From the NCBI RefSeq assembly GCF_006965485.1, contig NZ_CP041360.1, positions 6,738,501-6,802,500 of the forward strand: a stretch of 64,000 nucleotides of DNA, read 5' to 3'. The stretch comes from Spirosoma sp. KCTC 42546 (lineage in GTDB: Bacteria > Bacteroidota > Bacteroidia > Cytophagales > Spirosomataceae). The notes below the pieces were generated by a model that was not told where the DNA came from, made no database searches, and worked only from the letters and a program-made list of their open reading frames with translations. The translations under genes and the position numbers were made by a program. Of this stretch, positions 1 through 64,000 are shown piece by piece (the stretch's first letter is position 1; every line of letters begins with the position of its first letter).

Positions 1-3000
1 CGTATACGTGAGTACATCGCCGATTTGGGCTTTGGACTTATCAACGAATTTATCCAGCGACAGGGTTGGTGCAATTGTATAGAAGCCTGCATCCAGGGTG
101 GGGTTAAACTCACCCGCAGCCAGTGTCACCGACTGGGTTCTGCCTGTAATCGGATCGGCATCACTGTCTGCTGTAGATGAGCCTACATGGGTCAATGTAG
201 CCGTCATGCCTGCTGGGGCGGTGAAGCCCACTACATAGCTGTTGCTGCTGCCTGGCGTCAGACCCGTGAAACTATATAAACCTGAGGCATCCGTAACGGT
301 GGTGGCCGACGTTCCTCCGTTGGTGTAGAGTGTCACCGTCACTCCCTCAATTGGCGTATCACCTGTATTTTGAATACCATCTTTGTTAGCATCCAGGAAC
401 ACATAGTCGCCCAAGCCTGCTGTTGGGGTTACGGAACAAGAAATGGGGGCTGCGTAAGTCGTGCTGCTCGTACCACAACTGCTAAGGCTAGCTGAAACTG
501 TGTGCACCAATCCATCGGCAATCAGGCCATTGAATGTCCCACTCACACCACTTGTGCTGCCCGTGACCGTCAATATCTGACTCGTTACACCATCCGACAA
601 GGTGATACTACCGGCTACAGGATTAGTCAGCAGAACACTCACCGTAGACGAATATGTATTGCTGGCCGGGTTACAGGCGGTATTTGTGACACTGACCGTT
701 AACGAACAAACTGGCGCTGCTGAAGTCGTAATTGTTAGTGGTGCTGTGTCTGAGCAGTTCTTACTGTCAAGCACGCCTATTGTAAAGGACGTTGTAATAG
801 CCAATGTAGGTGTTCCGGAAATCACACCACTTGTACCATCCAGCGTTAATCCGGCAGGTAGGCTACCAGCCGAGACGGTAAAGCTTACTGGTGCCGTACC
901 ACTACTGGTTGTTAGCGTTTGGCTGTAGGCTACTCCTACCTGACCATTAGCCAGACTGGCGGTCGTCAGCGAAAGTGAGCAAACGGTGCAACTAGCTGGT
1001 ACAGTATAGATTGCACTGGCAACAGCGTTTGCCAGAGAAGCAACAACCGTGCGTGAAGCGGGCCCATTGCTACTGCCACTCAGGCTAAAGCTGGCCGAGG
1101 TTTGCCCAGCCGTTACGCTTACGACACCGATAGTTGTTCCATTGTCGGTAATCGTCAGTGATCCGGCAGGGCTATTAGTCAGACTAACCGTGCCCGTAGC
1201 ACTGTACTGATTGGTAGCTGAGTTACAAACGGGTGTACTTACTACCACCGCTAGTTGAAGCGGAGCAATTGTACAGGAAGCCGGGGCTGTATAGGTAGTA
1301 CTTGTTGCTGCGCAACTGGTGGCCGAACTAGTAACAGAAACCGTGTGCACCGTTTCATCAGAAGTTAGTCCGCTGAGGGAGAAAGTGACCGATGGCGCAC
1401 CCGATGAAACAGCAACTGTAGTGCTGTGTGTACCATCCGTAATAGTCAGCGAACCAGCCTGAGCCGATGTAAAGCTGACAGTACCGGCCAGTGTATACTG
1501 ATTGGTTGCTGATTGGCAAGTACCGGCTGTAACCACCACCGACATAGCGCAGGGAATGGTGCAATTTGTTTGGGGCAACAGTGCCGACACAACAGTATAA
1601 CAGCAAGGGCCATTGTACAACACGACACTATAGGAGGTACCACTGGTGCTGGTTGGATTAGCCAGACCTGTGAAAGACACCGCGCTAGCCGAAACTGGCG
1701 TACTGCCCGTGGCGGTATACGACGGAATGGTTGACGTTGTCATCAAGTAGGCCTTATCAGCATTGGTGATACCAGCCAGGTTGATTTTAGCATCACTTTT
1801 CGCCGTTTGTGTTGCGGTGTTACAGGTTGCTGGTGTAACACTTACGCTGGCAACCAGCGTGGATACGCAAGCGAATCCAACATCGAAATTGTGATTGACA
1901 AAACCCGTATTACCCGTTGTCAGGCTTATAACAGGTGCAGTAATACCAGCAACTGTAGTTACCAGAGCATCTGAATCATTCAGGTCATTCGCATTCGTTG
2001 TCGTACTATTGGCACCTGTCAGGGTCAATTTGCTCCCGTTAACAGTTAGAATGTTGCCACTGAACTGGGTAGCCCCAAAAACTAATGAATAAGCGGTAGT
2101 GGCCAGAAGAGTTGTATCTGCTCCGGTACCCAGCCAGGTTCCTGTTGTCAGGTTCGCCTTGTTGGAGAAGTAATACTCCCCTTCTGCGTTGGTGGTAGTT
2201 GACGCAATTTTGGTCGTCCCTTTGTACAAATCGACCTGAAGATCAGCTAGTGATTTCTCGCAGGGGTCCTGAATACCGTCTTTGTTGGTATCAACCCAGG
2301 CACGGTTACCAATTTCAATAACCTGGAGCAGATCGCAGTTCAAATCGAGCTCGCCCAAGCCAGCAGCTTTCGCAAACGTACCTGGATCAGTACCCGTTGT
2401 ATAGACAATGGCGGCTGCCTCTGCAACTCCGGTTTCATTATTCCAGTATTTAACACCACCCGAGTTGGCTACCGTAGCAACAGGGTCAATTGTGGCCCCT
2501 ACTACGTGTCCGCTTCCTGGCTTTAGCGCTAATCCGCCCAGGGCCAGTTCGGTATGAGCAAATTTACTGCCGTCGAAATAGTTATCGTCATAGAATTCGC
2601 CAAAACCTGGCCCCTGGTTATTCGTAACGCCCGTACCCGTAAAAGGCCCCACTTTTCCATTATTTTCCAGAATATAGGAGCCATTCGAATTATAGGCGCG
2701 CAGGATATCGCCCGCTGCCGGGTTAACCGTATACAACTGCGTATTGGAAGGATCGGTACTGTAATTGTTATATCCTCCCTGTAGTCCCGTCCGATCGGCG
2801 AAGCCCAGCACCATCGAGCCATCAACATCAAATTCAATATCGGCCAGCATAGGTTGCGGGTGTACTAAACTCTTGTATACCGCTGTGCTGGTCGCAATAA
2901 CCAGATCATCGAATGAATCGGTCCAGGGATACCAGCCTGTACTATCGGCCCCGGCCTGACCCGGCGAGTTTTTAGGCGAAATACCATACCCTTTAGGATA

Positions 3001-4719
3001 GGTAAGCGGGAAGTCGAAGACCGGGCTAAATGCCGAGCTAGCTGGATCAAAGGCATAGACGTAGGCCCGCATATCTGACTTATTCTGTGACGTTAGTGCA
3101 TCGCATACGGTACCCACATACAGTTTACCTCCATACACGTGCAACGCCCAGGGACGCGAGCTACCGCCAGCACAGGATGGGTCCGGAATTGTATACGACT
3201 TTACATGGGCACTGGTTGGCTTAGTGCCCGATGTGTTGTAAGCAGCAATATCGATGCTATACAGCTTTTTGTCATAGAGGTTAACGAACCAGAGCTTTTG
3301 CCCATCCTCCGAAACCTCTAAGCCGCCAATACCAACCTTGCCAATTAAAGAAAATACGGCTGCATCATGGCTGGGCTTGGTTTTGTCAGCCGAAAGGCCG
3401 CGTCCTCCCGCACCATTTACGGGTACTAAAGCAGCGCCCACATCAATCCCTAAACTGGATACATCCATGAAACTTTCGGTAGTGGCACTGGCCGAGCTGG
3501 TATGGGTTACGTACAGCCCACCAACACCGAGTGGCCCTAAACCAGCATGCCGGTGAAGCGTTGCCGATAAGAATAAATCCTTGGTTAACCGGTTATAGCC
3601 CAAACCCCAAACCGTACCTACTGCATGCGCTTCTGCAATGTGCGTCATACCCGTTGCAGCCGTATTACTTTCATCGTAGGGAAAACTAACAATTGCATCT
3701 GCATTAGCCGATAAAGCAGCATCCGCTACGGCGGGCGATGGGTTAAGGTTTAGTGGATCCCCATAGGTGTAGCACGGAATGAAAATAGTAGGCTTCGACT
3801 GACAGTATAGCGTTGGGTTAGCTATACCTAAATTAACCGAACAGGTGGCCTGGCTCACAAATTGAACATTTGATTTACTATTTGCGCCATAAACCGTTCC
3901 CACATCAACGCCGGACGGATCACTAAACTCTACTCGAACCGGGTACTGAATGCTGGTACTGCTAAATAGGTATTTCCCATACTGATCTGTTAGAACCGGC
4001 CCATATTTGGTACCATTACAGTCATAAGCCGTAACACTAACACTAGAAACGCCCTGTGTTTCGGCCGCCTGCTGAATCCCATCTGCATTAAAATCCCGAT
4101 AAACAATCCCACCTAACTGACTCCCGTTACAACTGGTTGGCGGACAGGCTGCAGGGAGGCTGAATGTTTGGCTAGCCTGACAACTGGGGTTGTCTGCAAA
4201 CTGAGCAGTGACCGTACCATTACTAGCGGCTCCCGTTAAGGTAACTTCAAACGCAACGACCTGTGGCGTAACGATATTCTGTGTTCCCTGAATGAGTAGT
4301 GTAGTCGGTTGAGGATAGGTTACCGTTGTGATACCAGGAACAATTGTACGGCTTTGTCCAGCAGTTGTAACCACGATATAGTCATTTGTAGGGCCATCCT
4401 GCCAGCCTACCTCAACGCTTATGGTTGCTTTGCTAACGCCACTAATCGAATAACAACCTGACACGTCGACTCGGTTAAGCGTTAGTGAGCAGGCAGCTGT
4501 TGGCTGCGGAAGCGTAGGTGTGGTTGATGGCGTAGCATAGCTTGCTTGTTTACCCTTATCCACTTTACCTGACTTAGGCAACAAGGCAGAAGCCACGAAT
4601 TCAGCAGAGCCATTATCCTTTAGGAAAGTAGCTGTGAATGTTTTAGCCATCACTGAAACAGCGACAAAAAGGCCTAGCCAGAGAGCTGTTCGTAGAAGAG
4701 ACGGTGCAAGATTTTTCAT
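1..4719 (-). CDS. Giant secreted SdrD/Ig-like/DUF11 surface protein, 3' end outside window
   Basis: One uninterrupted minus-strand frame of 1573 codons starts at 4719 and runs off the window edge, so the C-terminus is missing. Residues 1-25 form a signal peptide (positive MKNLAPSLLR, then a hydrophobic core). Three SdrD B-type repeats with the DxNxDGIQ calcium-loop signature lie near residues 200 (DFNADGIQ), 800 (DTNKDGIQD) and 1435 (DANKDGIQN). Residues about 330-780 are rich in short GxxxLYV and W-containing strands and look like a beta-propeller-type domain. Residues about 950-1430 hold several Cys- and Thr/Ser-rich Ig-like repeats, with a He_PIG-type segment (SLPAGLTLD, GVISGTPT) near 1300. 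The last residues (SLDKFVDKSKAQIGDVLTYT) begin a DUF11 repeat. Known relatives are large cell-surface or type IX-secreted adhesins; a C-terminal sorting domain would lie outside the window. The adhesive role is inferred. Confidence 0.85.
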   Translation of the reverse strand, partial: MKNLAPSLLRTALWLGLFVAVSVMAKTFTATFLKDNGSAEFVASALLPKSGKVDKGKQASYATPSTTPTLPQPTAACSLTLNRVDVSGCYSISGVSKATISVEVGWQDGPTNDYIVVTTAGQSRTIVPGITTVTYPQPTTLLIQGTQNIVTPQVVAFEVTLTGAASNGTVTAQFADNPSCQASQTFSLPAACPPTSCNGSQLGGIVYRDFNADGIQQAAETQGVSSVSVTAYDCNGTKYGPVLTDQYGKYLFSSTSIQYPVRVEFSDPSGVDVGTVYGANSKSNVQFVSQATCSVNLGIANPTLYCQSKPTIFIPCYTYGDPLNLNPSPAVADAALSANADAIVSFPYDESNTAATGMTHIAEAHAVGTVWGLGYNRLTKDLFLSATLHRHAGLGPLGVGGLYVTHTSSASATTESFMDVSSLGIDVGAALVPVNGAGGRGLSADKTKPSHDAAVFSLIGKVGIGGLEVSEDGQKLWFVNLYDKKLYSIDIAAYNTSGTKPTSAHVKSYTIPDPSCAGGSSRPWALHVYGGKLYVGTVCDALTSQNKSDMRAYVYAFDPASSAFSPVFDFPLTYPKGYGISPKNSPGQAGADSTGWYPWTDSFDDLVIATSTAVYKSLVHPQPMLADIEFDVDGSMVLGFADRTGLQGGYNNYSTDPSNTQLYTVNPAAGDILRAYNSNGSYILENNGKVGPFTGTGVTNNQGPGFGEFYDDNYFDGSKFAHTELALGGLALKPGSGHVVGATIDPVATVANSGGVKYWNNETGVAEAAAIVYTTGTDPGTFAKAAGLGELDLNCDLLQVIEIGNRAWVDTNKDGIQDPCEKSLADLQVDLYKGTTKIASTTTNAEGEYYFSNKANLTTGTWLGTGADTTLLATTAYSLVFGATQFSGNILTVNGSKLTLTGANSTTTNANDLNDSDALVTTVAGITAPVISLTTGNTGFVNHNFDVGFACVSTLVASVSVTPATCNTATQTAKSDAKINLAGITNADKAYLMTTSTIPSYTATGSTPVSASAVSFTGLANPTSTSGTSYSVVLYNGPCCYTVVSALLPQTNCTIPCAMSVVVTAGTCQSATNQYTLAGTVSFTSAQAGSLTITDGTHSTTVAVSSGAPSVTFSLSGLTSDETVHTVSVTSSATSCAATSTTYTAPASCTIAPLQLAVVVSTPVCNSATNQYSATGTVSLTNSPAGSLTITDNGTTIGVVSVTAGQTSASFSLSGSSNGPASRTVVASLANAVASAIYTVPASCTVCSLSLTTASLANGQVGVAYSQTLTTSSGTAPVSFTVSAGSLPAGLTLDGTSGVISGTPTLAITTSFTIGVLDSKNCSDTAPLTITTSAAPVCSLTVSVTNTACNPASNTYSSTVSVLLTNPVAGSITLSDGVTSQILTVTGSTSGVSGTFNGLIADGLVHTVSASLSSCGTSSTTYAAPISCSVTPTAGLGDYVFLDANKDGIQNTGDTPIEGVTVTLYTNGGTSATTVTDASGLYSFTGLTPGSSNSYVVGFTAPAGMTATLTHVGSSTADSDADPITGRTQSVTLAAGEFNPTLDAGFYTIAPTLSLDKFVDKSKAQIGDVLTYT

Positions 4720-5583
4720 AGAGTTACTGATAGGCTTGATATAAAAAAGGTAATACCAGCAAGGCAACCAATCCCTTTTTATTGCTGGTGTAGTACAACT
4801 AGGGCACAACCATCCATACACAGTCTGCAAGGGCTGGACAGGATGATTATTGGATGGGATCAGATTGAATTATTCACTAAACGGCTAACACTAACCACCT
4901 ATCTATCACCAGCTTAACTGGTAGTATTAGATAGATAATCAAACAAAATGTAACTAATTGATAAATTAAAAATACATTTAATTTTATGTATTGCCGAAAA
5001 TAGACTAGCAATAATGTAACCGTGAAACTATTGATCTATTTACACTTAAGTAGGTAGGCAAAAAAATATGCTGTATAATGCTATTTTTAAAGCGAACAGA
5101 CGCTTTCTTCAACATAAATCACTTAGAACTAAAATTAACTTTATCATTAATTATGAATAAGGCATATAACTATATAAATAGACCTTTTTTCAGCATGAAT
5201 GAACGTTTTTATTAATCAAACACTAGATAATTCTATTTCTATTTGCACAGAATTTGTATAGATATGGCATGGCTTACTTACTCAACATAAACTTATAATA
5301 TATATACATTAATTTATTGTATTCTAATTATGCTACTTCTATCCCTACCAGAGCTAAAGCGGTCTTTACCATTACTAATGAATGCGTTGCAGCAGAATGC
5401 AAACCAGTAGTAAGGCGAAACCTTGGGATTGGGGTATTGATAGAGAAGACGAATTACAGAAACTTGATCGGTGTAGAAGCCCAACCAGCTAAACTCTTTT
5501 AATTGCCAGTAGTTAGTCAATAACCAGGAATAGACGGTACTAATCAATACCAAAAACGACTCTTGACTAAACAAGTGATAGCC
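4720..5583. other. Long AT-rich intergenic gap
   Basis: About 860 bases between the divergent adhesin gene and the acidic-protein gene. Base composition is clearly more AT-rich than the genes around it. The short open frames here (about 5314-5625 minus and 5317-5502 plus) overlap each other, lack recognisable domains and have no family-like composition, so I do not call them. The gap probably carries the control region of the adhesin gene; the nearest promoter-like string on the minus strand (TACCTTTT upstream of 4719) only approximates the Bacteroidota consensus. Confidence 0.5.
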
Positions 5584-5952
5584 ATGGAAAATACGAACAA
5601 CGCCGATCAGCAAAGCCCCGACCAAACGTTAGGTAATTCATTAAAGGGCCTATCTCCCCAACATAACAATGCACCCGACAACGATGATGACGAAGGGGCG
5701 GTTGTTTATGCAGGCTTAGGCATTAATAACAGTCCAGACATTTTGAATCCTGGCGAAGAAGAAGCATCAGACACTCTTTTATATACCGATACAGCTACAG
5801 CACGCCATGCAACAGACGAGCTATCAAACGACGAAGAACCCGACGAATTTTCGGCCGATGATCTGTCAGATGACGATCTGTCGGACGATGAACTAGAGAA
5901 GGAAATTACCGAACTCGCCGAAGAGGAAGAAGAAGGGAACGAACGGTATTGA
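5584..5952 (+). CDS. Small highly acidic hypothetical protein
   Basis: A 122-residue protein starting at the ATG of 5584 (MENTNNADQQ); the frame can be opened from a TTG at 5563 but the ATG is preferred. No signal peptide or membrane segment is visible. The sequence is dominated by Asp and Glu, and the C-terminal third is a near-repeat of LSDDD/LSDDE units followed by a run of glutamates. Such proteins are usually intrinsically disordered, and could bind basic partners or divalent cations; this is inference from composition. It stands between an AT-rich gap and a convergent UspA-like gene only 9 bases away. I do not recognise a named family. Confidence 0.6.
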   Translation: MENTNNADQQSPDQTLGNSLKGLSPQHNNAPDNDDDEGAVVYAGLGINNSPDILNPGEEEASDTLLYTDTATARHATDELSNDEEPDEFSADDLSDDDLSDDELEKEITELAEEEEEGNERY

Positions 5953-5961
5953 TAATTCAGT

Positions 5962-6456
5962 CTAAGCCTGTCGACTTGCGGGTACTGTAACCGGTACCCG
6001 CAACCACTGACTTACGGTCTGCATCAGTACAGGTGAGTAATTATGGTCTTCTGGCTCAGGCAGGCTTAGGTTGTGTAGTTCAGTCGTAATGTAGTTCTTA
6101 CAGGCTACAAACGCCGATATAACCTCTTGTTGCTCAACGTCAATGAGCAGATAATCATACTGACGGAGCAATAAATGAATCCGCATGACCAGCTCAGGCT
6201 CACCCAAGAGTGTTTCAGTTTGAATTTTACCCGGCCAGGGCATAGGCAGGCAGCTAAGCCATTGCGTTAGGTTCTCATTAGCCTCCTGTTTAGCGGTACG
6301 GTGAGCGGCAGCTTTCAGCGGTTGATCTGGATCAGCGGAGAGCCCAAAGGCATAGACAACTGTTAAATCAATTGAGTCCGATTGATTTTGCATCCATCGG
6401 TTTACCGATAAGGCTAAGTCAACAGAACAGTCAGTGAGCAGCAGGGCTTTTTTCAT
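5962..6456 (-). CDS. UspA-like hypothetical protein
   Basis: A 164-residue cytosolic protein. Start is taken at the ATG of 6456 (MKKALLLTDCS), because that string matches the first beta strand and D-x-S turn of universal stress proteins; an upstream ATG would add only MVRYR. The pattern continues as a single Usp-like alpha/beta domain: beta strand LTVVYAFG near residue 36, a helix rich in A and E, and strand YDYLLIDV near residue 107. The nucleotide-binding GxxG-S/T signature at the C-terminus of classical UspA is not seen, so it may be a non-ATP-binding relative. It lies downstream of the HK/REC-CRP pair on the same strand, 213 bases from its stop, which would fit a stress or redox response, but the function is not shown by the sequence. 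Confidence 0.6.
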   Translation of the reverse strand: MKKALLLTDCSVDLALSVNRWMQNQSDSIDLTVVYAFGLSADPDQPLKAAAHRTAKQEANENLTQWLSCLPMPWPGKIQTETLLGEPELVMRIHLLLRQYDYLLIDVEQQEVISAFVACKNYITTELHNLSLPEPEDHNYSPVLMQTVSQWLRVPVTVPASRQA

Positions 6457-6669
6457 ACGGTATCGTACCAAGTATTCCTGTCAAAATTACGCCGTCATCT
6501 GCCCTTGCTACTTGAGCTAGCTCAATCCAAAACCTGATTCTGGTCAATGGCAGGTTAGTGCTATTCTAGTTCACCCACACCACTGCCAGATCCAGTCTGC
6601 TACTCATCCCGTTTAATTCTGCTGATGCTAAGGGATTCTATAGCAACAACAGCATCAACAGTTGTACGG

Positions 6670-7731
6670 TTACCAGTTGGCCCGACGGAGTTTATCGGGT
6701 TTCAGTATCCGGATGCCCCCCCCGCTCACCTCAATCAGACCATCCTGTTTGAATTCACTCAGAGTACGAATTAGTGATTCCGTAGCTGTGCCAATAACGG
6801 CCGCCAGGTCATCGCGAGAAAGCTGAATAGGAGGAGCCGGGTCTCCATTGGGCAGAGGCTCCTGAAGTCGCAACAAGGCATCGGCCACACGCCGACGGAG
6901 TGAGCTGTAGGCCATGCCCAGCAACTGATCTTCTTTTTCACTAACACGCCCGGCCAGCAGGCGCACAAACTGACGCCCTACTTCAGGCTGGGCTATGAGC
7001 AGTTGCCGAAAATCATCTTTAGGAATATACACCAGTTCCGAGTCATCGAGCGTGAGGGCGGAGTCGGTATAGGCCGTTTCCTCGAGCAAAGCCAGATCTC
7101 CAAAAAATTCTCCTGGCCCGTATAGGCCCGTTACCAGCTCTTTACCATCTGTATTGGCGCGAGTTGTTTTGACCCGTCCACTTTTTAGAAAATAAAGGCG
7201 TGTTGGCTCATCGCCTTCAGTATAAACAAACTGTTTTTTAGAAACGTGATGCGTTTTTCGATCAACAGATAAACTTTGCAGACCTCCACCTACTTTACGG
7301 GCGTCGTCCAGAAACTGCGTGAGCCCCTCCTGTTGCAGATTATAGCTCTCGGCCCGAAGCTTATTAAACCGGTTCAGGCGTCCTTCAACCGCACTCAGCA
7401 ATTCAGTATCATCGAATGGCTTGGTCAGGTAGTCGTCGGCACCCAATTCCATACCTTTTCTAAAGTCAACCCGTTCGGATTTAGCCGTCAGGAAAATAAA
7501 CGGAATACCATTTAGGTCTGGATTTTTATTAACGATATGTAATACACCATAGCCATCTAAAACGGGCATCATAATGTCGCAGATAATCAAGTCTGGATGA
7601 TCGGCGAGGGCCAGTTCAACACCGAGCTTACCATTTTCGGCAGTCAGCACGCGGTAACCGGATAATTCCAGAATCTCTGCCGTGTTCTCCCGAATATCGG
7701 CATTGTCTTCAATGAGCAGAATAGTTTTCAT
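6670..7731 (-). CDS. Response regulator with CRP-type cyclic-nucleotide and HTH domains
   Basis: A 353-residue cytosolic regulator. Residues 1-120 are a receiver domain with acidic pocket E8/D9, phosphoacceptor D52 (LIICDIMMP), T82 and K104 (YLTKPF). Residues about 145-265 form a cNMP-binding beta roll (KSGRVKTTRA, GEFFGDLALLEE). Residues about 270-350 are a Crp-type winged helix (LSRDDLAAVIGTATESLIRT). Known logic of this architecture is that phosphorylation replaces or modulates ligand control of a CRP/FNR-like activator. No N-terminal FNR cysteines are present, so a [4Fe-4S] oxygen sensor is unlikely. The start codon overlaps the stop of the upstream histidine kinase by 4 bases, so the two are co-transcribed and form a cognate pair. 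Confidence 0.92.
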   Translation of the reverse strand: MKTILLIEDNADIRENTAEILELSGYRVLTAENGKLGVELALADHPDLIICDIMMPVLDGYGVLHIVNKNPDLNGIPFIFLTAKSERVDFRKGMELGADDYLTKPFDDTELLSAVEGRLNRFNKLRAESYNLQQEGLTQFLDDARKVGGGLQSLSVDRKTHHVSKKQFVYTEGDEPTRLYFLKSGRVKTTRANTDGKELVTGLYGPGEFFGDLALLEETAYTDSALTLDDSELVYIPKDDFRQLLIAQPEVGRQFVRLLAGRVSEKEDQLLGMAYSSLRRRVADALLRLQEPLPNGDPAPPIQLSRDDLAAVIGTATESLIRTLSEFKQDGLIEVSGGGIRILKPDKLRRANW

Positions 7732-8930
7732 GAGGGAGGAAATGTAAGGGTAATGGTAGTGCCTTCGCCTAACTGGCTGGTCAACTCAATTGTGCCACCC
7801 AGCAGTTCAAGGTATCTGGCAACGATATGCAGGCCAAGACCCGTACCAGCAAAATTAGTTGCGTTTCTGGCCCTAAAAAAGCGTTCGAACAGGTGTTTTT
7901 GGTCTTCCGGCGAAATACCAATACCCTGATCGCTGATGGTTAGCTGAAAGACGCTTTCATGGCTATGAGCAACCAAATTAATTTCCTGATTATCGCCAGA
8001 GTATTTAATTGCATTAGACAATAAATTCACCAAAATTTTTCGTAGGAGCGATGGATCACTACGCACAGGCAGCAAGCAGTCTATCTGAGTTTGAATCTGT
8101 TGTCCAGGCTTCAGCATGTCCCGTAAATCGGTCACTACTTCGGCTACTAGCCCATACACATCAACCTCCGACCAGATGGCGTCAAGCCGTCCTTCTTCAA
8201 GCCGCCCTACCGACAGAAACTCCTCTAAAATATTGTTCAGATGGTTAACGGACGATTTAATCCGGTGAACATGCCGCAACCGCTTATCCTGTTGATCGGC
8301 ATTCGGGTATTTTTCAATCAACGATGCCGAGGTTAACACCGCACTCAGTGGAGTTCTGAACTCGTGCGACGCCATTGACACAAATCGGGACTTCAACTCG
8401 CCCAATTCACGCTCGGCCACCAGTGCTTTTGCCAGCTCATCTTTCGACCCTTCCAGCTGATGTAAAGTGGCCATGAGAGCATGGGTTCGATCAGCCACTT
8501 TCTGTTCTAACTCGGCATTGAGTTGTTCAATACGGCTTTTCTGTTCAAGTAATGTTTGCTCGGCCTCTTTTTTGGCGGTAATATCAATAATGTAGCCTAC
8601 TGCCAGGAGCATATTCTCCCGATAAAAGTAGCTCAAACTGATTTCGGCCGGGAATATTGACCCATCTTTCCGTTTGGCGTACAAATCGCGTCCGTGACCC
8701 ATAGCCCGTATTTGCGGATTAGCGTTGAACGAAGCGCGCAACTGGGCGTGGCGTTGCACAATCGAATCAGGCACAAGTGCGTCAACAGATATGGTCGTCA
8801 TTTCGTCCTCATCGTAGCCAAATAAAGCACGAGCATACCGATTCGCGGAAACAATACGGCCCTGTTCATTCGAAACGATGATGCCAATGGTAGCATGGGA
8901 AAAAACGGCCTCAAACGAGTCGTCGAACAT
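7728..8930 (-). CDS. PAS-domain hybrid-less sensor histidine kinase
   Basis: A 400-residue soluble kinase with no membrane segments. Residues about 5-125 form a PAS domain with PAC tail (YARALFGYDEDEM; YIIDITAKKEAEQ). Residues 125-180 are a coiled coil. The HisKA H-box is at residue 189 (SMASHEFRTPL), and the HATPase has N306 (NLLSNAIKYS), G1 at 334-338 (DQGIGI) and G2 near 362-368 (GTGLGLHIV). It phosphorylates the REC-CRP regulator encoded by the next, overlapping gene. The signal is unknown; a cytosolic PAS domain suggests an internal redox, oxygen or small-molecule cue, which is inference. No haem or flavin ligand residues can be assigned by eye. The upstream spacer contains an imperfect inverted repeat. 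Confidence 0.92.
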   Translation of the reverse strand: MFDDSFEAVFSHATIGIIVSNEQGRIVSANRYARALFGYDEDEMTTISVDALVPDSIVQRHAQLRASFNANPQIRAMGHGRDLYAKRKDGSIFPAEISLSYFYRENMLLAVGYIIDITAKKEAEQTLLEQKSRIEQLNAELEQKVADRTHALMATLHQLEGSKDELAKALVAERELGELKSRFVSMASHEFRTPLSAVLTSASLIEKYPNADQQDKRLRHVHRIKSSVNHLNNILEEFLSVGRLEEGRLDAIWSEVDVYGLVAEVVTDLRDMLKPGQQIQTQIDCLLPVRSDPSLLRKILVNLLSNAIKYSGDNQEINLVAHSHESVFQLTISDQGIGISPEDQKHLFERFFRARNATNFAGTGLGLHIVARYLELLGGTIELTSQLGEGTTITLTFPPS

Positions 8931-8949
8931 AGATGTAATCAGGCAAAAT

Positions 8950-9045
8950 GATTCTGGATGCTTATGGCTACTATGGGCTCTATGGAGCTAATACGTTGTT
9001 TATTAATACACTAGAATCTACAGAGTCCAAAGCATCCACAGAATC
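8950..9045. repeat. Imperfect inverted repeat upstream of the PAS kinase
   Basis: Left arm starts GATTCTGGATGCTT near 8950; the reverse complement of the right arm (ending near 9045) reads GATTCTGTGGATGCTT, followed in both by TGG and CT-rich text. The arm is built of diverged GATTCT/GGACTCT units. It fills much of the spacer between two divergent genes and belongs to the palindrome class described in the findings. Confidence 0.55.
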
Positions 9046-9180
9046 CCTGGTAAAAGCTATTTGCAAAGTAAGCGTGTATGCGCCTGATACAGCTGATTAA
9101 AATCAGTTTTTCAGTTGATCTGTCTCAGTCTTTGGTTGGCATAAGTAAGCCAATTTTGAGACATTAACCGGATTATTGTC

Positions 9181-9492
9181 ATGACACCTCATTCTTCGTT
9201 GCTGACAGATGCACCCCAACGACCTGTGCTGTTGATATTTACATCTGCATCTCCAGCTCAACGTGTCGAAATCGACCAACTTCTGGAAAAGGCCCGATTC
9301 ATCTTAAATCCAGCCGTAAGGGTCATGCGCGTGAGTGAATCAACCCACCCCGAAGTGGTTCATAGCTTCGGATTTACGTCTTTACCCGCTTTTGCCTTAG
9401 TTCGGCAAGGGCAGGAATTATGGCGTTATTCAGGTCCGGTCGATAGTCCCGATCTTTTCAACCAAATGGAACAGACTTTTCTAAGAAACTAA
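9181..9492 (+). CDS. Thioredoxin-like fold protein without CXXC
   Basis: A 103-residue cytosolic protein. Strand PVLLIFTSASPAQR near residue 16 replaces the usual catalytic WCGPC segment, so there are no redox cysteines at the active site. The later FTSLPAFALVRQGQELWRYSG stretch keeps the thioredoxin cis-proline loop (SLPAFAL) and the following beta hairpin; length is the normal thioredoxin size. It may act as a binding or adaptor domain rather than an oxidoreductase. It is followed after 12 bases by the helical protein at 9505, so these two are probably one transcript, divergent from the HK/REC-CRP genes. Fold assignment is good; function is not shown. Confidence 0.7.
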   Translation: MTPHSSLLTDAPQRPVLLIFTSASPAQRVEIDQLLEKARFILNPAVRVMRVSESTHPEVVHSFGFTSLPAFALVRQGQELWRYSGPVDSPDLFNQMEQTFLRN

Positions 9493-9504
9493 CAACTAGC
9501 CTAT

Positions 9505-9912
9505 ATGAACCCTACAACTTCCACTACTTCGGTATCTACAACCGCCTGCCATCAGGACCACCAGCACTGGCAATATATTATTCGCCAACAGGAAGAAGAA
9601 ATTCGTCAACTTAGGTCGCTGTTACTCGAGGTAATGGAACAATACAACTGTCGTAGCCTGCGCCACGACGCCGTTGATTATTACCGAGACCTGAACCACC
9701 TCCAAACCAAGCTCAATCGGCTGCACCGCGACATGATTTGCGAAGGTGCCGATTGCCCCGCCGACATCCAGCAACTGGAGTGCACCAATACGCGCTTTGG
9801 CTTATCGGCCACTATTGAGCGCCATACTACGGCCCTTGTCAACGAATTTTCCCGGATCAAAGACGGCTGCCTTCAGTTCCTGTCGGGCATGATGAGCCTG
9901 AATCTATTGTAA
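9505..9912 (+). CDS. Helical hypothetical protein
   Basis: A 135-residue protein that is almost entirely predicted helix. Residues 20-60 form an amphipathic coiled coil (RQQEEEIRQLRSLLLEVMEQ) and residues 60-90 a second one with alternating L and R/H. Several His and Cys residues occur (ACHQDHQHW at residues 14-22, CEGADC near 88-93, ECTN near 101), which might bind a metal, but no recognised hemerythrin or zinc motif is present. It is probably co-transcribed with the thioredoxin-like gene just upstream. Its stop codon lies at the first bases of the left arm of an inverted repeat. I do not recognise the family. Confidence 0.6.
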   Translation: MNPTTSTTSVSTTACHQDHQHWQYIIRQQEEEIRQLRSLLLEVMEQYNCRSLRHDAVDYYRDLNHLQTKLNRLHRDMICEGADCPADIQQLECTNTRFGLSATIERHTTALVNEFSRIKDGCLQFLSGMMSLNLL

Positions 9913-10016
9913 GTTTGTGGTTTGACGTTCGAGGTTTGATGTTTACCGGTTCCAATTGGTCTTATTCACCAACTTGCGCCTGTAAACATCAAACCTCGCA
10001 CTAAAAACGTCAAACT
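9912..10016. repeat. Inverted repeat filling the spacer before the Crp-type gene
   Basis: Arms are about 9912-9945 and 9982-10016. The inner 16-17 bp (GAGGTTTGATGTTTAC and its complement) are perfect; the outer part matches with a few changes (AGTTTG at both ends). The left arm begins at the stop codon of the preceding gene and the right arm ends 4 bases before the ATG at 10021. The arm family (GTTCGAGGTTTGAnGTTT) is shared with the repeat at 43342-43427. Confidence 0.85.
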
Positions 10017-10020
10017 GCCT

Positions 10021-10602
10021 ATGTACGACCGTCTTCAAACCCACATTGCCCGACTGGTTGACCTTACGGAAGACGAGTTTACGTTTCTGAAAACGCTTTT
10101 CATTCCTAAAAAACTTCGCCGAAAACACTATCTCCTGCAGGAAGGGGACATCTGCAAGTACATTACATTTGTCGATAAAGGGCTTTTACGGGCTTACACC
10201 GTCGATAGCAAAGGAACTGAACACATTGTGCAATTTGCGCCTGAAGGCTGGTGGACCAGCGATATGTATAGCTTCCTGACGGGCGAACGCTCCGACTATA
10301 CCATCGAAGCCCTGGAAGATGCCGAGCTGCTCCTGCTGGATCGGGCGAACATGGAGCGAATGGTAAGTGGTGTTCCCAAAATGGAACGCTATCTGCGCAT
10401 TATGCTCCAGAATAATTACGTAGCCACGCATCGCCGGATCGTGTTATCGCTGAGCCAGTCGGCCGAAGAAAAATACACCGAATTCGTACAGCGTTACCCC
10501 GACATTGTGCAGCGCGTTCCGCAACACATGATTGCCTCCTATCTGGGCATTACGCCCGCCTTTCTCAGCCGAATCCGGGCTCGAAAACATACCAACGACT
10601 AG
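10021..10602 (+). CDS. Crp/Fnr-family transcriptional regulator
   Basis: A 193-residue regulator. Residues about 20-125 form a cNMP-binding beta roll (YLLQEGDICKYITFVDKGLLRAY, FAPEGWWTSDMYSFLTGE), and residues about 145-190 a short winged helix (VPQHMIASYLGITPAFLSRIRAR). The HTH is shortened relative to E. coli Crp, as is common for the Bacteroidota variant. No FNR-type N-terminal cysteine cluster is visible, and the cAMP contact RS motif is absent, so the ligand is unknown. Translation begins 4 bases after the end of an inverted repeat, leaving no room for a free 5' leader if the hairpin forms in the mRNA. Confidence 0.88.
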   Translation: MYDRLQTHIARLVDLTEDEFTFLKTLFIPKKLRRKHYLLQEGDICKYITFVDKGLLRAYTVDSKGTEHIVQFAPEGWWTSDMYSFLTGERSDYTIEALEDAELLLLDRANMERMVSGVPKMERYLRIMLQNNYVATHRRIVLSLSQSAEEKYTEFVQRYPDIVQRVPQHMIASYLGITPAFLSRIRARKHTND

Positions 10603-10696
10603 TTTATATTTCCATGCCTGCTAGTACGCAGGCCGTATTTTAGTAGCGATCCAATCGGTACGAAAGATATACCAAGGCCCTAGATACCAACCCTAG

Positions 10697-10729
10697 CCTA
10701 GCAGTCGGCAGGAAAATGTTATAGTTTTG
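10697..10729 (+). promoter_or_regulatory. Promoter upstream of lgt, shared with 15435-15467
   Basis: TAGTTTTG at 10722-10729 fits the Bacteroidota -7 consensus TAnnTTTG, 30 bases before the lgt ATG. The preceding 25 bases match a second site at 15435-15467 (27 of 33 identical overall, counted by eye). Confidence 0.5.
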
Positions 10730-10759
10730 CCCTAGATTAACCTATACAACCGGAAAATT

Positions 10760-11770
10760 ATGCTTCACTACATCATCTGGAATGTTGATCCTGAAATCGT
10801 TCGTATTGGCTCCTGGCCAGTGCGGTGGTACGGCTTACTGTTTGCCACCGGGTTCCTGCTTGGGGTTCAGGTTATGACACACATTTTCAGAACTGAACAG
10901 AAGCCTCTTGCTGATACCGACTCCCTGTTAACGACAATGGTGATTTCAACGATTCTGGGGGCTAGACTAGGGCACTTTTTGTTTTATGAGCCCTACATGT
11001 TCATCGAGAATCCGTTGCGCATTATAACTCCGCCTTTTGATGGATTAGCGAGTCATGGGGCTATTATAAGCATCATTATTGGCCTTTGGCTCTATTCGCG
11101 TCGCCAGTCCAGTCAAGCGAGCGGTCAAACGTTTTTGTGGGTTGCCGACCGCATATGCATTACCATAGCCTTAGCGGGAGCCTTTATCCGGTTTGGCAAT
11201 CTGATGAACTCCGAGATTTTTGGGAAACCGACTACTCTCCCCTGGGCGTTCGTCTTTCTAAGAGATCATGAGTTTAGCCAGGTACCCCGTCATCCCACTC
11301 AGTTATACGAATCCTTATCCTACCTACTTCTTTTCATTATCTTATTCTGGTATTGGAAAGCGTACCGTAATCAATCAGCGCCGGGTACAATGCTCGGTAT
11401 ATTTCTAATCTGGACGTTTGGTTTCCGGTTTGTCTGGGAGTTTTTCAAGGAAAATCAGGTGGCCTTTGAAGATAGTATGAGCCTTAATATGGGGCAACTG
11501 CTGAGTATACCGGCAATTCTGCTCGGTCTGATTTTATTGTTAAGAAACGTTATCAGACCTGCTTCATTAATTCCGGTAGCCCTGGTTATTCAGTCATCAA
11601 GCCTCTGTTATCAATGCGATTACCAGCCAGCTTTGCCAGCATCCAGCAAGGCCCATTCTACCAGATGTGGAGAATTAATTTCCAGTAAACGGCTCCTTAA
11701 AACAAGACGTTTCCAAAATCATATAACAAAGGCAACAAAGCCAGTTTCTCCATCGAGTTCAGTAGCCTGA
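10760..11770 (+). CDS. lgt: Prolipoprotein diacylglyceryl transferase
   Basis: A 336-residue polytopic inner-membrane enzyme that transfers diacylglycerol from phosphatidylglycerol to the lipobox cysteine of prolipoproteins. Visible family marks are the N-terminal WNVDPEI..IGSWPVRWYGLLFA, GARLGHFLFYEP, the SHGAIISIIIG loop corresponding to the HGG loop of the family, IRFGNLMNSEIFG corresponding to the R-x-GN-x-xN signature, RHPTQLYES, and FGFRFVWEFFKENQ. About seven membrane segments are seen. Odd: after LLSIPAILLGLILLLRNV (about residue 255) there is an 80-residue Ser/Arg-rich tail with no membrane character and no resemblance to Lgt, possibly read-through after a lost stop or a frameshift. 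A GAAA-loop terminator follows. Confidence 0.9.
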   Translation: MLHYIIWNVDPEIVRIGSWPVRWYGLLFATGFLLGVQVMTHIFRTEQKPLADTDSLLTTMVISTILGARLGHFLFYEPYMFIENPLRIITPPFDGLASHGAIISIIIGLWLYSRRQSSQASGQTFLWVADRICITIALAGAFIRFGNLMNSEIFGKPTTLPWAFVFLRDHEFSQVPRHPTQLYESLSYLLLFIILFWYWKAYRNQSAPGTMLGIFLIWTFGFRFVWEFFKENQVAFEDSMSLNMGQLLSIPAILLGLILLLRNVIRPASLIPVALVIQSSSLCYQCDYQPALPASSKAHSTRCGELISSKRLLKTRRFQNHITKATKPVSPSSSVA

Positions 11771-11800
11771 TCTGTACCATAAAACCCCTTACCTCTCCTG

Positions 11801-11828
11801 GGCCTGTGGAAACACAGGCCTTATTTTT
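11801..11828 (+). terminator. Rho-independent terminator after lgt
   Basis: GGCCTGTG, GAAA tetraloop, CACAGGCC (11801-11820), followed by TTATTTTTTC. An 8-bp GC-rich stem with a U-tract on the plus strand. Confidence 0.85.
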
Positions 11829-11918
11829 TCCAGCAATCCAGGCGAGTATGAAGTAATAGGAAGTCAAATCGTACCCGATCACACAATTATGAAATCGCTG
11901 GCCTACTTAAACGCTAGT

Positions 11919-12995
11919 TCAATAATTTTTCAGTAATGCTTTGGCCTCCTCGGCGGTTAGTAGGGATATACAACCATGACGGGCTGCATCCGGAAAACGT
12001 ATGTCTTCGTCAACCGTCCAATGAATCAAATCGGGTGAGTACGAAGCCCCAAATCGGTTCGTCATACAGTAATCATACAGCAACAACCACCCAGGCTTGA
12101 TCGGGTCTTTCATAATCGTGGGGCCTTCCGTGATAACTGGTACTAGTTGCCCATTATTCAAAGGCCCTTCAATAACATGATAAGGTCCCTCGAGTTTGCT
12201 GGAGCTAGCTACCCGAATAGCCCGCCTTTCGCCGGTTTTAGCGCCAAACTCTTCCTCTTTATGAAACAGGTAATACGTGCCTTTATGCGCTAACAAAGTA
12301 CCATCGATCACTGAGTAAGGCGGGGCAAATAGTACCTGAGCGGGCGTAAATGTTTTCCAGTCACGTGTTTTACAGTACCACAGCCGACTTTCCTTCCAGC
12401 CCGCATCTTTAAACGACGACGACCAGAACAAAATATATTCGGCTGTTTTGTCATCATAGAACCATTCCGGAGCCCAAATATTTCCGGCAAAGGCCCCTGA
12501 CTCATTCCGTACATCTTTCATCAGGGGCAAAGGGCCTTCAAGCTGCCAATGAATCAAATCCCTGGACGTCATATAAAGACAGCTTGGCCCTACCTTCTCC
12601 CGGTCAATGCTTTTTCCGCCACCCGTTGATAAGATTCGCCAAAGTCCATCGGGGCCTCGACGTACATAGGGATCACGGACATGCTGGTCCCACACCGGTT
12701 TATTGTCATTTAAAGGAGTCCAATGCCGCCCATCGGTTGATAAGGCAATGTGTAACTTATTAATCAGCATGGGGTCAGGCAAGGGAACCTCAATTATGTT
12801 TCCCTTGGCATCAACCTCAATCCGGGTAGGATAACGCTGACGAAAATAGGTCAACATCCAGACGTTTTTACCATCTTCAATCTTAAGTTGTTTCTGAGCC
12901 GTTAAATCAGCGGACATTACGTCGCTTTTAGATTGCGCCAACGCTACTTCCAGCGTAATGATCAAAAGAATAAATACTGTTGTAAGCCGCATCAT
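11919..12995 (-). CDS. Secreted glycoside hydrolase, family 43-like five-bladed propeller
   Basis: A 358-residue exported protein. The start at 12995 (MMRLTTVFILLIITLEVALAQ) is chosen because it opens a clean signal peptide; the frame stays open for 97 more codons upstream without any family resemblance. The mature part shows the GH43/GH32/GH117-type propeller pattern of repeated strand blocks: IALSTDGRHWTPL, RDPYVRRGPDGLWRIL, SRDLIHWQLEGPL, IWAPEWFYDD, YILFWSSS, VIDGTLLAHKGTYYLFHKE, ITEGPTIM. The RDPYV, WAPEW and EGP blocks supply the expected Asp and Glu catalytic residues. It probably trims arabinose- or xylose-containing plant glycans, with the exact substrate unknown. It is monocistronic and divergent from the SDR gene. 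Confidence 0.8.
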   Translation of the reverse strand: MMRLTTVFILLIITLEVALAQSKSDVMSADLTAQKQLKIEDGKNVWMLTYFRQRYPTRIEVDAKGNIIEVPLPDPMLINKLHIALSTDGRHWTPLNDNKPVWDQHVRDPYVRRGPDGLWRILSTGGGKSIDREKVGPSCLYMTSRDLIHWQLEGPLPLMKDVRNESGAFAGNIWAPEWFYDDKTAEYILFWSSSFKDAGWKESRLWYCKTRDWKTFTPAQVLFAPPYSVIDGTLLAHKGTYYLFHKEEEFGAKTGERRAIRVASSSKLEGPYHVIEGPLNNGQLVPVITEGPTIMKDPIKPGWLLLYDYCMTNRFGASYSPDLIHWTVDEDIRFPDAARHGCISLLTAEEAKALLKNY

Positions 12996-13348
12996 ACTAC
13001 TAGTTTGCCTGTACTTTAAAAAGGAATCCTGCTCCTGTTTTCTAACGATATAAGCCATGCCAATACTTGCAAATCTGGCTGTGACGATGGCTAAACGTAA
13101 AATGTCATTGAATGAACTGTCGGAAAAGTGGATCTCACCCTTGCCAATCCGTCGATACTGAAAACCGGAAGCCATACGATTCAGCACACTTGAGGCTATT
13201 TGTAAAGCATTGGATTGCCAGCCAGGCGATTTACTGACGTATGAGTAGCAGGCGATCTTTCTCAATTTGACTACAAATCCCCTCAATTAGACTACAGCTA
13301 ACGAATTGGATAGCCTGACCTTTGATGCATCATTAAAAGGTACAACAC
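12996..13348. other. Spacer between divergent glycosidase and SDR genes
   Basis: About 350 bases. The minus frame of the glycosidase remains open through most of it, but the translated text carries no signal peptide or family motif, and I treat it as non-coding. No clear TAnnTTTG promoter or strong hairpin was found. Confidence 0.4.
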
Positions 13349-14230
13349 ATGATACATCAGAATGAGAAGGTAAGCGATCAACCTGCGCCAACGCCTGTAA
13401 CATCGCCTAAAGTCTGGTTCATTACGGGCGCTTCCCGCGGGTTTGGGCGCGTTTGGGCCGAAGCCGCTCTGAAGCGTGGCGACAAGGTGGCGGCTACCGC
13501 ACGCAAAGTAGAAAGCATTGCCGACCTGAAAGAAAACTATGGCGAAAACGTGCTCACACTCGCGCTTGACGTGACACGACCAGAGCAGGTAAAAACTGCC
13601 GTAGAGCAAGCGCATGAACACTTCGGCAGACTTGATATTGTGCTTAATAATGCCGGTTATTCACTGGTTGGCACCATTGAGGAAGCCAGTGCGGACGATA
13701 TTCGTGCCCTGTACGAAACGAACATCATTGGCCCGGTTTCTGTTATTCAGGCGGCATTGCCCTTATTGAGAAAGCAGGGGGGCGGTCACATCCTTGGCAC
13801 ATCGAGCAACCTGGGTCATGTAACGTTACCCGTGATCGGTTATTACTGTTCGTCGAAATGGGCATTCGAAGCGATTCATGAAAGCCTGGCCACGGAAGTA
13901 AAACCGTTTGGGATCAACGTAACCATCATTGAACCGGGCGCCTATGCCACCGAGTTTGGCAGCCAGGAATCCCTGAAGTTCGCACAAGGGCTCGACATTT
14001 ACGCTGATTTTAAAACCCATTTTTTCGGTGAGTTAAGATCCCTGGAAAGAGGTGATCCAGCGGCAACGCCTGAAGCACTTTTCAAGGTAGTGGACGCCGA
14101 AAATCCTCCGCTACGGTTCTTTTTGGGCAGTCATAATTTACCCTGGGTACGCACTGCCTATGCTGAACGGATGGCAACCTGGGAGGAATGGGCCGACGTT
14201 TCCAACGCGGCTCAGGGTCAGACCAGTTAA
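13349..14230 (+). CDS. Short-chain dehydrogenase/reductase
   Basis: A 293-residue NAD(P)-dependent oxidoreductase of the classical SDR type, cytosolic. Cofactor loop TGASRGFG is at residues 26-33 with R49/R52-region basic residues after strand two (ATARK), suggesting NADPH preference. NNAG is at 100-103, the catalytic Ser near 152-153, and the Y166-x3-K170 pair in GYYCSSKW. IEPGAYATEF follows strand six. Substrate cannot be told. A hairpin terminator follows, then an AraC-type gene on the same strand, so the regulator may control this enzyme; that is inferred from proximity. Confidence 0.88.
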   Translation: MIHQNEKVSDQPAPTPVTSPKVWFITGASRGFGRVWAEAALKRGDKVAATARKVESIADLKENYGENVLTLALDVTRPEQVKTAVEQAHEHFGRLDIVLNNAGYSLVGTIEEASADDIRALYETNIIGPVSVIQAALPLLRKQGGGHILGTSSNLGHVTLPVIGYYCSSKWAFEAIHESLATEVKPFGINVTIIEPGAYATEFGSQESLKFAQGLDIYADFKTHFFGELRSLERGDPAATPEALFKVVDAENPPLRFFLGSHNLPWVRTAYAERMATWEEWADVSNAAQGQTS

Positions 14231-14268
14231 GGAACCTGGACGCAGGAAAATTGATTGATAAAATAGCC

Positions 14269-14304
14269 AGGATAACCGATAGTCAGCCTGATATCGGTTA
14301 TCCT
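14269..14304. terminator. Hairpin between SDR and AraC genes
   Basis: Perfect 13-bp arms AGGATAACCGATA (14269-14281) and TATCGGTTATCCT (14292-14304), flanked by AAAATA on the left and GTTTTAT on the right, so it can terminate in the plus direction. Confidence 0.75.
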
Positions 14305-14321
14305 GTTTTATGTACTGAGCT

Positions 14322-15242
14322 ATGAAAAAAGAAGAAAACAGCCCTTATAAAATCGAATCGCTGGCCGATGCACACCGGGCCTTTGGTTTACCAAAGCCTA
14401 AGCATCCACTGGTCAGTCTGATCAACGGTGCTCATACCCCCGTAGCCATGAATGCCATACCGGGCGCTCATGTACTGGGTTTCTATAAAATATCGTACAA
14501 ACCAAAACTCGGTGGCAAATTAAAGTACGGCCAGAGTTATTATGATTTTGATGAAGGTGGTTTGTTATTCGCTGCACCGGGCCAGGTAATCGGCAGCAAT
14601 CACGACGATGGCAGCATATGTTCGCAGTATACGTTGCTCATTCATCCGGATTTCTTTTTAGGGTGTTCGCTGGCTAAAACCATCAAGCAGTATGGCTTCT
14701 TCTCGTATTCAACCAATGAAACGCTGCATCTTTCGGAAGAGGAAAAAGAAACGATCATCGATATCTTTAAAATGATCGAAAAGGAGTTGAACAGCCGAAT
14801 CGACGATTTCAGTCAGGGCGTTGTTATTGCTCAAATTGAGCTATTGATGAACTATGCGAATCGTTTTTACAAACGTCAGTTCATTACCCGCAAAGCCGTA
14901 AACCACGATCTCCTACAAAAGCTGGAAGCTGTATTGGATCATTATTTTACCGATGATACCTCACTAAGCCAGGGATTACCGACTGTCGGCTATCTGGCGG
15001 ATCATTTAAACCTGTCACCCAGTTATTTAAGTGATATGCTGCGATCATTGATCGGGCAAAGTGCACAGCACTATATTCATGATAAACTGATCTCAGCCGC
15101 AAAAGAAAAACTGTCGACCACCAATTTATCGGTAAGCGAAGTGGCTTACGCGTTGGGATTTGAGCACTCGCAATCGTTTAGTAAACTCTTTAAAACGAAA
15201 ACGAATCTGTCGCCCCTGGAATTCAGGCGATCATTCAATTAA
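14322..15242 (+). CDS. AraC-family transcriptional regulator
   Basis: A 306-residue regulator. Residues about 40-195 form an AraC-type cupin/sensor half (YDFDEGGLLFAAPGQVIG), and residues about 205-305 the double-HTH DNA-binding half: YLADHLNLSPSYLSDMLRSL for the first HTH and VAYALGFEHSQSFSKLFKT for the second, ending in the typical LSPLEFRR. Such proteins bind a small effector and activate neighbouring metabolic genes. It sits 91 bases downstream of the SDR gene, beyond a hairpin, so it may have its own promoter. Effector unknown. Confidence 0.9.
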   Translation: MKKEENSPYKIESLADAHRAFGLPKPKHPLVSLINGAHTPVAMNAIPGAHVLGFYKISYKPKLGGKLKYGQSYYDFDEGGLLFAAPGQVIGSNHDDGSICSQYTLLIHPDFFLGCSLAKTIKQYGFFSYSTNETLHLSEEEKETIIDIFKMIEKELNSRIDDFSQGVVIAQIELLMNYANRFYKRQFITRKAVNHDLLQKLEAVLDHYFTDDTSLSQGLPTVGYLADHLNLSPSYLSDMLRSLIGQSAQHYIHDKLISAAKEKLSTTNLSVSEVAYALGFEHSQSFSKLFKTKTNLSPLEFRRSFN

Positions 15243-15556
15243 ACTGATTTTTCGACGGTTGTTCCCGTTTTGTTAGCGCATTTTATTTAATTCTCAAAAA
15301 ACGCTCATGGTTATGATCCGCTGGTGTGGTTGCCCCCATTGGCTCAATACCGATGATAGTCATTTAGCTAGTTTTTACCAACAATTCAAGCGTACTTTGA
15401 GGACTCAGTGCGAGGCAGTAGAAATCAAATCCAGCCCGGCAGTCGACAAGAAAATGGTATACTTTTGATTCAGGTTACCATAATCCCACTTGTACGACAG
15501 AAAAATATCTACCTTTCAAAACTTCCAAAATGATTCACTGTAAACTTCTGCCGGTA
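15243..15556. other. Spacer with a promoter but no gene
   Basis: About 310 bases after the AraC gene. It contains the promoter-like block 15435-15467 ending in TACTTTTG (15460-15467), similar to the one in front of lgt. No open frame with recognisable content was seen. Confidence 0.45.
15435..15467 (+). promoter_or_regulatory. Promoter-like block shared with the lgt upstream region
   Basis: TACTTTTG at 15460-15467 fits TAnnTTTG; the 33-base block matches 10697-10729 at 27 positions. It lies 90 bases upstream of the ATG at 15557. Confidence 0.5.
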
Positions 15557-15940
15557 ATGAAAAACATATTATATATCCTGACCATTATGGGGCTTCTAAG
15601 CTTCCAAACACCTGTACCGGTAGAATTGTCAGGAACCTCCTGGAAAGGAAAAGCTTTGCTGCCTAACTTCACGGTAGTCATTATGAAATTTAGCCGGGGA
15701 GTCGTTAGCTTTTATGATGCTAACAACGCTCAACATCTGATTACAACAGCCCGATACGAACAGAATAGCAGTTTTGTCTTAGTACATGCAAAAGCGGGTG
15801 TAAATTCTTGTCCTAAAGCGGGTAACTGGCTCTATCATCTGGATAAAAACCCAAACGGAATAAGCTTTCTGGTTTTAGATAGTCCCTGTCGCAACAAAGC
15901 AAGTTTACTAGCTGGTAGCGCGTTTACAGAATTAGAATAA
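15557..15940 (+). CDS. Small exported hypothetical protein
   Basis: A 127-residue protein. The start at 15557 (MKNILYILTIMGLLSFQTPV) gives a normal signal peptide; an upstream ATG at 15530 would put a charged, Cys-containing stretch before it. The mature part is a small beta-rich domain with WKGKALLPNFTVVIMKF, NWLYHLDKN and two conserved-looking cysteines (SCPKAGN, SPCRNK), possibly a disulfide. It resembles small lipocalin-like periplasmic domains in pattern only. No lipobox is present. A strong 24-bp hairpin follows at 16048. Family not recognised. Confidence 0.6.
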   Translation: MKNILYILTIMGLLSFQTPVPVELSGTSWKGKALLPNFTVVIMKFSRGVVSFYDANNAQHLITTARYEQNSSFVLVHAKAGVNSCPKAGNWLYHLDKNPNGISFLVLDSPCRNKASLLAGSAFTELE

Positions 15941-16047
15941 AGGAGTGTAGAAAAGTCTTTATCTAAGAATATGGACTAGCTAATTTCGCTGCTTTTTCTT
16001 TCCTTATTCACATAACATATTCATAGCTACAAAACCACACTGGTATA

Positions 16048-16098
16048 AGTACAAACTAGAAGGGGGAGCTTATGAAGCTCCCCCTTCTAGTTTGTACT
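16048..16098. terminator. Perfect 24-bp hairpin
   Basis: Arms 16048-16070 and 16076-16098 are exact complements (AGTACAAACTAGAAGGGGG and its reverse complement are the outer 19 bases), and one further T-A pair leaves a 3-base loop. The stem contains a GGGGGAGCT block. No U-tract of typical length follows; it ends the small secreted-protein gene and belongs to the palindrome class. Confidence 0.85.
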
Positions 16099-16189
16099 GA
16101 AATTATACTTATCAATACCTGATTTTCCATTGATCTGGTACAACGCTATTTCTTGTACTAGGTCATCGTTTTTACCTACCAAGTGGCGG

Positions 16190-16197
16190 TAATTTTG
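16190..16197 (+). promoter_or_regulatory. TAnnTTTG promoter element
   Basis: TAATTTTG, 41 bases before the ATG at 16238. Confidence 0.4.
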
Positions 16198-16237
16198 TCG
16201 TATCAACGTCAATAATTTGGCAAAACGACCTATCGCA

Positions 16238-16783
16238 ATGAAGCCAACAATCGCCATTATCGGTTTAGGAAATTCGGGTACTGAGCTGGCCATCCGACTG
16301 GTCGATGGCCCCTATCGGCTGCTGCTATTTGACCAGGACTTAGTCAACGCCCAGACCCTGGCCAGCCAGCTTTTGCAATCGACGCCCCTGGCCGATGTGG
16401 AAGCCATCAACTGCCAGGTGAATGCGTCCTGGGAGGCCGATATTATTGTGCTATCCGCCCCCGAATCATCAATGAACGCAGTTTCCGACCGAATTCGGGA
16501 AGTAGCTACCTGCAAAATTGCAATCTGCCTTACCACCTTTCTGAATGATGATGACAGTGGCCATTTGGACCCTGCAAGGATTCATATGGGCGAGGAATTG
16601 CAGCAAAAACTCCCAAATTCTAAAGTGGTTAACTTAGTCATCATGGGCGAAGAAAGGACCGATGCATTTCTCATCAGTACGCACCAGGAAGCCTTGGCTA
16701 CAGTTTCAACGCTGGTGCAGAAAGCAGGCTGGAACCCAGTTGTTGTTGAAGACTGGTCGGTAGATAATCCAAAATTTCTTTGA
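16238..16783 (+). CDS. NAD(P)-binding Rossmann protein (F420/pyrroline reductase-like)
   Basis: A 181-residue cytosolic protein. The start at 16238 (MKPTIAIIGLGNSG) begins directly with the Rossmann strand; an ATG at 16217 would add MAKRPIA. GLGNSGTELA gives the GxGxxG loop and LLLFDQD ends strand two with an acidic residue, suggesting NAD. ADIIVLSAPESS is strand four, as in the F420-dependent NADP reductase and pyrroline-carboxylate reductase families. Only the nucleotide domain is present, so the full enzyme activity is uncertain; it may be a stand-alone regulator of a redox enzyme. Its TGA stop lies within the left arm of the next inverted repeat, which separates it from the dioxygenase gene. 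Confidence 0.65.
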   Translation: MKPTIAIIGLGNSGTELAIRLVDGPYRLLLFDQDLVNAQTLASQLLQSTPLADVEAINCQVNASWEADIIVLSAPESSMNAVSDRIREVATCKIAICLTTFLNDDDSGHLDPARIHMGEELQQKLPNSKVVNLVIMGEERTDAFLISTHQEALATVSTLVQKAGWNPVVVEDWSVDNPKFL

Positions 16784-16854
16784 CAGGATTTACAGGATGA
16801 ACAGGATTAATTTACTGGGCGATTAATCCTGTTCATCCTGTAAATCCTGTCAAA
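16779..16854. repeat. Perfect 33-bp inverted repeat of the ACAGGATnn family
   Basis: Arms 16779-16811 and 16822-16854 are exact reverse complements with a 10-base loop. Each arm is three head-to-tail 9-mers of the form ACAGGATnn. The stop codon of the preceding gene (16781-16783) is inside the left arm and the right arm ends 12 bases before the next ATG (16867). Confidence 0.92.
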
Positions 16855-16866
16855 AACAACTTATTC

Positions 16867-17748
16867 ATGGAACGCAAACAGTTTGTAAAAACCATTCTAA
16901 CAGGAGCAATTACAATGAACACCTTATCTGCCTTTAAAAAATTTACCGACGATCTGGAGCAAAAAGGTCCGCTTATGCCAGTTCTATTTGTTGGACACGG
17001 ATCGCCCATGAACGGTATTGAAGATAACGAGTTCAGTCGTCGCTGGACGAGTATGGCAAAGGAAATTCCCACGCCTACGGCCGTTCTGGTCGTTTCGGCG
17101 CACTGGTTTACCCGAGGAACGAAGATTACGGCGATGGATTTTCCAGAAACGATTCACGATTTTGGTGGATTCCCCAAAGCCTTGTTCGATGTACAATATC
17201 CGGCACCGGGCAATCCAGCTCTGGCCAAAGAAACAGCAGCGCTGCTCCACTCGGCTCATGTCGAATTAGCTCATGACTGGGGCCTGGATCATGGCACCTG
17301 GACGATTATCAGGCATATGTATCCAGATGCAAATATCCCCGTTTTACAACTGAGCATCGACTATACCAAAGGCCCCCAGTATCACTATGATCTGGCCCGC
17401 GAACTACATGCGTTACGGAGCAAAGGCGTACTGATTATCGGCAGTGGCAATATGGTACACAACCTTCGTATGGTGGCCTGGGACAAGATGGACGTGCCCA
17501 ATTTCGGCTTCGATTGGGCGAAATCGCTCAACGATAAGTTCAAGCAGTTGATCAGTGATGGCGATACCAAACCGCTCATCAACTACAACAGCCTGGGTCG
17601 GGATGCGGCACTCGCCATTCCAACGCCGGAGCATTATTTACCGCTGTTATACAGCCTGGGTTTGCAAAGCGCCAAAGACCCGGTCTCGTTCTTCAATGAC
17701 CGTGCCGTGGCGGGTTCGCTCACGATGACGTCGGTGAAGATTGGTTAA
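16867..17748 (+). CDS. ygiD: LigB-type extradiol dioxygenase (4,5-DOPA dioxygenase-like)
   Basis: A 293-residue enzyme of the class III extradiol ring-cleaving dioxygenases, in the DODA/YgiD group. Metal-ligand and catalytic histidines are visible in LFVGHGSPMN (near residue 45), VVSAHWF (near 78), DHGTWTIIRHMYP (near 142-150) and later VPTPEHYLPLLY-type IPTPEHYLPLLYSLG. The N-terminal MERKQFVKTILTGAI resembles the short leader seen in Bacteroidota homologues; a second ATG is at residue 17. Such enzymes cleave catechol-type rings; the true substrate here is unknown. The start lies just after the right arm of the preceding inverted repeat. Convergent with the bestrophin gene. Confidence 0.85.
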   Translation: MERKQFVKTILTGAITMNTLSAFKKFTDDLEQKGPLMPVLFVGHGSPMNGIEDNEFSRRWTSMAKEIPTPTAVLVVSAHWFTRGTKITAMDFPETIHDFGGFPKALFDVQYPAPGNPALAKETAALLHSAHVELAHDWGLDHGTWTIIRHMYPDANIPVLQLSIDYTKGPQYHYDLARELHALRSKGVLIIGSGNMVHNLRMVAWDKMDVPNFGFDWAKSLNDKFKQLISDGDTKPLINYNSLGRDAALAIPTPEHYLPLLYSLGLQSAKDPVSFFNDRAVAGSLTMTSVKIG

Positions 17749-17751
17749 TGG

Positions 17752-18060
17752 GCGTGGTGCAAGGTGCTCGGGGCAGGGCCTACTCATGCTCCTTGCCCCC
17801 TGCTCATCACCGTTAACGCTCGGCTTTGCCGAGTGTTGACTAGTTATAGGGCGTCCCGCCCGATGCCTGCTCTCGCTCAGCTCAGTAATGAGTCTCAGCC
17901 CCCTTCATTGACAAAAAACGGGCCAGAGGCCCTTAAAATGATAGGCAACACTCGGCGAAGCCAAGCGTTAACGCTGATGAGCAGGGAGCATGGTGCAAGG
18001 TGCTCGGGGCAGGGCCTACAGTTGCGCATACCCTGCTCCACGCTCCTTGCCAATTAACCC
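17752..18060. repeat. Composite repeat block: nested inverted plus 32-base direct repeat
   Basis: The text GTGCAAGGTGCTCGGGGCAG occurs at about 17755-17774 and again near 17992-18011, within a direct repeat of about 32 bases (one mismatch seen). Between the copies are inverted arms of about 47-54 bases (CATGCTCC...GAGTGTTG near 17787-17836 and its complement near 17946-17991) built from GCAGGGAGCATG and GTTAACGCT units. It fills the convergent gap between ygiD and the bestrophin gene. Short open frames crossing it are low-complexity and not called. Confidence 0.75.
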
Positions 18061-18067
18061 CTGCCAA

Positions 18068-18994
18068 TTAATTCACTTTGATATAGTCGACTTCTGGCTT
18101 GGCCAATACAGTCGTAGACGGTTTTACGCTCAGAATTTCGTGCACGTTCCGGCGGATGTTCTGGGCTATTTGATTCAAGGGCAAATCGTTGCAATCGAGG
18201 CCGAAGGGTTCTTCAATTTCGTCGCCAATCATCTCGATGCCGATTAGGGCGTAGGCTGCCAGTGTAGTGGCCACAATGCCAAAGTACCCATAGTTTGAGA
18301 CCAGGACGAGCGGAATCAGGAGCACATACAATGTAATGAACAGCTTGATAAAGAAACTGTAGGAGAACGGGATGGGAGTCTTTTTGATTCGCTCGCAGGA
18401 GCCGGTTATATCGAGAAATGCCTGATGATATAGTCGGATGGTAATTAAATCGGCGTCATTAACTAAACCATCCTGACGTAATGCCTGAAACCGACGCATC
18501 AATAAAGCCGCTAGTCGGCTAGGGATATGGGCATAATCAGGTAACGTTTTCAGTTCGTCATTCCCCATGTCTTCCAATTCGGCCATGTCAACGCCGGTGC
18601 GTAAATGACCTTTGAGGGCCAGCGCAAAGTTAGAAAGTGTGCGGGCGAAGAAAACTCGATTGGCTAGTGCCTCATCGGGCAGCAGACCGTCCAGCAGAAC
18701 AGCCAGATTACGACTATAATTGACAAGTAAGCCCCACTGTCGGCGTCCCTCCCAGAATCGATCATAGGCGGTATTGGTGCGAAATACCAGCAATAAACTC
18801 AGCGTTATACCCAGCAATGAAAAGAGAGTTCCATCGAAGGGTACATGAATATCGACAACATGCTGATCGATGAGTGTGAGCAATATTCCATAGCCACTCA
18901 CATAGGCCACCCGCCGTAAAAGTACCCGAATACTATAGCTGGTATGAAAATGCTTTAGGGCGCCAAACCAATTTTTTGCTTCGTAGATAATCAC
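18068..18994 (-). CDS. Bestrophin-family channel
   Basis: A 308-residue inner-membrane protein of the bestrophin/UPF0187 family. Family marks are LLVFRTNTAYDRFWEGRRQWG near residue 70-90, the internal IPFSYSFFIKLFITLYVLLIP segment near 205, and the IGDEIEEPFGLDCNDLPL signature near 260, which in bestrophins is the conserved acidic cluster after the last helix. Four hydrophobic segments are seen. Bacterial members form pentameric, usually cation-selective channels. It ends against the composite repeat and has no same-strand partner close upstream; a functional tie to the cbb3 genes is not shown. Confidence 0.88.
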   Translation of the reverse strand: MIIYEAKNWFGALKHFHTSYSIRVLLRRVAYVSGYGILLTLIDQHVVDIHVPFDGTLFSLLGITLSLLLVFRTNTAYDRFWEGRRQWGLLVNYSRNLAVLLDGLLPDEALANRVFFARTLSNFALALKGHLRTGVDMAELEDMGNDELKTLPDYAHIPSRLAALLMRRFQALRQDGLVNDADLITIRLYHQAFLDITGSCERIKKTPIPFSYSFFIKLFITLYVLLIPLVLVSNYGYFGIVATTLAAYALIGIEMIGDEIEEPFGLDCNDLPLNQIAQNIRRNVHEILSVKPSTTVLAKPEVDYIKVN

Positions 18995-19107
18995 TGGTTG
19001 TAGAAGAAGAGTGTGTTACTGTTTCCCAATTAAGGAATCAATATACACACTCACCTCGCAAAACCATGCAAGGGCTTTTCAACTTCCAGAAACTACTTAC
19101 CAACCGG

Positions 19108-19346
19108 TTTTACCCCTAAATCCCCTGATTGATTTGCATTAAATAACCGCCTAAATAAAACTTGTCCTTTTGGGGCTTTCAAAACCCCCAACCCCCTGAA
19201 GGGGGCTTTTCTCCCCAGTGAACTTAGCCCCCTTCAGGGGGTTGGGGGTTTTGAAGACTAGCAAAACGGCGGTTAACTTCTTCAAGTCAATAAGGGGACT
19301 TTTTTCAAGTGCGAGCCTAGTCCCCTGAAGGGGATTGAGGGGTAAA
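19108..19346. repeat. Nested palindrome of CCCC-TGAAGGGG units
   Basis: Core perfect 30-bp arms at 19178-19207 and 19226-19255 (CCCCCAACCCCCTGAAGGGG inside each orientation). Within each arm CCCCTGAAGGGG is itself palindromic. Outer, shorter complementary pieces (TTTACCCCTAAATCCCCTGA near 19109 and its counterpart near 19325-19346; AACCGCC near 19145 and GGCGGTT near 19268) nest around the core. The block fills the spacer downstream of the SafE-like gene. Confidence 0.8.
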
Positions 19347-19357
19347 AAGACTAACAA

Positions 19358-20056
19358 TTATTTACCTGTTAGTAATCCATGGCATATGGGAATAATATCT
19401 GCCGGGCCAATTGGTAGTTGGTAATCCGCTAAGCCCCGGCCAATGAGCAGCAGCGCCACCACCACTGTAGCGACAGAGAGCACCTGATTGAGTCGCTGGC
19501 GACCGACTATCGTTATCCAGCCAGCCACGAGATTAACGCCCAGAAGCGCAGGTAATGTACCAGCCCCAAACAAGAGCATGTACGATGCCCCCGCCAGTGG
19601 GGTATTGGTGGCCAATGTTCCGGCTAAGGCCAGGTAGGTAAAGCCGCAGGGCAACAGTCCGTTGAGGATACCTAATCCGGCAAAATCAGCCCAGTTAGGC
19701 TGATACAGATGGTGCCGAAATAGCGTGGTAATCTGTGCATTCAGCCAGGGCCACCGTAAACGACCAGGTAATCCTTTTCGCCACAGGAAGCTTACTAACA
19801 AAACCACACCACAGATAACGGCCAGCGGACGCTGCCAACCCATCAGATTCAGTCCTAAACTCATGGTACCCGCCAAGGCCCCAAGTGTACCGTAGGTAGC
19901 AATACGCCCGGTATGATACAAACCCACGGCTTTCCATCGTTGCCCCTGAGGCAACCGACCCACCGGCAACGCAGCCACCAGTGGCCCGCACATACCAACG
20001 CAGTGCAGACTACTGATAAGTCCCGTCAGGAAAGCAGTGGTTAACCAGGGCGACAT
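19358..20056 (-). CDS. SafE/TauE-like membrane protein of the cbb3 locus
   Basis: A 232-residue membrane protein with about six segments. ISSLHCVGMCGPLVAALP near residue 16 and NGLLPCGFTYLALAG near residue 132 are the two half-repeats with the Cys-Gly signatures of the sulfite-exporter/DsbD-like (UreH-type) family that sits at the end of cbb3 clusters in Bacteroidota and Proteobacteria. By context it serves metal or haem delivery to the oxidase; in proteobacteria relatives have been tied to copper handling. It begins 4 bases downstream of the ccoH stop and is the last gene of the run. Confidence 0.85.
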   Translation of the reverse strand: MSPWLTTAFLTGLISSLHCVGMCGPLVAALPVGRLPQGQRWKAVGLYHTGRIATYGTLGALAGTMSLGLNLMGWQRPLAVICGVVLLVSFLWRKGLPGRLRWPWLNAQITTLFRHHLYQPNWADFAGLGILNGLLPCGFTYLALAGTLATNTPLAGASYMLLFGAGTLPALLGVNLVAGWITIVGRQRLNQVLSVATVVVALLLIGRGLADYQLPIGPADIIPICHGLLTGK

Positions 20057-20059
20057 CAG

Positions 20060-20500
20060 TTATATAAAAATCTGTTCCTCTTTATAATACTCCCGCTGCC
20101 CATCCGACCAGGTGAACTGTACGCGCCAGTTGCCCTTTGCCAGCGATTGGGTTGGAATAAGCTGTTGAGTTGGATGTTTAGCCGCAATAGGCACCCGAAA
20201 ATCCTGCCGACTATCGCCGGGCCGATAAAAGGTGATTTCGCCTTTTTGAAGGACATTGGGCAATACAACTACAACCTGATGCTGATCTGCCAGGTATGTC
20301 ATGGTTGTAGCAGTACTAGTACCCGCCTGAATTTGCCGGGCGTTTCTCACCCGATCTATCTGCTGCTGATAGTCGATTTCGTTCTGGTAATAATTATCAC
20401 TGACCAGATCGATGCGCTCGCGGGTCATCAGGTACACCATAGTACCAATAAAGCCCGCGAATACTATAAATACGAGAACAATTGATTTACCCCAGTTCAT
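20060..20500 (-). CDS. ccoH: Cytochrome oxidase maturation protein CcoH/FixH
   Basis: A 146-residue protein anchored by one N-terminal membrane helix (MNWGKSIVLVFIVFAGFIGTM) with a periplasmic beta domain. The start at 20500 is preferred; the frame upstream crosses a repeat and has no family text. VSDNYYQNEIDYQQQIDRVRNA is the characteristic FixH segment after the helix, followed by strands such as EITFYRPGDSRQDF and WRVQFTWSDGQREYY. FixH is needed for stable assembly of the cbb3 subunits. It is 94 bases below ccoG, with an inverted repeat between, and 4 bases before the SafE-like gene. Confidence 0.9.
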   Translation of the reverse strand: MNWGKSIVLVFIVFAGFIGTMVYLMTRERIDLVSDNYYQNEIDYQQQIDRVRNARQIQAGTSTATTMTYLADQHQVVVVLPNVLQKGEITFYRPGDSRQDFRVPIAAKHPTQQLIPTQSLAKGNWRVQFTWSDGQREYYKEEQIFI

Positions 20501-20515
20501 AAGTTTAAAAAGCTT

Positions 20516-20596
20516 GGAGCAGGGTGCGCGGGGCATGGACATTAAGCAAGAAAGGAAGAATTTTTCCTCTGCTCCAAGCCCCATGCGCCCTGCTCA
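20516..20596. repeat. Imperfect inverted repeat of the GAGCAGGG family between ccoG and ccoH
   Basis: Left arm near 20516-20540 (GGAGCAGGGTGCGCGGGGCA), right arm near 20570-20596, whose reverse complement reads GAGCAGGGCGCATGGGGCTT. The ccoG stop codon lies in the right arm. Confidence 0.75.
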
Positions 20597-22054
20597 GTTT
20601 ACCGGCCCTAAAAATGTTGTTTTGACCCGATCTACCACAACGCCGTCGGAGACTACTTCGACCGTTAGTTTAGTGCTGACTTCGTGGATATTTTTTTCTG
20701 GTAACAAAATAAAAAACATTCCTTTCGTTAGTTCATCGGCAGGTGCTTTCGTAAGGGGCTGAACCATCCGCAACGTAGCACCGGGATAATCGACCCGGAA
20801 CGAGACCGGTTTTTCCTTATGCGTTTTATTAACTAGCTCAATCAGGTACAGGTTCGAAATCAGTCCCCCACCGGGTCCGCGTTCGGCTTCGCGCTGATAC
20901 AACTGACCGGGTGCGCGTAACAGGGTGGTATCCAAATCGCTACGTGTCCATAGCAGAAAGCCCCACACACTCATCAGTAACACGAGCACAACACTATAGC
21001 CCATCATCCGTCGGGTCATCCGCCAGGGTTGGCGGGTTTGAATACCCTCAAGCGAATCGTACCGGATCAGACCGCGTGGGCGATCAATTTTATCCATAAT
21101 ATCATCGCATGCATCAATACAGAGTGTACAGTTCACACACTCCATCTGAGTTCCTTTACGGATATCGATACCCGTTGGGCAAACCTGTACACAAAGCTTG
21201 CAGTCGATACAATCGCCTTTTTTGTTCAGTGAAGAATGAAGAGTTAAGAATGAAGAATAGTCCGTCTCAACCATATTCTTCATTCTTAACTCTTCATTCT
21301 TCACTAACTTTCCCCTCGGCTCTCCTCGTACATCGTCATAAGCAACCATAACTGACTGCTTATCTAACAACACACTTTGCAGGCGCCCATATGGGCAAAT
21401 GGTTGTACAAACGTATTCGCGTACGTAGGCAAATACCGTGTAGAAAACACCCGTAAACAGTAAGATAATTGACAGACCGCCAACGTGATTGGCCGGATTA
21501 TCGGTGATGATCGTCAGCAGTGCATCTTTGCCGATAATGTAGGCTAGGAACGTATTGCTGATGGCAAACGAAATCAGAAAGAAAATACTGTACTTGGCAC
21601 TTTTTTTCAGAATTTTATCCGTTGTCCAGGGTGCCGCATCGAGACGTCTTCGGGCATTCGAGTCGCCTTCAATCCATATTTCGATTTTCCGAAAAACCAT
21701 TTCCAGAAAAACCGTTTGGGGGCATGCCCAGCCACAGAATACGCGACCATATACCACCGTAAACAGGGCAATGAAAACGATAAACGCCAGTAAGCCAATG
21801 GCGACTAAATAAAAATCCTGTGGCCAGAAGGTAACACCAAAAATATTGAACTTACGCTCCAGTACATTAAACAGAAACAGCGGTTGCCCATTATAACTCA
21901 GGAATGGTCCAGAAAAAAGGGCGGCCAGAAATACCCATGCCACCGCTGTCCGCCAGCGGTAGAAGCGTCCTTTAACGACGCGGGGGTACAGCCATTGACG
22001 TTTGGCAGGAGTCGTTGTTTCTGTAACAGATGGGGCGTTGAGATGAGGTGTCAT
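20594..22054 (-). CDS. ccoG: Cytochrome c oxidase accessory protein CcoG, with palindrome-derived insert
   Basis: A 486-residue membrane protein of the CcoG/RdxA/FixG family, thought to act in copper reduction during cbb3 assembly. Five hydrophobic segments, the polyferredoxin entry VYGRVFCGWACPQTVF near residue 105, and CTTICPYGRLQ near 220 are visible. Two [4Fe-4S] motifs follow: CIDCKLCVQVCPTG and CVNCTLCIDACDD. The C-terminal beta domain (LYLIELVNKTHKEKPVSF) is complete. Odd: residues about 250-276 (KNEELRMKN...SFLTLHSSLN) are encoded by a perfect 32-bp inverted repeat inserted in frame just ahead of the first cluster motif. An inverted repeat also separates this gene from ccoP. Confidence 0.93.
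   Translation of the reverse strand: MTPHLNAPSVTETTTPAKRQWLYPRVVKGRFYRWRTAVAWVFLAALFSGPFLSYNGQPLFLFNVLERKFNIFGVTFWPQDFYLVAIGLLAFIVFIALFTVVYGRVFCGWACPQTVFLEMVFRKIEIWIEGDSNARRRLDAAPWTTDKILKKSAKYSIFFLISFAISNTFLAYIIGKDALLTIITDNPANHVGGLSIILLFTGVFYTVFAYVREYVCTTICPYGRLQSVLLDKQSVMVAYDDVRGEPRGKLVKNEELRMKNMVETDYSSFLTLHSSLNKKGDCIDCKLCVQVCPTGIDIRKGTQMECVNCTLCIDACDDIMDKIDRPRGLIRYDSLEGIQTRQPWRMTRRMMGYSVVLVLLMSVWGFLLWTRSDLDTTLLRAPGQLYQREAERGPGGGLISNLYLIELVNKTHKEKPVSFRVDYPGATLRMVQPLTKAPADELTKGMFFILLPEKNIHEVSTKLTVEVVSDGVVVDRVKTTFLGPVN
21228..21305. repeat. Perfect 32-bp inverted repeat inside the ccoG coding sequence
   Basis: Arms 21228-21259 and 21274-21305 are exact reverse complements with a 14-base loop; total 78 bases, a multiple of three. 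The arm (GTGAAGAATGAAGAGTTAAG) is of the same family as the intergenic repeat at 50822-50900 (GTGAAGAATGTAGAGTGAAA). Confidence 0.93.
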
Positions 22055-22074
22055 TGGTTTTTATACTATTTTAC

Positions 22075-22164
22075 TTTTGTCATGCTGACGAAGGAAGCAC
22101 CTTACATTCTCCTTATTAGCTCGTTAGGATACTTTAGGATGCTTCCTTCGTCAGCATGACAAAA
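22075..22164. repeat. Perfect 25-bp inverted repeat between ccoP and ccoG
   Basis: Arms 22075-22099 (TTTTGTCATGCTGACGAAGG...) and 22140-22164 are exact reverse complements, with a 40-base loop. It occupies almost the whole spacer between the ccoG start (22054) and the ccoP stop (22170). Confidence 0.9.
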
Positions 22165-22169
22165 ACAAA

Positions 22170-23012
22170 TTACTGCATTGCCACTTTCTGCGCAGGAGCC
22201 GTTGGTTCGACCTTTTCGCCCTGAGGTTCTTTGGCTCCAGCGGGTTTTGTACCTTGCAGCGACAGTATGTAGCTACCTACCTGTTGAATCTGAAGGGGAT
22301 TCAGTTGTTTTTTCCAGGAAATCATGCCCTTTTCAGGAACGCCTTCAGTAACGGTGTGAAATACAGCTTTAATACTACCACCATGTAGCCAATACTCATC
22401 GGTTAGGTTTGGACCAACTTTACCTTCGGCATTCTGACCGTGGCAGGCCGTACAGTACTGGTTAAACAGCACTTTTCCAGCTTCCATGCCTTTCTTATCA
22501 TTAATCAGCGTAACGGTATTTTCATTGATTTTACCCGCCACCAGTTTAATAAAGGCGGCCCGTTCTTTCTCGGCAATCGCTACTTCCTGCGTATATTCCT
22601 GCTCCATGATATTGCCGTTGCCGATCACATGGAAAATCAGAAGATACACAACACCAAAGGCGATAGTACTGTAGAACAGCCCCATGAACCAGGGCGGTGT
22701 TGGGTTATTAAGCTCGGCGATACCGTCGTACTCATGATCCATCATCAAGTCTTTTTCCTGACTCAGTTCATGCAAGCCTGTAAACCGCTGCCAGGTGGTA
22801 CGGGTATCAGCAGCTTTAGCCGCTTTGGCATCCGCAGGTGTCAGCGCCTGGCGTAATACATACGCCATATTCAGCGTAACGGCCAGTAGCAGTCCCACAC
22901 CCACGGTTATAAATAGCATTACCAGTACCCACAGCAAGTCTTCGCCGGAGGTCAGATCCCACATTGATTTTTCGGGAGCTGGGTCAAGAATTGTTGTTAA
23001 CAGAAGATTCAT
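22170..23012 (-). CDS. ccoP: cbb3 oxidase subunit CcoP (single-haem form)
   Basis: A 280-residue membrane-anchored c-type cytochrome subunit. Start at 23012 (MNLLLTTILD) is used; an ATG at 23021 adds MPT. A hydrophobic helix at about residues 28-52 and a second at about 108-128 (PPWFMGLFYSTIAFGVVYLLIF, the usual CcoP N-terminal signature with LNNPTPPWF) are followed by one cytochrome c domain with CTACHG near residue 195 and the axial Met region GMISW. Proteobacterial CcoP has two haem c motifs; only one is present here, as is common in Bacteroidota. The C-terminal tail is Lys/Glu/Pro-rich. Confidence 0.92.
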   Translation of the reverse strand: MNLLLTTILDPAPEKSMWDLTSGEDLLWVLVMLFITVGVGLLLAVTLNMAYVLRQALTPADAKAAKAADTRTTWQRFTGLHELSQEKDLMMDHEYDGIAELNNPTPPWFMGLFYSTIAFGVVYLLIFHVIGNGNIMEQEYTQEVAIAEKERAAFIKLVAGKINENTVTLINDKKGMEAGKVLFNQYCTACHGQNAEGKVGPNLTDEYWLHGGSIKAVFHTVTEGVPEKGMISWKKQLNPLQIQQVGSYILSLQGTKPAGAKEPQGEKVEPTAPAQKVAMQ

Positions 23013-23024
23013 GGTTGGCATCAA

Positions 23025-23195
23025 TTAGGGCTTTGTAGAGTCGTCCAGTGGCAGGTTACCCATTTGCCGAAGATGCTGCTTATCAGCAATCAACAAATAC
23101 AGGCCGACCAGGATAAAAAAGGCAAAAAACGTCAGGAACGAGCCGACCATATAGACGTCTGCTCCGGGAATTTTCGAGATGAATTGCTTGAACAT
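23025..23195 (-). CDS. ccoQ: cbb3 oxidase small subunit CcoQ-like
   Basis: A 56-residue peptide (MFKQFISKIPGADVYMVGSF...) with one membrane helix (FLTFFAFFILVGLYLLI) and a charged C-terminal tail ending DDSTKP. It lies exactly where CcoQ/FixQ belongs, between ccoNO and ccoP, with its stop about 12 bases from the ccoP start. CcoQ stabilises the assembled oxidase. Sequence is short, so the call rests on size, topology and position. Confidence 0.8.
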   Translation of the reverse strand: MFKQFISKIPGADVYMVGSFLTFFAFFILVGLYLLIADKQHLRQMGNLPLDDSTKP

Positions 23196-23204
23196 AGTTG
23201 TGAG

Positions 23205-23271
23205 GAGCTTGGTGCTCGGAGCGGGGTATGGAGTGGATTATTAAGCCGTGCTCCATGCCCCTTGCCCCATG
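23205..23271. repeat. Imperfect inverted repeat between ccoQ and ccoNO
   Basis: GGAGCGGGGTATGGAGTG on the left and the complement of GCTCCATGCCCCTTGCCCCA on the right; same GAGC-rich family as at 20516, 17752, 32103 and 33272. Ends at the ccoNO stop codon. Confidence 0.6.
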
Positions 23272-25491
23272 CTACTTTACTTTTTCCATTTTCTTAATAT
23301 CCGTTCCTAACCGCTGGAGGTAGGCGATGAGGGCTACGATTTCACGGTCAGATCCGACCTTGATACCTTCCGAAGCCAACTGGCCACTGATTTTATCGGC
23401 CTGTTTTTTCAGGTCTTCGTTGGCGTATGAAATACCTGAATCATCGTAAGGAACGCCTACTTTTTTCAGGGCCGTGAGTTTATCCGCCGTATTCGAAATG
23501 TCGAGTTTCTGCGTGATCAACCAGGGGTACGATGGCATAATGGAGCCCGGCGACATCGACGTAGGTTCGTTCATGTGGTGATAGTGCCAGGAGTCGGGGT
23601 ATTTGCCACCTTCGCGGTGTAAATCGGGGCCGGTACGTTTGCTACCCCACAGGAACGGGTGGTCATATACGAATTCGCCCGCTTTGGAATATTCGCCGTA
23701 CCGTTCTGTTTCAGACCGGAATGGCCTCACCATCTGACTATGGCAGTTCACACAACCCTCACGGATGTAAATGTCACGTCCCTGAACTTCGAGAGCCGTA
23801 TAGGGCTGCACCGACGCAATGGTTGGTACGTTCGATTTCACCATGAATGTTGGGATAAGCTCAATAAGGGAACCGATCAAAATCACCACCAGCGAGCCAA
23901 TCAGTAATGGAAATGGTTTCCGTTCTAAGGATCGGTGCCAGAACGTGTCGCCCCCCGTTGGGGTATAGACTTTGGCCAGCGCCGGTGCTTCGGCCTCTTC
24001 GTTCGCGACCAGTTTACCGGCAGCCATTGTTTTGAAGAGGTTATAGCCCATCAAAATAGCCCCGATCAGGTAGAACGTACCACCCACGGCCCGCATCATG
24101 TGCATAGGCAGAATCTGGAGCGTCGTTTCGAGGAAAGTCGGGTATTTCAGAACGCTTTCGTTTGTAAATTCTTTCCACATCAACCCCTGGGTGAAGCCCG
24201 CAATGTACATGGGCACTGCGTAGAACAGAATGCCGAGTGTGCCAATCCAGAAGTGGAAATTCAGCAGCTTTTTCGAGTACAACGGCGTCCGGAACATACG
24301 CGGAATGAGCCAGTACAGGATCGCAAACGTCATGAAACCATTCCAACCTAATGCACCAACGTGTACGTGGGCAACAATCCAGTCGGTGAAGTGGGCAATG
24401 CCATTTACGTTCTTGAGCGACAGCATTGGGCCTTCGAACGTAGCCATCCCATAGCAGGTCAGGGCCACGACCATGAATTTCAGAATGGCATCCTCGCGCA
24501 CTTTATCCCAGGCCCCACGAAGCGTCAGCAACCCGTTAATCATACCTCCCCACGAGGGTGCAATGAGCATAATCGAGAACACAACCCCCAAAGACTGTGC
24601 CCAATCGGGCAGCGATGAGTAAAGTAAGTGGTGAGGCCCCGCCCAGATGTAGATGAAAATCAGTGCCCAGAAGTGCAGAATCGAGAGCCGATACGAATAG
24701 ACCGGGCGGTTCGCCATTTTGGGCAGGAAGTAGTACATCATGCCCAGATAAGGCGTGGTCAGAAAGAACGCCACCGCGTTATGACCATACCACCACTGAA
24801 CCAGCGCATCCTGTACACCCGCATACATCGAGTAGCTTTTGAGGAAGGAAACCGGCATGGCCATCGAGTTGACGATATGCAGTACGGCAATGGTCACGAA
24901 CGTAGCAATGTAAAACCAGATCGCTACGTACAAATGCCGCTCACGCCGTTTGATAATCGTACCGAACATATTGATGCCGAACACCACCCAGATCAGCGTA
25001 ATGGCGATATCGATTGGCCATTCCAGTTCAGCATATTCTTTCGATGTCGTGATGCCTAACGGAAGGGTTGCCACGGCCGACAGAATAATCAACTGCCAGC
25101 CCCAGAAGTGAATTTTACTCAGCAAATCACTGAACATCCGGGCTTTACAGAGTCGTTGCAGCGAATAATACACGCCCATAAAAATGGCGTTTCCAACGAA
25201 GGCGAAAATTACTGCGTTGGTGTGTAGAGGTCGAATCCGACCAAACGTTGTGTATTGGTTGCCAAGGTTAGCGGCTGGTGCAAACAACTGGCTGGCCACA
25301 ATAACGCCAACGAGCATGCCAATGATGCCCCAGATAATAGTAGCTATGCCAAAATCGCGGACAATTTTATTGTCGTAGGCGAAGCGTTCTACAGGTGTAT
25401 CGCCACCCGGCGGTTGATGCCCGATCGCGATGGAGCCTGTCGCTCGATCGGGCGATGGACTGGCAGTGGGTTGATTAAACGAAACATTCAT
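23272..25491 (-). CDS. ccoNO: cbb3 oxidase catalytic subunits CcoN and CcoO fused
   Basis: A 739-residue fusion. Residues about 35-500 are CcoN, with about 12 membrane helices and the haem/copper histidines in LHTNAVIFAFVGN, WWYGHNAVAFFLTT and IVAHVHVGALGWNG, and YYFLPK. Residues about 540-739 are CcoO, with one membrane helix (LLIGSLVVILIGSLIELIPT) and one haem c motif, GCVNCHSQMVRP, plus methionine-rich SMSPGSIMPSYPW. The complex reduces oxygen to water with high affinity and pumps protons. The N/O fusion is the normal Bacteroidota arrangement. It is followed by ccoQ, ccoP, ccoG and ccoH. Confidence 0.97.
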   Translation of the reverse strand: MNVSFNQPTASPSPDRATGSIAIGHQPPGGDTPVERFAYDNKIVRDFGIATIIWGIIGMLVGVIVASQLFAPAANLGNQYTTFGRIRPLHTNAVIFAFVGNAIFMGVYYSLQRLCKARMFSDLLSKIHFWGWQLIILSAVATLPLGITTSKEYAELEWPIDIAITLIWVVFGINMFGTIIKRRERHLYVAIWFYIATFVTIAVLHIVNSMAMPVSFLKSYSMYAGVQDALVQWWYGHNAVAFFLTTPYLGMMYYFLPKMANRPVYSYRLSILHFWALIFIYIWAGPHHLLYSSLPDWAQSLGVVFSIMLIAPSWGGMINGLLTLRGAWDKVREDAILKFMVVALTCYGMATFEGPMLSLKNVNGIAHFTDWIVAHVHVGALGWNGFMTFAILYWLIPRMFRTPLYSKKLLNFHFWIGTLGILFYAVPMYIAGFTQGLMWKEFTNESVLKYPTFLETTLQILPMHMMRAVGGTFYLIGAILMGYNLFKTMAAGKLVANEEAEAPALAKVYTPTGGDTFWHRSLERKPFPLLIGSLVVILIGSLIELIPTFMVKSNVPTIASVQPYTALEVQGRDIYIREGCVNCHSQMVRPFRSETERYGEYSKAGEFVYDHPFLWGSKRTGPDLHREGGKYPDSWHYHHMNEPTSMSPGSIMPSYPWLITQKLDISNTADKLTALKKVGVPYDDSGISYANEDLKKQADKISGQLASEGIKVGSDREIVALIAYLQRLGTDIKKMEKVK

Positions 25492-25512
25492 AATAAACGA
25501 GTACAGGGGTTA

Positions 25513-25686
25513 CTATGCGTTTGATTGAGTTTCAGTGGAGACTGGAACGTCGTCGTCCAGCAGCATTCGAATCGAGGGCGTGTAGAGATCATCCTGTTGC
25601 CCGGTTTTCATCGACCAGAAAAACGCGCCCAGAAAACCCAGCGCCATTAGTAGACTAATCCCAATCATAAAAAAGATAATGCTCAT
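25513..25686 (-). CDS. ccoS: cbb3 oxidase maturation protein CcoS
   Basis: A 57-residue peptide (MSIIFFMIGISLLMALGFLG...) with a single N-terminal helix and the typical AFFWSMKTGQQDDLYTPSIR stretch of CcoS/FixS, followed by an acidic tail. CcoS is needed for haem and copper insertion into CcoN. It ends 21 bases above ccoNO, so it heads the operon; the usual partner ccoI is not next to it but 5 kb away on the same strand. Confidence 0.93.
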   Translation of the reverse strand: MSIIFFMIGISLLMALGFLGAFFWSMKTGQQDDLYTPSIRMLLDDDVPVSTETQSNA

Positions 25687-25773
25687 CGCCTTGTCGGTTA
25701 GTGGCTCAAAAGTGGGGCGATTTCGGAGGAGGAAATATGAGTTTCGTCAGGTGCCAGCCTGATTTTGATTGCC

Positions 25774-25898
25774 GATGGCGCAAGGCTCCTGCCTTGTGAC
25801 AGTTATTACCCAGCCTCTGGCTGGTAAATGAAAAACGCTATCAGCAAATTGGCCAGAGGCCGGAGAATAAAGGCACAAGGCAGGAGCCTTGCGCCATC
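25774..25898. repeat. Perfect 25-bp inverted repeat with long loop
   Basis: Arms 25774-25798 (GATGGCGCAAGGCTCCTGCC...) and 25874-25898 are exact complements. The 75-base loop contains a second, shorter pair (CCAGCCTCTGGCTGG against GGCCAGAGGCCGG). Lies in the divergent spacer between ccoS and the desaturase gene. Confidence 0.88.
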
Positions 25899-25982
25899 AG
25901 CAATAGACTGATGAAGGTCATCTAACCGCCTGATGAACGTCAGGAAGGCAAGGGATATGGTCAGTCAATTTTGCAGTCATTC

Positions 25983-26054
25983 TTGTCAGTTTATAGTCAT
26001 TCATTGTCCAGAGCTGATTGAGTTGACAGACAAAAAATGACTATAAACTGACAA
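25983..26054. repeat. Inverted repeat upstream of the desaturase
   Basis: Arms 25983-26001 (TTGTCAGTTTATAGTCATT) and 26036-26054 are exact; the flanks extend imperfectly with further GTCATT/GTCAGT units. Same GTCATT-type family as 60245-60337. Confidence 0.8.
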
Positions 26055-26078
26055 TGGCTGACCATTAATGACTACTAG

Positions 26079-26828
26079 ATGATTATTGTCGCTTTCTTTC
26101 TGGCGCACTGGTACCTATCAGTGCTGATGCAAACGTTTTTTCTCCACCGCTATGCCGCCCACCAGATGTTCACGATGAGCAAAGGCTGGGAGAAGTTCTT
26201 TTATATAGTAACGTTTGTTGGGCAGGGCTCATCGTTTTTGAGTCCGCGTGCCTATGGCATTATGCACCGGCTGCACCACGCCCACGCCGACACGCAATAT
26301 GATCCGCACTCGCCAAGCTATTCTGACAACCTGTTCGATATGATGTGGAAAACCCGATTATTTTATAATGACATCCTGAACAACCGGGATACGATTCCGG
26401 CAAAGTTCAAAAAGGGGGTGCCTAACTGGGAATTTATGGAATGGTTTGGTGATCGCTGGCCCGTTCGACTGGCCTGGGGTACGGCCTATACGCTGTTCTA
26501 TATTCAGTTTGCGCCATCCCCCTGGTTCTTTCTATTGCTGCCCGTGCATTTTCTGATGGGACCGGTTCATGGCGCTATTATCAACTGGTATGCGCACCGC
26601 TACGGCTATACCAACTTCAAGCTGGACGATACGGCTAAAAACCTGTTACCCTTCGATTTCCTGATGATGGGTGAATCCTATCATAATAATCACCACAAAT
26701 ATGGTGGTCGGCCTAACTTCGGAGGCTTCCGCTGGCACGAGTTCGACCCGGCTTACCCAATGATTCTGTTCCTCAACAAGGTAGGGGTATTGAAATTGAG
26801 GCTTGGGCGAGATGAAGCGTATATGTGA
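26079..26828 (+). CDS. Membrane fatty acid desaturase (delta-9 acyl-CoA type)
   Basis: A 249-residue integral-membrane di-iron desaturase. The three histidine boxes are HRYAAH near residue 25, HRLHHAHAD near residue 68 and HNNHH near residue 206, with an extra NWYAHR near 170 as in acyl-CoA delta-9 desaturases. Four hydrophobic segments are seen. It inserts a cis double bond into saturated acyl chains using oxygen and an external electron donor. It is transcribed opposite to the flanking cco and MFS genes and is followed by a hairpin terminator. Placement next to a high-affinity oxidase may reflect shared oxygen dependence, but that is speculation. Confidence 0.92.
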   Translation: MIIVAFFLAHWYLSVLMQTFFLHRYAAHQMFTMSKGWEKFFYIVTFVGQGSSFLSPRAYGIMHRLHHAHADTQYDPHSPSYSDNLFDMMWKTRLFYNDILNNRDTIPAKFKKGVPNWEFMEWFGDRWPVRLAWGTAYTLFYIQFAPSPWFFLLLPVHFLMGPVHGAIINWYAHRYGYTNFKLDDTAKNLLPFDFLMMGESYHNNHHKYGGRPNFGGFRWHEFDPAYPMILFLNKVGVLKLRLGRDEAYM

Positions 26829-26832
26829 CTAG

Positions 26833-26865
26833 AACTTCCCGAAAGCTTTAAACTTTCGGGAAGTT
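26833..26865. terminator. Terminator after the desaturase
   Basis: Perfect 13-bp arms AACTTCCCGAAAG (26833-26845) and CTTTCGGGAAGTT (26853-26865) with a 7-base loop. Confidence 0.75.
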
Positions 26866-26870
26866 GGCTA

Positions 26871-26972
26871 ATGTCGAATATTTTCATTTTTTTCGACATC
26901 AAATCATTATTATGTCGATTCTGTCAACATATGCATTCATGTATGTCGAAAAAACAGTGGATATTCGACATA
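26871..26972. promoter_or_regulatory. Cluster of five ATGTCGA boxes forming two equally spaced inverted pairs
   Basis: ATGTCGA occurs at 26871, 26912 and 26943 and its complement TCGACAT at 26893 and 26965. Two inverted pairs have identical geometry: ATGTCGAA/TTCGACAT with 13 bases between (26871-26899), and TATGTCGAA/TTCGACATA with 13 bases between (26942-26972). The lone box lies between them. This looks like a protein-binding array (operator or recombinase-type site); no cognate gene is adjacent. Confidence 0.5.
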
Positions 26973-27100
26973 ATCAAATGAGCGAACTTTGCCGCTTAGG
27001 TGAATTCACATGTCATAAAGGATCAATAAGCTATGCATAAAGATAAATGCAGCTGCTATATATACAATATAATTATTTCTAACTACTTATTACATTATAC

Positions 27101-28279
27101 CTATCTCATCCACCGCATCGCCAACACTCCTAAAATGGGGCCGGGAAGTAAGACGTAAAACAGCCAGCCCGAGAGGCCAACCGTTGCCACAAGCCAGGCC
27201 ATGAACTGGATGGATACTACCGTTAGCAGAAAGCCGAAGCAGGTAACGAGCGTCAGGATACTGCCCCGGTTATCGAGTGTAGCGTGGCTGGCGACGAGGG
27301 TGGAAAATTGCGGAGAATCGCCAGCGGCTGCGGCTCCCCAGATCAGTAAAAATACCCCAAACAGCCAGGGTGGTGCAGTTACCAGAAACGGTAGTAGTAA
27401 AATGCAGAGGCCGGAGGTCAGCAGTAGATACCGGGCCACTCGTGCGCTACCAACCTGTAGCGCCAGGTAGCCTCCACCCACGCAGCCCACAGCACCCGCA
27501 GCAATACCCCCAAACGCCCAGAGTGAATTCGTTAGTTCTACATCAGGATGTTGCAATCGATAGTAGGCTATCAGGGATGGCAGAAAAGCCCAAAGTGTGT
27601 ATAGCTCCCACATATGGCCAAAATAGCCCAGCATAGCGGGTCGAAAGGCGGAGGGTTTTCCTAATGAACGCAGGGTTTGAAACCGAAAAAAGTTACCCAC
27701 GGATTGTATAGCTTTCGCTGGTACCACTAGCATCAATAAAACACCCCCGCTAATGGCTAACAAACTGACTGATAGGATCAGTGTACGATACGGCAAGCTG
27801 CCACCCAATCCCCGTAGGAGATGCGGAAAGGCCGTACCCAGCACCAACGCCCCAACCAGAAAGCCCATTGCCCGACCTAAAACGGGTTTGAATCGGTCGG
27901 CGGCAATCTTCATTCCAACGGGATACACGCCTGCCAGAAAGAAACCGGTCAGGAAGCGGCTGGCTAAAATTGTTTCTGCGTTTACGGGTAGCAATAGCCA
28001 GAGCAGATTAATGGTGGCGGCTAATGTAACGGATATCAGAAAGACATAGGTCGAGCGGAACCGATCGGGTATGGCAAACAGCGCGTAGAGTAACGTACCG
28101 GCGATAAACCCAATTTGCACCGCCGAGGTGATCCAACTGGTAAGCCCTGGAGCTGTAGCTTTTAATAGGGGCTGAAGTTCAGGCAGGATGGCGTTACCAG
28201 CAAACCAGAGCGAAGTACCAGCAAATTGGGCAAATACAACAACCAGTAACTGACCATTGATACGTGAGGAAGCGAGCAT
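27101..28279 (-). CDS. MFS transporter
   Basis: A 392-residue transporter with 12 membrane segments; start at the ATG of 28279 (MLASSRINGQ) rather than a TTG six bases upstream. Features of the major facilitator fold include RFLTGFFLAGVYPVGMKIAADRF between helices 4 and 5 and a FGGIAAGAVGCVGGGYLA repeat at the start of the second half. The IPDRFRS loop after helix 2 replaces the usual GxLaDRxGrk signature. Pattern resembles the CynX/NimT-type nitrate/cyanate subgroup, but substrate cannot be told. It lies below katE on the same strand, separated by a perfect hairpin that may terminate katE transcription. Confidence 0.8.
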   Translation of the reverse strand: MLASSRINGQLLVVVFAQFAGTSLWFAGNAILPELQPLLKATAPGLTSWITSAVQIGFIAGTLLYALFAIPDRFRSTYVFLISVTLAATINLLWLLLPVNAETILASRFLTGFFLAGVYPVGMKIAADRFKPVLGRAMGFLVGALVLGTAFPHLLRGLGGSLPYRTLILSVSLLAISGGVLLMLVVPAKAIQSVGNFFRFQTLRSLGKPSAFRPAMLGYFGHMWELYTLWAFLPSLIAYYRLQHPDVELTNSLWAFGGIAAGAVGCVGGGYLALQVGSARVARYLLLTSGLCILLLPFLVTAPPWLFGVFLLIWGAAAAGDSPQFSTLVASHATLDNRGSILTLVTCFGFLLTVVSIQFMAWLVATVGLSGWLFYVLLPGPILGVLAMRWMR

Positions 28280-28307
28280 GCCCAAAGATAAGTATTCAGG
28301 GAATCAG

Positions 28308-28382
28308 GCAGAATGCATAAAAGGTAAACGTTGTGCCACAGTTTTGAACCGTGGCACAACGTTTACCTTTTATGCATTCTGC
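28308..28382. repeat. Perfect 32-bp inverted repeat between katE and the MFS gene
   Basis: Arms 28308-28339 and 28351-28382 are exact complements with an 11-base loop. The stem tip (TTGTGCCACAGTTTTGAACC...) shares the core GTGCCACnGTTT/AACCGTGGCAC with the hairpin at 44243-44295. Confidence 0.93.
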
Positions 28383-28392
28383 AAAAACTAAC

Positions 28393-30546
28393 TTATACTA
28401 GTTTTTTCTCCCGGCTCCAGAAGCGATGCTGGCCAATGGCCTCTATAAACTGCGAAGGAACATCAGCGTCGGTCGCATCCAGACTGGTAATCACGCCGTC
28501 GCTGTCTAATAGCTTTTCGGCCCCACCAGTCGCAGCGGCTTTCAGAAGTTCAACCCCTTCGCCCGTGGCGGCAATGGCTTTACAGTGCATGAAGGCTTCG
28601 TGAACAAATCGGATGGCTTCGTCTTCCTGTAGCAGCGACTTCACACTGGATTTACCACCGGGAACGTACACTGCGTCGAACAGCACCGAAGCTGCCGTTT
28701 GTAAACTGGCGTCGATTTTCATCGTTTCGCCGGTCGATGTTTTGAGCATGCCCAATCGGGGGGCAATGATAGCGATAATGGCTTTCTCGGCCGATAGGGC
28801 CTCTTTCATCGCGTTCAATGCGGAAGCATCAACACCATCGGCTGCCAGAATCGCTACCTGGCGCGTTTTAATTCCCACTTTAGGCGGGTTCGCCATACTG
28901 AGCGCAGCCGAACTTCCCACTGTGGCCTTGGCCGGTACAGACTGGTAATCGGCCGGATTGGCATCAGCCGGAACGCTCTTATTTAACTGCACATCGTTCG
29001 ATGAAGGCACATCCAGACCCAGTCCTTCGGCAACCCCTTTCGCTAAAGTTGCATCGACCTGGGCCAGGTGCATCAGCATTCGGTTACGGATATCATCGAC
29101 AACCACTTTGCCCAGCTCAAACCGAAGAGCTTTTATCAGGTGGGTTTTCTCCGTATCCGACTGGCTGTTCCAGAACAGTTTCGCCTGGTTATAATGGTCC
29201 ATAAAGCTTTTGCTCCGGGCCCGTACTTTATTGGCGTCAATCCGTTCAGGATAATTGGTAAAACCACCCTCCTTCTGCCCCGCCTGCGCTGGTGAATCAC
29301 CATTGATGGCGTTGGGTCCGTAACTGGTTCGACCTACATTGATCGTCTGGCGCATATGCCCGTCCCGCTGACCATTGTGGACAGGCGCGATGGGCCGGTT
29401 AATGGGGATCTCGTGAAAATTAGGACCTCCCAGCCGCTTTAATTGCGTATCGGTATAAGAGAATAAACGGCCCTGCAAAAGCGGATCGTTAGTAAAATCG
29501 AGACCGGGAACCAGGTGTCCAAGGTGAAAAGCAACCTGCTCGGTTTCGGCAAAGTAGTTGTCTGGGTTGCGGTTAAGCGTCATCTTCCCGATGCGCTGCA
29601 CAGGTACCAACTCTTCCGGAATTAGTTTAGTGGAATCCAGTAGATCGAAGTCAAATTTATGTTCGTCTTCTTCCTCCACAATCTGCACCCCTAACTCCCA
29701 TTCCGGATAAGCTCCGCCTTCAATGGCATCCCACAGATCGCGACGATGGAAATCAGGATCGCGGCCCGAAATGAGCTGTGCTTCATCCCAAACAACCGAG
29801 TGAACACCCAGCAGGGGTTTCCAGTGGAATTTCACAAAGCGAGATTTTCCGTCTGCATTTATAAATCGGAACGTATGGACGCCAAAGCCTTCCATCATCC
29901 GGTAGCTCCGCGGAATAGCCCGATCCGACATTGTCCACATGATCATGTGCATCGACTCGGGTGTGAGCGAAATAAAATCCCAGAAGGTGTCGTGCGCTGA
30001 AGCCGCCTGCGGAATTTCATTATTGGGTTCGGGCTTTACGGCATGAATAAGATCGGGAAACTTAATGGCATCCTGGATAAAGAATACCGGCATGTTATTA
30101 CCGACTAAATCGAAGTTGCCTTCTTCCGTATAAAATTTAACCGCGAAACCCCGTACATCCCGAGCCAGATCCGATGATCCGCGCGAGCCCGCTACCGTAG
30201 AAAACCGCACAAATACGGGCGTTTTTAGCGAAGAGTCTTGCAGGAATCCGGCTTTTGTCAGCTCGCTCTGTGATTCATAGACCTGAAAATAACCATGAGC
30301 AGCCGCTCCCCGGGCATGTACAATCCGCTCAGGAATCCGTTCATGGTCGAAATGGGTGATTTTTTCGCGAAGAATAAAGTCTTCCAGTAGAGTTGCTCCT
30401 CTTGGCCCTGCCTTCAGTGAATTCTGATCATCGCTGACGCGAAGACCCTGGTTGGTTGTCAGGAACTGGCCGGTACTGTCTTCCCGGTTCTGGTCCAGTT
30501 CCTCAAGCTTATCGTTCGTGTTGGTTTTGTTGGTTTCCTTAGGCAT
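28393..30546 (-). CDS. katE: Large-subunit catalase (HPII type)
   Basis: A 717-residue monofunctional haem catalase of the large-subunit clade. Start at 30546 (MPKETNKTNTND) is preferred, since the frame upstream is not family-like. The catalase core runs about residues 30-520, with the active-site His in IVHARGAAAHGYF, the Asn in DLVGNNMPVFFIQD, and the proximal haem Tyr in RLFSYTDTQLKR. Residues about 570-717 are the C-terminal DJ-1/PfpI-like flavodoxin domain (RQVAILAADGVDAS, DAVYVPGGKSS) typical of HPII. It disproportionates hydrogen peroxide in the cytosol. It lies between ccoI and the rest of the cbb3 genes, on the same strand. Confidence 0.96.
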   Translation of the reverse strand: MPKETNKTNTNDKLEELDQNREDSTGQFLTTNQGLRVSDDQNSLKAGPRGATLLEDFILREKITHFDHERIPERIVHARGAAAHGYFQVYESQSELTKAGFLQDSSLKTPVFVRFSTVAGSRGSSDLARDVRGFAVKFYTEEGNFDLVGNNMPVFFIQDAIKFPDLIHAVKPEPNNEIPQAASAHDTFWDFISLTPESMHMIMWTMSDRAIPRSYRMMEGFGVHTFRFINADGKSRFVKFHWKPLLGVHSVVWDEAQLISGRDPDFHRRDLWDAIEGGAYPEWELGVQIVEEEDEHKFDFDLLDSTKLIPEELVPVQRIGKMTLNRNPDNYFAETEQVAFHLGHLVPGLDFTNDPLLQGRLFSYTDTQLKRLGGPNFHEIPINRPIAPVHNGQRDGHMRQTINVGRTSYGPNAINGDSPAQAGQKEGGFTNYPERIDANKVRARSKSFMDHYNQAKLFWNSQSDTEKTHLIKALRFELGKVVVDDIRNRMLMHLAQVDATLAKGVAEGLGLDVPSSNDVQLNKSVPADANPADYQSVPAKATVGSSAALSMANPPKVGIKTRQVAILAADGVDASALNAMKEALSAEKAIIAIIAPRLGMLKTSTGETMKIDASLQTAASVLFDAVYVPGGKSSVKSLLQEDEAIRFVHEAFMHCKAIAATGEGVELLKAAATGGAEKLLDSDGVITSLDATDADVPSQFIEAIGQHRFWSREKKLV

Positions 30547-30663
30547 GATAATTCCAATTGGTCTTTCTACGTGAAGACAGGAATTACCAATTTGTTGAAA
30601 CAAACCAGAAAATAGTCTGAAAAGTGTGGCTACGGGCGGTTATCAACCCGCGCCCGACTACCC

Positions 30664-33141
30664 TTAAATCTTCCGAAAGCGCATGCCTAGTGTAGAAATC
30701 GCCAGCATTGTCGCCGAACTGATCGGCATCAGAATAGCCGCCACCACAGGCGACAGGTTCCCCGTTAGGGCATAGCTGAGACCAATGAAGTTGTACAGCA
30801 GAGAAACGATAAAACTGAACCGGATCAGGCGCATACCGAATCGAGTGTAGTTCAACATCTGGGGCAGTTGCATTAACGCAGCGGCTTCCAGTATGGCATC
30901 ACTGGCGGGGGTGAACTGAACGGTATCGTCGGTAACGGCAATACCCACGTCGGCCTGTTTCAAGGCACCAGCGTCGTTTAAGCCATCACCCACCATCATC
31001 ACCCGCTTATCGTTGGCTTGTAAGTGCTTAATGAAGGCTAATTTTTCTTCAGGCCGGCAATTAAAATGCATCTGCCCAACCTTGGGGAACAAGTGAGTCA
31101 ATTCGGTCTGGGCATGATCGTTATCGCCAGAGAGCAGATACAGTTGATGCGTGGCGCGTAAATCGGTCAGCATAACCTCTAACCCTGATCGATAATCGTT
31201 CGGAAAGCCGAAGTATCCCCGATACTGATGATCGATGCTGAGATAGGTACGTGCTTCGGAAAGTGAACCAGCCACCTCTCCATGGCCTGTGTCCTCACAG
31301 ACCGCAGGATCCACAAACGAACGAGTACCTAGTTTGACAACCAAACCATCTACAAGCGCCTGAATTCCATGCCCCGGCACTTCGGTAAAATAGTCGATAG
31401 AAAGCGGTACATTACCAGATAGATAGGCGGTCAGTTTACGGCTAAGTGGGTGCGCTGACTGTCGAACCAGCGATACAACCATAGCGCGCTCAATTGGATG
31501 CAGGGGCCGATCAAACCGCTCAGCTACTGCATGTTGTGGGGTCGTGAGTGTACCCGTTTTGTCGAAAACGATAGTATCGCAGGCCGCCATTTTTTCAATA
31601 ACATCGGCGTTTTTGAGGTATAGATGCCGTTTTCCCAGCAACCGCAAGCCGTTTCCCAACGCAAAAGGGTACGATAGCGACAGTGCGCAGGGACAGGCAA
31701 TAATGAGCACGGCGGTAAAAGCGTTGATGGCCCTGGCGGGATCGTGGTAGGCATACCAGTACAAACCTACCAGGGCAGCCACCGACATAACGGTTACGGT
31801 AAAATACGTTCCAACCGCATCGGCGAAGGTGCGGATTCGGGAGGTATCGTCCTTTTGAAAAGCATCGTTGTTCCAGAGTTGGGTGAGGTAACTTTGCGAT
31901 ACCTCGCGTACCACTTCCAGTTCAATGGCTTCGCCCACCTGCTTCCCGCCTGCATAAACCAGCGCACCAGGTTCCTTGGCTTCCGGCTCCGATTCACCCG
32001 TTACAAAACTATAATCAATCATGCCCTGGCCTTTATAAAGCAAGCCATCGGCAGGGATCAACTCCTGATTTCGCACCCGAATTCGATCTCCTTTACGGAG
32101 TTGGGCAAGGGGCACGGAGCAGGAGGCAGGGGGGGCGGATCTACTTACGCCCTGCTCTGCGCTCCCTGCCCCGCGCCCCACCACCGTTACCGCCAATGGG
32201 AAGTACGATTTGTAATCCCGCTCGAACGACAGGAATTCGTGGGTACGCTGCTGGAACCATTTACCACATAACAAAAAGAAAATCAGGCCCGCTAGCGAAT
32301 CAAAATAGCCAGCACCATCAAGCGCCAACACTTCATAAGTCCCCCGAAAAAAGGCTACCAGAATGCCGAGTAGAATGGGAAAGTCGATATTTATAGTGCC
32401 CTTTCGCAGTGCCGTCCAGACGGACTCAAAATAACCCGATGCCGAATAAAATACAACGGGAATGGCCAGCAGCAAATTGAGTATCCCGAACAGGTGTTTG
32501 AACGACGGATCAGTAAGGCCCAGGTATTCGGGGAAGCTGAACAGCATGATATTCCCCGCGCAAAAGCCCGCTACGCCAAGCCGATAGAGGAACGGCCGAT
32601 TTGATATTTTTTGCCCGGCCTGCACCACATCGTTGAGGCTAATCAGTGGTTCGTAGCCAATGGAACTAAGCAGTTCGACTACCTGACGAAGTGTTAGCTC
32701 GGCGGGATTATACGTCAGATGGACTTGTTTTTTCAGGAAATCAACCCGCGCCTGCTGAATAGCAGGATTAATCCGATACAGGTGTTCCAGTAGCCACAGG
32801 CAGGAGCTACAGTGAATGGTGGGAATATAAAACGTAACCTTAGCAGTAGACTCGCTGGAAAACTCCAGCAATTGAGCCACAATATCAGGGTGGTCTAGAA
32901 ACTCCAGCCGCGTGTGTCGGGCGTCACTAGCCTTCAGATTGTTTCCCGGTCTGGTAGTGCGGCCTTGACCCGACAGTTGCTCGATGTCGTAATATTGACA
33001 AAGCTGATGTTGACTCAGGATACTATATACTGTTTTGCAGCCATCGCAGCAGAATGGTTTATCATCAAGAACGATTGACTCGTCGGGGCATTCATTGCCG
33101 CAGTGGTAGCAGATGGTTGATGAAATCGTAGCCGTACTCAT
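30664..33141 (-). CDS. ccoI: Copper-exporting P-type ATPase CcoI/FixI, with GC-rich insert
   Basis: An 825-residue P1B-type ATPase that supplies copper for cbb3 assembly. N-terminus: CYHCGNECP and CCDGC (residues 11-35), typical of FixI, then an HMA domain with HCSSCLW (C111, C114). Membrane helices follow, with the CPC motif in IIACPCALSLSYP near residue 480, the phosphorylation site DKTGTLT near 529 and GDGLNDAGALKQAD in the hinge. Odd: residues about 321-346 (GRGAGSAEQGVSRSAPPASC) between YFPLAVTVV and PLAQLRKGDR are encoded by an imperfect GC-rich palindrome in the actuator-domain entry. The gene is separated from ccoS by katE, an MFS gene and a divergent desaturase. Confidence 0.95.
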   Translation of the reverse strand: MSTATISSTICYHCGNECPDESIVLDDKPFCCDGCKTVYSILSQHQLCQYYDIEQLSGQGRTTRPGNNLKASDARHTRLEFLDHPDIVAQLLEFSSESTAKVTFYIPTIHCSSCLWLLEHLYRINPAIQQARVDFLKKQVHLTYNPAELTLRQVVELLSSIGYEPLISLNDVVQAGQKISNRPFLYRLGVAGFCAGNIMLFSFPEYLGLTDPSFKHLFGILNLLLAIPVVFYSASGYFESVWTALRKGTINIDFPILLGILVAFFRGTYEVLALDGAGYFDSLAGLIFFLLCGKWFQQRTHEFLSFERDYKSYFPLAVTVVGRGAGSAEQGVSRSAPPASCSVPLAQLRKGDRIRVRNQELIPADGLLYKGQGMIDYSFVTGESEPEAKEPGALVYAGGKQVGEAIELEVVREVSQSYLTQLWNNDAFQKDDTSRIRTFADAVGTYFTVTVMSVAALVGLYWYAYHDPARAINAFTAVLIIACPCALSLSYPFALGNGLRLLGKRHLYLKNADVIEKMAACDTIVFDKTGTLTTPQHAVAERFDRPLHPIERAMVVSLVRQSAHPLSRKLTAYLSGNVPLSIDYFTEVPGHGIQALVDGLVVKLGTRSFVDPAVCEDTGHGEVAGSLSEARTYLSIDHQYRGYFGFPNDYRSGLEVMLTDLRATHQLYLLSGDNDHAQTELTHLFPKVGQMHFNCRPEEKLAFIKHLQANDKRVMMVGDGLNDAGALKQADVGIAVTDDTVQFTPASDAILEAAALMQLPQMLNYTRFGMRLIRFSFIVSLLYNFIGLSYALTGNLSPVVAAILMPISSATMLAISTLGMRFRKI
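32103..32178. repeat. Imperfect inverted repeat inside the ccoI coding sequence
   Basis: Left arm near 32103-32133 (GGGCAAGGGGCACGGAGCAG) and right arm near 32148-32178, whose complement reads GGGCGCGGGGCAGGGAGCGC. Family of GGAGCAGGG units, as in 17752, 20516, 23205 and 33272. The reading frame stays open. Confidence 0.8.
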
Positions 33142-33271
33142 ACCTCATAATTTGGAGGCAAGTTGGCACCAGCGCGCAACTTAACTCCTGATTATCATCA
33201 ACCCGAGACCTGATACCACTCAGGAGTTACCACGCATGAACAAGCCATTTTTGCTTACACAATAGCAGGGT

Positions 33272-33366
33272 GCATAGGGCAGGGAGCACGGTGCGGGGAG
33301 TATGCAAAAAGGGTTAGTACTCCGTTTCTATAGCTGGCTCCCGGCACCGCGCTCCCTGCCCTATGC
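33272..33366. repeat. Inverted repeat upstream of hemN
   Basis: Arms 33272-33300 (GCATAGGGCAGGGAGCACGG...) and 33338-33366 match with two or three changes. The right arm ends 9 bases before the hemN ATG. Confidence 0.85.
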
Positions 33367-33375
33367 CGATCAACC

Positions 33376-34752
33376 ATGAATCCGCTCATCGAGAAATATA
33401 ACGTCCCAGGCCCACGCTATACCAGTTACCCAACCGTACCTTTCTGGGACGAAACCACGTTTAGCGAAGCCGCCTGGGTATACCATTTGAAACGGGCTTT
33501 TTCAGCTACGAATTCAACAACAGGCATTAGTCTCTATATCCATTTGCCTTATTGCGAGAGCCTTTGCACGTTCTGTGGCTGCAACAAACGCATCACAAAA
33601 AACCATGCTGTTGAGGTGCCTTACATAGAAGCCTTATTAACCGAGTGGAATCTCTATTGCGATTTATTGCCCGAAAAACCACGCATTGCCGAACTACACT
33701 TAGGTGGCGGAACACCCAGCTTTTTTGCACCCGATCAACTGGAACGGCTCTTAACCGGAATCTTTGAGCGCGCTACGCCCACCGATTTTCCCGACTACGG
33801 TTGGGAAGGACACCCGAACAACACAACCCGGCAGCATTTGCAGGTTTTATACAACTTTGGTTTCCGGCGCGTGAGTTTTGGCGTTCAGGATTATGACCCT
33901 GTGGTACAAGAAGCCATTCATCGGCATCAGCCGTTCGGGAATGTACAACAGGTAACAAACTGGGCACGTCAGATTGGCTATACATCAATAAGCCATGATC
34001 TGGTGTTCGGGCTGCCGCACCAAACGACCGATTCAATCGAGGATACGATCTATAAAACCCTAACCCTCCGGCCCGACCGTATTGCGTTTTATTCCTACGC
34101 TCATGTACCCTGGCTCAAGGGAAATGGCCAGCGCGGCTTCCGGGATGAAGACCTGCCCTCGGGCGATGAGAAGCGAGTTTTGTACGAAACCGGCCGGGAC
34201 TTATTAGAAAGTGCGGGCTACGTTGAAATTGGCATGGATCACTTTGCCAGGACGCACGATAGCCTGTACAAAGCCATGGAAACGGGTCACCTCCACCGGA
34301 ACTTCATGGGGTATACAACCACACAAACGCGCGTATTACTCGGACTTGGGGTGTCTTCGATCAGCGATGTCTGGTCGGCGTTTGCACAGAATGAGAAAGA
34401 TGTAGATACCTATACCAATCGGGTTCTGGCAGGTGAGTTGCCCTTGCTACGTGGCCATGTTCTTGATGATCAGGACCAGTTTCTGCGTCGGCAAATTCTG
34501 AACATCATGTGTCAGGGCGAAACGCATTGGCACATTGGCAGTTGGTCGAAACGGGAGTGGGAAGACCTCGCCAAACGACTGGACGAATTCCGACTCGATG
34601 GGCTATTGGACTATGATGCAGAAGGGTTACGCGTCCATCCCGAAGGTCGCCCCTTTCTTCGGAACATCTGCATGGCGTTCGATGAGCGACTGAATTACGC
34701 GAAGCTAAATGTCGGCCCGGCCAAAACAAGGTTGTTTTCACAGACGGTTTGA
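33376..34752 (+). CDS. hemN: Oxygen-independent coproporphyrinogen III oxidase
   Basis: A 458-residue radical SAM enzyme that decarboxylates coproporphyrinogen III to protoporphyrinogen IX without oxygen. The [4Fe-4S]/SAM motif is CESLCTFCGC (C60, C64, C67). GPRYTSYPTVPFW near residue 12 is the HemN N-terminal signature, with LHLGGGTPSFF near 108, FGVQDYDP near 175 and the HemN C-terminal domain from about residue 370. Length and motifs fit true HemN rather than HemW. Convergent-free, divergent from ccoI; co-location with the cbb3 genes fits a micro-oxic haem supply. Translation starts directly behind an inverted repeat. Confidence 0.95.
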   Translation: MNPLIEKYNVPGPRYTSYPTVPFWDETTFSEAAWVYHLKRAFSATNSTTGISLYIHLPYCESLCTFCGCNKRITKNHAVEVPYIEALLTEWNLYCDLLPEKPRIAELHLGGGTPSFFAPDQLERLLTGIFERATPTDFPDYGWEGHPNNTTRQHLQVLYNFGFRRVSFGVQDYDPVVQEAIHRHQPFGNVQQVTNWARQIGYTSISHDLVFGLPHQTTDSIEDTIYKTLTLRPDRIAFYSYAHVPWLKGNGQRGFRDEDLPSGDEKRVLYETGRDLLESAGYVEIGMDHFARTHDSLYKAMETGHLHRNFMGYTTTQTRVLLGLGVSSISDVWSAFAQNEKDVDTYTNRVLAGELPLLRGHVLDDQDQFLRRQILNIMCQGETHWHIGSWSKREWEDLAKRLDEFRLDGLLDYDAEGLRVHPEGRPFLRNICMAFDERLNYAKLNVGPAKTRLFSQTV

Positions 34753-34788
34753 GCAGATTTCTGTTAGCCATAGCCTCGTTAGGGGCGA

Positions 34789-34916
34789 CCTGTCAATAGC
34801 AGGCAAGTAAATACACACGTCATAATAAGCGCCGTAGGTGCGACCTGATTCAGTTCATAATAGGTCGCACCTACGGCGCTTTGAGCATAGGAGTTGGCTA
34901 TTTTACTATTGACAGG
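34789..34916. repeat. Nested inverted repeat
   Basis: Inner perfect 19-bp arms AGCGCCGTAGGTGCGACCT (34828-34846) and complement (34862-34880); outer 11-bp arms CCTGTCAATAG (34789-34799) and CTATTGACAGG (34906-34916). Confidence 0.85.
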
Positions 34917-35038
34917 CCACTCCTACGGAGTTTACATACAAGCCAAAATAATTATAAATCAGAACGACTCATGCCGTAAACCATAAAACGAGCAGCCCCT
35001 GGCTCAACGTAGTACTAAACTCATTTTGAGTCCACAAA

Positions 35039-35074
35039 AAACGAACCGCCTGATTCACACCGGGCGGTTCGTTT
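35039..35074. terminator. Hairpin terminator, convergent hemN / 35155 gene
   Basis: Perfect 12-bp arms AAACGAACCGCC (35039-35050) and GGCGGTTCGTTT (35063-35074), flanked by A-run on the left and T-rich text on the right, so it could act in both directions. Confidence 0.75.
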
Positions 35075-35154
35075 AGTTAACATAGGTTGGCTAGTTTCGG
35101 GTGCCAGTCGACCCGCATAGACCAGCAGGCTGGATTACTGATCGTATGCTCAAA

Positions 35155-35487
35155 TTACAGTAAGTCAATGGCGATCATCAGCAAGTGCAGAACCAGGCTA
35201 GTCGCAAATGCGGGGAAAATATATTTTACTGGAAAAGCCGACAGAATTGGGATTAGCACCAACAGAAAACAAAGCATGCTCACCAGAAACTGCCAGTCGC
35301 CACCGCCAAAGTTCGACATGATCAATAACAGGGCGGGCGACAGTATACAACCCTGAATAGCCAATGCCGAAACGGCCCAGCCAAAGCGGTTGAATTCGGC
35401 TTTAGCCACGTAGTTTTTATAAGCAGCTAACCAGCTAGAATCGGCTGTATTTGTATAATTAGTTGTTGAGTGCGAGAGCGTTGCCAT
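35155..35487 (-). CDS. Small membrane protein, unknown
   Basis: A 110-residue protein. The start at 35487 (MATLSHSTTNYTN) is chosen over an upstream in-frame ATG. Three hydrophobic segments are seen: GWAVSALAIQGCILSPALLLIM, LVSMLCFLLVLIPILSAF and FATSLVLHLLMIAIDLL, with a short polar N-terminal tail facing the cytosol. No charged pore residues or named motif. It faces hemN across a shared terminator and has no same-strand neighbour nearby. Family not recognised. Confidence 0.6.
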   Translation of the reverse strand: MATLSHSTTNYTNTADSSWLAAYKNYVAKAEFNRFGWAVSALAIQGCILSPALLLIMSNFGGGDWQFLVSMLCFLLVLIPILSAFPVKYIFPAFATSLVLHLLMIAIDLL

Positions 35488-35606
35488 AAGTTGTGTTCGT
35501 TTAAATGATGACACAAAATAAAGCGTGGGCTATTGTAACCTATATGACGTTCGTCAGGTCAACAACTGATCTTTATCTGGTATGGACGAAGCAGACAGCC
35601 GCTTTT

Positions 35607-36353
35607 TTAGTATCGAATTTCCCAGTATGGATTCTGATGAGCCGTCATTTGCTCAGAAATGTATTGGCTAATTACTTTGTCGTAATCAGCATCCGTGATT
35701 TTCTTGCCCTTAGTTTTAGGCAATTTCAGATCGTCGGGCGTAAGCGGTCGGAACGCGACACCAATGGCTTCAATGATTACATCGCCATCGTTGACATTTA
35801 ATTCCAGAATCAGGCCGGGTAGCCCATTTATGCGTTCGGGTCCGGCAGGCACAGGAATATCCTGGGCAAACCAGGCTGTAATCTTCTGTTTCTTAATCGG
35901 GTCTTCGGTTTCGGCTTTCATACAGATATAGCCCGCTACCTCTTTGATTTGATTACCGATTTTCCAAACGGGGGTATGCAGCGAATCATCAACAATGTAG
36001 GTTTTTCCCAGCATTTCAATGATGTCGTTTTTCTTATCCTTCTCAAAATTACGATAGAGAATATAGTCGTATTTACGCCAGGAATACCCCCCCTCTTCTG
36101 GCTCATCACTGTTGTAGGTATATCGGCTTTCGTTGGGACTAAAGGCCAGTTTCATCTTAGTGCCCTTATTATTATCGTCCCAGTTTTTCGTAATCTGCGC
36201 CATTCGGTCTTTTTGCTCCTGACTCAAAAATGTCAATCGACTGGCAATCTTCACCCAGTATTCTTTACGAACGTAGGTAACAATTCCTTCGCTTTTCTGC
36301 GCCATTGCCATCGAGCTAGTCAGCAGGCAAAGGATAATTAGTATTTTTTTCAT
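35607..36353 (-). CDS. GLPGLI family exported protein
   Basis: A 248-residue protein with signal peptide MKKILIILCLLTSSMAMA; the start at 36353 is chosen for this, the frame staying open upstream without meaning. The signature INGLPGLILEL lies near residue 190 and names the family, which is restricted to Bacteroidota and paired with TonB-dependent-receptor-like barrels. WYPGLP-type core strands and AWFAQDIPVPAGPERI precede it. Function is unknown; periplasmic or outer-membrane location is inferred. It follows the barrel gene on the same strand by 46 bases, so the two are one operon. Confidence 0.9.
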   Translation of the reverse strand: MKKILIILCLLTSSMAMAQKSEGIVTYVRKEYWVKIASRLTFLSQEQKDRMAQITKNWDDNNKGTKMKLAFSPNESRYTYNSDEPEEGGYSWRKYDYILYRNFEKDKKNDIIEMLGKTYIVDDSLHTPVWKIGNQIKEVAGYICMKAETEDPIKKQKITAWFAQDIPVPAGPERINGLPGLILELNVNDGDVIIEAIGVAFRPLTPDDLKLPKTKGKKITDADYDKVISQYISEQMTAHQNPYWEIRY

Positions 36354-36399
36354 AATCGACGTTTCAACAAAATAGTAGATAGGTAAGGAAACTGTTGGC

Positions 36400-39243
36400 T
36401 CAGAAAAAGCCATCCCGGCGCATTTTGGCCTGAACACCCCGCATGTTATAGGTAAAACCAATTGTAAAATAGCGTGCCAGCGTCTGGATCGTTTCTGACT
36501 GCGTGTAGTTGGCACCACGATTTAACGATACCGCTACGTTCCGATTCAACATATCGGTAGCCGTTAAGCGAATTTCAGCCCGTTTGGCTTTTCCCAGAAT
36601 ATGATACATAGCCCCATTCCAGATGGGAATTCGCTGATCAAAGTCCAACTGCGTATTTTTACTAATTCGGTAGTTCAGCGTTGTATTAATGTAGAAATCG
36701 TGCGGTAATTTCAGCGTCAGCTCCCCACCAAAGTTGTTGTTAATAAATTGATTACGAATCGAGCTAATTGAAAATTCCGTAGTAGTAACCCCAAAATTGG
36801 CATTTCCATAGAATGTTAGCCAATCAACAGGTGTCAGGCTCAAGCGCCCGCCTGCATTAAAACCCTGGCTCTTTGCCTCATTGAGTACATCGTTAATTTT
36901 AGCAGGATTCTTTCCCAGGCTTACATTAGCGTTCAGATCGAGCGTTGCCTTGGTTTTCTTGAGTGGGAAGCCAAATCCGAGGTACGAATTGAAATTCTGT
37001 CCACCGGATAGATTTTCAGGCTTTATCACTGTAACCAGTGTCTGCGCATTTGTCGTTTGGCTATTCACTATTTGATTCACATACTTGGTTCCGTTCATCC
37101 CTACATATAAGTTCATGAAGCTTCCCGGATTAAAATAGTTGAAGCCAATGTTTATATTATGCCCCAATTGCGGCAACAGATCGGGATTACCTTCATTGAT
37201 AAACAGTGGGTTACTATTATTCCGAATCGGCTGGAGCTGGAGTGACGTTGGAATCTGAACGCTTACGTTATACCCTCCATAGAGGTACTTATTATTTTTC
37301 AGATCGTAGTTTAAGCCCACGTTTGGAATCATCGTTGTAAACACCCGGCTAATGGGTGTAAACGTCGCAGCCGTCTGATCGGGAGCAAACTGCCCATTCA
37401 GTGTAAACCGTTGGCCTGCCAATCCAACCGAAACGTTCAGGCCTTTGTAGGAGTAACGAACACTGCTTCCCAGCCGGTTATAGACGTAATTGTTTTTGTA
37501 GTACAAGCTTAGAGTATCATTGTGAATGTAGCGACCATCTCCCCGGTTAAATACATCGCGATCCACTTCGTCATTCCGCAGGCTAAAGTTGTAAAATGTT
37601 TCCCAGGTAAATCGTTTGGCAAAGGGCTCTACATACTGTAAACTGGCTTTGTACTCGCTCCGCACAATATTGTTGTGCTGATCCTGGTGAATATCAGCCG
37701 ATTTGTCGGCTGCGGTAATGGGGCCAGAGTAGGTATTTTGAGAGTCTAAAATGAGGTTCGCGTTATTGGTGTTTACTTCATACGTGGCACTGGCAGCCAA
37801 ACTACGGCCTTTTTTACTCTTCATTTTGTGGCGATAAATCAGAGAGTTCGATGATGAAAACTGTTTCTGATCACTGCCGTTCGTACTTTCGTTATGTGTT
37901 GTCGCGCCATTGCTTCGGGCCAGATCCTGAATGCGGAAAAGCCGGGCATTACCAACGCCATATCGGCTATTATTGATAAAAAGCAGGGTGTTCAGCGTAT
38001 CAATCTGTTTTTCGTACCGTAAGCTAACGCGGTGGTTTCCATTGAAATTAACCTGATTACTGGTTTCGTCGGTTGTATACTCGCTCTGGGGCAGCGAGAC
38101 ATTTCGGTTTCGGTTTGCATTCAGTTCCAGTCGGGTCTGGTTATAATAATAGCTACCACTCCATTTTTTCTCTTTTGTATCGAAGTTGTAATTGGCTCCA
38201 CCGGCTGCATTGTTAGAAAAACCTACTCCCTGGCGGCCACTCACAGGAATGCCCAGTCCTTCGTCGCCACTGTCGGAGAAATAAAAGAAGTTACCGCCAC
38301 TGAAACCGAAATCTGCGTTCTGATTGGAATTGTATGCATTACTACCCCGAAAATCCTGGTAATCATTCTGCGATAGTCCCTGCTGATTCGTGTTATTTCC
38401 CAACCCGACCAGCGAGAACTGGTGCTTGGAATTGAATTTATTGTAAATCCCTTTCACTTCGGCCCGTGCCGATACGTTGTTGGAGGCCGGTCCTGCTGCC
38501 GCCGTTATTTTTCCGAAGCCACCTTTCTTAAACTCTTCTTTCAGTTCCAGATTGATGGTTTTTTCTTTCTTACCATCATCAACGCCCGTTAATTTGGCCT
38601 GTTCTGTTTTGTCGTTAAAGACCTGGACTTTCGTAATGGCTTCGGCCTGAAGGTTTTTGGTCGCCTGTTTTGGGTCGTTGCCAAAGAAGTTCTTCCCATC
38701 AACGGTCAGTTTCTTCACATCCTGGCCCTGTGCTTTAATATTACCATCCTGATCGATCTGCACACCCGGCAGTTTTCGCAATAAATCCTCAACCGTTGAG
38801 CCGGGTGGTACTTTAAACGAACTGGCGTTATACTCAATCGTATCTCCTTTGATGGTCAATGGGGCTTTAGCTGTACGAACAACCACCTCCATCAACTCTC
38901 GGGTAATGGGCTTCAACTTTAGTTTACCCAGATCTATTACGGCCTCCGTCGATGGTTTGATAACCTGGTTGTAGGGAATGAAGCCGACAAATGAAATCTT
39001 CAGAACGTAGTTACCAACCTTAATATTCTTGAACGAAAATGCACCATTGTCGCCCGTACGGGTGAAATTCACCAGCGACGAATCTTTGGCGCTCAACAGC
39101 ATAACGGTAGATGAACCAAGTGGTACCGATGCGGTGTCGACGGCCTGGCCCTGAAGCGTAAAGCGGGTAATCGCAGACGGACTTTGAGCGTAAAGCGTAG
39201 CCGTCAGTAGACACAATACGGCCAACAGGGAAAGGTTTCTCAT
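36400..39243 (-). CDS. TonB-receptor-like outer-membrane beta-barrel protein
   Basis: A 947-residue outer-membrane protein. Signal peptide is residues 1-19 (MRNLSLLAVLCLLTATLYA). Residues about 28-110 form a carboxypeptidase-regulatory-like beta sandwich (SSTVMLLSAKDSSLVNFTRT, IKVGNYVLKISFVGF). Residues about 125-230 form a plug-like domain (VEDLLRKLPGVQIDQDGNI, LTVDGKNFFGNDPK). The remainder is a long barrel with alternating Tyr/Asn-rich strands and ends in TIGFTYNMRGVQAKMRRDGFF, not the classical aromatic C-terminal residue plus beta signal seen in porins. No TonB box is obvious. Paired with the GLPGLI gene; substrate unknown. Confidence 0.9.
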   Translation of the reverse strand: MRNLSLLAVLCLLTATLYAQSPSAITRFTLQGQAVDTASVPLGSSTVMLLSAKDSSLVNFTRTGDNGAFSFKNIKVGNYVLKISFVGFIPYNQVIKPSTEAVIDLGKLKLKPITRELMEVVVRTAKAPLTIKGDTIEYNASSFKVPPGSTVEDLLRKLPGVQIDQDGNIKAQGQDVKKLTVDGKNFFGNDPKQATKNLQAEAITKVQVFNDKTEQAKLTGVDDGKKEKTINLELKEEFKKGGFGKITAAAGPASNNVSARAEVKGIYNKFNSKHQFSLVGLGNNTNQQGLSQNDYQDFRGSNAYNSNQNADFGFSGGNFFYFSDSGDEGLGIPVSGRQGVGFSNNAAGGANYNFDTKEKKWSGSYYYNQTRLELNANRNRNVSLPQSEYTTDETSNQVNFNGNHRVSLRYEKQIDTLNTLLFINNSRYGVGNARLFRIQDLARSNGATTHNESTNGSDQKQFSSSNSLIYRHKMKSKKGRSLAASATYEVNTNNANLILDSQNTYSGPITAADKSADIHQDQHNNIVRSEYKASLQYVEPFAKRFTWETFYNFSLRNDEVDRDVFNRGDGRYIHNDTLSLYYKNNYVYNRLGSSVRYSYKGLNVSVGLAGQRFTLNGQFAPDQTAATFTPISRVFTTMIPNVGLNYDLKNNKYLYGGYNVSVQIPTSLQLQPIRNNSNPLFINEGNPDLLPQLGHNINIGFNYFNPGSFMNLYVGMNGTKYVNQIVNSQTTNAQTLVTVIKPENLSGGQNFNSYLGFGFPLKKTKATLDLNANVSLGKNPAKINDVLNEAKSQGFNAGGRLSLTPVDWLTFYGNANFGVTTTEFSISSIRNQFINNNFGGELTLKLPHDFYINTTLNYRISKNTQLDFDQRIPIWNGAMYHILGKAKRAEIRLTATDMLNRNVAVSLNRGANYTQSETIQTLARYFTIGFTYNMRGVQAKMRRDGFF

Positions 39244-39278
39244 GGATAGTAGAAGTAAGGATAATAGGATAATGGAAG

Positions 39279-39286
39279 CAAATATA
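39279..39286 (-). promoter_or_regulatory. TAnnTTTG promoter of the barrel/GLPGLI operon
   Basis: TATATTTG on the minus strand, 36 bases upstream of the ATG at 39243; fits the Bacteroidota -7 element. Confidence 0.5.
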
Positions 39287-39481
39287 GACGCCTGACCTTA
39301 CGCTGTTTACCTGATTAACGATTTTTAACTAAATTTATAGTAGCGAATTTAGCTAACGGTCATTAGTGCTCATAATGAGTCGTTAATCCGACAAAACGTT
39401 GCAAGGGGTATACTATACGAGTAGAAAAAGGAAACAATTCCACAAAAAAAGTTTGGAGAATTGTCCATAAAGCCCGCTTAG

Positions 39482-40786
39482 CTAAAAACTAGCCCCCAGC
39501 ACATCCCGAATCGCCTTTGCTTTTAGCAGGCATTCCTCCCATTCCTGTGCAGGATCGGCATCGTAGGTAATGGCGCTGCCCACAGAAAATGAAGCATATT
39601 GAGTTTGGGCATTGTAGAGCAGCGTTCGGATAACAACATTAAAATCAAAATCACCCTCGGGAGTTATAAAACCAACTGCCCCCGAATACACTCCCCTCCT
39701 ACTGACTTCCAGTTCATCGATTAACTCCATAGCCCGGATTTTGGGGGCACCCGTCATGCTCCCCATTGGAAAGGCATTACGGATAGCATCAGCCCAGGAA
39801 ACATCGTCACGGAGGGTTGCCGATACTGTCGAAATCATCTGATACACCTGCTTGAACCCATAGATACCAAAGAGTTCATCCACCCACACTGAGCCGGTTT
39901 TGGCACTTCGGGCGAGATCGTTACGGACCAGATCGACAATCATCAGATTTTCGGCCCGCTCTTTTTCAGAGTTCAGCAGTTGGGCACGAAGAATAACATC
40001 TTCTTCCGACGTTCTCCCTCTACGAATGGTGCCTTTTATAGGCTGTGATAAAATGGTCCGGCCTTTTTTAGTCAAAAATCGCTCTGGAGACGCACCCATA
40101 ACATACCGATCCCCAATTTTCAGAAAACTCGAGAACGGCATCGGCGACCGTTCATTCAAGGCGAGATAGGTGGACAACGGGTCCAAGTCGATCTGCTCGG
40201 CAAAAAACTCAATGCAATAATTTAGCTCATACACATCGCCCGCCAGGATATGCTGCTGAATTCGGCGAACATTGGCCAGGTATTCATTGGGGGTAACGCG
40301 GCATTGGATGGCGCGAGGAGCAGGGGAAAGGGCGCGAGGAGCAGGAGATGAAGATAAGGCTACTAACTGACTCCACAATTCGTTTGGATCACCTTTTCCC
40401 CGAATCACTAGGCTATCCTCTTCAAAATCAATGATCCACTCTGGTTCCACAAAATAAGCATCCGGGAAACCAAGCCGATTGGGATTACGGCTATTAAGCG
40501 CTTCGAGCTGATTCTTGAGATCATAACCCAGATAACCAACCAGAAATGAGGGATGCGCGTGGTGAGCGTCGGCCAATGCCTGAATGGCTGTTGAGTCCGA
40601 AAACGAAATAACCCGTTTCTGTCCGACAAATAATCGGTTCGGAAACGGGTCATTTGGGTAAGCAACAGTATTATTATTCAGAAACGCGACAAAACCGTCT
40701 TTGTGTGCCTGTTGCCCCATTGCCCAGGTCAACGCATGCCCCCGAATTGCCGGGATGTTGTCAACAGTCACCCGCAAAACGTTCAT
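39482..40786 (-). CDS. pabB: Aminodeoxychorismate synthase component I
   Basis: A 434-residue chorismate-binding enzyme of the PabB/TrpE family, making 4-amino-4-deoxychorismate for folate. The N-terminal lobe includes VGYLGYDLKNQLE near residue 93. Chorismate-binding blocks are IKGTIRRGRTSEED near 255, ENLMIVDLVRNDLARSAK, and FPMGSMTGAPKIRAMELID, SGAVGFITPEGDFDFNVVIRTL. The lack of a TrpE-type LLES feedback motif fits PabB. Odd: the linker at residues about 148-159 contains a tandem SPAPRAL/SPAPRAI, encoded by a 21-base direct repeat of the GAGCAGG family. It starts 2 bases below the NYN-cold-shock gene, so they share a transcript. Confidence 0.9.
   Translation of the reverse strand: MNVLRVTVDNIPAIRGHALTWAMGQQAHKDGFVAFLNNNTVAYPNDPFPNRLFVGQKRVISFSDSTAIQALADAHHAHPSFLVGYLGYDLKNQLEALNSRNPNRLGFPDAYFVEPEWIIDFEEDSLVIRGKGDPNELWSQLVALSSSPAPRALSPAPRAIQCRVTPNEYLANVRRIQQHILAGDVYELNYCIEFFAEQIDLDPLSTYLALNERSPMPFSSFLKIGDRYVMGASPERFLTKKGRTILSQPIKGTIRRGRTSEEDVILRAQLLNSEKERAENLMIVDLVRNDLARSAKTGSVWVDELFGIYGFKQVYQMISTVSATLRDDVSWADAIRNAFPMGSMTGAPKIRAMELIDELEVSRRGVYSGAVGFITPEGDFDFNVVIRTLLYNAQTQYASFSVGSAITYDADPAQEWEECLLKAKAIRDVLGASF
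40310..40345. repeat. In-frame direct repeat in pabB
   Basis: GGCGCGAGGAGCAGG at 40310-40324 and again at 40331-40345, a 21-base period (7 codons). The unit resembles one arm of the GGAGCAGGG palindromes elsewhere in the window. Confidence 0.8.
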
Positions 40787-40788
40787 TG

Positions 40789-41817
40789 TTACGTATGTAT
40801 CAATCGAACATCAACGGCAATGTCTTTACCCTCAGCATTCTGGCCAATGGTAAATTCAACTTCGTCGTCTACCTGCAACTCGTTGAAGTCGGTATCAACC
40901 AGGCTTGTATAGTGGAAAAACAGATTGTTGGGCGGATAGTTTACAAAACCATAACCGGTTTTCAGGCTGCGAATGGTACTTATTTTACGTCCTTCCGGGT
41001 CATCGTCTACCAAATCCAAGCCATCGGCAAGGTTGTAGTTAGGCTCGTCGGACGATGAATAGGCGGAATCATAGGCATCGCTCGCTGAGAGTCCGCTACC
41101 GAATCCATTCGCATAACTGCTGCCATTGGCAGCCACAGCTGTAAAGGTTGGGCGAGCAGCCTGTTGCTTCACAAACAGATTCTGAATGACCATATCATTT
41201 CGGCGGCTCCGGTCATCAATCAGGCCGTGCATACCAACTGGATACGATACTTCCTCCAGTAAATCCTGCGAGGTACGCGTAACCTGTTTTTCGCCTTGCT
41301 CGTTCAGGAATTCAAAATCCCAGCTCAGCACCATGATTCGGGAACCAAGCGTGTTTAGTTTACGAATAAGGGGCACATAATCTCCATCGGATGTAATGAG
41401 TACTACTACATCGAATTTCTTATACTGAGCCAATTCAAAGGCTTCGAGGGCTAACCATACATCAATCCCTTTTTCCTGCCGATAACCCTGATATGTTTTT
41501 ACGGGAAGGTAGTGCGTGACTACCCCTTCCGACATTAGAATATCATCGAATAACCGATCGTAGAAGAGCTGATTACCGCGTTGGTTAGCTTCATGGGCAT
41601 TTAATCGCCCACGAAAATAATGTGCATCTACAATCTGACACAGGCGTTCGTTGACGCCTTCCTCTTCGGCTACCTGCCGACGAATGAATGCGTGCAGGCC
41701 TGAAATACTGATACGGCTGCGACGTTCGTGAGAATAATTATAGTAGTTGCTTACGTGTAAAAAATAGTTACCGTCATAGAAAACCCCAATCCGGGTTAGT
41801 CGGGATGCTGCTGGCAT
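40789..41817 (-). CDS. NYN-domain nuclease fused to a cold-shock domain
   Basis: A 342-residue cytosolic protein. Residues about 7-185 form an NYN/LabA-like PIN-type fold with acidic residues in RIGVFYDGNYF (D15), KGIDVWLALEAF and VVVLITSDGDYVPLIRKL, the usual metal-binding set of this RNase superfamily. Residues about 215-265 are a low-complexity Ser/Ala/Asp linker (SSSDEPNYN). Residues about 275-342 form a cold-shock/OB domain (LKTGYGFVNYPPNNLFFHYTSL, VEFTIGQNAEGKDIAVDV) that binds single-stranded nucleic acid. An RNA-cleaving or RNA-handling role is inferred from both domains. It is upstream of pabB in one transcript; why is not clear. Confidence 0.85.
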   Translation of the reverse strand: MPAASRLTRIGVFYDGNYFLHVSNYYNYSHERRSRISISGLHAFIRRQVAEEEGVNERLCQIVDAHYFRGRLNAHEANQRGNQLFYDRLFDDILMSEGVVTHYLPVKTYQGYRQEKGIDVWLALEAFELAQYKKFDVVVLITSDGDYVPLIRKLNTLGSRIMVLSWDFEFLNEQGEKQVTRTSQDLLEEVSYPVGMHGLIDDRSRRNDMVIQNLFVKQQAARPTFTAVAANGSSYANGFGSGLSASDAYDSAYSSSDEPNYNLADGLDLVDDDPEGRKISTIRSLKTGYGFVNYPPNNLFFHYTSLVDTDFNELQVDDEVEFTIGQNAEGKDIAVDVRLIHT

Positions 41818-42189
41818 GCTGTACCTAAATGTTTATAATTGTATGATTATGTAAGAGAATACATTAAATTTTTCCTTTTAGTACGGTTGGCTGGTGGTAT
41901 ATGGATTGTATGGCTACGAAGAAAATTGGTTTATAAGCAATCTATTTTATTCGTATAGATTAAATGGGCAAAACAAGTTAATAATAAGCTATTCACTAAG
42001 CCGACTATGTAGTCAGTAAGCGTTAAGTATTATAAATAATAGACTTTAATAAGCCCAAAAAGTAACATATAACAAAGAAAATCGGTGCGGGGAGCAATCA
42101 GAATAGCTATAAAACTATTCTGCAAACATAACACTTTTTCGCATGCTTTGCACTCGAACCGTATCTTTGTTGGCTTATTCCTGCACACT
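41818..42189. other. AT-rich divergent spacer
   Basis: About 370 bases between the NYN and hisB genes. AT-rich, no convincing gene. The only element I can name is the hisB promoter at 42162-42169. Confidence 0.5.
42162..42169 (+). promoter_or_regulatory. TAnnTTTG promoter of hisB
   Basis: TATCTTTG, 20 bases before the hisB ATG (42190), so the leader is short. This also supports the start at 42190 over an upstream in-frame one. Confidence 0.55.
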
Positions 42190-43338
42190 ATGCAAAAAAT
42201 TCTGTTTATCGACCGCGATGGTACGCTCATCCTTGAGCCACAACCCGATCAGCAGGTCGATTCGTTAGCCAAGCTTGACTATATTCCCAAAGCTATTTCG
42301 GCTATGCGGACAATTGCCGAAGAAACGGATTATGAGTTGGTGATGGTCACCAATCAGGACGGCCTTGGCACGGATGCATTTCCAGAAGACACTTTCTGGC
42401 CCGCTCATAACAAAATGTTAGCCACATTTGCCGGAGAAAATGTTCATTTCTCGGCGGTTCACATAGACCGCCATTTCCCGCGTGACAACTCACCTACCCG
42501 TAAGCCAGGCATCGGGATGCTAACCGAATATTTTACGGATGCCTATGATCTGGCAAACAGCTATGTCATTGGCGACCGGCTGACCGACGTGCAGTTAGCG
42601 GTAAATCTGGGTGCCAAAGCGATTTTATTTCTACCACCAGATGGGCTGGCCACCGTGCAGGCAGCTGATGTGTCAGGAATGACGGAGGCTATGCAGAACG
42701 CCATTGCCCTTAAAACCGACGACTGGGATCAGATTTACGCGTTTCTTCGATTACCAGCCCGAACGGCAACCGTTGAACGTACTACGAAAGAAACCCAAAT
42801 CCGAGTCGACTTAAACCTCGATGGAAAGGGTCAGGCCAAAATCCATACCGGGCTTGGCTTCTTCGACCATATGCTCGACCAGGTGGCCAAGCATTCGGGG
42901 GCGGACCTGAGCATTCAGGTCAACGGCGATCTGCACATCGACGAACACCATACCATTGAAGATACGGCACTCGCCCTGGGCGAAGCCTACCGACGCGCCC
43001 TTGGCGACAAGCGGGGCATTAGTCGTTATGGGTTCCTGCTACCGATGGACGAAGCGCTGGCGCAAGTTGGCATTGACTTCTCAGGACGGCCCTGGCTCGT
43101 TTGGGATGCCGACTTTAAGCGCGAGAAAATCGGCGATATGCCTACCGAAATGTTCTTCCATTTCTTCAAGTCATTTTCTGATACGGCGCTCTGTAATCTT
43201 AACATTAAAGTTGAAGGCGACAATGAGCATCACAAAATCGAAGCCATTTTTAAAGCCTTTGCTAAAGCCATTAAAATGGCTGTTCGGCGCGATATAAAAG
43301 AACTGGATAACCTGCCCAGTACGAAGGGGGTTTTATAG
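42190..43338 (+). CDS. hisB: Bifunctional histidinol-phosphatase / imidazoleglycerol-phosphate dehydratase
   Basis: A 382-residue bifunctional histidine-biosynthesis enzyme. Residues 1-170 are a HAD phosphatase with FIDRDGTLI (nucleophile D8, D10), MVTNQDGLG and the [10 protein letters not shown] aspartates. Residues about 190-382 are IGP dehydratase with [12 protein letters not shown], the metal histidines in [18 protein letters not shown], and [19 protein letters not shown]. Both activities (steps 6 and 8 of the pathway) look intact. It stands alone, not within a his operon in this window. It ends right at the left arm of an inverted repeat. Confidence 0.96.
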
Positions 43339-43341
43339 GTC

Positions 43342-43427
43342 AGTTTGAAGTTTATAGTTCGAGGTTTGAAGTTGATTAGAGGGCGAATAACTTCAAACCT
43401 CGAACTGCGAACTGCGAACTTCAAACT
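43342..43427. repeat. Inverted repeat with an extra tandem unit in one arm
   Basis: Left arm 43342-43373 (AGTTTGAAGTTTATAGTTCG...) pairs with right arm 43389-43427; the right arm carries CGAACTGCGAACTGCGAACT, one more 7-base unit than the left. Same GTTCGAGGTTTGA family as 9912-10016. It starts four bases after the hisB stop. Confidence 0.85.
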
Positions 43428-43434
43428 TATTAAT

Positions 43435-43442
43435 TACTTTTG
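43435..43442 (+). promoter_or_regulatory. TAnnTTTG promoter of the 33-residue gene
   Basis: TACTTTTG, 25 bases before the ATG at 43468. Confidence 0.5.
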
Positions 43443-43467
43443 CATCTGAATTCAACTGAATATCGAT

Positions 43468-43569
43468 ATGGATTTATCAACTCCTTTGACGCTCCTGTTC
43501 TACGCTGTACTGCTGATCGCTTCGTTTATGACAGGCCGGTGGTTAGAGAAGAATGACCGGAAGTATTAA
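43468..43569 (+). CDS. 33-residue single-pass membrane peptide
   Basis: MDLSTPLTLLFYAVLLIASF..., 33 residues: a short polar start, one hydrophobic helix (about residues 7-22) and a basic tail (RWLEKNDRKY). The ORF is bracketed by a TAnnTTTG promoter on the left and an inverted repeat beginning 5 bases after the stop, so it has its own transcription unit. Too short for homology by eye. Position between hisB and an acyltransferase gives no functional clue. Genuineness is moderately supported. Confidence 0.5.
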   Translation: MDLSTPLTLLFYAVLLIASFMTGRWLEKNDRKY

Positions 43570-43573
43570 AATT

Positions 43574-43649
43574 AGTCAACAGTCTTTAGTTAATAGTCAA
43601 CAATAACTACTATGTATTGTCTGTTGACTATTGACTAAAGATTGTTGAG
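43574..43649. repeat. Inverted repeat between the small peptide and acyltransferase genes
   Basis: Left arm 43574-43605 (AGTCAACAGTCTTTAGTTAA...) and right arm 43614-43649 pair with few mismatches. Left begins 5 bases after one stop, right ends about 4 bases before the next ATG (43654). Confidence 0.8.
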
Positions 43650-43653
43650 CCTT

Positions 43654-44220
43654 ATGCTTAGTGCTATTACCCGTTGGTTATTTAAGCTTGCCGGATGGCG
43701 AGTTGTTGGCCCCGTTCCAGACATATCGAAAGCGATCTGGGTCGTAGCACCTCACACAACCAATTGGGATTTCCTTCTCGGTCTTGGCATTCGCCCAACT
43801 ATTCATGTCTGGATTGAATACCTTGCTAAAAGCTCACTCTTTACTTGGTACTCAGGCTGGTTATTTCGGGCACTGGGAGGTAAACCCGTCTACCGAGACA
43901 AGTCACACAATTTAGTGGATGCGATGGTTGCCGTGTTCAATTCAACTGAGCGGTTGCATATCTGTATTGCTCCTGAAGGTACCCGCAGCAACGTTTCAAA
44001 GCTAAAAACGGGCTTCTATTACATTGCCTTTAAAGCGAGCGTTCCGCTTATTCCGGTTGGCTTCGACTGGCCCCGTAAACTCGTTATTATCGGTACCCCC
44101 CTATACACTACGGGCAATTACTCTGCCGATATGATACCCTTCTACGAGTTTTTTTCCCAGATTCATGGCATTAAGAAAGACTGGCTGAAGCAGTGGGAAG
44201 AAACGGGGATAATTGACTAG
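43654..44220 (+). CDS. 1-acylglycerol-3-phosphate acyltransferase-like protein
   Basis: A 188-residue PlsC-family acyltransferase, membrane-associated. The catalytic HX4D box is HTTNWD near residue 34 and the second block is EGTRS near 108 (IAPEGTRSNVSKLKTGFYYIA), with FRALGGKPVYRD and VPLIPVGFDW between and after. The N-terminal hydrophobic stretch (LSAITRWLFKLAGW) is amphipathic. It transfers an acyl group to a glycerol or lysolipid acceptor. Start is the ATG of 43654. Followed by a bidirectional hairpin. Confidence 0.85.
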   Translation: MLSAITRWLFKLAGWRVVGPVPDISKAIWVVAPHTTNWDFLLGLGIRPTIHVWIEYLAKSSLFTWYSGWLFRALGGKPVYRDKSHNLVDAMVAVFNSTERLHICIAPEGTRSNVSKLKTGFYYIAFKASVPLIPVGFDWPRKLVIIGTPLYTTGNYSADMIPFYEFFSQIHGIKKDWLKQWEETGIID

Positions 44221-44242
44221 CAGGGTCTCGTTGAAATATATG

Positions 44243-44295
44243 GCTAAAAAAAAGCGGTGCCACGGTTTAGAACCGTGGCACCGCTTTTTTTTAGC
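44243..44295. terminator. Perfect 25-bp bidirectional terminator
   Basis: Arms 44243-44267 and 44271-44295 with a 3-base TAG loop; each arm ends in a run of eight A/T (GCTAAAAAAAAGCGGTGCCA...), so a U-tract follows on both strands. Placed between convergent acyltransferase and nspC genes. Its GTGCCACGGTT core is shared with the repeat at 28308-28382. Confidence 0.93.
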
Positions 44296-44307
44296 TGACT
44301 TCACACG

Positions 44308-45459
44308 TTAACTCAGTCGATCTTTAAAACTCTCGTAGCCGTAGGTTTTGACCAGCTGAAATGTCTCGTTTTCCTTCCAGATACCAATAGCGGGCAAGTT
44401 CACCCCATTGAAGGTTGTGGTTTTCACCATGGTGTAATGAATCATGTCATCAAACACGAGTTTATCACCAATTTCCAGGGGTTCGTCAAATGAGTAATCA
44501 CCCATGAAATCGCCAGCGAGGCAAGTCATACCACCCAGGCGATAGGTTGGTTTGCCCGCAACAGGCTCGTGGTATGAATTGATAATCCGTGGCTTATAGG
44601 GCATTTCGAGCGTATCGGGCATATGGGCAGCAAACGACGTATCTAAAACCGCGACGTGAATTCCCTGGCTATCCAGCACATCGAGCACTTCTGATACCAG
44701 CACACCCGTTTGCCAGGCAATGGCGGAACCGGGTTCCAGAATTACATCCACATTATATTTCTGTCGGAAAGCAGTCAGCAAGCCAATCAGGTGATTCGTG
44801 TCATACCCCTCGCGGCTCATTAAATGTCCTCCTCCGAAATTAACCCACTTCGCCTGATGAAGCAGATCACTAAATCGGGCTTCGAGAGCCTCAAGCGTGC
44901 GCTCTAATGTAAATGAATCATTTTCGCAGAGGGTGTGAAAGTGAATTCCCTCCAGCCCCTCCGGTAATTGATCAGGCAGCTGATCACGCGTGGCACCCAG
45001 TCGTGAACCCGGTACGCAGGGATTATACATATCCGTGGCCACTTCGGAGTATTGCGGATTTACCCGAATGCCGCAGGAAACGCGCCCAACCGCCCGGTCC
45101 TTATATCGCTCCCACTGGCTCCAGGAATTGAAAGTCAGGTGGCTGCTACGGCTAACGACTTCATCAAAAGTAGCATCCTGATAAGCAGGTATATAGGTAT
45201 GCGCCTGCACGCCCATGTACTCGTTCACGAGTTTGATTTCGTTGAGCGAACTGGCTGTCGCACCGCTTAAATATTCACGCACCAACGGGAACGCACTATA
45301 CATGGAAAAGCCTTTCAATGCCAGAATAATGGTTACGCCAGCCGCCTTCTGCACCGAATCGAGTAAGGCAAGGTTTCGGCGTAGTTTAGCTTCTTCCAGG
45401 ATAAAGCAGGGCGACGGAATAGCAGCGTCATTGAGGTTTTGCAACAAAGTCGTATTCAT
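44308..45459 (-). CDS. nspC: Carboxynorspermidine/carboxyspermidine decarboxylase
   Basis: A 383-residue PLP enzyme of the alanine-racemase-type fold (decarboxylase group). Schiff-base lysine is K49 in IILALKGFSM; VNFGGGHLMSREGYD is the phosphate-binding glycine loop, and LAGDFMGDYSF with HTLCENDS contributes the active-site Cys and acidic residues. It decarboxylates carboxy(nor)spermidine, the last step of the alternative spermidine route. Start at 45459 (MNTTLLQNLN) overlaps the stop of the TonB-type gene by 4 bases. Its partner dehydrogenase lies 2.4 kb upstream on the same strand, with three unrelated genes between. Confidence 0.93.
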   Translation of the reverse strand: MNTTLLQNLNDAAIPSPCFILEEAKLRRNLALLDSVQKAAGVTIILALKGFSMYSAFPLVREYLSGATASSLNEIKLVNEYMGVQAHTYIPAYQDATFDEVVSRSSHLTFNSWSQWERYKDRAVGRVSCGIRVNPQYSEVATDMYNPCVPGSRLGATRDQLPDQLPEGLEGIHFHTLCENDSFTLERTLEALEARFSDLLHQAKWVNFGGGHLMSREGYDTNHLIGLLTAFRQKYNVDVILEPGSAIAWQTGVLVSEVLDVLDSQGIHVAVLDTSFAAHMPDTLEMPYKPRIINSYHEPVAGKPTYRLGGMTCLAGDFMGDYSFDEPLEIGDKLVFDDMIHYTMVKTTTFNGVNLPAIGIWKENETFQLVKTYGYESFKDRLS

Positions 45460-45935
45460 CCCGCAAAGGTAGGCAAACCTCTGTATCGTACCTTGACCTT
45501 TGGATAGTCGGTTCCGAAAAGTATAGGCAAATTGTACTTGACTCGTATTAGTCTGCCCGATTGACTTCCTGGCTCCCAACACGGCATTGCTCTAACAACC
45601 CGCATAGCCTCTTCGTCGCAGCCGTAGCCAAGGCCTTTCAGGACGGTAATATCCGTACGGGAACCATCTAGTTCAACTATGAACGAAACAAAAAGCCGGT
45701 CTTTAATCTTTGCTTTTTTAGCTTCTGGTGGATATTGAACTGATGTTTTAAGGTATTCCATTAATGCACCTATTCCACCAGGAAATTCGGGTTGCTTTTC
45801 TACAACTGTGTACACATTCATATCTCGTTCAGCCAATCGTTGGGCGAAACAGGCAACTGAGAGTAAAAACAAACCGATAGTCAGAAAGCAAGCTTTACTG
45901 ACTATCGGTTGACGCGTATATAAATTTACATGCAT
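45456..45935 (-). CDS. Secreted TonB C-terminal-domain protein
   Basis: A 159-residue protein with an N-terminal signal peptide or anchor (KACFLTIGLFLLSVACFA). The rest is a TonB C-terminal domain: EKQPEFPGGIGALMEYLKTSVQYP, then LFVSFIVELDGSRTDITVLKG, and CDEEAMRVVRAMPCWEPGSQSG, IRVKYNLPILF. Compared with true TonB it lacks the long proline-rich span, so it could be a periplasmic relative rather than an energy transducer. It shares the domain with the TonB gene upstream (46079), pointing to duplication. Its stop overlaps the nspC start. Confidence 0.8.
   Translation of the reverse strand: MHVNLYTRQPIVSKACFLTIGLFLLSVACFAQRLAERDMNVYTVVEKQPEFPGGIGALMEYLKTSVQYPPEAKKAKIKDRLFVSFIVELDGSRTDITVLKGLGYGCDEEAMRVVRAMPCWEPGSQSGRLIRVKYNLPILFGTDYPKVKVRYRGLPTFAG
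45464..45471 (-). promoter_or_regulatory. TAnnTTTG element immediately before nspC
   Basis: TACCTTTG on the minus strand, only 4 bases before the nspC ATG and inside the end of the upstream coding region; would give a leaderless mRNA. The surrounding TTTGCCTAYCTTTGCGG also precedes the carboxynorspermidine dehydrogenase gene. Confidence 0.4.
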
Positions 45936-45992
45936 GCGAATTATTGGTTAGAGCGTACAGCCTACTGGATGCACACTCTACACATTTTCCAC

Positions 45993-46071
45993 AAGTTTCT
46001 GAAGGTCATGGTGTTGCATACGCCATATCTTGGAAATATGGCGTATGCAACACCATGACCTTCAGAAACTT
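45993..46071. repeat. Perfect 36-bp inverted repeat
   Basis: Arms 45993-46028 (AAGTTTCTGAAGGTCATGGT...) and 46036-46071 are exact reverse complements with a 7-base loop. The longest perfect stem in the window. It fills the spacer between two TonB-type genes and could end transcription or process the mRNA. Confidence 0.95.
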
Positions 46072-46078
46072 AGGCTTA

Positions 46079-46909
46079 TTATTCCAATGTAAACGAAATG
46101 GGCAAATTATACTTTACCCGGACGGCCCGTCCTGCCTGCTTGCCGGGTCGCCAATTAGGCATTTTTCTCATTACGCGTATGGCTTCTTCATCGCAACCAA
46201 AGCCAATTCCTTTCAGTACCTGCAAGTCAGTAAGGCTCCCATCCGTATTGACGACAAAGCTGACGAACACCCGTCCCGAAACACCCGCCGAGGCCGCTGA
46301 GCGTGGGTAATTTAGGTTTTTACTCAGGAAGTTTCTCAGTGCATCCAGCCCCCCGGGGTATTCGGGTTGTTGCTCAACCGTGATAAATGGTGCTTCGGTC
46401 TTCGTTTCTACCTCTACCGCCTTTTCCTGCACCGTAGCCACTTTTGCCTCAGGCGCAGCAATCACCTCCACATCGCCAGAACCTTCGGCGGTTTCAGGCC
46501 CTGAAGTAGCATCCTGAAGTTGATCAACCGTAGCAGGCGGATTCTCTTCCACTACATCGGCCTCGGGCATAACTACAGGCGGTAGATTTCGAACCGTATT
46601 AACGGTTGGCTGCTTCTCAACAGGTGGCAACTCGATGGGTTTTTCGGCAGGAAGCTCCTTGATCTTGGTCAGCGACACCTCAGTCATTGACTGTTTAGTA
46701 GCGAAATCTGCCTGAGGCCAAAACCGGTCGTAGAGCATGGGACCAGATAGTCCCATCAAAAATAAACCGACACCCAGCCCTAATGCGCGGCTGAGTGTCG
46801 GTCGGTAATGCTGGCGCAGGTCAAAAGCACCATAGGCCTTATGACGGGCCTGAAAAATAACGTCGTCGTAAGTCAGTGCGACGGATACTGGAGCATCGGA
46901 GTGAAGCAT
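46079..46909 (-). CDS. TonB-family energy transducer
   Basis: A 276-residue inner-membrane-anchored protein. The N-terminal cytosolic part YDDVIFQARHKAYGAFDLRQHY is the signature of Bacteroidota TonB, followed by one helix (RALGLGVGLFLMGLSGPML). A periplasmic Pro/Glu/Val-rich linker (KPIELPPVEKQP) leads to the C-terminal TonB domain (EQQPEYPGGLDALRNFLSKN, VFVSFVVNTDGSLTDLQVLKG, MPNWRPGKQAGRAV). It would transmit proton-motive force to TonB-dependent receptors. No exbB or exbD is adjacent. Confidence 0.92.
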   Translation of the reverse strand: MLHSDAPVSVALTYDDVIFQARHKAYGAFDLRQHYRPTLSRALGLGVGLFLMGLSGPMLYDRFWPQADFATKQSMTEVSLTKIKELPAEKPIELPPVEKQPTVNTVRNLPPVVMPEADVVEENPPATVDQLQDATSGPETAEGSGDVEVIAAPEAKVATVQEKAVEVETKTEAPFITVEQQPEYPGGLDALRNFLSKNLNYPRSAASAGVSGRVFVSFVVNTDGSLTDLQVLKGIGFGCDEEAIRVMRKMPNWRPGKQAGRAVRVKYNLPISFTLE

Positions 46910-46967
46910 AGCGTTAGATCGTTTATAACGCCAGGATGTTCCCTCCGGTTAATTTCCACAACCAGGT

Positions 46968-47744
46968 TTAAAAACTATCGTATTTCTGCACGACCAGAAT
47001 AGCCTCTTTTTCCGTTTTACCGCTCAGGTTTTCCTGTTTGACAAATGCCTTCAACTCATCGGCGTGATCGCCAAGGGTTTCGATAATTGCCTTGTCGGAC
47101 AGCTTCACTTTCGTTAATGTCAGATCGGGTTTGAGGATGAAATAGGAATTAACATCCCTGAACTCGTCGTAGCGATTACCGCTCGAATATGGGTTTTTAT
47201 AGTCGGCTTGTTTGAAGGCTTTTGATACCCGTTTCAGCAGGGCCGATTTACCCTGATACAGCACCAGAAAGTACCCTTCCCGTAGGGCTTCATCAGGATT
47301 TTTAGCCTCTGGTAAATGTCTGAACACATATAGTTGGCCATCAGGATTTTTAAGCTGAAACGATTTTACCTGATCCGCATTGACAATAATAGAATCGTTA
47401 CCGGCCCACGTTCGGAGTAAGATCAGGTGTTGGCGGTAAGCATCAAATTTGATCGGCACTTCTTTATAATTCTGACCAGCCACCATTTCAATCTGGCCTT
47501 TATTCCAGGCTGGCAGAAAATAAGGTGTTCCCCGAAGGCCTTCGTAGCGGTGATCCATGGTATTAACCATTGTATAGGGCCCTGAGCCCACAATCTGGCT
47601 TGTCGATTGATAGGTTTCATACCCATTACGCTGGGCGTTGGGATTGTACTGTTGTTGTGGGCTGACCTTCGTTGTATCGGTTTTCTGAGCATGGGCACTC
47701 AGGATAGACAAACCAGCCAAAATGGGGATGAATAGAAGTTTCAT
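46968..47744 (-). CDS. Exported hypothetical protein
   Basis: A 258-residue protein with signal peptide MKLLFIPILAGLSILSAHA; the start at 47744 is chosen for it over an upstream in-frame ATG. The mature region starts with a QKTDTTKVSPQQQYNPN linker, then GTPYFLPAWNKGQIEMVAGQNYKEVPIKFDAY, which resembles the small all-beta modules of Bacteroidota periplasmic proteins. The latter half is rich in Lys and Tyr (RYDEFRDVNSYFILKPD). No enzymatic motif. Family not recognised. Lies above the TonB gene on the same strand by 59 bases. Confidence 0.65.
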   Translation of the reverse strand: MKLLFIPILAGLSILSAHAQKTDTTKVSPQQQYNPNAQRNGYETYQSTSQIVGSGPYTMVNTMDHRYEGLRGTPYFLPAWNKGQIEMVAGQNYKEVPIKFDAYRQHLILLRTWAGNDSIIVNADQVKSFQLKNPDGQLYVFRHLPEAKNPDEALREGYFLVLYQGKSALLKRVSKAFKQADYKNPYSSGNRYDEFRDVNSYFILKPDLTLTKVKLSDKAIIETLGDHADELKAFVKQENLSGKTEKEAILVVQKYDSF

Positions 47745-47811
47745 AACTAAACTACTTTGAAAGGGGATAGGAAATTGGCTGGCATTGACTGTCAGCACAC
47801 TAAGTAACGAA

Positions 47812-47838
47812 AATCCCGCCATGTCCTATAGCGGGATT
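47812..47838 (-). terminator. Terminator after the carboxynorspermidine dehydrogenase
   Basis: 8-bp arms AATCCCGC (47812-47819) and GCGGGATT (47831-47838); on the minus strand the stem is followed by TTTTCG. Confidence 0.6.
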
Positions 47839-47861
47839 CTCATTTTTTTAAGAAATTTTAA

Positions 47862-49076
47862 TCAGGCAGGGTACTCATGTGGCAACGGAATATTCACCCG
47901 TTCGTTTACCGGTAATCCCTGTTTATTCATCTGTTCGATAAACGGATCGGGGTCCATTTCTTCACAATTCCAGACGCCGGGTTTCATCCATACACCTGTG
48001 AGCATCAGCATTGCCCCAATCATAGCCGGAACGCCCGTTGTATAGCTAACGGCCTGACCGCGCACTTCGCGATAGGTTTCGGCATGATCGCAGTTGTTCC
48101 AGATAAAATAGGTACGGTCTTCACCATCTTTTACCCCTTTAATCTGGCAACCAATACTGGTTTGTCCGGTATAGTTTTCACCTAACGTATCGGGAGCGGG
48201 TAGTACGGCTTTCAGAAACTCAAGGGGTACAATATCCATTCCTTTAAATTGAACCGTATCGATCCGGGTCATGCCTACGTTCTGCAGCACTTCGAGGTGC
48301 GTTAGATACGCCTGGCCAAAGGTCATCCAGAACCGTGCCCGCTTTAGAGTCGGGAAGTTCTTTACCAGTGATTCCAGCTCCTCGTGATAAAGAACATAGG
48401 ATTCTTTAGGGCCAATAGCCGGGTAATCAATCGGCTTATGAATGCTCATGGCCGGAATCTCAACCCATTCGCCATTTTCCCAGTAGCGGCCCGGCTGGGT
48501 AATTTCCCGAATGTTGATTTCCGGGTTAAAATTCGTGGCAAACGCTTTACCGTGGTTGCCCGCATTGCAATCAACAATATCCAGATAGTCCATCCGGTCG
48601 AAGTAATGCTTATTGGCATAAGCCGTAAACACCTGAGTAGCGCCTGGATCGAAACCGCACCCAAGCAATGCCATCAAGCCTGCCTGTTCGAATCGTTCTT
48701 TGTAAGCCCATTGCCAGCTATACTCAAACTTGGCTACATCCTTGGGTTCATAATTGGCCGTATCCATATAATGTACGCCCGCTTCCAGGCAGGCATCCAT
48801 AATGGGTAAGTCCTGATAGGGTAACGCTACATTGATGACCAGCACCGGATTAAACGACCGAATCAACGCAACTGTCTCGGCTACCACATCTGCATCGACC
48901 TGCGCCGTTTGAATCGTGATGCCGTGCATTTCCTTAATTTCGGCAGCAATACGGTCGCACTTTGCTTTGGTACGACTAGCCAGCATAATCGTTGTAAAGA
49001 CCTGGCTGTTCATTGCGCATTTATGCGCTACAACGCTGCCAACACCACCGGCTCCGATAATGAGCACATTTGCCAT
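47862..49076 (-). CDS. Carboxynorspermidine/carboxyspermidine dehydrogenase
   Basis: A 404-residue enzyme of the saccharopine-dehydrogenase family. The Rossmann loop GAGGVGSVVAH lies at residues 8-18, LASRTKAK ends strand two, and NVALPYQDLPIMDACLEAGVHYMDTANYE is the typical second block. GCGFDPGATQVFTAYANKH near residue 145, the NCDHAETYREVRGQAVSYTTG stretch near 330, and the lack of the full lysine-binding set favour carboxynorspermidine dehydrogenase (CANSDH). It condenses a diamine with aspartate semialdehyde using NADPH, giving the substrate of NspC. Its promoter (49116) resembles that of nspC. Confidence 0.92.
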   Translation of the reverse strand: MANVLIIGAGGVGSVVAHKCAMNSQVFTTIMLASRTKAKCDRIAAEIKEMHGITIQTAQVDADVVAETVALIRSFNPVLVINVALPYQDLPIMDACLEAGVHYMDTANYEPKDVAKFEYSWQWAYKERFEQAGLMALLGCGFDPGATQVFTAYANKHYFDRMDYLDIVDCNAGNHGKAFATNFNPEINIREITQPGRYWENGEWVEIPAMSIHKPIDYPAIGPKESYVLYHEELESLVKNFPTLKRARFWMTFGQAYLTHLEVLQNVGMTRIDTVQFKGMDIVPLEFLKAVLPAPDTLGENYTGQTSIGCQIKGVKDGEDRTYFIWNNCDHAETYREVRGQAVSYTTGVPAMIGAMLMLTGVWMKPGVWNCEEMDPDPFIEQMNKQGLPVNERVNIPLPHEYPA

Positions 49077-49115
49077 CTATCTGAATTTAATAGTTCCTGT
49101 ATTTTCTTTCTGCCG

Positions 49116-49123
49116 CAAAGATA
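49116..49123 (-). promoter_or_regulatory. TAnnTTTG promoter of the dehydrogenase gene
   Basis: TATCTTTG on the minus strand, about 40 bases before the ATG at 49076, in the context TTTGCCTATCTTTGCGG. Confidence 0.5.
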
Positions 49124-49264
49124 GGCAAAGTCGATAAGTGCGTACGTAGTGAATTTGTTAACAGACTAGGTCTTATACCTGATGTAGTTGCGAGTGACTT
49201 ATAAATGAGGAGTATATAGGATAAAAACACTAAATAAAATATAACTTTATCAACAAACAGTTAG

Positions 49265-49272
49265 TATATTTG
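49265..49272 (+). promoter_or_regulatory. TAnnTTTG promoter
   Basis: TATATTTG, 39 bases upstream of the ATG at 49311. Confidence 0.5.
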
Positions 49273-49310
49273 TTAAGTAGACATATACTCAATCCCCAAT
49301 TAATCCCGTT

Positions 49311-49751
49311 ATGAAATTCGTCTCTTCTTCCGGCTCTCCCAACTCATTTGAATTAGCGATTTTAGGCTACGGTAAGGCTACTAAAACCTGGCGTGACCGT
49401 AACCGGCTACAATGCCGATTTTCAACTTTCTGGGGGCAAAAGGCCGATACCCAGTCGGCTCCTCTGCAAACCTGGGAGGTCAAGCGTTTATTGGTTGGGT
49501 TACGTTCGCTCTGGACTAAAGCAACCAACCATGTTACCCTGACTTTCTCGGAACCCGGCTTGAGTATGGAGGCAAAGGCTCTATCTGATGATAACTATTG
49601 CCTGCAAATTCAGTTGGATCATTCCCTAACACCCTCCTGGCATACGTACCCTGATTTTCCAATGGAAATGGATATCCATTTAAATAGAAATCAGCTCCAG
49701 GAAGCCATTCAGGAGCTATCGGGCCAAATAGATACCTACCCCGAAAGATAA
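49311..49751 (+). CDS. Small orphan protein, WapI-immunity-like pattern
   Basis: A 146-residue cytosolic protein without signal peptide. The N-terminal half is basic (KATKTWRDRNRLQCRFS), the rest has a W/EV-x2-L-L pattern and a run of beta strands (HVTLTFSEPGLSMEA, YCLQIQLDHS) ending in a helix (NQLQEAIQELSGQI). The order strand-EPxL-strand-hydrophobic helix reminds me of the WapI type of immunity proteins against contact-dependent toxins, but similarity is weak and no toxin gene is nearby. Promoter present; single-gene unit. Confidence 0.5.
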   Translation: MKFVSSSGSPNSFELAILGYGKATKTWRDRNRLQCRFSTFWGQKADTQSAPLQTWEVKRLLVGLRSLWTKATNHVTLTFSEPGLSMEAKALSDDNYCLQIQLDHSLTPSWHTYPDFPMEMDIHLNRNQLQEAIQELSGQIDTYPER

Positions 49752-49766
49752 ATACTTTCACAAATC

Positions 49767-49819
49767 GCTTAGCATGAATTCAACCCTATCTGATCGGGTA
49801 AACACAATTCATGCTAAGC
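49767..49819. terminator. Hairpin after the orphan gene
   Basis: Perfect arms GCTTAGCATGAATT (49767-49780) and AATTCATGCTAAGC (49806-49819) with a 25-base loop that contains its own ACCC/GGGT pair. Confidence 0.65.
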
Positions 49820-50085
49820 TGAAGCGTACCTATTAAGCGATTACTGATCCCTTATTTCTTGTTATAGTTATTTATTTAAAATACTGTAAATCAATAATTT
49901 ACTTTATTAAATTATCTGTACGCTTTTTAATTAGGCGTGTTTATTTGTTTTGCCAGCTTACGCTAAGGGCATATTATTGAGGAGACTATCTTATAGTTTG
50001 TAAATCATTCTTCCATTTATTATTATTTTTTCCCAAGATTATTTTTTGATAACATCAACCGTAATAACCATATTTGTAGCTACAG

Positions 50086-50093
50086 TAGATTTG
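50086..50093 (+). promoter_or_regulatory. Possible TetR-gene promoter
   Basis: TAGATTTG, 79 bases before the ATG at 50172. Confidence 0.35.
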
Positions 50094-50171
50094 TAGTCAC
50101 ACATAGTACTCAATCCGATTGCAAAGGAAAAATCATTGAATCCTCTTTAATAACAAAAACGACCCTATTAT

Positions 50172-50813
50172 ATGAAAGTCGTCAAGCGAAGAAATCGCCA
50201 GATGACCATGGAGCGAATTTTACGTGCCATGGGTGAAGTAATGGCCGAGCGAGGCACTGAAAAGGCTGGAATCAACGCCGTTGCTGAGCGCGCTGGCGTG
50301 AATAAAGTACTTATTTATCGCTACTTCGGTGGCTGGAACGGTCTGCTGGAAGCGTATGTCCATCGCGGATTCTTCCTATCCATGTTCAACGATAAATTTC
50401 TGGAATCGGTACCGGATAATCTGGCCCCTGAAGCCCGAAGCAAAGCCTGGTCTGAATATACCATTCAGTTCATGCGTGAGTTTCGGAGCCGTAAGTCTTC
50501 GCAGGAATTGATTCGCTGGGAAATGTCGAATGGCGAAACCGAACTGGCCCGCCGATTAGCCGACTTCCGGGATCAGTCCTACAAGACGATGGTGAGCAAA
50601 TTAGCCCCTTATTCTGATTTCGACCCTATTGCTATTACCAGCCTAATGGTGGCTGCTGTGACGCATCTGGTTCTCACCAGTAACCAACGCGACCATATCG
50701 GCGATATTGACCTTCGCTCCGATGCAGGTTGGGAACGGCTGGAAACGGCTATCCGCCGAATTTATTCCAGTTTGAATATTGCCCTTGAGCGTGAAAATGC
50801 CAAGACGGCGTAA
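50172..50813 (+). CDS. TetR/AcrR-family regulator
   Basis: A 213-residue regulator. The N-terminal TetR HTH spans about residues 12-58 (ERILRAMGEVMAERGTEKAG, INAVAERAGVNKVLIYRYFG), followed by an all-helical ligand domain of normal length. The basic N-terminus (MKVVKRRNRQ) reaches into DNA. Ligand and targets are unknown: the flanking genes are a Xaa-Pro aminopeptidase (convergent) and an orphan protein. Start chosen at 50172 since nothing upstream in frame fits. Confidence 0.9.
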   Translation: MKVVKRRNRQMTMERILRAMGEVMAERGTEKAGINAVAERAGVNKVLIYRYFGGWNGLLEAYVHRGFFLSMFNDKFLESVPDNLAPEARSKAWSEYTIQFMREFRSRKSSQELIRWEMSNGETELARRLADFRDQSYKTMVSKLAPYSDFDPIAITSLMVAAVTHLVLTSNQRDHIGDIDLRSDAGWERLETAIRRIYSSLNIALERENAKTA

Positions 50814-50821
50814 GCAAAATT

Positions 50822-50900
50822 GTGAAGAATGTAGAGTGAAAAGTGAAGAATAATTTTTTATACCAGTCTTATTCTTCACTTTTCACTCTACATTCTTCAC
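50822..50900. repeat. Perfect 32-bp inverted repeat, GTGAAGAATG family
   Basis: Arms 50822-50853 (GTGAAGAATGTAGAGTGAAA...) and 50869-50900 are exact. Spans the convergent gap between the TetR stop (50813) and the aminopeptidase stop (50897). Homologous arm to the one inside ccoG. Confidence 0.95.
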
Positions 50901-52192
50901 TTATTCATAAATTCTTCAATCTCTTCGGCTTCGAGGGGAATGTTGGCCATGAGGTCAATGTTTCCAGACTCTGTTAGTACAACGTTGTTTTCCAGCCGGA
51001 TACCCAGTTTCTCTTTGGGAATATAAATACCAGGTTCAACGGTAAAGACCATACCGGGTTCCATTTTCCGGTATTTGTTACCTACGTCATGCACATCAAG
51101 TCCCAGAAAGTGCGATGTACCATGCATGAAGTACTTTTTGTATAAAGGCGCATCAGGGTCCTGTTTATCCACGTCAGCCCGATCCAATAAGCCTAAGCCG
51201 ATCAGCTCGGACTCCATTACCTTACCCACTTCCTTGTGATAGTCATCCCAGAGGTTACCGGGCTTGAGCATTTGGGTAGCCTCTTTCATTACCCGTAATA
51301 CAGCATCATACACAGCGCGCTGACGTTTAGTAAACCGTCCGTTAACAGGGACGGACCGGGTCATATCCGCATTGTAGTTTGCATACTCCGCGCCAATATC
51401 GAGTAGTATCACATCTCCATCCTGACACTGTTGACTATTGTCGATATAGTGCAATACGCAGGCGTTAGCCCCCGAAGCAATAATTGGACTATAGGCTGCT
51501 CCCCGAGAGCGATTTTTGATGAATTCGTGCATCATCTCAGCCTCAATTTCATACTCCCAAACACCCGGCTTGATAAAACCAAGCAGTCGCCTAAACATCT
51601 TATCGGTAATGTCGATGGCGGTTTGAATAAGCGGGAGTTCCTGTGGTTGTTTGATGGCTCTGAGGTAATGCATCAACGGAGCAAGCCGTTCCAGCTTATG
51701 AAGCGGATATTTTTGTCGGAATTCGTCGATATACCGGGCGTCTCGCGTCTGCACCTGTACGCCAGCGCGAGTATGCTCATTGGTGTTCAGATAGATATGT
51801 TCTGCCTCGAAGACCATTTGCATAAATACCTGCTCAAACTGGTGAGTCCAGTAAATTTGCTTCTGAGATATACCCGTTACCTGTTCGGCTTCTGCTTTGG
51901 TCAGTTTGTGCCCTTCCCAGATTTCAATAAGCTCGCTGGTTTCACGTAGAAATAAGGCTTCGCGAAATTTTGGATCAGGGTGATCGGGAAATAACACCAG
52001 ACAGGTTTCTTCCTGATCGACACCCGTTAGGTAAAAGAGGTCGTTATTTTGCCGGAACGTCATCGTGCCATCGGCATTAGTTGGCATAATGTCGTTTGCA
52101 TTTACGACAACTAATGATTTTGTTTTCAGCAGATTAGCAAGTCGCTGGCGATTGTGAATGAAAAGCTGGTTGTCGATGGGTAAATAACGCAT
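50897..52192 (-). CDS. pepP: Xaa-Pro aminopeptidase P type
   Basis: A 431-residue M24 metallopeptidase. Start at 52192 (MRYLPIDNQLFIHN) rather than an upstream frame opening. Residues about 10-180 are the creatinase-like N-terminal domain (NNDLFYLTGVDQEETCLVLFP). The pita-bread domain supplies the metal ligands: two Asp in LLDIGAEYANYNADMTRSVP, His in HGTSHFLGLDVHD, Glu in VEPGIYIP and RLENNVVLTE. It removes an N-terminal residue preceding proline, cytosolic. Divergent from the subtilase gene, with which it shares a promoter region. Confidence 0.95.
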   Translation of the reverse strand: MRYLPIDNQLFIHNRQRLANLLKTKSLVVVNANDIMPTNADGTMTFRQNNDLFYLTGVDQEETCLVLFPDHPDPKFREALFLRETSELIEIWEGHKLTKAEAEQVTGISQKQIYWTHQFEQVFMQMVFEAEHIYLNTNEHTRAGVQVQTRDARYIDEFRQKYPLHKLERLAPLMHYLRAIKQPQELPLIQTAIDITDKMFRRLLGFIKPGVWEYEIEAEMMHEFIKNRSRGAAYSPIIASGANACVLHYIDNSQQCQDGDVILLDIGAEYANYNADMTRSVPVNGRFTKRQRAVYDAVLRVMKEATQMLKPGNLWDDYHKEVGKVMESELIGLGLLDRADVDKQDPDAPLYKKYFMHGTSHFLGLDVHDVGNKYRKMEPGMVFTVEPGIYIPKEKLGIRLENNVVLTESGNIDLMANIPLEAEEIEEFMNK

Positions 52193-52222
52193 ACGGAAGA
52201 CCGTTGAGGCTGAATTTCTGAT

Positions 52223-52230
52223 TATTTTTG
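52223..52230 (+). promoter_or_regulatory. TAnnTTTG promoter of the subtilase gene
   Basis: TATTTTTG, about 62 bases before the ATG at 52292. Confidence 0.45.
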
Positions 52231-52291
52231 CAAAGAAACTCAAAACCCAGAATACTTTCTGCGTGTTTTCCTGTTTCTACCTAAACGACTC

Positions 52292-53869
52292 ATGACACTT
52301 CGTCTTACTGTATTTCTCGGCCTGTTAACTTCGGTGCTACAGGCCCAGCCTAACGTGGACCGGCCTGGCGCTGCCCGACCAAGCGTGGCCCGACCCGATG
52401 CACCTAAATACTGGATTTTACTTCGGGATAAAGATCAGGCATCTGCACCAGCATTGTCGCAACAATCAATTGCCCAACGGCAACAACAGAATCTACCGTT
52501 AGATGAAACGGACCAACCTGTTTCCGCAGCTTATCTAACTCAGTTCAACCAGGCAGGGATACATCCCATATGCCAGTCGCGCTGGCTTAATGCAGTGTCG
52601 GCTCGCTTAACAACCGAACAGCAGATCCGCGTTCTTGCCATGCCCTGTGTGAAAGGCATTCAGCCTATTGATCCAGCCATCGTAATTACGTCGATCAACT
52701 TGCCCGCTAATCCGCAAATGGCACCGGTTATGACGCAGATACAGGCACCCGACTTTGCGCAGGCAGGCCTGACAGGTCGGTTTGTGAATATTGGTGTTAT
52801 TGATGCCGGTTTTTTTGGGGCTGATTCGGCCAATGCACTCAAGCATGTATTTGCACGCCAGGGCGTTAAACGCGTACGTGATTACGTGAACGAGAAAAAG
52901 ACGCATGATAACCTCTTTCGTACGCTCGAAACCATGTCCGATTTTCATGGCACAGAGGTAATGGCCGCCATTGCCGGTAATGATCCGCTGGAAAATATCC
53001 AGTTTGGCCTAGCCACCGATGCCACTTTTTACTTAGCCCGAACCGATCAGGGAAATCGCGAATACCGGGGTGAAGAAGATAACTGGGTGGCCGCTATGGA
53101 ATGGATGGACAGTCTCGGTGTCCGGCTTATCAACACATCGCTGGGTTATGCCAAGGGCATGAGTAACCCCAAAGAAAATTATGAACCCAGTCAGATGGAC
53201 GGCCATACAAGCCTCATCAGCCGGGCCGCACAGATTGCCGCCGACAAAAAAGGGATTTTGATTATTGTGTCTGCGGGCAACGAAGGCGATGACCGCTCGT
53301 GGCGAATCATCAGCACACCTGCTGATGCACAGGGCGTTATGGCGATTGGCGCTACAAATTCCCGTCTCTGGAACCGGATTGGCTACAGCAGCATTGGCCC
53401 AGAAAATCTTCCCTATCTGAAACCCAATGTCTCCTGTTTTTCGCTCTATGGCACTTCACTCTCTGCACCGGTCATCACGGGTTTTGCGGCTTGTATTATG
53501 CAGGCCAACCCGAAACTGACCAACAAACAGGTGATGGAGATTATCGAAAAATCATCCCATTTGTACCCATACGGTAATAACTACGTTGGTTATGGGGTTC
53601 CGCAGGCTTCGCGAGCGTTAGCGTTGCTCCGGAATAAGGATTTGGCTGGAACTGTTCGATCGGTAAAGGCTACAGGGAAAACACTTACATTACCGATTGA
53701 GACAACGGAGTCCATCGTTTCGGTATTTCATAAGAAAGACGCAACGCATGTGTTGCAGCAGGAAGCAACCAAAGTGACCAATGGCAAACTGGTTCTCCGT
53801 CGGTCGGCCGATGAAAAACAGACGACAGTCGATTTGAAAAAAGAGGTGATCGAGGTAGTTTGGGAGTAA
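52292..53869 (+). CDS. Secreted subtilisin-family serine protease
   Basis: A 525-residue S8 peptidase. Residues 1-19 are the signal peptide (MTLRLTVFLGLLTSVLQAQ), followed by a Pro/Arg-rich stretch (RPGAARPSVARPDA) and a prodomain-like region to about 160. The catalytic triad is D171 (IGVIDAGFF), H219 (SDFHGTEVM) and S389 (YGTSLSAP), with the oxyanion N330 in SAGNEG. The C-terminal 75 residues form a small beta domain with Lys/Thr-rich strands; it lacks an obvious type IX sorting tail. It acts outside the cytosol, on unknown substrates. An inverted repeat follows the stop. Confidence 0.95.
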   Translation: MTLRLTVFLGLLTSVLQAQPNVDRPGAARPSVARPDAPKYWILLRDKDQASAPALSQQSIAQRQQQNLPLDETDQPVSAAYLTQFNQAGIHPICQSRWLNAVSARLTTEQQIRVLAMPCVKGIQPIDPAIVITSINLPANPQMAPVMTQIQAPDFAQAGLTGRFVNIGVIDAGFFGADSANALKHVFARQGVKRVRDYVNEKKTHDNLFRTLETMSDFHGTEVMAAIAGNDPLENIQFGLATDATFYLARTDQGNREYRGEEDNWVAAMEWMDSLGVRLINTSLGYAKGMSNPKENYEPSQMDGHTSLISRAAQIAADKKGILIIVSAGNEGDDRSWRIISTPADAQGVMAIGATNSRLWNRIGYSSIGPENLPYLKPNVSCFSLYGTSLSAPVITGFAACIMQANPKLTNKQVMEIIEKSSHLYPYGNNYVGYGVPQASRALALLRNKDLAGTVRSVKATGKTLTLPIETTESIVSVFHKKDATHVLQQEATKVTNGKLVLRRSADEKQTTVDLKKEVIEVVWE

Positions 53870-53881
53870 CAGGTCAATGAA

Positions 53882-53953
53882 AAATGGATAATGTAAAATG
53901 GACAATAATCAATGGATACCCATACTGCATTAGTCATTCTACATTATCCATTT
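53882..53953. repeat. Inverted repeat after the subtilase gene
   Basis: Arms 53882-53900 (AAATGGATAATGTAAAATG) and 53935-53953 pair with one mismatch; flanks add more ATGGA/ATAAT units. It starts 12 bases after the stop. Confidence 0.8.
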
Positions 53954-54012
53954 ACTTAATCCGTATGAAGAAAAATTAATTTCCGTTTCAGTCCGAGCTT
54001 ATATGGCGATCC

Positions 54013-54020
54013 TAGATTTG
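54013..54020 (+). promoter_or_regulatory. TAnnTTTG promoter
   Basis: TAGATTTG, 33 bases before the ATG at 54054. Confidence 0.5.
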
Positions 54021-54053
54021 CTTCCGTAATCAACAGTAAACAACAAATTGACT

Positions 54054-54878
54054 ATGGAAACGAACACAAAATTAGTCGCCATTGCCGTACTCACAGCTGC
54101 TCTAGCCACTCCCTTTGCACGTGCACAACAAGTAGCTGGTCCTAGTGAACCCATCTTAGGTGTTGCTATGAATGCGCCCGGCAGTGAACGTCCAGAGCCT
54201 CCTCAACCCGGCGGACCTGGTCCCCGACACGGCAGGCACGGCGGTGGCCCTGGTGCCCCCGGCCGACCACAAGGACCACAGGGCGGCCCGCAAGGTAGCT
54301 TTCATCAACAGGGACTCACGTCACTGACTACCGTTTCGGGTACGGTTGGGCAATGGGTTGGTAATGACGATGCTATCCTGGATGGCTTTCTGTTAACAGG
54401 CAATACGGGTACAACAACAGTAAAATTTCCTGCTCATTTGGGGCAACAGGTCCAAAAAGCAATCAAGTCGGGTAGCAGCGTGAGCGTTACGGGCTATTCT
54501 GAAACCACGCCAACGGGTGAAACTCGCTTTCGGATGAATAGCCTGACGGCGGGTAAAACAACTGTACTGGACGCCCCTCCTACTCAACCTACCACACCAC
54601 CCGAAACACCTGCCTTAGCTACAGCTACCGGAAAAATCGCCGATTACCGGCTAGATAAAGGTGGGCGTGTGAACGGCTTAGTGCTGGACGATAAAACGAT
54701 TGTCAGCATTCCACCGCACGTAGCCTATCAGCTCACCGATCTGGCCAAGAAAGGCAGTACGATTACCGTACAGGGTTACCCAAAAAGTTTGCGTGACGGT
54801 CAGGTGCAACTGGAAAAAATCAATATTCTCCGGGCATCGGTACTGACGATCAACGGACAGCAGTATTTAGTTCGCTAA
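54054..54878 (+). CDS. Exported protein with duplicated OB-like domain
   Basis: A 274-residue protein; start at the ATG of 54054 (METNTKLVAIAVLTAALATP) with a signal peptide ending near residue 24. Residues about 50-85 are Gly/Pro/His/Gln-rich (PRHGRHGGGPGAPGRPQGPQ) and probably unstructured; the histidines could bind metal. Two matching modules follow: VSGTVGQWVGNDDAILDGFL...VTGYSET near residues 95-165, and ATGKIADYRLDKGGRVNGLV...VQGYPKS near 190-255. Each has a beta-barrel pattern with G-x-V-x-G endings, like OB-type or DUF5666-like folds. It sits directly ahead of an OmpR/histidine-kinase pair, suggesting a shared stimulus. Family not named. Confidence 0.65.
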   Translation: METNTKLVAIAVLTAALATPFARAQQVAGPSEPILGVAMNAPGSERPEPPQPGGPGPRHGRHGGGPGAPGRPQGPQGGPQGSFHQQGLTSLTTVSGTVGQWVGNDDAILDGFLLTGNTGTTTVKFPAHLGQQVQKAIKSGSSVSVTGYSETTPTGETRFRMNSLTAGKTTVLDAPPTQPTTPPETPALATATGKIADYRLDKGGRVNGLVLDDKTIVSIPPHVAYQLTDLAKKGSTITVQGYPKSLRDGQVQLEKINILRASVLTINGQQYLVR

Positions 54879-54885
54879 CTTAATG

Positions 54886-54961
54886 GTGAAAGAGTGAATG
54901 AGTGAAAGTGCGAAAATTACTGAACAGTTTTGTTCGCTCTTTCACTCATTCGCCCTTTCAC
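54886..54961. repeat. Inverted repeat before the OmpR-type regulator
   Basis: Arms 54886-54914 (GTGAAAGAGTGAATGAGTGA...) and 54933-54961 pair with about two mismatches in 29. It starts 8 bases after one stop; the GTG start of the next gene is 12 bases beyond its end. Confidence 0.85.
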
Positions 54962-54973
54962 TCTTTTATTCTC

Positions 54974-55645
54974 GTGAAAATCCTAGTTATCGAAGATGAG
55001 CGCAAACTAGCCCGGTTTATCAAACAGGGGTTGGAGCAACATGGTCATGTAGCCGACCTGACCCACTCCGGTTCCGAAGGACTCGACTTTCTGGCCGGAG
55101 GGCTTTATGATCTGGTTCTCCTTGATCTGATGTTACCGGGCCAAACGGGTTTCGAGCTGTTACAAAATCTTCGGGCATTCGGATTAAGCGTCCCGGTAAT
55201 TATTCTATCGGCTCTGAGTGATCCGGATAAAGTGGTGCATGGACTGGACCTGGGCGCTGTCGACTACATCCGAAAACCGTTCGATTTTAATGAGCTATTA
55301 GCGCGAATTCGCGTTTTACAGCGACGCACAACGACCAGCGATAACGTGGTATTACGCGTAGCAGATCTGGAAATGCGGCTCGTTTCGCACGAGGTGGTCA
55401 AAAATGGATCGACGCTTGACTTAACCAACCGGGAGTTTTCGTTGCTCGAATTATTGATGCGCCGGGCTGGGCAGTTGGTCACCAAAAATGAAATTGCCGA
55501 AAAAGTTTGGGCTGTCGATTACGATATGGGCAGTAACGTGATTGAAGTACACATTTATCAGCTCCGAAAAAAACTGGATGCCATCGGTAAAAGCGGTCTC
55601 ATTGAAACACTTATTGGCCGCGGATATCGGTGCAAAACAGCATGA
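54974..55645 (+). CDS. OmpR/PhoB-family response regulator
   Basis: A 223-residue two-component regulator. It starts with GTG at 54974 (VKILVIEDERKL); a longer frame upstream only translates the inverted repeat. Receiver domain: acidic pocket E7/D8, phosphoacceptor D51 (LVLLDLMLPG), K near 101 (DYIRKPFDFNE). The winged-helix output spans about residues 125-223 (LDLTNREFSLLELLMRRAGQ, VIEVHIYQLRKKLD). It overlaps the kinase gene by 4 bases. Likely targets include its own operon and the exported protein gene ahead, by proximity only. Confidence 0.95.
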   Translation: MKILVIEDERKLARFIKQGLEQHGHVADLTHSGSEGLDFLAGGLYDLVLLDLMLPGQTGFELLQNLRAFGLSVPVIILSALSDPDKVVHGLDLGAVDYIRKPFDFNELLARIRVLQRRTTTSDNVVLRVADLEMRLVSHEVVKNGSTLDLTNREFSLLELLMRRAGQLVTKNEIAEKVWAVDYDMGSNVIEVHIYQLRKKLDAIGKSGLIETLIGRGYRCKTA

Positions 55646-56943
55646 GCCTCCGCAGCCGTATTGTACTGGCCGTTACGGCGGTGTTTGCAGGGGTGAGTCT
55701 CTTGGCGGGTTGGCTCATGCTCAATCGTGCCGAACGAAGTCTGCAAATCGCTTTTGATCGGGCTGCCCAAACGAGGGCTGAGTGGCTACTATCGCTTGTT
55801 AGTGTTGACCCTGTTGTACTTCCCTTACCCACCGATCGGGAACGGATGCAGGTAATTTATCGAACCTACGGGTATGCTCGTGAGCTATTCCGAAGTCCGG
55901 GATTTCCAAACAGTTCCGGCAAAGGTCAACGCAGGGCTCCCCACCGTTTCTCGTATCGGTCTGTTACAGCACAAACCTCCAGCGACCAACTTTCGGACGG
56001 TCAGCTTCTATTGACGTTAACCGTACCAGACGCCAGTTTACGGCAGGATATCAACCAGCTTCGATGGCTGTTTGGCATAGGCTGGTTACTAAGTTTAGTG
56101 ATGGCATTTGGCGCTGGGTACGGCGCGGCAGGTTGGTTATTACGCCCTATACAATCCATTATCAATCAGGCTAATACGATCAGCAAAGCAGCCGATAGCA
56201 GTCGAATCACGTTACCTAAATCCCAGGACGAACTTTATCAACTAACCGATACACTGAATCGGATGCTGGCCCGAATTCGGGAACATGTTGACTTGCAACA
56301 AAATTTCTTTGGGGCAGCTGCGCATGAACTACGCACGCCATTAACCGTTATGAAAACCGGGCTTGAAGTAACCCTCAATAATGAGCAGGTCGACCCAGGG
56401 ACAAAATCATTCCTGACCGGTCAACTGGATGAGGTGAGCCGTCTGGCTCGCTTACTGGATGAGTTTTTAACCCTTAGCCGCCCTGATGAATCGACTCAAC
56501 CACTTACTATCGCCGAAATCAATCTACCCGTTTTAGTTAAAAATTGCGTAGCCCAATTAGCAACCGTAGCCGCTGATTATGAAGTAACAATACGTACGGA
56601 TACCGATAAATTGACAGGAGAAACAGCCCGAACCGATAGGGTCAAGCTAGAGCATATTCTACTCAACCTAATCGAAAATGCCATTAAATATGCCGTACCA
56701 GGTAGTATAGTTCTTGTTCAGGTTCGCTACTCAGGCAAGTGGCAAATACAGGTACAGAACCAGACCGTTCGCGCAACGGGGCCCACCCTTGATTTAATGC
56801 AGCCTTATTTTCAGGCTGACCCACTCAAAGAAGGCCATGGGTTGGGGCTTTGGATCAGCCATCGGTTAACAACAATGCTCAATGGTGAGTTACATCTTGA
56901 CTGGCAGGAATTTACATTCACCAGCCTACTTTCCCTGCCTTAA
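55642..56943 (+). CDS. Membrane sensor histidine kinase
   Basis: A 433-residue inner-membrane kinase, cognate to the regulator it overlaps (ATGA). First helix at about residues 7-24 (IVLAVTAVFAGVSLLAGWLM), a periplasmic loop of about 110 residues, second helix near 140-165 (LFGIGWLLSLVMAFGAGYGA), then HAMP. H-box H228 in GAAAHELRTPLTVMK; N-box NLIENAIKYAV; G2 KEGHGLGLWIS. The HATPase G1 region (VQNQTVRATGPT) is weaker than usual. Architecture is CusS/QseC-like, with a sensor loop too small to identify a ligand. Confidence 0.93.
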   Translation: MSLRSRIVLAVTAVFAGVSLLAGWLMLNRAERSLQIAFDRAAQTRAEWLLSLVSVDPVVLPLPTDRERMQVIYRTYGYARELFRSPGFPNSSGKGQRRAPHRFSYRSVTAQTSSDQLSDGQLLLTLTVPDASLRQDINQLRWLFGIGWLLSLVMAFGAGYGAAGWLLRPIQSIINQANTISKAADSSRITLPKSQDELYQLTDTLNRMLARIREHVDLQQNFFGAAAHELRTPLTVMKTGLEVTLNNEQVDPGTKSFLTGQLDEVSRLARLLDEFLTLSRPDESTQPLTIAEINLPVLVKNCVAQLATVAADYEVTIRTDTDKLTGETARTDRVKLEHILLNLIENAIKYAVPGSIVLVQVRYSGKWQIQVQNQTVRATGPTLDLMQPYFQADPLKEGHGLGLWISHRLTTMLNGELHLDWQEFTFTSLLSLP

Positions 56944-56985
56944 ATCAAAACTAAACTGAAAGTCAAAAATCAATCAACGTATCGA

Positions 56986-57354
56986 ATGAAAGGTGTTTAC
57001 TGTGTATTGCTGCTTACCCTATCGAATATTTTCATGACACTGGCCTGGTATGGCCATCTTCAGGTTAAACAATACCCCATGCTGGCCAAGCTTTCCTTAT
57101 TCGGCGTAATTATGTTGAGTTGGGGGCTGGCATTTTTCGAGTACATTTTTCAGGTTCCCGCCAATCGAATCGGCTCTGATGAAACCGGGGGGCCTTTCTC
57201 ACTTTTCCAGCTAAAAACCGTCCAGGAAGCGGTTTCACTAACGGTTTTCACACTCATCACCGTATTTGTTTTCAAAACGGATAAACTGGCCTGGAATCAC
57301 CTCGTTGGCTTTGTTTTTCTGGTGATTGCGGTGTTTTTCATCTTTAAAAAATGA
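56986..57354 (+). CDS. DUF486 family DMT-type membrane protein
   Basis: A 122-residue protein with four membrane segments (LLLTLSNIFMTLAWYGHLQ, LSLFGVIMLSWGLAFFEYIF, and two more). The FEYIFQVPANRIG block and LKTVQEAVSLTVFT match the DUF486 family of small drug/metabolite-transporter relatives, which probably act as dimers. Substrate unknown. Its stop overlaps the start of the following MFS gene by 4 bases. Confidence 0.9.
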   Translation: MKGVYCVLLLTLSNIFMTLAWYGHLQVKQYPMLAKLSLFGVIMLSWGLAFFEYIFQVPANRIGSDETGGPFSLFQLKTVQEAVSLTVFTLITVFVFKTDKLAWNHLVGFVFLVIAVFFIFKK

Positions 57355-58580
57355 TAGATACGGCCCAACAAGCCGATACGCGTCAGCCAACGGCAACCAG
57401 TCTGAACGCCCTCGACTGGGCTAATTTTTTTCTGGCCGATGTGCGCGATGGGCTTGGGCCTTATTTAGCCATCTACCTGTTAACCTCACGCCATTGGCAC
57501 GCCCAGAACATAGGCCTGGCCATGTCGGTGATGGGAATAGCCACAGTCATTGCGCAAACACCAGCGGGTATATTCGTTGATCAAACCCAAAAAAAGCGGC
57601 TATTTTCAATTGTTGCCTCCCTGTTAATTGCCACTGCATCCCTACTAACCATCTCGCTGCCAACCTTTGGCGTTATTCTGGGCGGACAGGCTATGATGGG
57701 GGTAGCAGCCGCCTGGTTTACCCCTGCCATTGCGGCTATTACACTCGGCCTGGTTGGGCATCAGGCGCTGGACAGGCGAGTGGGTCGTAACGAAACCTTC
57801 AATCATGCAGGGAATGTGTTTGCGGCTGTACTAGCAGGTTTAATCGGTTATTACGTTCGTAGCGAAGGCATCTTCGTGCTATTAGCCGTTATGTCGCTTC
57901 TGAGTAGCGTAGCCGTCTGGCGCATTCGCGAAGACGACATTGACCACGAATTGGCAAGGGGCGATGGGGAAAGCGAGGTCAGGAAAGGCGACGAGCCGTC
58001 TGGCTGGCGGGCAATCGGAAGCAATCGGGCCATTTTATTTTTCGCGTTGGCCTGTGTGCTGTTCCATTTCGCCAATGCCGCCATGCTGCCCCTGCTGGGT
58101 CAGCGATTAGCAAACGGTATTGATGCGGGAACATCCTCGGCCTATATGTCGGCCTGTATCATTGTTGCTCAGGTTGTCATGATACCCGTGAGTAACGTAA
58201 CCGGGCGGTTGGCCCCGAAAGGTCGTAAACGACTGTTGCTGATTGGGTTTGCCGTATTACCAATCCGGGGGCTACTGTATACGCTTACAAACGACCCTAT
58301 TCTGTTGGTCACTATCCAGATACTGGATGGCGTTGGCGCTGGAATTTTTGGTGTATTGTCGATCTTAATCGTATCCGATCTAACCAAGGGCAGCGGCTTA
58401 TTCAACACCACGCAGGGAGCTATAGCAACCGCCATTGGGTTGGGTGCATCACTAAGTAATGCCTTTGCCGGGGTAATTGTGCAACGGTCAGGCTATAACA
58501 CCGCTTTTCTTACCCTAACGGGCATTGCAGTAGGTGCTTTAGCTGTTTTATGGTTTTTTGTTCCCGAAACGAAGCGATGA
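57351..58580 (+). CDS. MFS transporter
   Basis: A 409-residue transporter with 12 segments. The GIFVDQTQKKRLF loop after helix 2 is a form of the MFS A-motif; DRRVGRNETFNHAGNVFAA is in the next inter-helix block. A short charged insertion (ARGDGESEVRKGDEPSG) lies in the central cytosolic loop near residue 205. Length and order are normal. Substrate cannot be told; translation is coupled to the DUF486 gene. Convergent with hldD, 10 bases apart. Confidence 0.88.
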   Translation: MIDTAQQADTRQPTATSLNALDWANFFLADVRDGLGPYLAIYLLTSRHWHAQNIGLAMSVMGIATVIAQTPAGIFVDQTQKKRLFSIVASLLIATASLLTISLPTFGVILGGQAMMGVAAAWFTPAIAAITLGLVGHQALDRRVGRNETFNHAGNVFAAVLAGLIGYYVRSEGIFVLLAVMSLLSSVAVWRIREDDIDHELARGDGESEVRKGDEPSGWRAIGSNRAILFFALACVLFHFANAAMLPLLGQRLANGIDAGTSSAYMSACIIVAQVVMIPVSNVTGRLAPKGRKRLLLIGFAVLPIRGLLYTLTNDPILLVTIQILDGVGAGIFGVLSILIVSDLTKGSGLFNTTQGAIATAIGLGASLSNAFAGVIVQRSGYNTAFLTLTGIAVGALAVLWFFVPETKR

Positions 58581-58590
58581 AGTTGTCAAC

Positions 58591-59556
58591 TTACAGATAC
58601 TGACCTTTACTCAGGTAGTTTGTTACATAATCGGCGATACCATCTTCGAGGGAGTGAAAATGCTTTTCATACCCAATTGAACGAAGTTTAGACATATTCG
58701 CCTGGGTGAAGTACTGGTATTTGTCGCGGATATCGACTGGCGTATCAACAAAGTCAATCTGGGGTTCCAGATCCAGCGCGTAAAATGTATTTTTGGCCAG
58801 ATCGAGGAATGTACGCGCCTTGCCACTGCCCAGGTTATAGATGCCGGAGTTGCGCCGGTGATGCATTAGGAACGAGCAAACCTCTATCACGTCCTTCACG
58901 TAAACGAAATCACGCATTTGTTCCCCGTCGGCAAAGTCGGGATTGTGCGACCGGAACAACTTCATTTGTCCCGATTTTTCAATCTGGTGGTAGGCATGAA
59001 ATATTACAGATGCCATCCGGCCTTTGTGGTATTCATTCGGCCCGTATACGTTGAAGAACTTCAGCCCCGCCCAGAAGAACGGCTTGCGCTCCTGTTCCAG
59101 CGCCCAGATGTCGAACTCATTTTTTGAGTCACCATACGGGTTCAATGGTTTCAATTGCGGAATCAGCGACTCATTGTCATCGTAGCCCAATTCACCGAGA
59201 CCATAGGTAGCCGCCGACGACGCATAGACTAGTGGGATTTGGTACTCAATGCAACGATTCCAGATTTGTTTGGAATACTCAACGTTCAGATGCTCAAAAA
59301 TCTGACGATCAAACTCCGTGGTATCGGTACGGGCACCGATGTGAAAAATAAACTCAACTTCCTGATAATTCTGGTCGAGCCAGTCAAAAAAATCTTCCCG
59401 ATCTACTCGTTCCTGGATTCGTTTTCCGACCAAATTTGCCTCTTTTTCGGGGTACGAAAAATCATCAACCGCAATAATGAAATTGAAGTTTTCCTGATTC
59501 AACTTGCTGATTAAACAGCTTCCGATAAAGCCGGCTGCTCCCGTAACGATAATCAT
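58591..59556 (-). CDS. hldD: ADP-glyceromanno-heptose 6-epimerase
   Basis: A 321-residue extended SDR. TGAAGFIGS is at residues 5-13, DDFSY follows strand two, FHIGARTDTTE near 72-83, ASSAATYG near 112-120, and the catalytic NPYGDSKNEFD (Y-x3-K) near 138-146. The DTTE and YNLGSGKARTFLDLA blocks are diagnostic for RfaD/HldD. It epimerises ADP-D-glycero- to ADP-L-glycero-D-manno-heptose for lipopolysaccharide core. Isolated from other heptose genes in this window. Confidence 0.95.
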   Translation of the reverse strand: MIIVTGAAGFIGSCLISKLNQENFNFIIAVDDFSYPEKEANLVGKRIQERVDREDFFDWLDQNYQEVEFIFHIGARTDTTEFDRQIFEHLNVEYSKQIWNRCIEYQIPLVYASSAATYGLGELGYDDNESLIPQLKPLNPYGDSKNEFDIWALEQERKPFFWAGLKFFNVYGPNEYHKGRMASVIFHAYHQIEKSGQMKLFRSHNPDFADGEQMRDFVYVKDVIEVCSFLMHHRRNSGIYNLGSGKARTFLDLAKNTFYALDLEPQIDFVDTPVDIRDKYQYFTQANMSKLRSIGYEKHFHSLEDGIADYVTNYLSKGQYL

Positions 59557-59764
59557 AAAGTGGTAGTCGTAAACGTGTTCGTAGTGATAATTAGGTATCT
59601 ATCAGCGTGATTGAAGCAAAAACGCCCGTAAAGATACATGTTTTATATTTGACTATAGAATAGCAGATTTAATGATTAAATTGTACTTTTCCACTAACGG
59701 TCATATTGACACTTCTAGCGTTATCTGCCTGGAGGTGCCACTTTTATAGCGCCCAAACAGTTCG

Positions 59765-59772
59765 TACCTTTG
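59765..59772 (+). promoter_or_regulatory. TAnnTTTG promoter of queD
   Basis: TACCTTTG followed by CAC, 53 bases before the ATG at 59826. Confidence 0.5.
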
Positions 59773-59825
59773 CACTTTATTTTCAAATCGGCGTTTCTGG
59801 CAACCGCCCCATCTAAACCAGAAAA

Positions 59826-60242
59826 ATGGTCTATATTAACAGAATTGAGCATTTCAACGCGGCCCACCGGCTCTATAATCCGGCCTGGTCGGAAGAGCGA
59901 AACAAGGAGGTTTTTGGTCCCTGTGCCAACATAAACTGGCATGGCCATAACTTTGAATTAATTGTAACAGTCAAAGGTGAGCCTTCGCCCGACACTGGTT
60001 TTGTGATTGACCTCAAATTATTGGGCGACATCATCAAACGGGAAGTTATCGAGAAAGTGGATCATAAAAACCTGAATCTGGATGTCGATTTTATGCAGGG
60101 AAAAATGGCCAGCTGCGAAATCTTCGTCATGGAAATCTGGAAGATCCTCGAACGGGCTCTCGAACCCATTACCGATGCACACCTTCACCAGCTTCGTCTG
60201 ATTGAAACCCCGAAGAATTTTGTCGATTATTTTGGGGAGTAA
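59826..60242 (+). CDS. queD: 6-carboxytetrahydropterin synthase
   Basis: A 138-residue enzyme of the PTPS/QueD family. Zinc ligands H14 (FNAAHRL), H39 and H41 (NWHGHNFEL) are visible; the preceding C33 (GPCANINWHGH) is the catalytic cysteine. DLKLLGDIIKREV and the DHKNLNLD block complete the tunnel fold, and RLIETPKNF ends it. It makes 6-carboxytetrahydropterin for queuosine. No other queuosine genes are adjacent. An inverted repeat follows directly. Confidence 0.93.
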   Translation: MVYINRIEHFNAAHRLYNPAWSEERNKEVFGPCANINWHGHNFELIVTVKGEPSPDTGFVIDLKLLGDIIKREVIEKVDHKNLNLDVDFMQGKMASCEIFVMEIWKILERALEPITDAHLHQLRLIETPKNFVDYFGE

Positions 60243-60244
60243 TT

Positions 60245-60337
60245 ATTAATTGTCATTAGTGGTCATGAATTGTTATGAATAGCCATTTATCGTTTTTGAC
60301 AATTAATGACCACTAATGATTACTAATGACAATTAAT
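60245..60337. repeat. Inverted repeat whose right arm contains the lpxB start
   Basis: Left arm 60245-60266 (ATTAATTGTCATTAGTGGTC...) pairs with right arm 60306-60337 once a 10-base tandem unit (TTACTAATGA) present only on the right is left out. The lpxB ATG (60336-60338) is at the outer end of the right arm. Confidence 0.8.
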
Positions 60338-61454
60338 GACCTACTATTTAATTGCTGGCGAACGTTCCGGCGACCTTCACGGTGCGAATCTGATCCGGGG
60401 CATTCGTCAGTACGATCCGGCGGCAAACTGTCGGGCATATGGCGGTGAGCAAATGGAAGCTGCCGGGGCTGTGATGGTGCGTCATTATCGCGAGATGGCG
60501 TTCATGGGATTTCTGGAGGTAGTTAAAAATCTCGGTACTATTCGCCGGATATTGCACGAGTGCCAGGCTGACCTGCTTGCTCACCGACCCGACGCGCTTA
60601 TTCTGATCGACTATGCTGGTTTCAATCTTCGCATGGCGCGGTTTGCCAAACAGCACGGCATTCGGGTGTTTTACTATATCTCGCCAAAAGTCTGGGCCTG
60701 GAATCAACGTCGGGCACTGAAGATCAAAGCGAATGTAGACCGGTTATTTACAATTCTACCCTTCGAGACCGAGTTCTTCGCTACATACGATTACAAAGTC
60801 GATTATGTTGGTAATCCACTGCTCGATGCGCTGGCTGACTTCAAACCTGATCCTGCGTTTCGGGCTAAGTCAGGGTTAGGAGAACAACCCATTATTGCCC
60901 TGTTACCCGGTAGCCGCCATCAGGAAATTACGTCGATTCTGCCCATTATGCTACAGACCACCCGACAGTTTCCAGACTATCAATTTGTGGTTGGTACGGT
61001 AAGCAATCTTCCCGATAAACTGTATTCCGATTTGTTGGCCGACTACCCAACCGTGAAACAAGTCGATGATGCGGCTTACGATTTGCTTCAGGTAGCTACA
61101 GCCGCCCTCGTTACATCAGGAACGGCCACACTCGAAACGGCCCTACTGAACATCCCACAGGTGGTTTGCTACAAAACAACGGGCATAAGCTATGCTATTG
61201 CTAAACGACTCATTGCCGTACCGTTTATCTCGCTCGTCAACCTGATTGCCGACCGAGAAGTGGTAAAGGAGCTGATTCAGAACGATCTTACACCAACTCG
61301 GGCAGCCCTGGAACTGAAAGCTATTTTACCGGGCAACCCGGGTCGAACTGTGCAACTGGCTGGTTATGCAAGTGTGCAGCAAAAAATGGGCGATCCGGGC
61401 GCATCCGAACGAGCAGGCCGGTTAATGGTCGAAGCACTACAAGAGAGCATCTGA
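60336..61454 (+). CDS. lpxB: Lipid-A-disaccharide synthase
   Basis: A 372-residue glycosyltransferase (GT-B). AGERSGDLHGANL at residues 7-19 is the LpxB signature, with YYISPKVWAWNQRRALKIK near 115, the GNPLLDAL block near 160, LLPGSRHQEI near 190 and SGTATLETALLNIPQVVCYK near 265. It joins UDP-diacylglucosamine to lipid X at the inner membrane. Start is the ATG of 60336, which lies in the repeat arm; the protein N-terminus is otherwise complete. Confidence 0.95.
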   Translation: MTYYLIAGERSGDLHGANLIRGIRQYDPAANCRAYGGEQMEAAGAVMVRHYREMAFMGFLEVVKNLGTIRRILHECQADLLAHRPDALILIDYAGFNLRMARFAKQHGIRVFYYISPKVWAWNQRRALKIKANVDRLFTILPFETEFFATYDYKVDYVGNPLLDALADFKPDPAFRAKSGLGEQPIIALLPGSRHQEITSILPIMLQTTRQFPDYQFVVGTVSNLPDKLYSDLLADYPTVKQVDDAAYDLLQVATAALVTSGTATLETALLNIPQVVCYKTTGISYAIAKRLIAVPFISLVNLIADREVVKELIQNDLTPTRAALELKAILPGNPGRTVQLAGYASVQQKMGDPGASERAGRLMVEALQESI

Positions 61455-61552
61455 GCTAAACCCCGCTGAATAATTATATCATTAAAATATGATATAAAAC
61501 ATATTGATTTCATTCCCGTTGGCGTTGACTCAGACCACACTTAAGTCGTTCA

Positions 61553-62989
61553 ATGCCTTTTATACTCTACCCAATCCGCATCTATAGGAGTATACTATTC
61601 TTATTTTTAGCCCTATTATTTATCACATTTAGTTACAGAGCCTCCTATTTTGATGAAGCCTGGTTTGCAGAACAATCCTTTTGGTTCATACGAGATGGTC
61701 AGGTACGGTCAGAGCTATTTCGTGGCTACAATGGCTGGGAAACTAGTCTGTATGTCTTTCATAAACTGTTTGTGTATGCGGGAGCGCTGGTGATGTCGAT
61801 CACGGGTATTTCCGTTGCTTCCAGTAAACTAGTCAGCATATTCTTTGGCCTATTAGGCGGGTATTTAGTTTGGCAACACGGCCAGAAGTCGTCGCGGGAG
61901 CAGCAGTGGTTGTCGGTACTTCTGTATTTTGGATGTGGTACGCTAATTCGGTATATATCGGTTAACCGGCCCGAAGCGATGTGTATGACGCTTGGGTTTG
62001 CGTCTTATCTATGCCTGGACCCACCCCATGCATCATCACGACCGAAACCCATCCTTGCGGGTATATTAGCGAGCTTAGCGGCCTTAACGCATCTCAACGG
62101 TCTGATCTATTTGTTAGCTGGCGCTAGCTGGCTTTATCTGAAAACAGGCTGGCGACCAACTAGTAGGTTTGCCATAGTGGGTGCACTAACCCTAAGTTTA
62201 TATGGCCTGGATGCCTTTTTGGATGGAAATCTGGCGATGTTAGTCAAACAGTTTCTTTACGATCCTGCTACCCAGCAAAACCTGCACCTGAGCGATAAGC
62301 TATCTGTTCTGGCTGATTATCACCGAATCTTTTTCTACGGTCAGAATGAGATTGCCTTAACGGCACTCGCTATCCTTTGTGGGATTGCATTCAGACACTA
62401 CCTCAACCTAACGCAGCCTATTTTTCTGTATACCCTCTTATTGATTGGCTCCTTCTGGCTGCTCACCAAGAGTATCACAGATATCTACTTTCTACTATTT
62501 ATTCCCTGGCTCGCTATACTGACAGCCCATTGGTTAACAAGCTATCTGCCTGCGCAACCCATCTGGCAGAAGAAAGCAGCCAGAATCCTCCTGATTCTCT
62601 ACGGGCTTATTGCTGGTTTACAGTTCGTTAATGTTTTAACCGAAAATAAGAACGCGCTTCATACAGAGGCACATAATGCCTTACTAGCCAATCACATGCC
62701 CAATAAGCATGCAAAAGTTATTGCCCCTCTCGAATTCTTCTTTGGCCAGATGGACAACTACAAAATTCTTGGGTTAACCTATTTTTACCTACTTGAACGA
62801 GAAAAGGGGAAAATTCCTCTCGATACGTTTTTTCGCCAGGCAGACCAGGCGCGGGTAGAATACATCATTAGTGATCATCGGCTGAATGCGAGTTACGACA
62901 TTCCCATTCATGCGCCCGCCCGAATAGGCGTTTACCAACGTATTTTTCAAGATAGCTGGAATACCATCTACGCCCGCCAACACAGGTAG
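61553..62989 (+). CDS. GT39/ArnT-like polytopic glycosyltransferase
   Basis: A 478-residue membrane protein with about ten segments. YFDEAWFAEQSF near residue 32 carries the acidic DE pair of the first loop of PMT/ArnT-type glycosyltransferases, and ELFRGYNGWETSLYVFHKLF follows. No soluble domain of note. Such enzymes use polyprenyl-phosphate sugars to modify lipid A, proteins or polysaccharide; placement next to lpxB hints at a lipid-A or envelope sugar, by inference only. The C-terminal part (EYIISDHRLNASYD) is periplasmic. Confidence 0.8.
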   Translation: MPFILYPIRIYRSILFLFLALLFITFSYRASYFDEAWFAEQSFWFIRDGQVRSELFRGYNGWETSLYVFHKLFVYAGALVMSITGISVASSKLVSIFFGLLGGYLVWQHGQKSSREQQWLSVLLYFGCGTLIRYISVNRPEAMCMTLGFASYLCLDPPHASSRPKPILAGILASLAALTHLNGLIYLLAGASWLYLKTGWRPTSRFAIVGALTLSLYGLDAFLDGNLAMLVKQFLYDPATQQNLHLSDKLSVLADYHRIFFYGQNEIALTALAILCGIAFRHYLNLTQPIFLYTLLLIGSFWLLTKSITDIYFLLFIPWLAILTAHWLTSYLPAQPIWQKKAARILLILYGLIAGLQFVNVLTENKNALHTEAHNALLANHMPNKHAKVIAPLEFFFGQMDNYKILGLTYFYLLEREKGKIPLDTFFRQADQARVEYIISDHRLNASYDIPIHAPARIGVYQRIFQDSWNTIYARQHR

Positions 62990-62997
62990 GTATACCC

Positions 62998-63780
62998 TTA
63001 TTTACCCATCCACTGCTTAAAATCGCTTACTTTCTCACGACTTACAAGCGCTTCTTTGTCGAACACGGGCTTGAGGCTAAGAGCCAGCCGATTGCCGAAA
63101 TAAGGTTGTATCTGGTCTACAGTTTGATGGGTGACAATGACTCCCCGGTTGATTCGGAAAAAGCGGCCCGGATCGAGGGCATCGGCAATTTCATCCAGTG
63201 TATAATCGACCAGAAACTTCTGCCCCGTGTGCATGGCGAAAAAACTGTACCGATCTTCGGTATAGAAATAAGCGATCTCTCCTACTTCGACCGATAGCAT
63301 CCGCTGGCCCTGACGTACCAGAAATCGCTGACGATAATCTCGGGGTGACTGGCTCTGAAGCTGTTGCAGCAGCTTTTCGATATTGAGGCTAGGGACATTG
63401 CCCGACTGACTCCGCAGATCCTCATATTTTTGCAGGCTTCGCTGTAAGTCGTCTCGCTGGATGGGTTTTAGCAGATAGTCTATGCTGTTTACCTTGAATG
63501 CCTGAAGGGCATATTCATCGTAGGAGGTTGTAAAAATTACGGTACTACGTACGGTGGTTCGCTCAAAAATCTCGAAACTTTGTCCATCGGCTAATTCAAT
63601 ATCTAGGAAAATCAGGTCAGGGTCTGGCTGTCCTTTTGCCCGAAGACCCTCCAACCAGTCTACTGTATCTTCAATGCTGGCTGTTACCCCCAACACTTTT
63701 AAGGTGGGAGCTACTTCAGCCAATAATTTCTGAAGTTTGCGAACAGCTAATTCTTCATCCTCAACAATCAGAGCATTCAT
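62998..63780 (-). CDS. LytTR-family response regulator
   Basis: A 260-residue two-component regulator. Receiver: MNALIVEDEE (E7, D8), phosphoacceptor D60 (PDLIFLDIEL), DYLLKPIQRDD with K near 106. Residues about 155-258 form a LytTR DNA-binding domain (RFLVRQGQRMLSVEVGEIAYFYTEDR, LDEIADALDPGRFFRINRGVIV). Its ATG overlaps the stop of the kinase gene at 63777, so they are one unit. Targets unknown. Confidence 0.95.
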   Translation of the reverse strand: MNALIVEDEELAVRKLQKLLAEVAPTLKVLGVTASIEDTVDWLEGLRAKGQPDPDLIFLDIELADGQSFEIFERTTVRSTVIFTTSYDEYALQAFKVNSIDYLLKPIQRDDLQRSLQKYEDLRSQSGNVPSLNIEKLLQQLQSQSPRDYRQRFLVRQGQRMLSVEVGEIAYFYTEDRYSFFAMHTGQKFLVDYTLDEIADALDPGRFFRINRGVIVTHQTVDQIQPYFGNRLALSLKPVFDKEALVSREKVSDFKQWMGK

Positions 63781-64000
63781 GCGGTTGCTTGTTTTTTTTC
63801 CAGTAGTGGTAATGTGACAGTAAAATAATCCGGGCCAGTTTCGATAGTGGGTGCCGGGCAGGCTAATAGCTCATATTTAGCCTGAATATTTGTTAGTCCA
63901 ACCTGCGTCGACTCTAAAAGCACAGGCCCGGACCGGCTCGTTTTTTTCTGAAGGTTATTGCGCACCAGAAGGTAGCCCCGCTCGGTGGTCATAATGTCGA
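63777..64000 (-). CDS. LytS-type histidine kinase, C-terminal fragment (cut by window edge)
   Basis: Only the C-terminal 70 or so residues are in the window; the frame continues past 64000 and the codon at 63992 is an internal Met. NNLQKK, then VGLTNIQAKYELL is the late HATPase segment (GLxNIxxRYxLL) of the sensor kinases that pair with LytTR regulators. It is the partner of the overlapping regulator. Confidence 0.85.
   Translation of the reverse strand, partial: DIMTTERGYLLVRNNLQKKTSRSGPVLLESTQVGLTNIQAKYELLACPAPTIETGPDYFTVTLPLLEKKQATA

Follow-up and report, generated by a model that had tools for sequence, protein, structure and literature searches.

Gene-end hairpins in Spirosoma with arms that are probably kept identical by arm-to-arm copying

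Hairpins in Spirosoma probably persist mostly at gene ends, and their arms are probably made identical again and again by arm-to-arm copying, the likely agent being template switching. The observations that carry this reading are substitutions found on both arms of one hairpin, coding ends mirrored in the opposite arm, tips shared between hairpins with unrelated outer arms, and sites that stay occupied while their arms change. Coordinates refer to the window (the whole 64-kb stretch of DNA that was analysed) unless stated otherwise, and hairpins are given without strand except where one is named.

In the window, 13 strong hairpins (score at least 15) were found, against none in any of 10 dinucleotide-shuffled versions; a 400-kb sample of the same genome (the source genome) contained 66, and its shuffled version 0. 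Composition-matched shuffling, which the initial annotation had proposed as a refuting check, thus yields no strong palindromes, and chance or base composition is rejected as the source of the hairpins. In 644 kb of the source genome, 108 hairpins were counted, and in Pedobacter, near the same gene, hairpins are approximately 15-fold rarer. A known RNA family is rejected as their identity, since an Rfam search of the window gave 0 matches above the gathering score.

The nine inverted repeats listed in the initial annotation are all present. Their arms are perfect at 16048 (24 nt), 16779 (33 nt), 21228 (32 nt), 22075 (25 nt), 44243 (25 nt), 45993 (36 nt) and 50822 (32 nt); at 28308 they are perfect over 32 nt or 97% identical over 36 nt, and at 25774 (start here 25768) 31-nt arms are 97% identical. 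All of these had been taken for spacers; the repeat at 21228 instead lies inside the ccoG/FixG frame (20594-22054). A looser scan of the window gave 24 hairpins, 23 of them outside the script-called ORFs (gene calls followed a simple longest-ORF rule); one of these 23 (45872-45910) falls within ORF 45456-45935 (TonB domain). The claim that the repeats run from a stop codon to about 15 bases before the next gene holds for some only, 4 of 23 having both gene gaps of at most 20 nt, and fails for the rest; the GTGAAGAAT family fits this placement better than the window set overall. Near-perfect arms had likewise been claimed: among hairpins of the source genome with arms of at least 20 nt, 42 of 74 are perfect and 32 are imperfect. 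Convergent spacers of this genome contain a hairpin in 31 of 73 cases (42%), tandem spacers in 49 of 225 (22%) and divergent spacers in 8 of 72 (11%). The hairpins are located at gene 3' ends, as intrinsic terminators are.

The set is of several kinds: (1) REP/REPIN elements resembling those beside RAYT genes of the source genome, (2) degenerate arrays of 7-9-nt units, written twice, inverted, and (3) a small constant tip palindrome with locus-specific outer arms. Clustering of 203 arms of at least 20 nt left 63 singletons, and a single REP family was rejected by this clustering together with family comparison. The earlier statements that arms differ between most loci yet form families, and that the set is not one REP family, are borne out, REP features being found in subsets only. 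The statement that each hairpin has its own arm is correct insofar as many differ; the hairpins at 28308, 44243 and 45993 are two-part, each with a tip core of a shared type (core1 or core2, below) and a local outer arm.

Orthologous sites were compared mainly in three relatives (G003, G008 and G032). The GTGAAGAAT-family hairpin at 50822..50900 (32-nt perfect arms) differs from its G032 ortholog by a single change present on both arms, and G008 and G003 have other arms there. The GTCATGCTGACGAAGGAAGC hairpin (22075..22164) shows an A to C change on both arms in G008. The GTTCGAGGTTTGA heptad hairpin (43356..43406) corresponds to the same family with paired changes in G032 and to the GTTTACGG family in G008, and hairpins related to the TAGTCAACAG-type one at 43576..43648 occur in all three relatives with paired and unpaired changes. 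The octad hairpin GTGAAAGA/GTGAATGA (54886..54961) is kept in G008 and G003, with a different hairpin in G032. The hairpin of ACAGGAT 9-nt units (16779..16854, perfect 33-nt arms) is imperfect in G008 and absent in G032. An imperfect GTCATT-type hairpin (60245..60337) is represented at the same site in the three relatives by an TGTATGATGTA-type hairpin; another GTCATT-type hairpin (25983..26054) has a related one in G032, and none of the type was seen in G008 and G003. The imperfect GTTTGACGTTCGAGGTTTGA hairpin (9912..10016) was not seen in G032 and G008. Between ccoP and ccoNO, an imperfect GGAGC-type hairpin (23200..23271) is represented by a GTGAAGAAT hairpin in G032 and G003 and by an ATAATG hairpin in G008. 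The site of the CCCCCAACCCCCTGAAGGGGGC hairpin (19178..19255, 30-nt perfect arms) has other hairpins in G032 and G008. A 24-nt perfect hairpin with a 3-nt loop (16048..16098) is without a family assignment. This comparison had also been proposed as a refuting check, and the spacers are not kept unchanged in relatives.

Multi-copy tip palindromes are core1 (ATACGCCATAT...), core2 (GTGCCACGGTT...) and GGCTGACGC.... In the perfect core1 hairpin at 45993..46071, locus-specific outer arms of 25 nt (45993-46017 and 46047-46071) enclose a 29-nt tip (46018-46046, ATACGCCATATCTTGGAAATATGGCGTAT), which has 18 copies in the source genome (genome counts of core1 are for exact matches, so that variants such as those of G033 are not included). 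Outer arms of 11-37 nt accompany 26 of the 28 core1 copies examined (583 bp, 0 mismatch, a figure partly built in by an arm-extension rule that stops at mismatches), and pairing immediately beyond them drops to 0.23. From one locus to the next these outer arms are unrelated (mean local score 4.67 versus 4.38 for shuffled arms). The perfect core2 hairpin at 44243..44295 has outer arms of 14 nt and the tip core GTGCCACGGTT-TAG-AACCGTGGCAC (44257-44281); at this site G003 has the same core with altered outer arms, and G008 and G032 are without such a core. The core2-type hairpin at 28308..28382 has its tip core at 28333-28357 between outer arms of 25 nt; the G032 core is almost identical, with outer arms that differ and are again mirrored. 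At 213376 of the source genome the core is retained and the arms are changed relative to G008. At 207270, core1 occupies the loop of a hairpin with an imperfect G032 counterpart (12/15, hand-counted) lacking the core.

The coupling of arms was counted in 20 orthologous same-arm hairpin pairs with 491 paired positions (some loci were entered with two or three relatives, so that the pairs are not all independent; reverse-direction rows and pairs less than 40% unchanged were excluded). There were 16 two-sided changes, 15 of them still paired and 1 unpaired, where 2.24 are expected under independent arms (P 2.4e-9). Changes on the two arms are coupled and keep the pairs, as quasipalindrome correction predicts. 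One-sided changes were 28, which exceeds the two-sided ones and indicates that correction is incomplete in these ordinary families. Loop inversion, a footprint of template switching according to the part of PMC8794818 drawn on here, was flagged in 4 ortholog pairs, one strong (G008/G003 at 50822) and three near the threshold; such footprints are present. The initial annotation had offered recent formation or arm-to-arm correction, and correction is supported by the two-sided changes and the mirrored coding ends. Arm-to-arm recombination could yield the same pattern as template switching. The closest pair of genomes is approximately 89-91% identical over longer stretches, so that single events are not datable. 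A suspected one-sided creation event at G022 43049 versus G015 was dropped from consideration, a decayed hairpin being present in the G015 sequence as well.

Turnover is high. In 49 anchored comparisons of the source genome with a relative, the arm was the same in 12, different in 14 and ambiguous in 6, and no hairpin of score 12 was found in 17, some of which still have a weak or truncated hairpin by eye. Occupancy is nevertheless conserved despite arm change: both genomes had a hairpin at 27 sites, the source genome only at 20, the relative only at 16 and neither at 89 (odds ratio 7.5; p 3.6e-7, a value that is too small because three relatives are pooled). Both comparisons cover hairpins with flanks anchorable in a relative.

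A mirrored coding end is found at one of two neighbouring core1 sites, G000:5619617 and 5620360. Core1-type hairpins occur at both sites in the source genome, G016, G014, G002 and G033 and at one of them in G010, i.e., 11 of 12 sites are occupied. All 11 stems are without mismatch and their arms differ, and the gene between the sites is 69-76% identical; these hairpins appear to be older than the species split. At G000:5619617 the left arm begins 16, 10, 16, 12 and 5 nt before the gene end in five species, and all six genomes share the conserved C-terminus of this gene (KARA[AG]LSx[LF]-stop). In each of the five genomes with the hairpin, the right arm is a mirror image of the codons of that species. 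Overlap with the coding sequence amounts to just 5 nt in G033 and to 10-16 nt in the other four.

Paired changes could alternatively reflect selection at the RNA level, the hairpins being terminators or mRNA 3'-end stabilisers with stems kept by compensatory substitution. The preference for convergent over tandem and divergent spacers agrees with this, as does the conserved occupancy of gene-end spacers, and selection for termination may be the reason why occupancy lasts. However, in tandem spacers the mismatches read on the transcribed strand comprise 38 G.T and 34 A.C, i.e., wobble pairs are not preferentially tolerated, and 5 of the 15 paired double changes are transversions, for which no single G.U step is possible. 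Moreover, the GTCAT..GACG and ACAGGAT families have the T-run first and the A-run last, which is the wrong orientation for an intrinsic terminator. The palindrome inside ccoG (20594..22054, strand -, Pfam FixG_C and Fer4_18) also speaks against such selection, since a terminator would be harmful there. This perfect palindrome of the GTGAAGAAT family (21228..21305, strand -, 32-nt arms) lies in frame in a linker that separates conserved motifs. Among 31 rows (two from one genome) the linker has 30-36 nt in 5 and is longer in 26; a palindrome of score at least 12 is present in 5, two of them perfect, and the frame is kept in 30. The palindrome type differs between species. A palindrome is thus inserted in frame in a gene, as in Rickettsia-type elements. 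Overall, RNA-level selection is an unlikely explanation of the arms.

Spread of a REP/REPIN collection by RAYT transposases, with arms alike since the copies are young, would account for a part of the set only. No transposase or reverse transcriptase was seen in the window by the initial annotation, and Pfam finds none in the 50 window ORFs scanned (the full list has 66 ORFs, many overlapping, and ORF 1-4830 was left out). The genome-wide search that it had suggested gave 5 PF01797 matches, none inside the window; RVT_1 had no match in the genome, so that a reverse-transcriptase origin is rejected. On REP elements the initial annotation was incomplete: by eye, GGAGCAGGG-type arms surround a REPIN of the family flanking the RAYT gene of locus L005 at 17787..17997, and nested REP-type inverted repeats (TAGGGGCGACCT, GCGCCGTAGGTGCGACCT) of the family beside the RAYT gene of L003 lie at 34775..34930. 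In both families the repeat flanks a RAYT gene, and some members of the set are thus ordinary REP/REPIN elements. The window also has a REP-type palindrome of GCGCAAGGCTCCTGCCTTGTG with GGCCTCTGGC in the middle (25768..25904) and a GGAGCAGGG-type hairpin (33272..33366). PF01797 matches occur in 29 of 36 Spirosoma genomes; hairpin density is 5.8-10 per 100 kb in four genomes without them and 12.9-23.3 in seven with them (the samples are not region-matched), RAYT number correlates weakly with the GTGAAGAAT pattern count (Spearman 0.36, p 0.03), and G001 has a GTAG-type REP where G022 has an ACAGGAT hairpin (by eye, a GTAG or CGTC tag at one end was noticed in one G001 hairpin only). On the other side, heptad, octad and GTTTACGG hairpins are found also in genomes without a PF01797 match, and 16 of 34 RAYT loci scanned lack a hairpin within 1.5 kb. 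Unit-type hairpins are near RAYT in L003, L242, L254 and L257, within 0.2 kb in L254 only (GTTTACGG); a core1-like hairpin lies 0.8 kb from RAYT in L005. Neither the lack of common outer arms among core1 copies nor the apparent age of the hairpins at two core1 sites fits young copies. RAYT is unnecessary for hairpin presence, the density difference and the weak correlation speaking for a partial role, and RAYT spread as the general explanation is improbable.

Whole palindromes might also be inserted repeatedly at the same permissive gene ends, each being perfect because it is young. The 17 hairpin-less and 14 different-arm comparisons among the 49 would be expected from this, and a clean replacement is seen in the closest pair (G001 versus G022, outgroup G015). 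Insertion alone, however, leaves unexplained the right arm that mirrors host codons, the core kept with changed arms (213376 versus G008) and isolated two-sided substitutions between hairpins that are identical elsewhere (50822 versus G032), and there is little likelihood that it is the whole explanation. Target duplications were looked for at empty sites, where the spacers had diverged too far for a verdict. Sequencing is known to have difficulty with palindromes, but an assembly or amplification artefact is extremely improbable, as the same core and arm design occurs in single-contig (G000, G008, G016) and many-contig (G014, G002, G003) genomes and orthologous hairpins agree across separate genomes.

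Arm-to-arm copying could proceed as follows. When a replication fork meets a hairpin, the growing strand would fold back, copy its own arm for approximately 15-40 nt and then return (template switching, quasipalindrome correction). Copying may overrun the old stem into the flank, by which a neighbouring coding end would be captured and mirrored. Multi-copy tip palindromes would move or be copied between sites with the outer arms remaining local, and heptad-type arms and REP/REPIN elements could supply the same sites. Heptad families common to unrelated loci require a dispersal step beyond template switching within a hairpin. The polymerase mechanism, the spread of tips and any benefit to the cell are inferred from the comparison of relatives, no mutation having been caught in the act. 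A more tentative and rather doubtful extension is that core1-like tips could be a minimal type of mobile DNA that lacks both a gene and fixed ends: a palindrome of 29 nt would be copied into hairpin tips at gene ends when stalled forks switch template, and would then keep rebuilding its arms from host flanks (coding ends included), with no transposase needed and the hairpin itself as the replicator.

These hairpins bear on the question of whether selection or mutation keeps long stems perfect. They include a natural control, in which one arm is fixed by protein coding and the free arm matches the codons in five species. At the sampled density, Spirosoma would carry many hundreds of natural template-switch reporters in dividing bacteria. 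A caution also follows: stem covariation need not imply a functional RNA. Among the titles and abstracts listed from the openly licensed PubMed Central literature, none describes such hairpins in Spirosoma.

Among known systems, the portions of PMC7202029 and PMC8794818 used here describe quasipalindrome-associated template-switch mutation in E. coli and the creation and maintenance of RNA hairpins by template switching, respectively. The perfecting of imperfect repeats by arm copying, two-sided changes and loop inversions are common to these accounts and to Spirosoma, which differs in its many gene-end hairpins, shared tip cores, coding-end capture and family replacement; the evidence on its hairpins is comparative and does not consist of single mutations. 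REP/REPIN elements with RAYT, as far as described in the sections of PMC3733652 and PMC6006769 considered, are similarly palindromic, intergenic and mostly downstream of genes, and part of the set belongs to them, whereas the unit-type families of Spirosoma also occur without PF01797 and core1 outer arms are locus-specific. Rickettsia palindromic elements, as mentioned in PMC3733652, are likewise palindromes in frame in genes (here ccoG), but in a different phylum, and the ccoG site has varying palindrome types; this comparison is by description only. Intergenic heptamer direct repeats, e.g., TAACTGA, are reported in the part of PMC4679880 used here for Cyanobacteria, Beggiatoaceae and Bacteroidetes. 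They share 7-nt units in spacers with the Spirosoma hairpins, in which the array, direct in that account, is instead written twice, inverted. In other Bacteroidota genera, 13 of 14 judgeable loci had no hairpin of units and 1 had a weak one (L298), the 14 remaining from 19 viewed loci after 4 off-centre ones and 1 from Spirosoma; pattern counts in 296 Bacteroidota genomes are a guide only, since arrays and hairpins are counted alike and in some of these genomes the reversed control pattern matched as well (28 times in G263). Mitochondrial coding palindromes of Nematomorpha (PMC6649704) similarly show perfect inverted repeats to be compatible with coding; both arms code there, whereas at G000:5619617 only one arm is coding and the second matches it.

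The window (G000:C1:6738501-6802500, G000 being the own genome, a single contig of 8.66 Mb) has ordinary gene content: a cbb3 oxidase cluster, catalase, a metal ATPase, two-component systems and lpxB; no tRNA was found in its 64 kb. A WapI-like immunity family protein is encoded at 49311-49751 and a protein combining NYN and cold-shock domains at 40789-41817. A protein search assigns the window to Spirosoma; the nearest named loci in ccoNO are those of S. arboris (97%) and S. telluris (95%).

The inverted repeats reported in the initial annotation exceed chance: the window holds 13 hairpins of score at least 15 and ten dinucleotide shuffles hold 0. A 400 kb sample of the own genome gave 66 hairpins versus 0 when shuffled, and 644 kb in all gave 108. 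The 5' arm of these 108 is more often the G-rich one (G>C in 68, C>G in 31, equal in 9); either strand of a palindrome displays this polarity. The ccoNO neighbourhoods of other genera served as the outside control for density, and hairpins per 100 kb amounted to 22.5 in Spirosoma (3 loci), 11.7 in Larkinella (5), 12.4 in Pontibacter (4), 5.4 in Sphingobacterium (7), 1.3 in Mucilaginibacter (11) and 1.5 in Pedobacter and near kin (39). At a score of at least 22 the figures are 13.9 for Spirosoma versus 0.1 for Pedobacter. Single loci in Rufibacter (22.6) and Hymenobacter (18.0) are also rich, so the hairpin habit is shared within Cytophagales. Spirosoma genomes lacking the REP-associated transposase gene (RAYT) have lower density, 5.8-10 (n=4), and no hairpins occur in the 50 kb of E. 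coli K-12 scanned.

Hairpins are carried by 31/73 convergent, 49/225 tandem and 8/72 divergent spacers. The proposal that many run from a stop codon almost to the next gene holds in part: many copies of the GTGAAGAAT family start or finish within about 20 nt of an adjacent stop or start codon, but window-wide both ends lie this close in just 4 of 23 hairpins.

Sites are often kept while arms are replaced. An occupied spacer tends to be occupied in the relative too: comparisons pooled over three relatives have a hairpin in both genomes in 27 cases, in the own genome alone in 20, in the relative alone in 16 and in neither in 89, an odds ratio of 7.5. Of 49 anchored hairpins compared with relatives, 12 have the same arm, 14 a different one, 6 are ambiguous and 17 have no counterpart reaching score 12, some of the last showing a weak or cut hairpin by eye. 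Across four species, site 23200-23271 carries a GGAGC hairpin, GTGAAGAAT (twice) and ATAATG. The closest pair, G001 and G022, is 89-91% identical; G022 has an ACAGGAT hairpin at a site where that of G015 is imperfect and G001 has a GTAG-type REP instead, with flanks unchanged.

Clustering of 203 arms of at least 20 nt from seven genomes yielded families and 63 singletons. The families comprise heptad/octad arrays (GTTTGAG, GGTTTAC, RTGAAGA, GTGAATGA), nonads (ACAGGAT, ACAGAG), CCCCCAACCCCC, GTCATnCnGACGAAGGA, REP/REPIN types and shared-tip hairpins. By eye, repeats at 2 of 5 own-genome RAYT loci recur in the window. The RTGAAGA pattern is present in 23/36 Spirosoma genomes and in 36/296 sampled Bacteroidota, where its reversed control also matches in some; in other genera, units lack a matching arm in 13 of the 14 loci that could be judged. 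The GTGAAGAAT pattern peaks in G185, a 4.3 Mb genome from a different family of the class, with 129 matches forward and 117 in reverse; L284, the one locus viewed there, has no hairpin of this sequence. Close relatives G008 and G003 have 1 and 49 matches, as if a genome switched its preferred arm type wholesale. Closely similar palindromes with ATTGGATGAGTTTATTCAGTGAATTAA lie 1.9 kb apart at L125:5407-5468 and 7325-7400, and one G015 palindrome clusters with them. At window 17749-18067 a REPIN is nested in a GGAGCAGGG hairpin, with the 29-nt direct repeat TGGTGCAAGGTGCTCGGGGCAGGGCCTAC on either side, perhaps a trace of insertion.

The palindrome at 21228-21305 lies within ccoG, in the linker between RGEPRG and GDC[IV]DC. 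The matched stretch is 72-84 nt in 46/46 rows from other genera. The linker proper measures 30 to 171 nt in 31 rows from Spirosoma and Larkinella, with frame kept in 30/31. Palindromes of score at least 12 occur in 5/31 rows (RTGAAGA type, two perfect); by eye, other rows show G-rich then C-rich stretches of GGAGCAGGG type. In G032 (L091) a 143-nt linker separates gene halves that are out of frame with each other, so that the gene is broken or the sequence is in error.

Changes in the two arms are coupled. Among 20 same-arm ortholog pairs (491 paired positions), 15 two-sided changes still pair (10 transitions, 5 transversions), 1 is unpaired and 28 are one-sided; arm independence predicts 2.24 two-sided changes. 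Window 50822 differs from G032 by a single A-to-C change, on both arms. Inverted loops were flagged in four ortholog pairs, strongly in one. Were RNA pairing under selection, G.T mismatches should be in excess; the transcribed strand of tandem spacers has 38 G.T, 34 A.C and 29 others, which is not an RNA signature.

A common tip, ATACGCCATA...TATGGCGTAT, joins window 45993 to own 207270 and 213376 (coordinates of a 264 kb stretch, window plus 100,000). By exact pattern, this 29-nt palindrome, core1, has 18 own-genome copies and occurs in 8/36 genomes. Examination covered 28 copies, 15 in the own genome and 13 in relatives, and in 26 of them the outer arms run for 10 nt or more without a mismatch (11-37 nt, 583 bp in total); the extension rule favours such arms, so the finding is the arm lengths and sharp ends, not zero mismatches alone. 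Pairing beyond the arms drops to 0.23, and arms are little alike between loci (4.67 versus 4.38 shuffled). GTGCCACGGTT cores look similar in this respect (8 rows), and arms from more than one family carry GGCTGACGC tips. Comparison of own 207270 with G032 suggests that a core was inserted into the loop of a pre-existing hairpin; at own 213376 versus G008 the core is retained and the arms are new.

Two core1 copies, G000:5619617 and 5620360, stand 743 bp apart with different outer arms and a loop found in no other own copy. The gene between them has orthologs in five other species (69-76%). A core1-type hairpin occupies both spacers in the own genome and four species and one of two in G010 (11/12 sites); stems lack mismatches in 11/11, in a scan that allowed them. 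The gene upstream of 5619617 has a conserved C-terminus in 6/6 species. Five of these species have a hairpin there; in them the left arm starts 16, 10, 16, 12 and 5 nt before the coding end, and the right arm matches each species' own last codons, inverted (e.g., TTA AGT AGT TTG TAG in the own genome, CTG AGC CAG TTG TAG in G014). On the simplest reading, the free arm would have tracked the coding arm after the species split. Had each species acquired its hairpin by a separate insertion that mirrored the flank as it occurred, the codons would be copied as well, but insertions would have to have struck this one pair of sites in several lineages. Within a genome the two neighbouring hairpins often have a core variant in common (the loop CTCTGAAG in the own genome, CATGT in G033, CGTAT in G002; G014 is an exception), as if copied between sites 0.7 kb apart (L330-L335).

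Rewriting of one arm from the other probably proceeds via template switching at hairpins. Template switching at hairpins is described as a mutational process in E. coli reporters (PMC7202029) and in RNA-gene histories (PMC8794818); judging by the literature searched, it is new to see the process on this scale within a single genus, extending into coding ends and linked to tip palindromes present in many copies.
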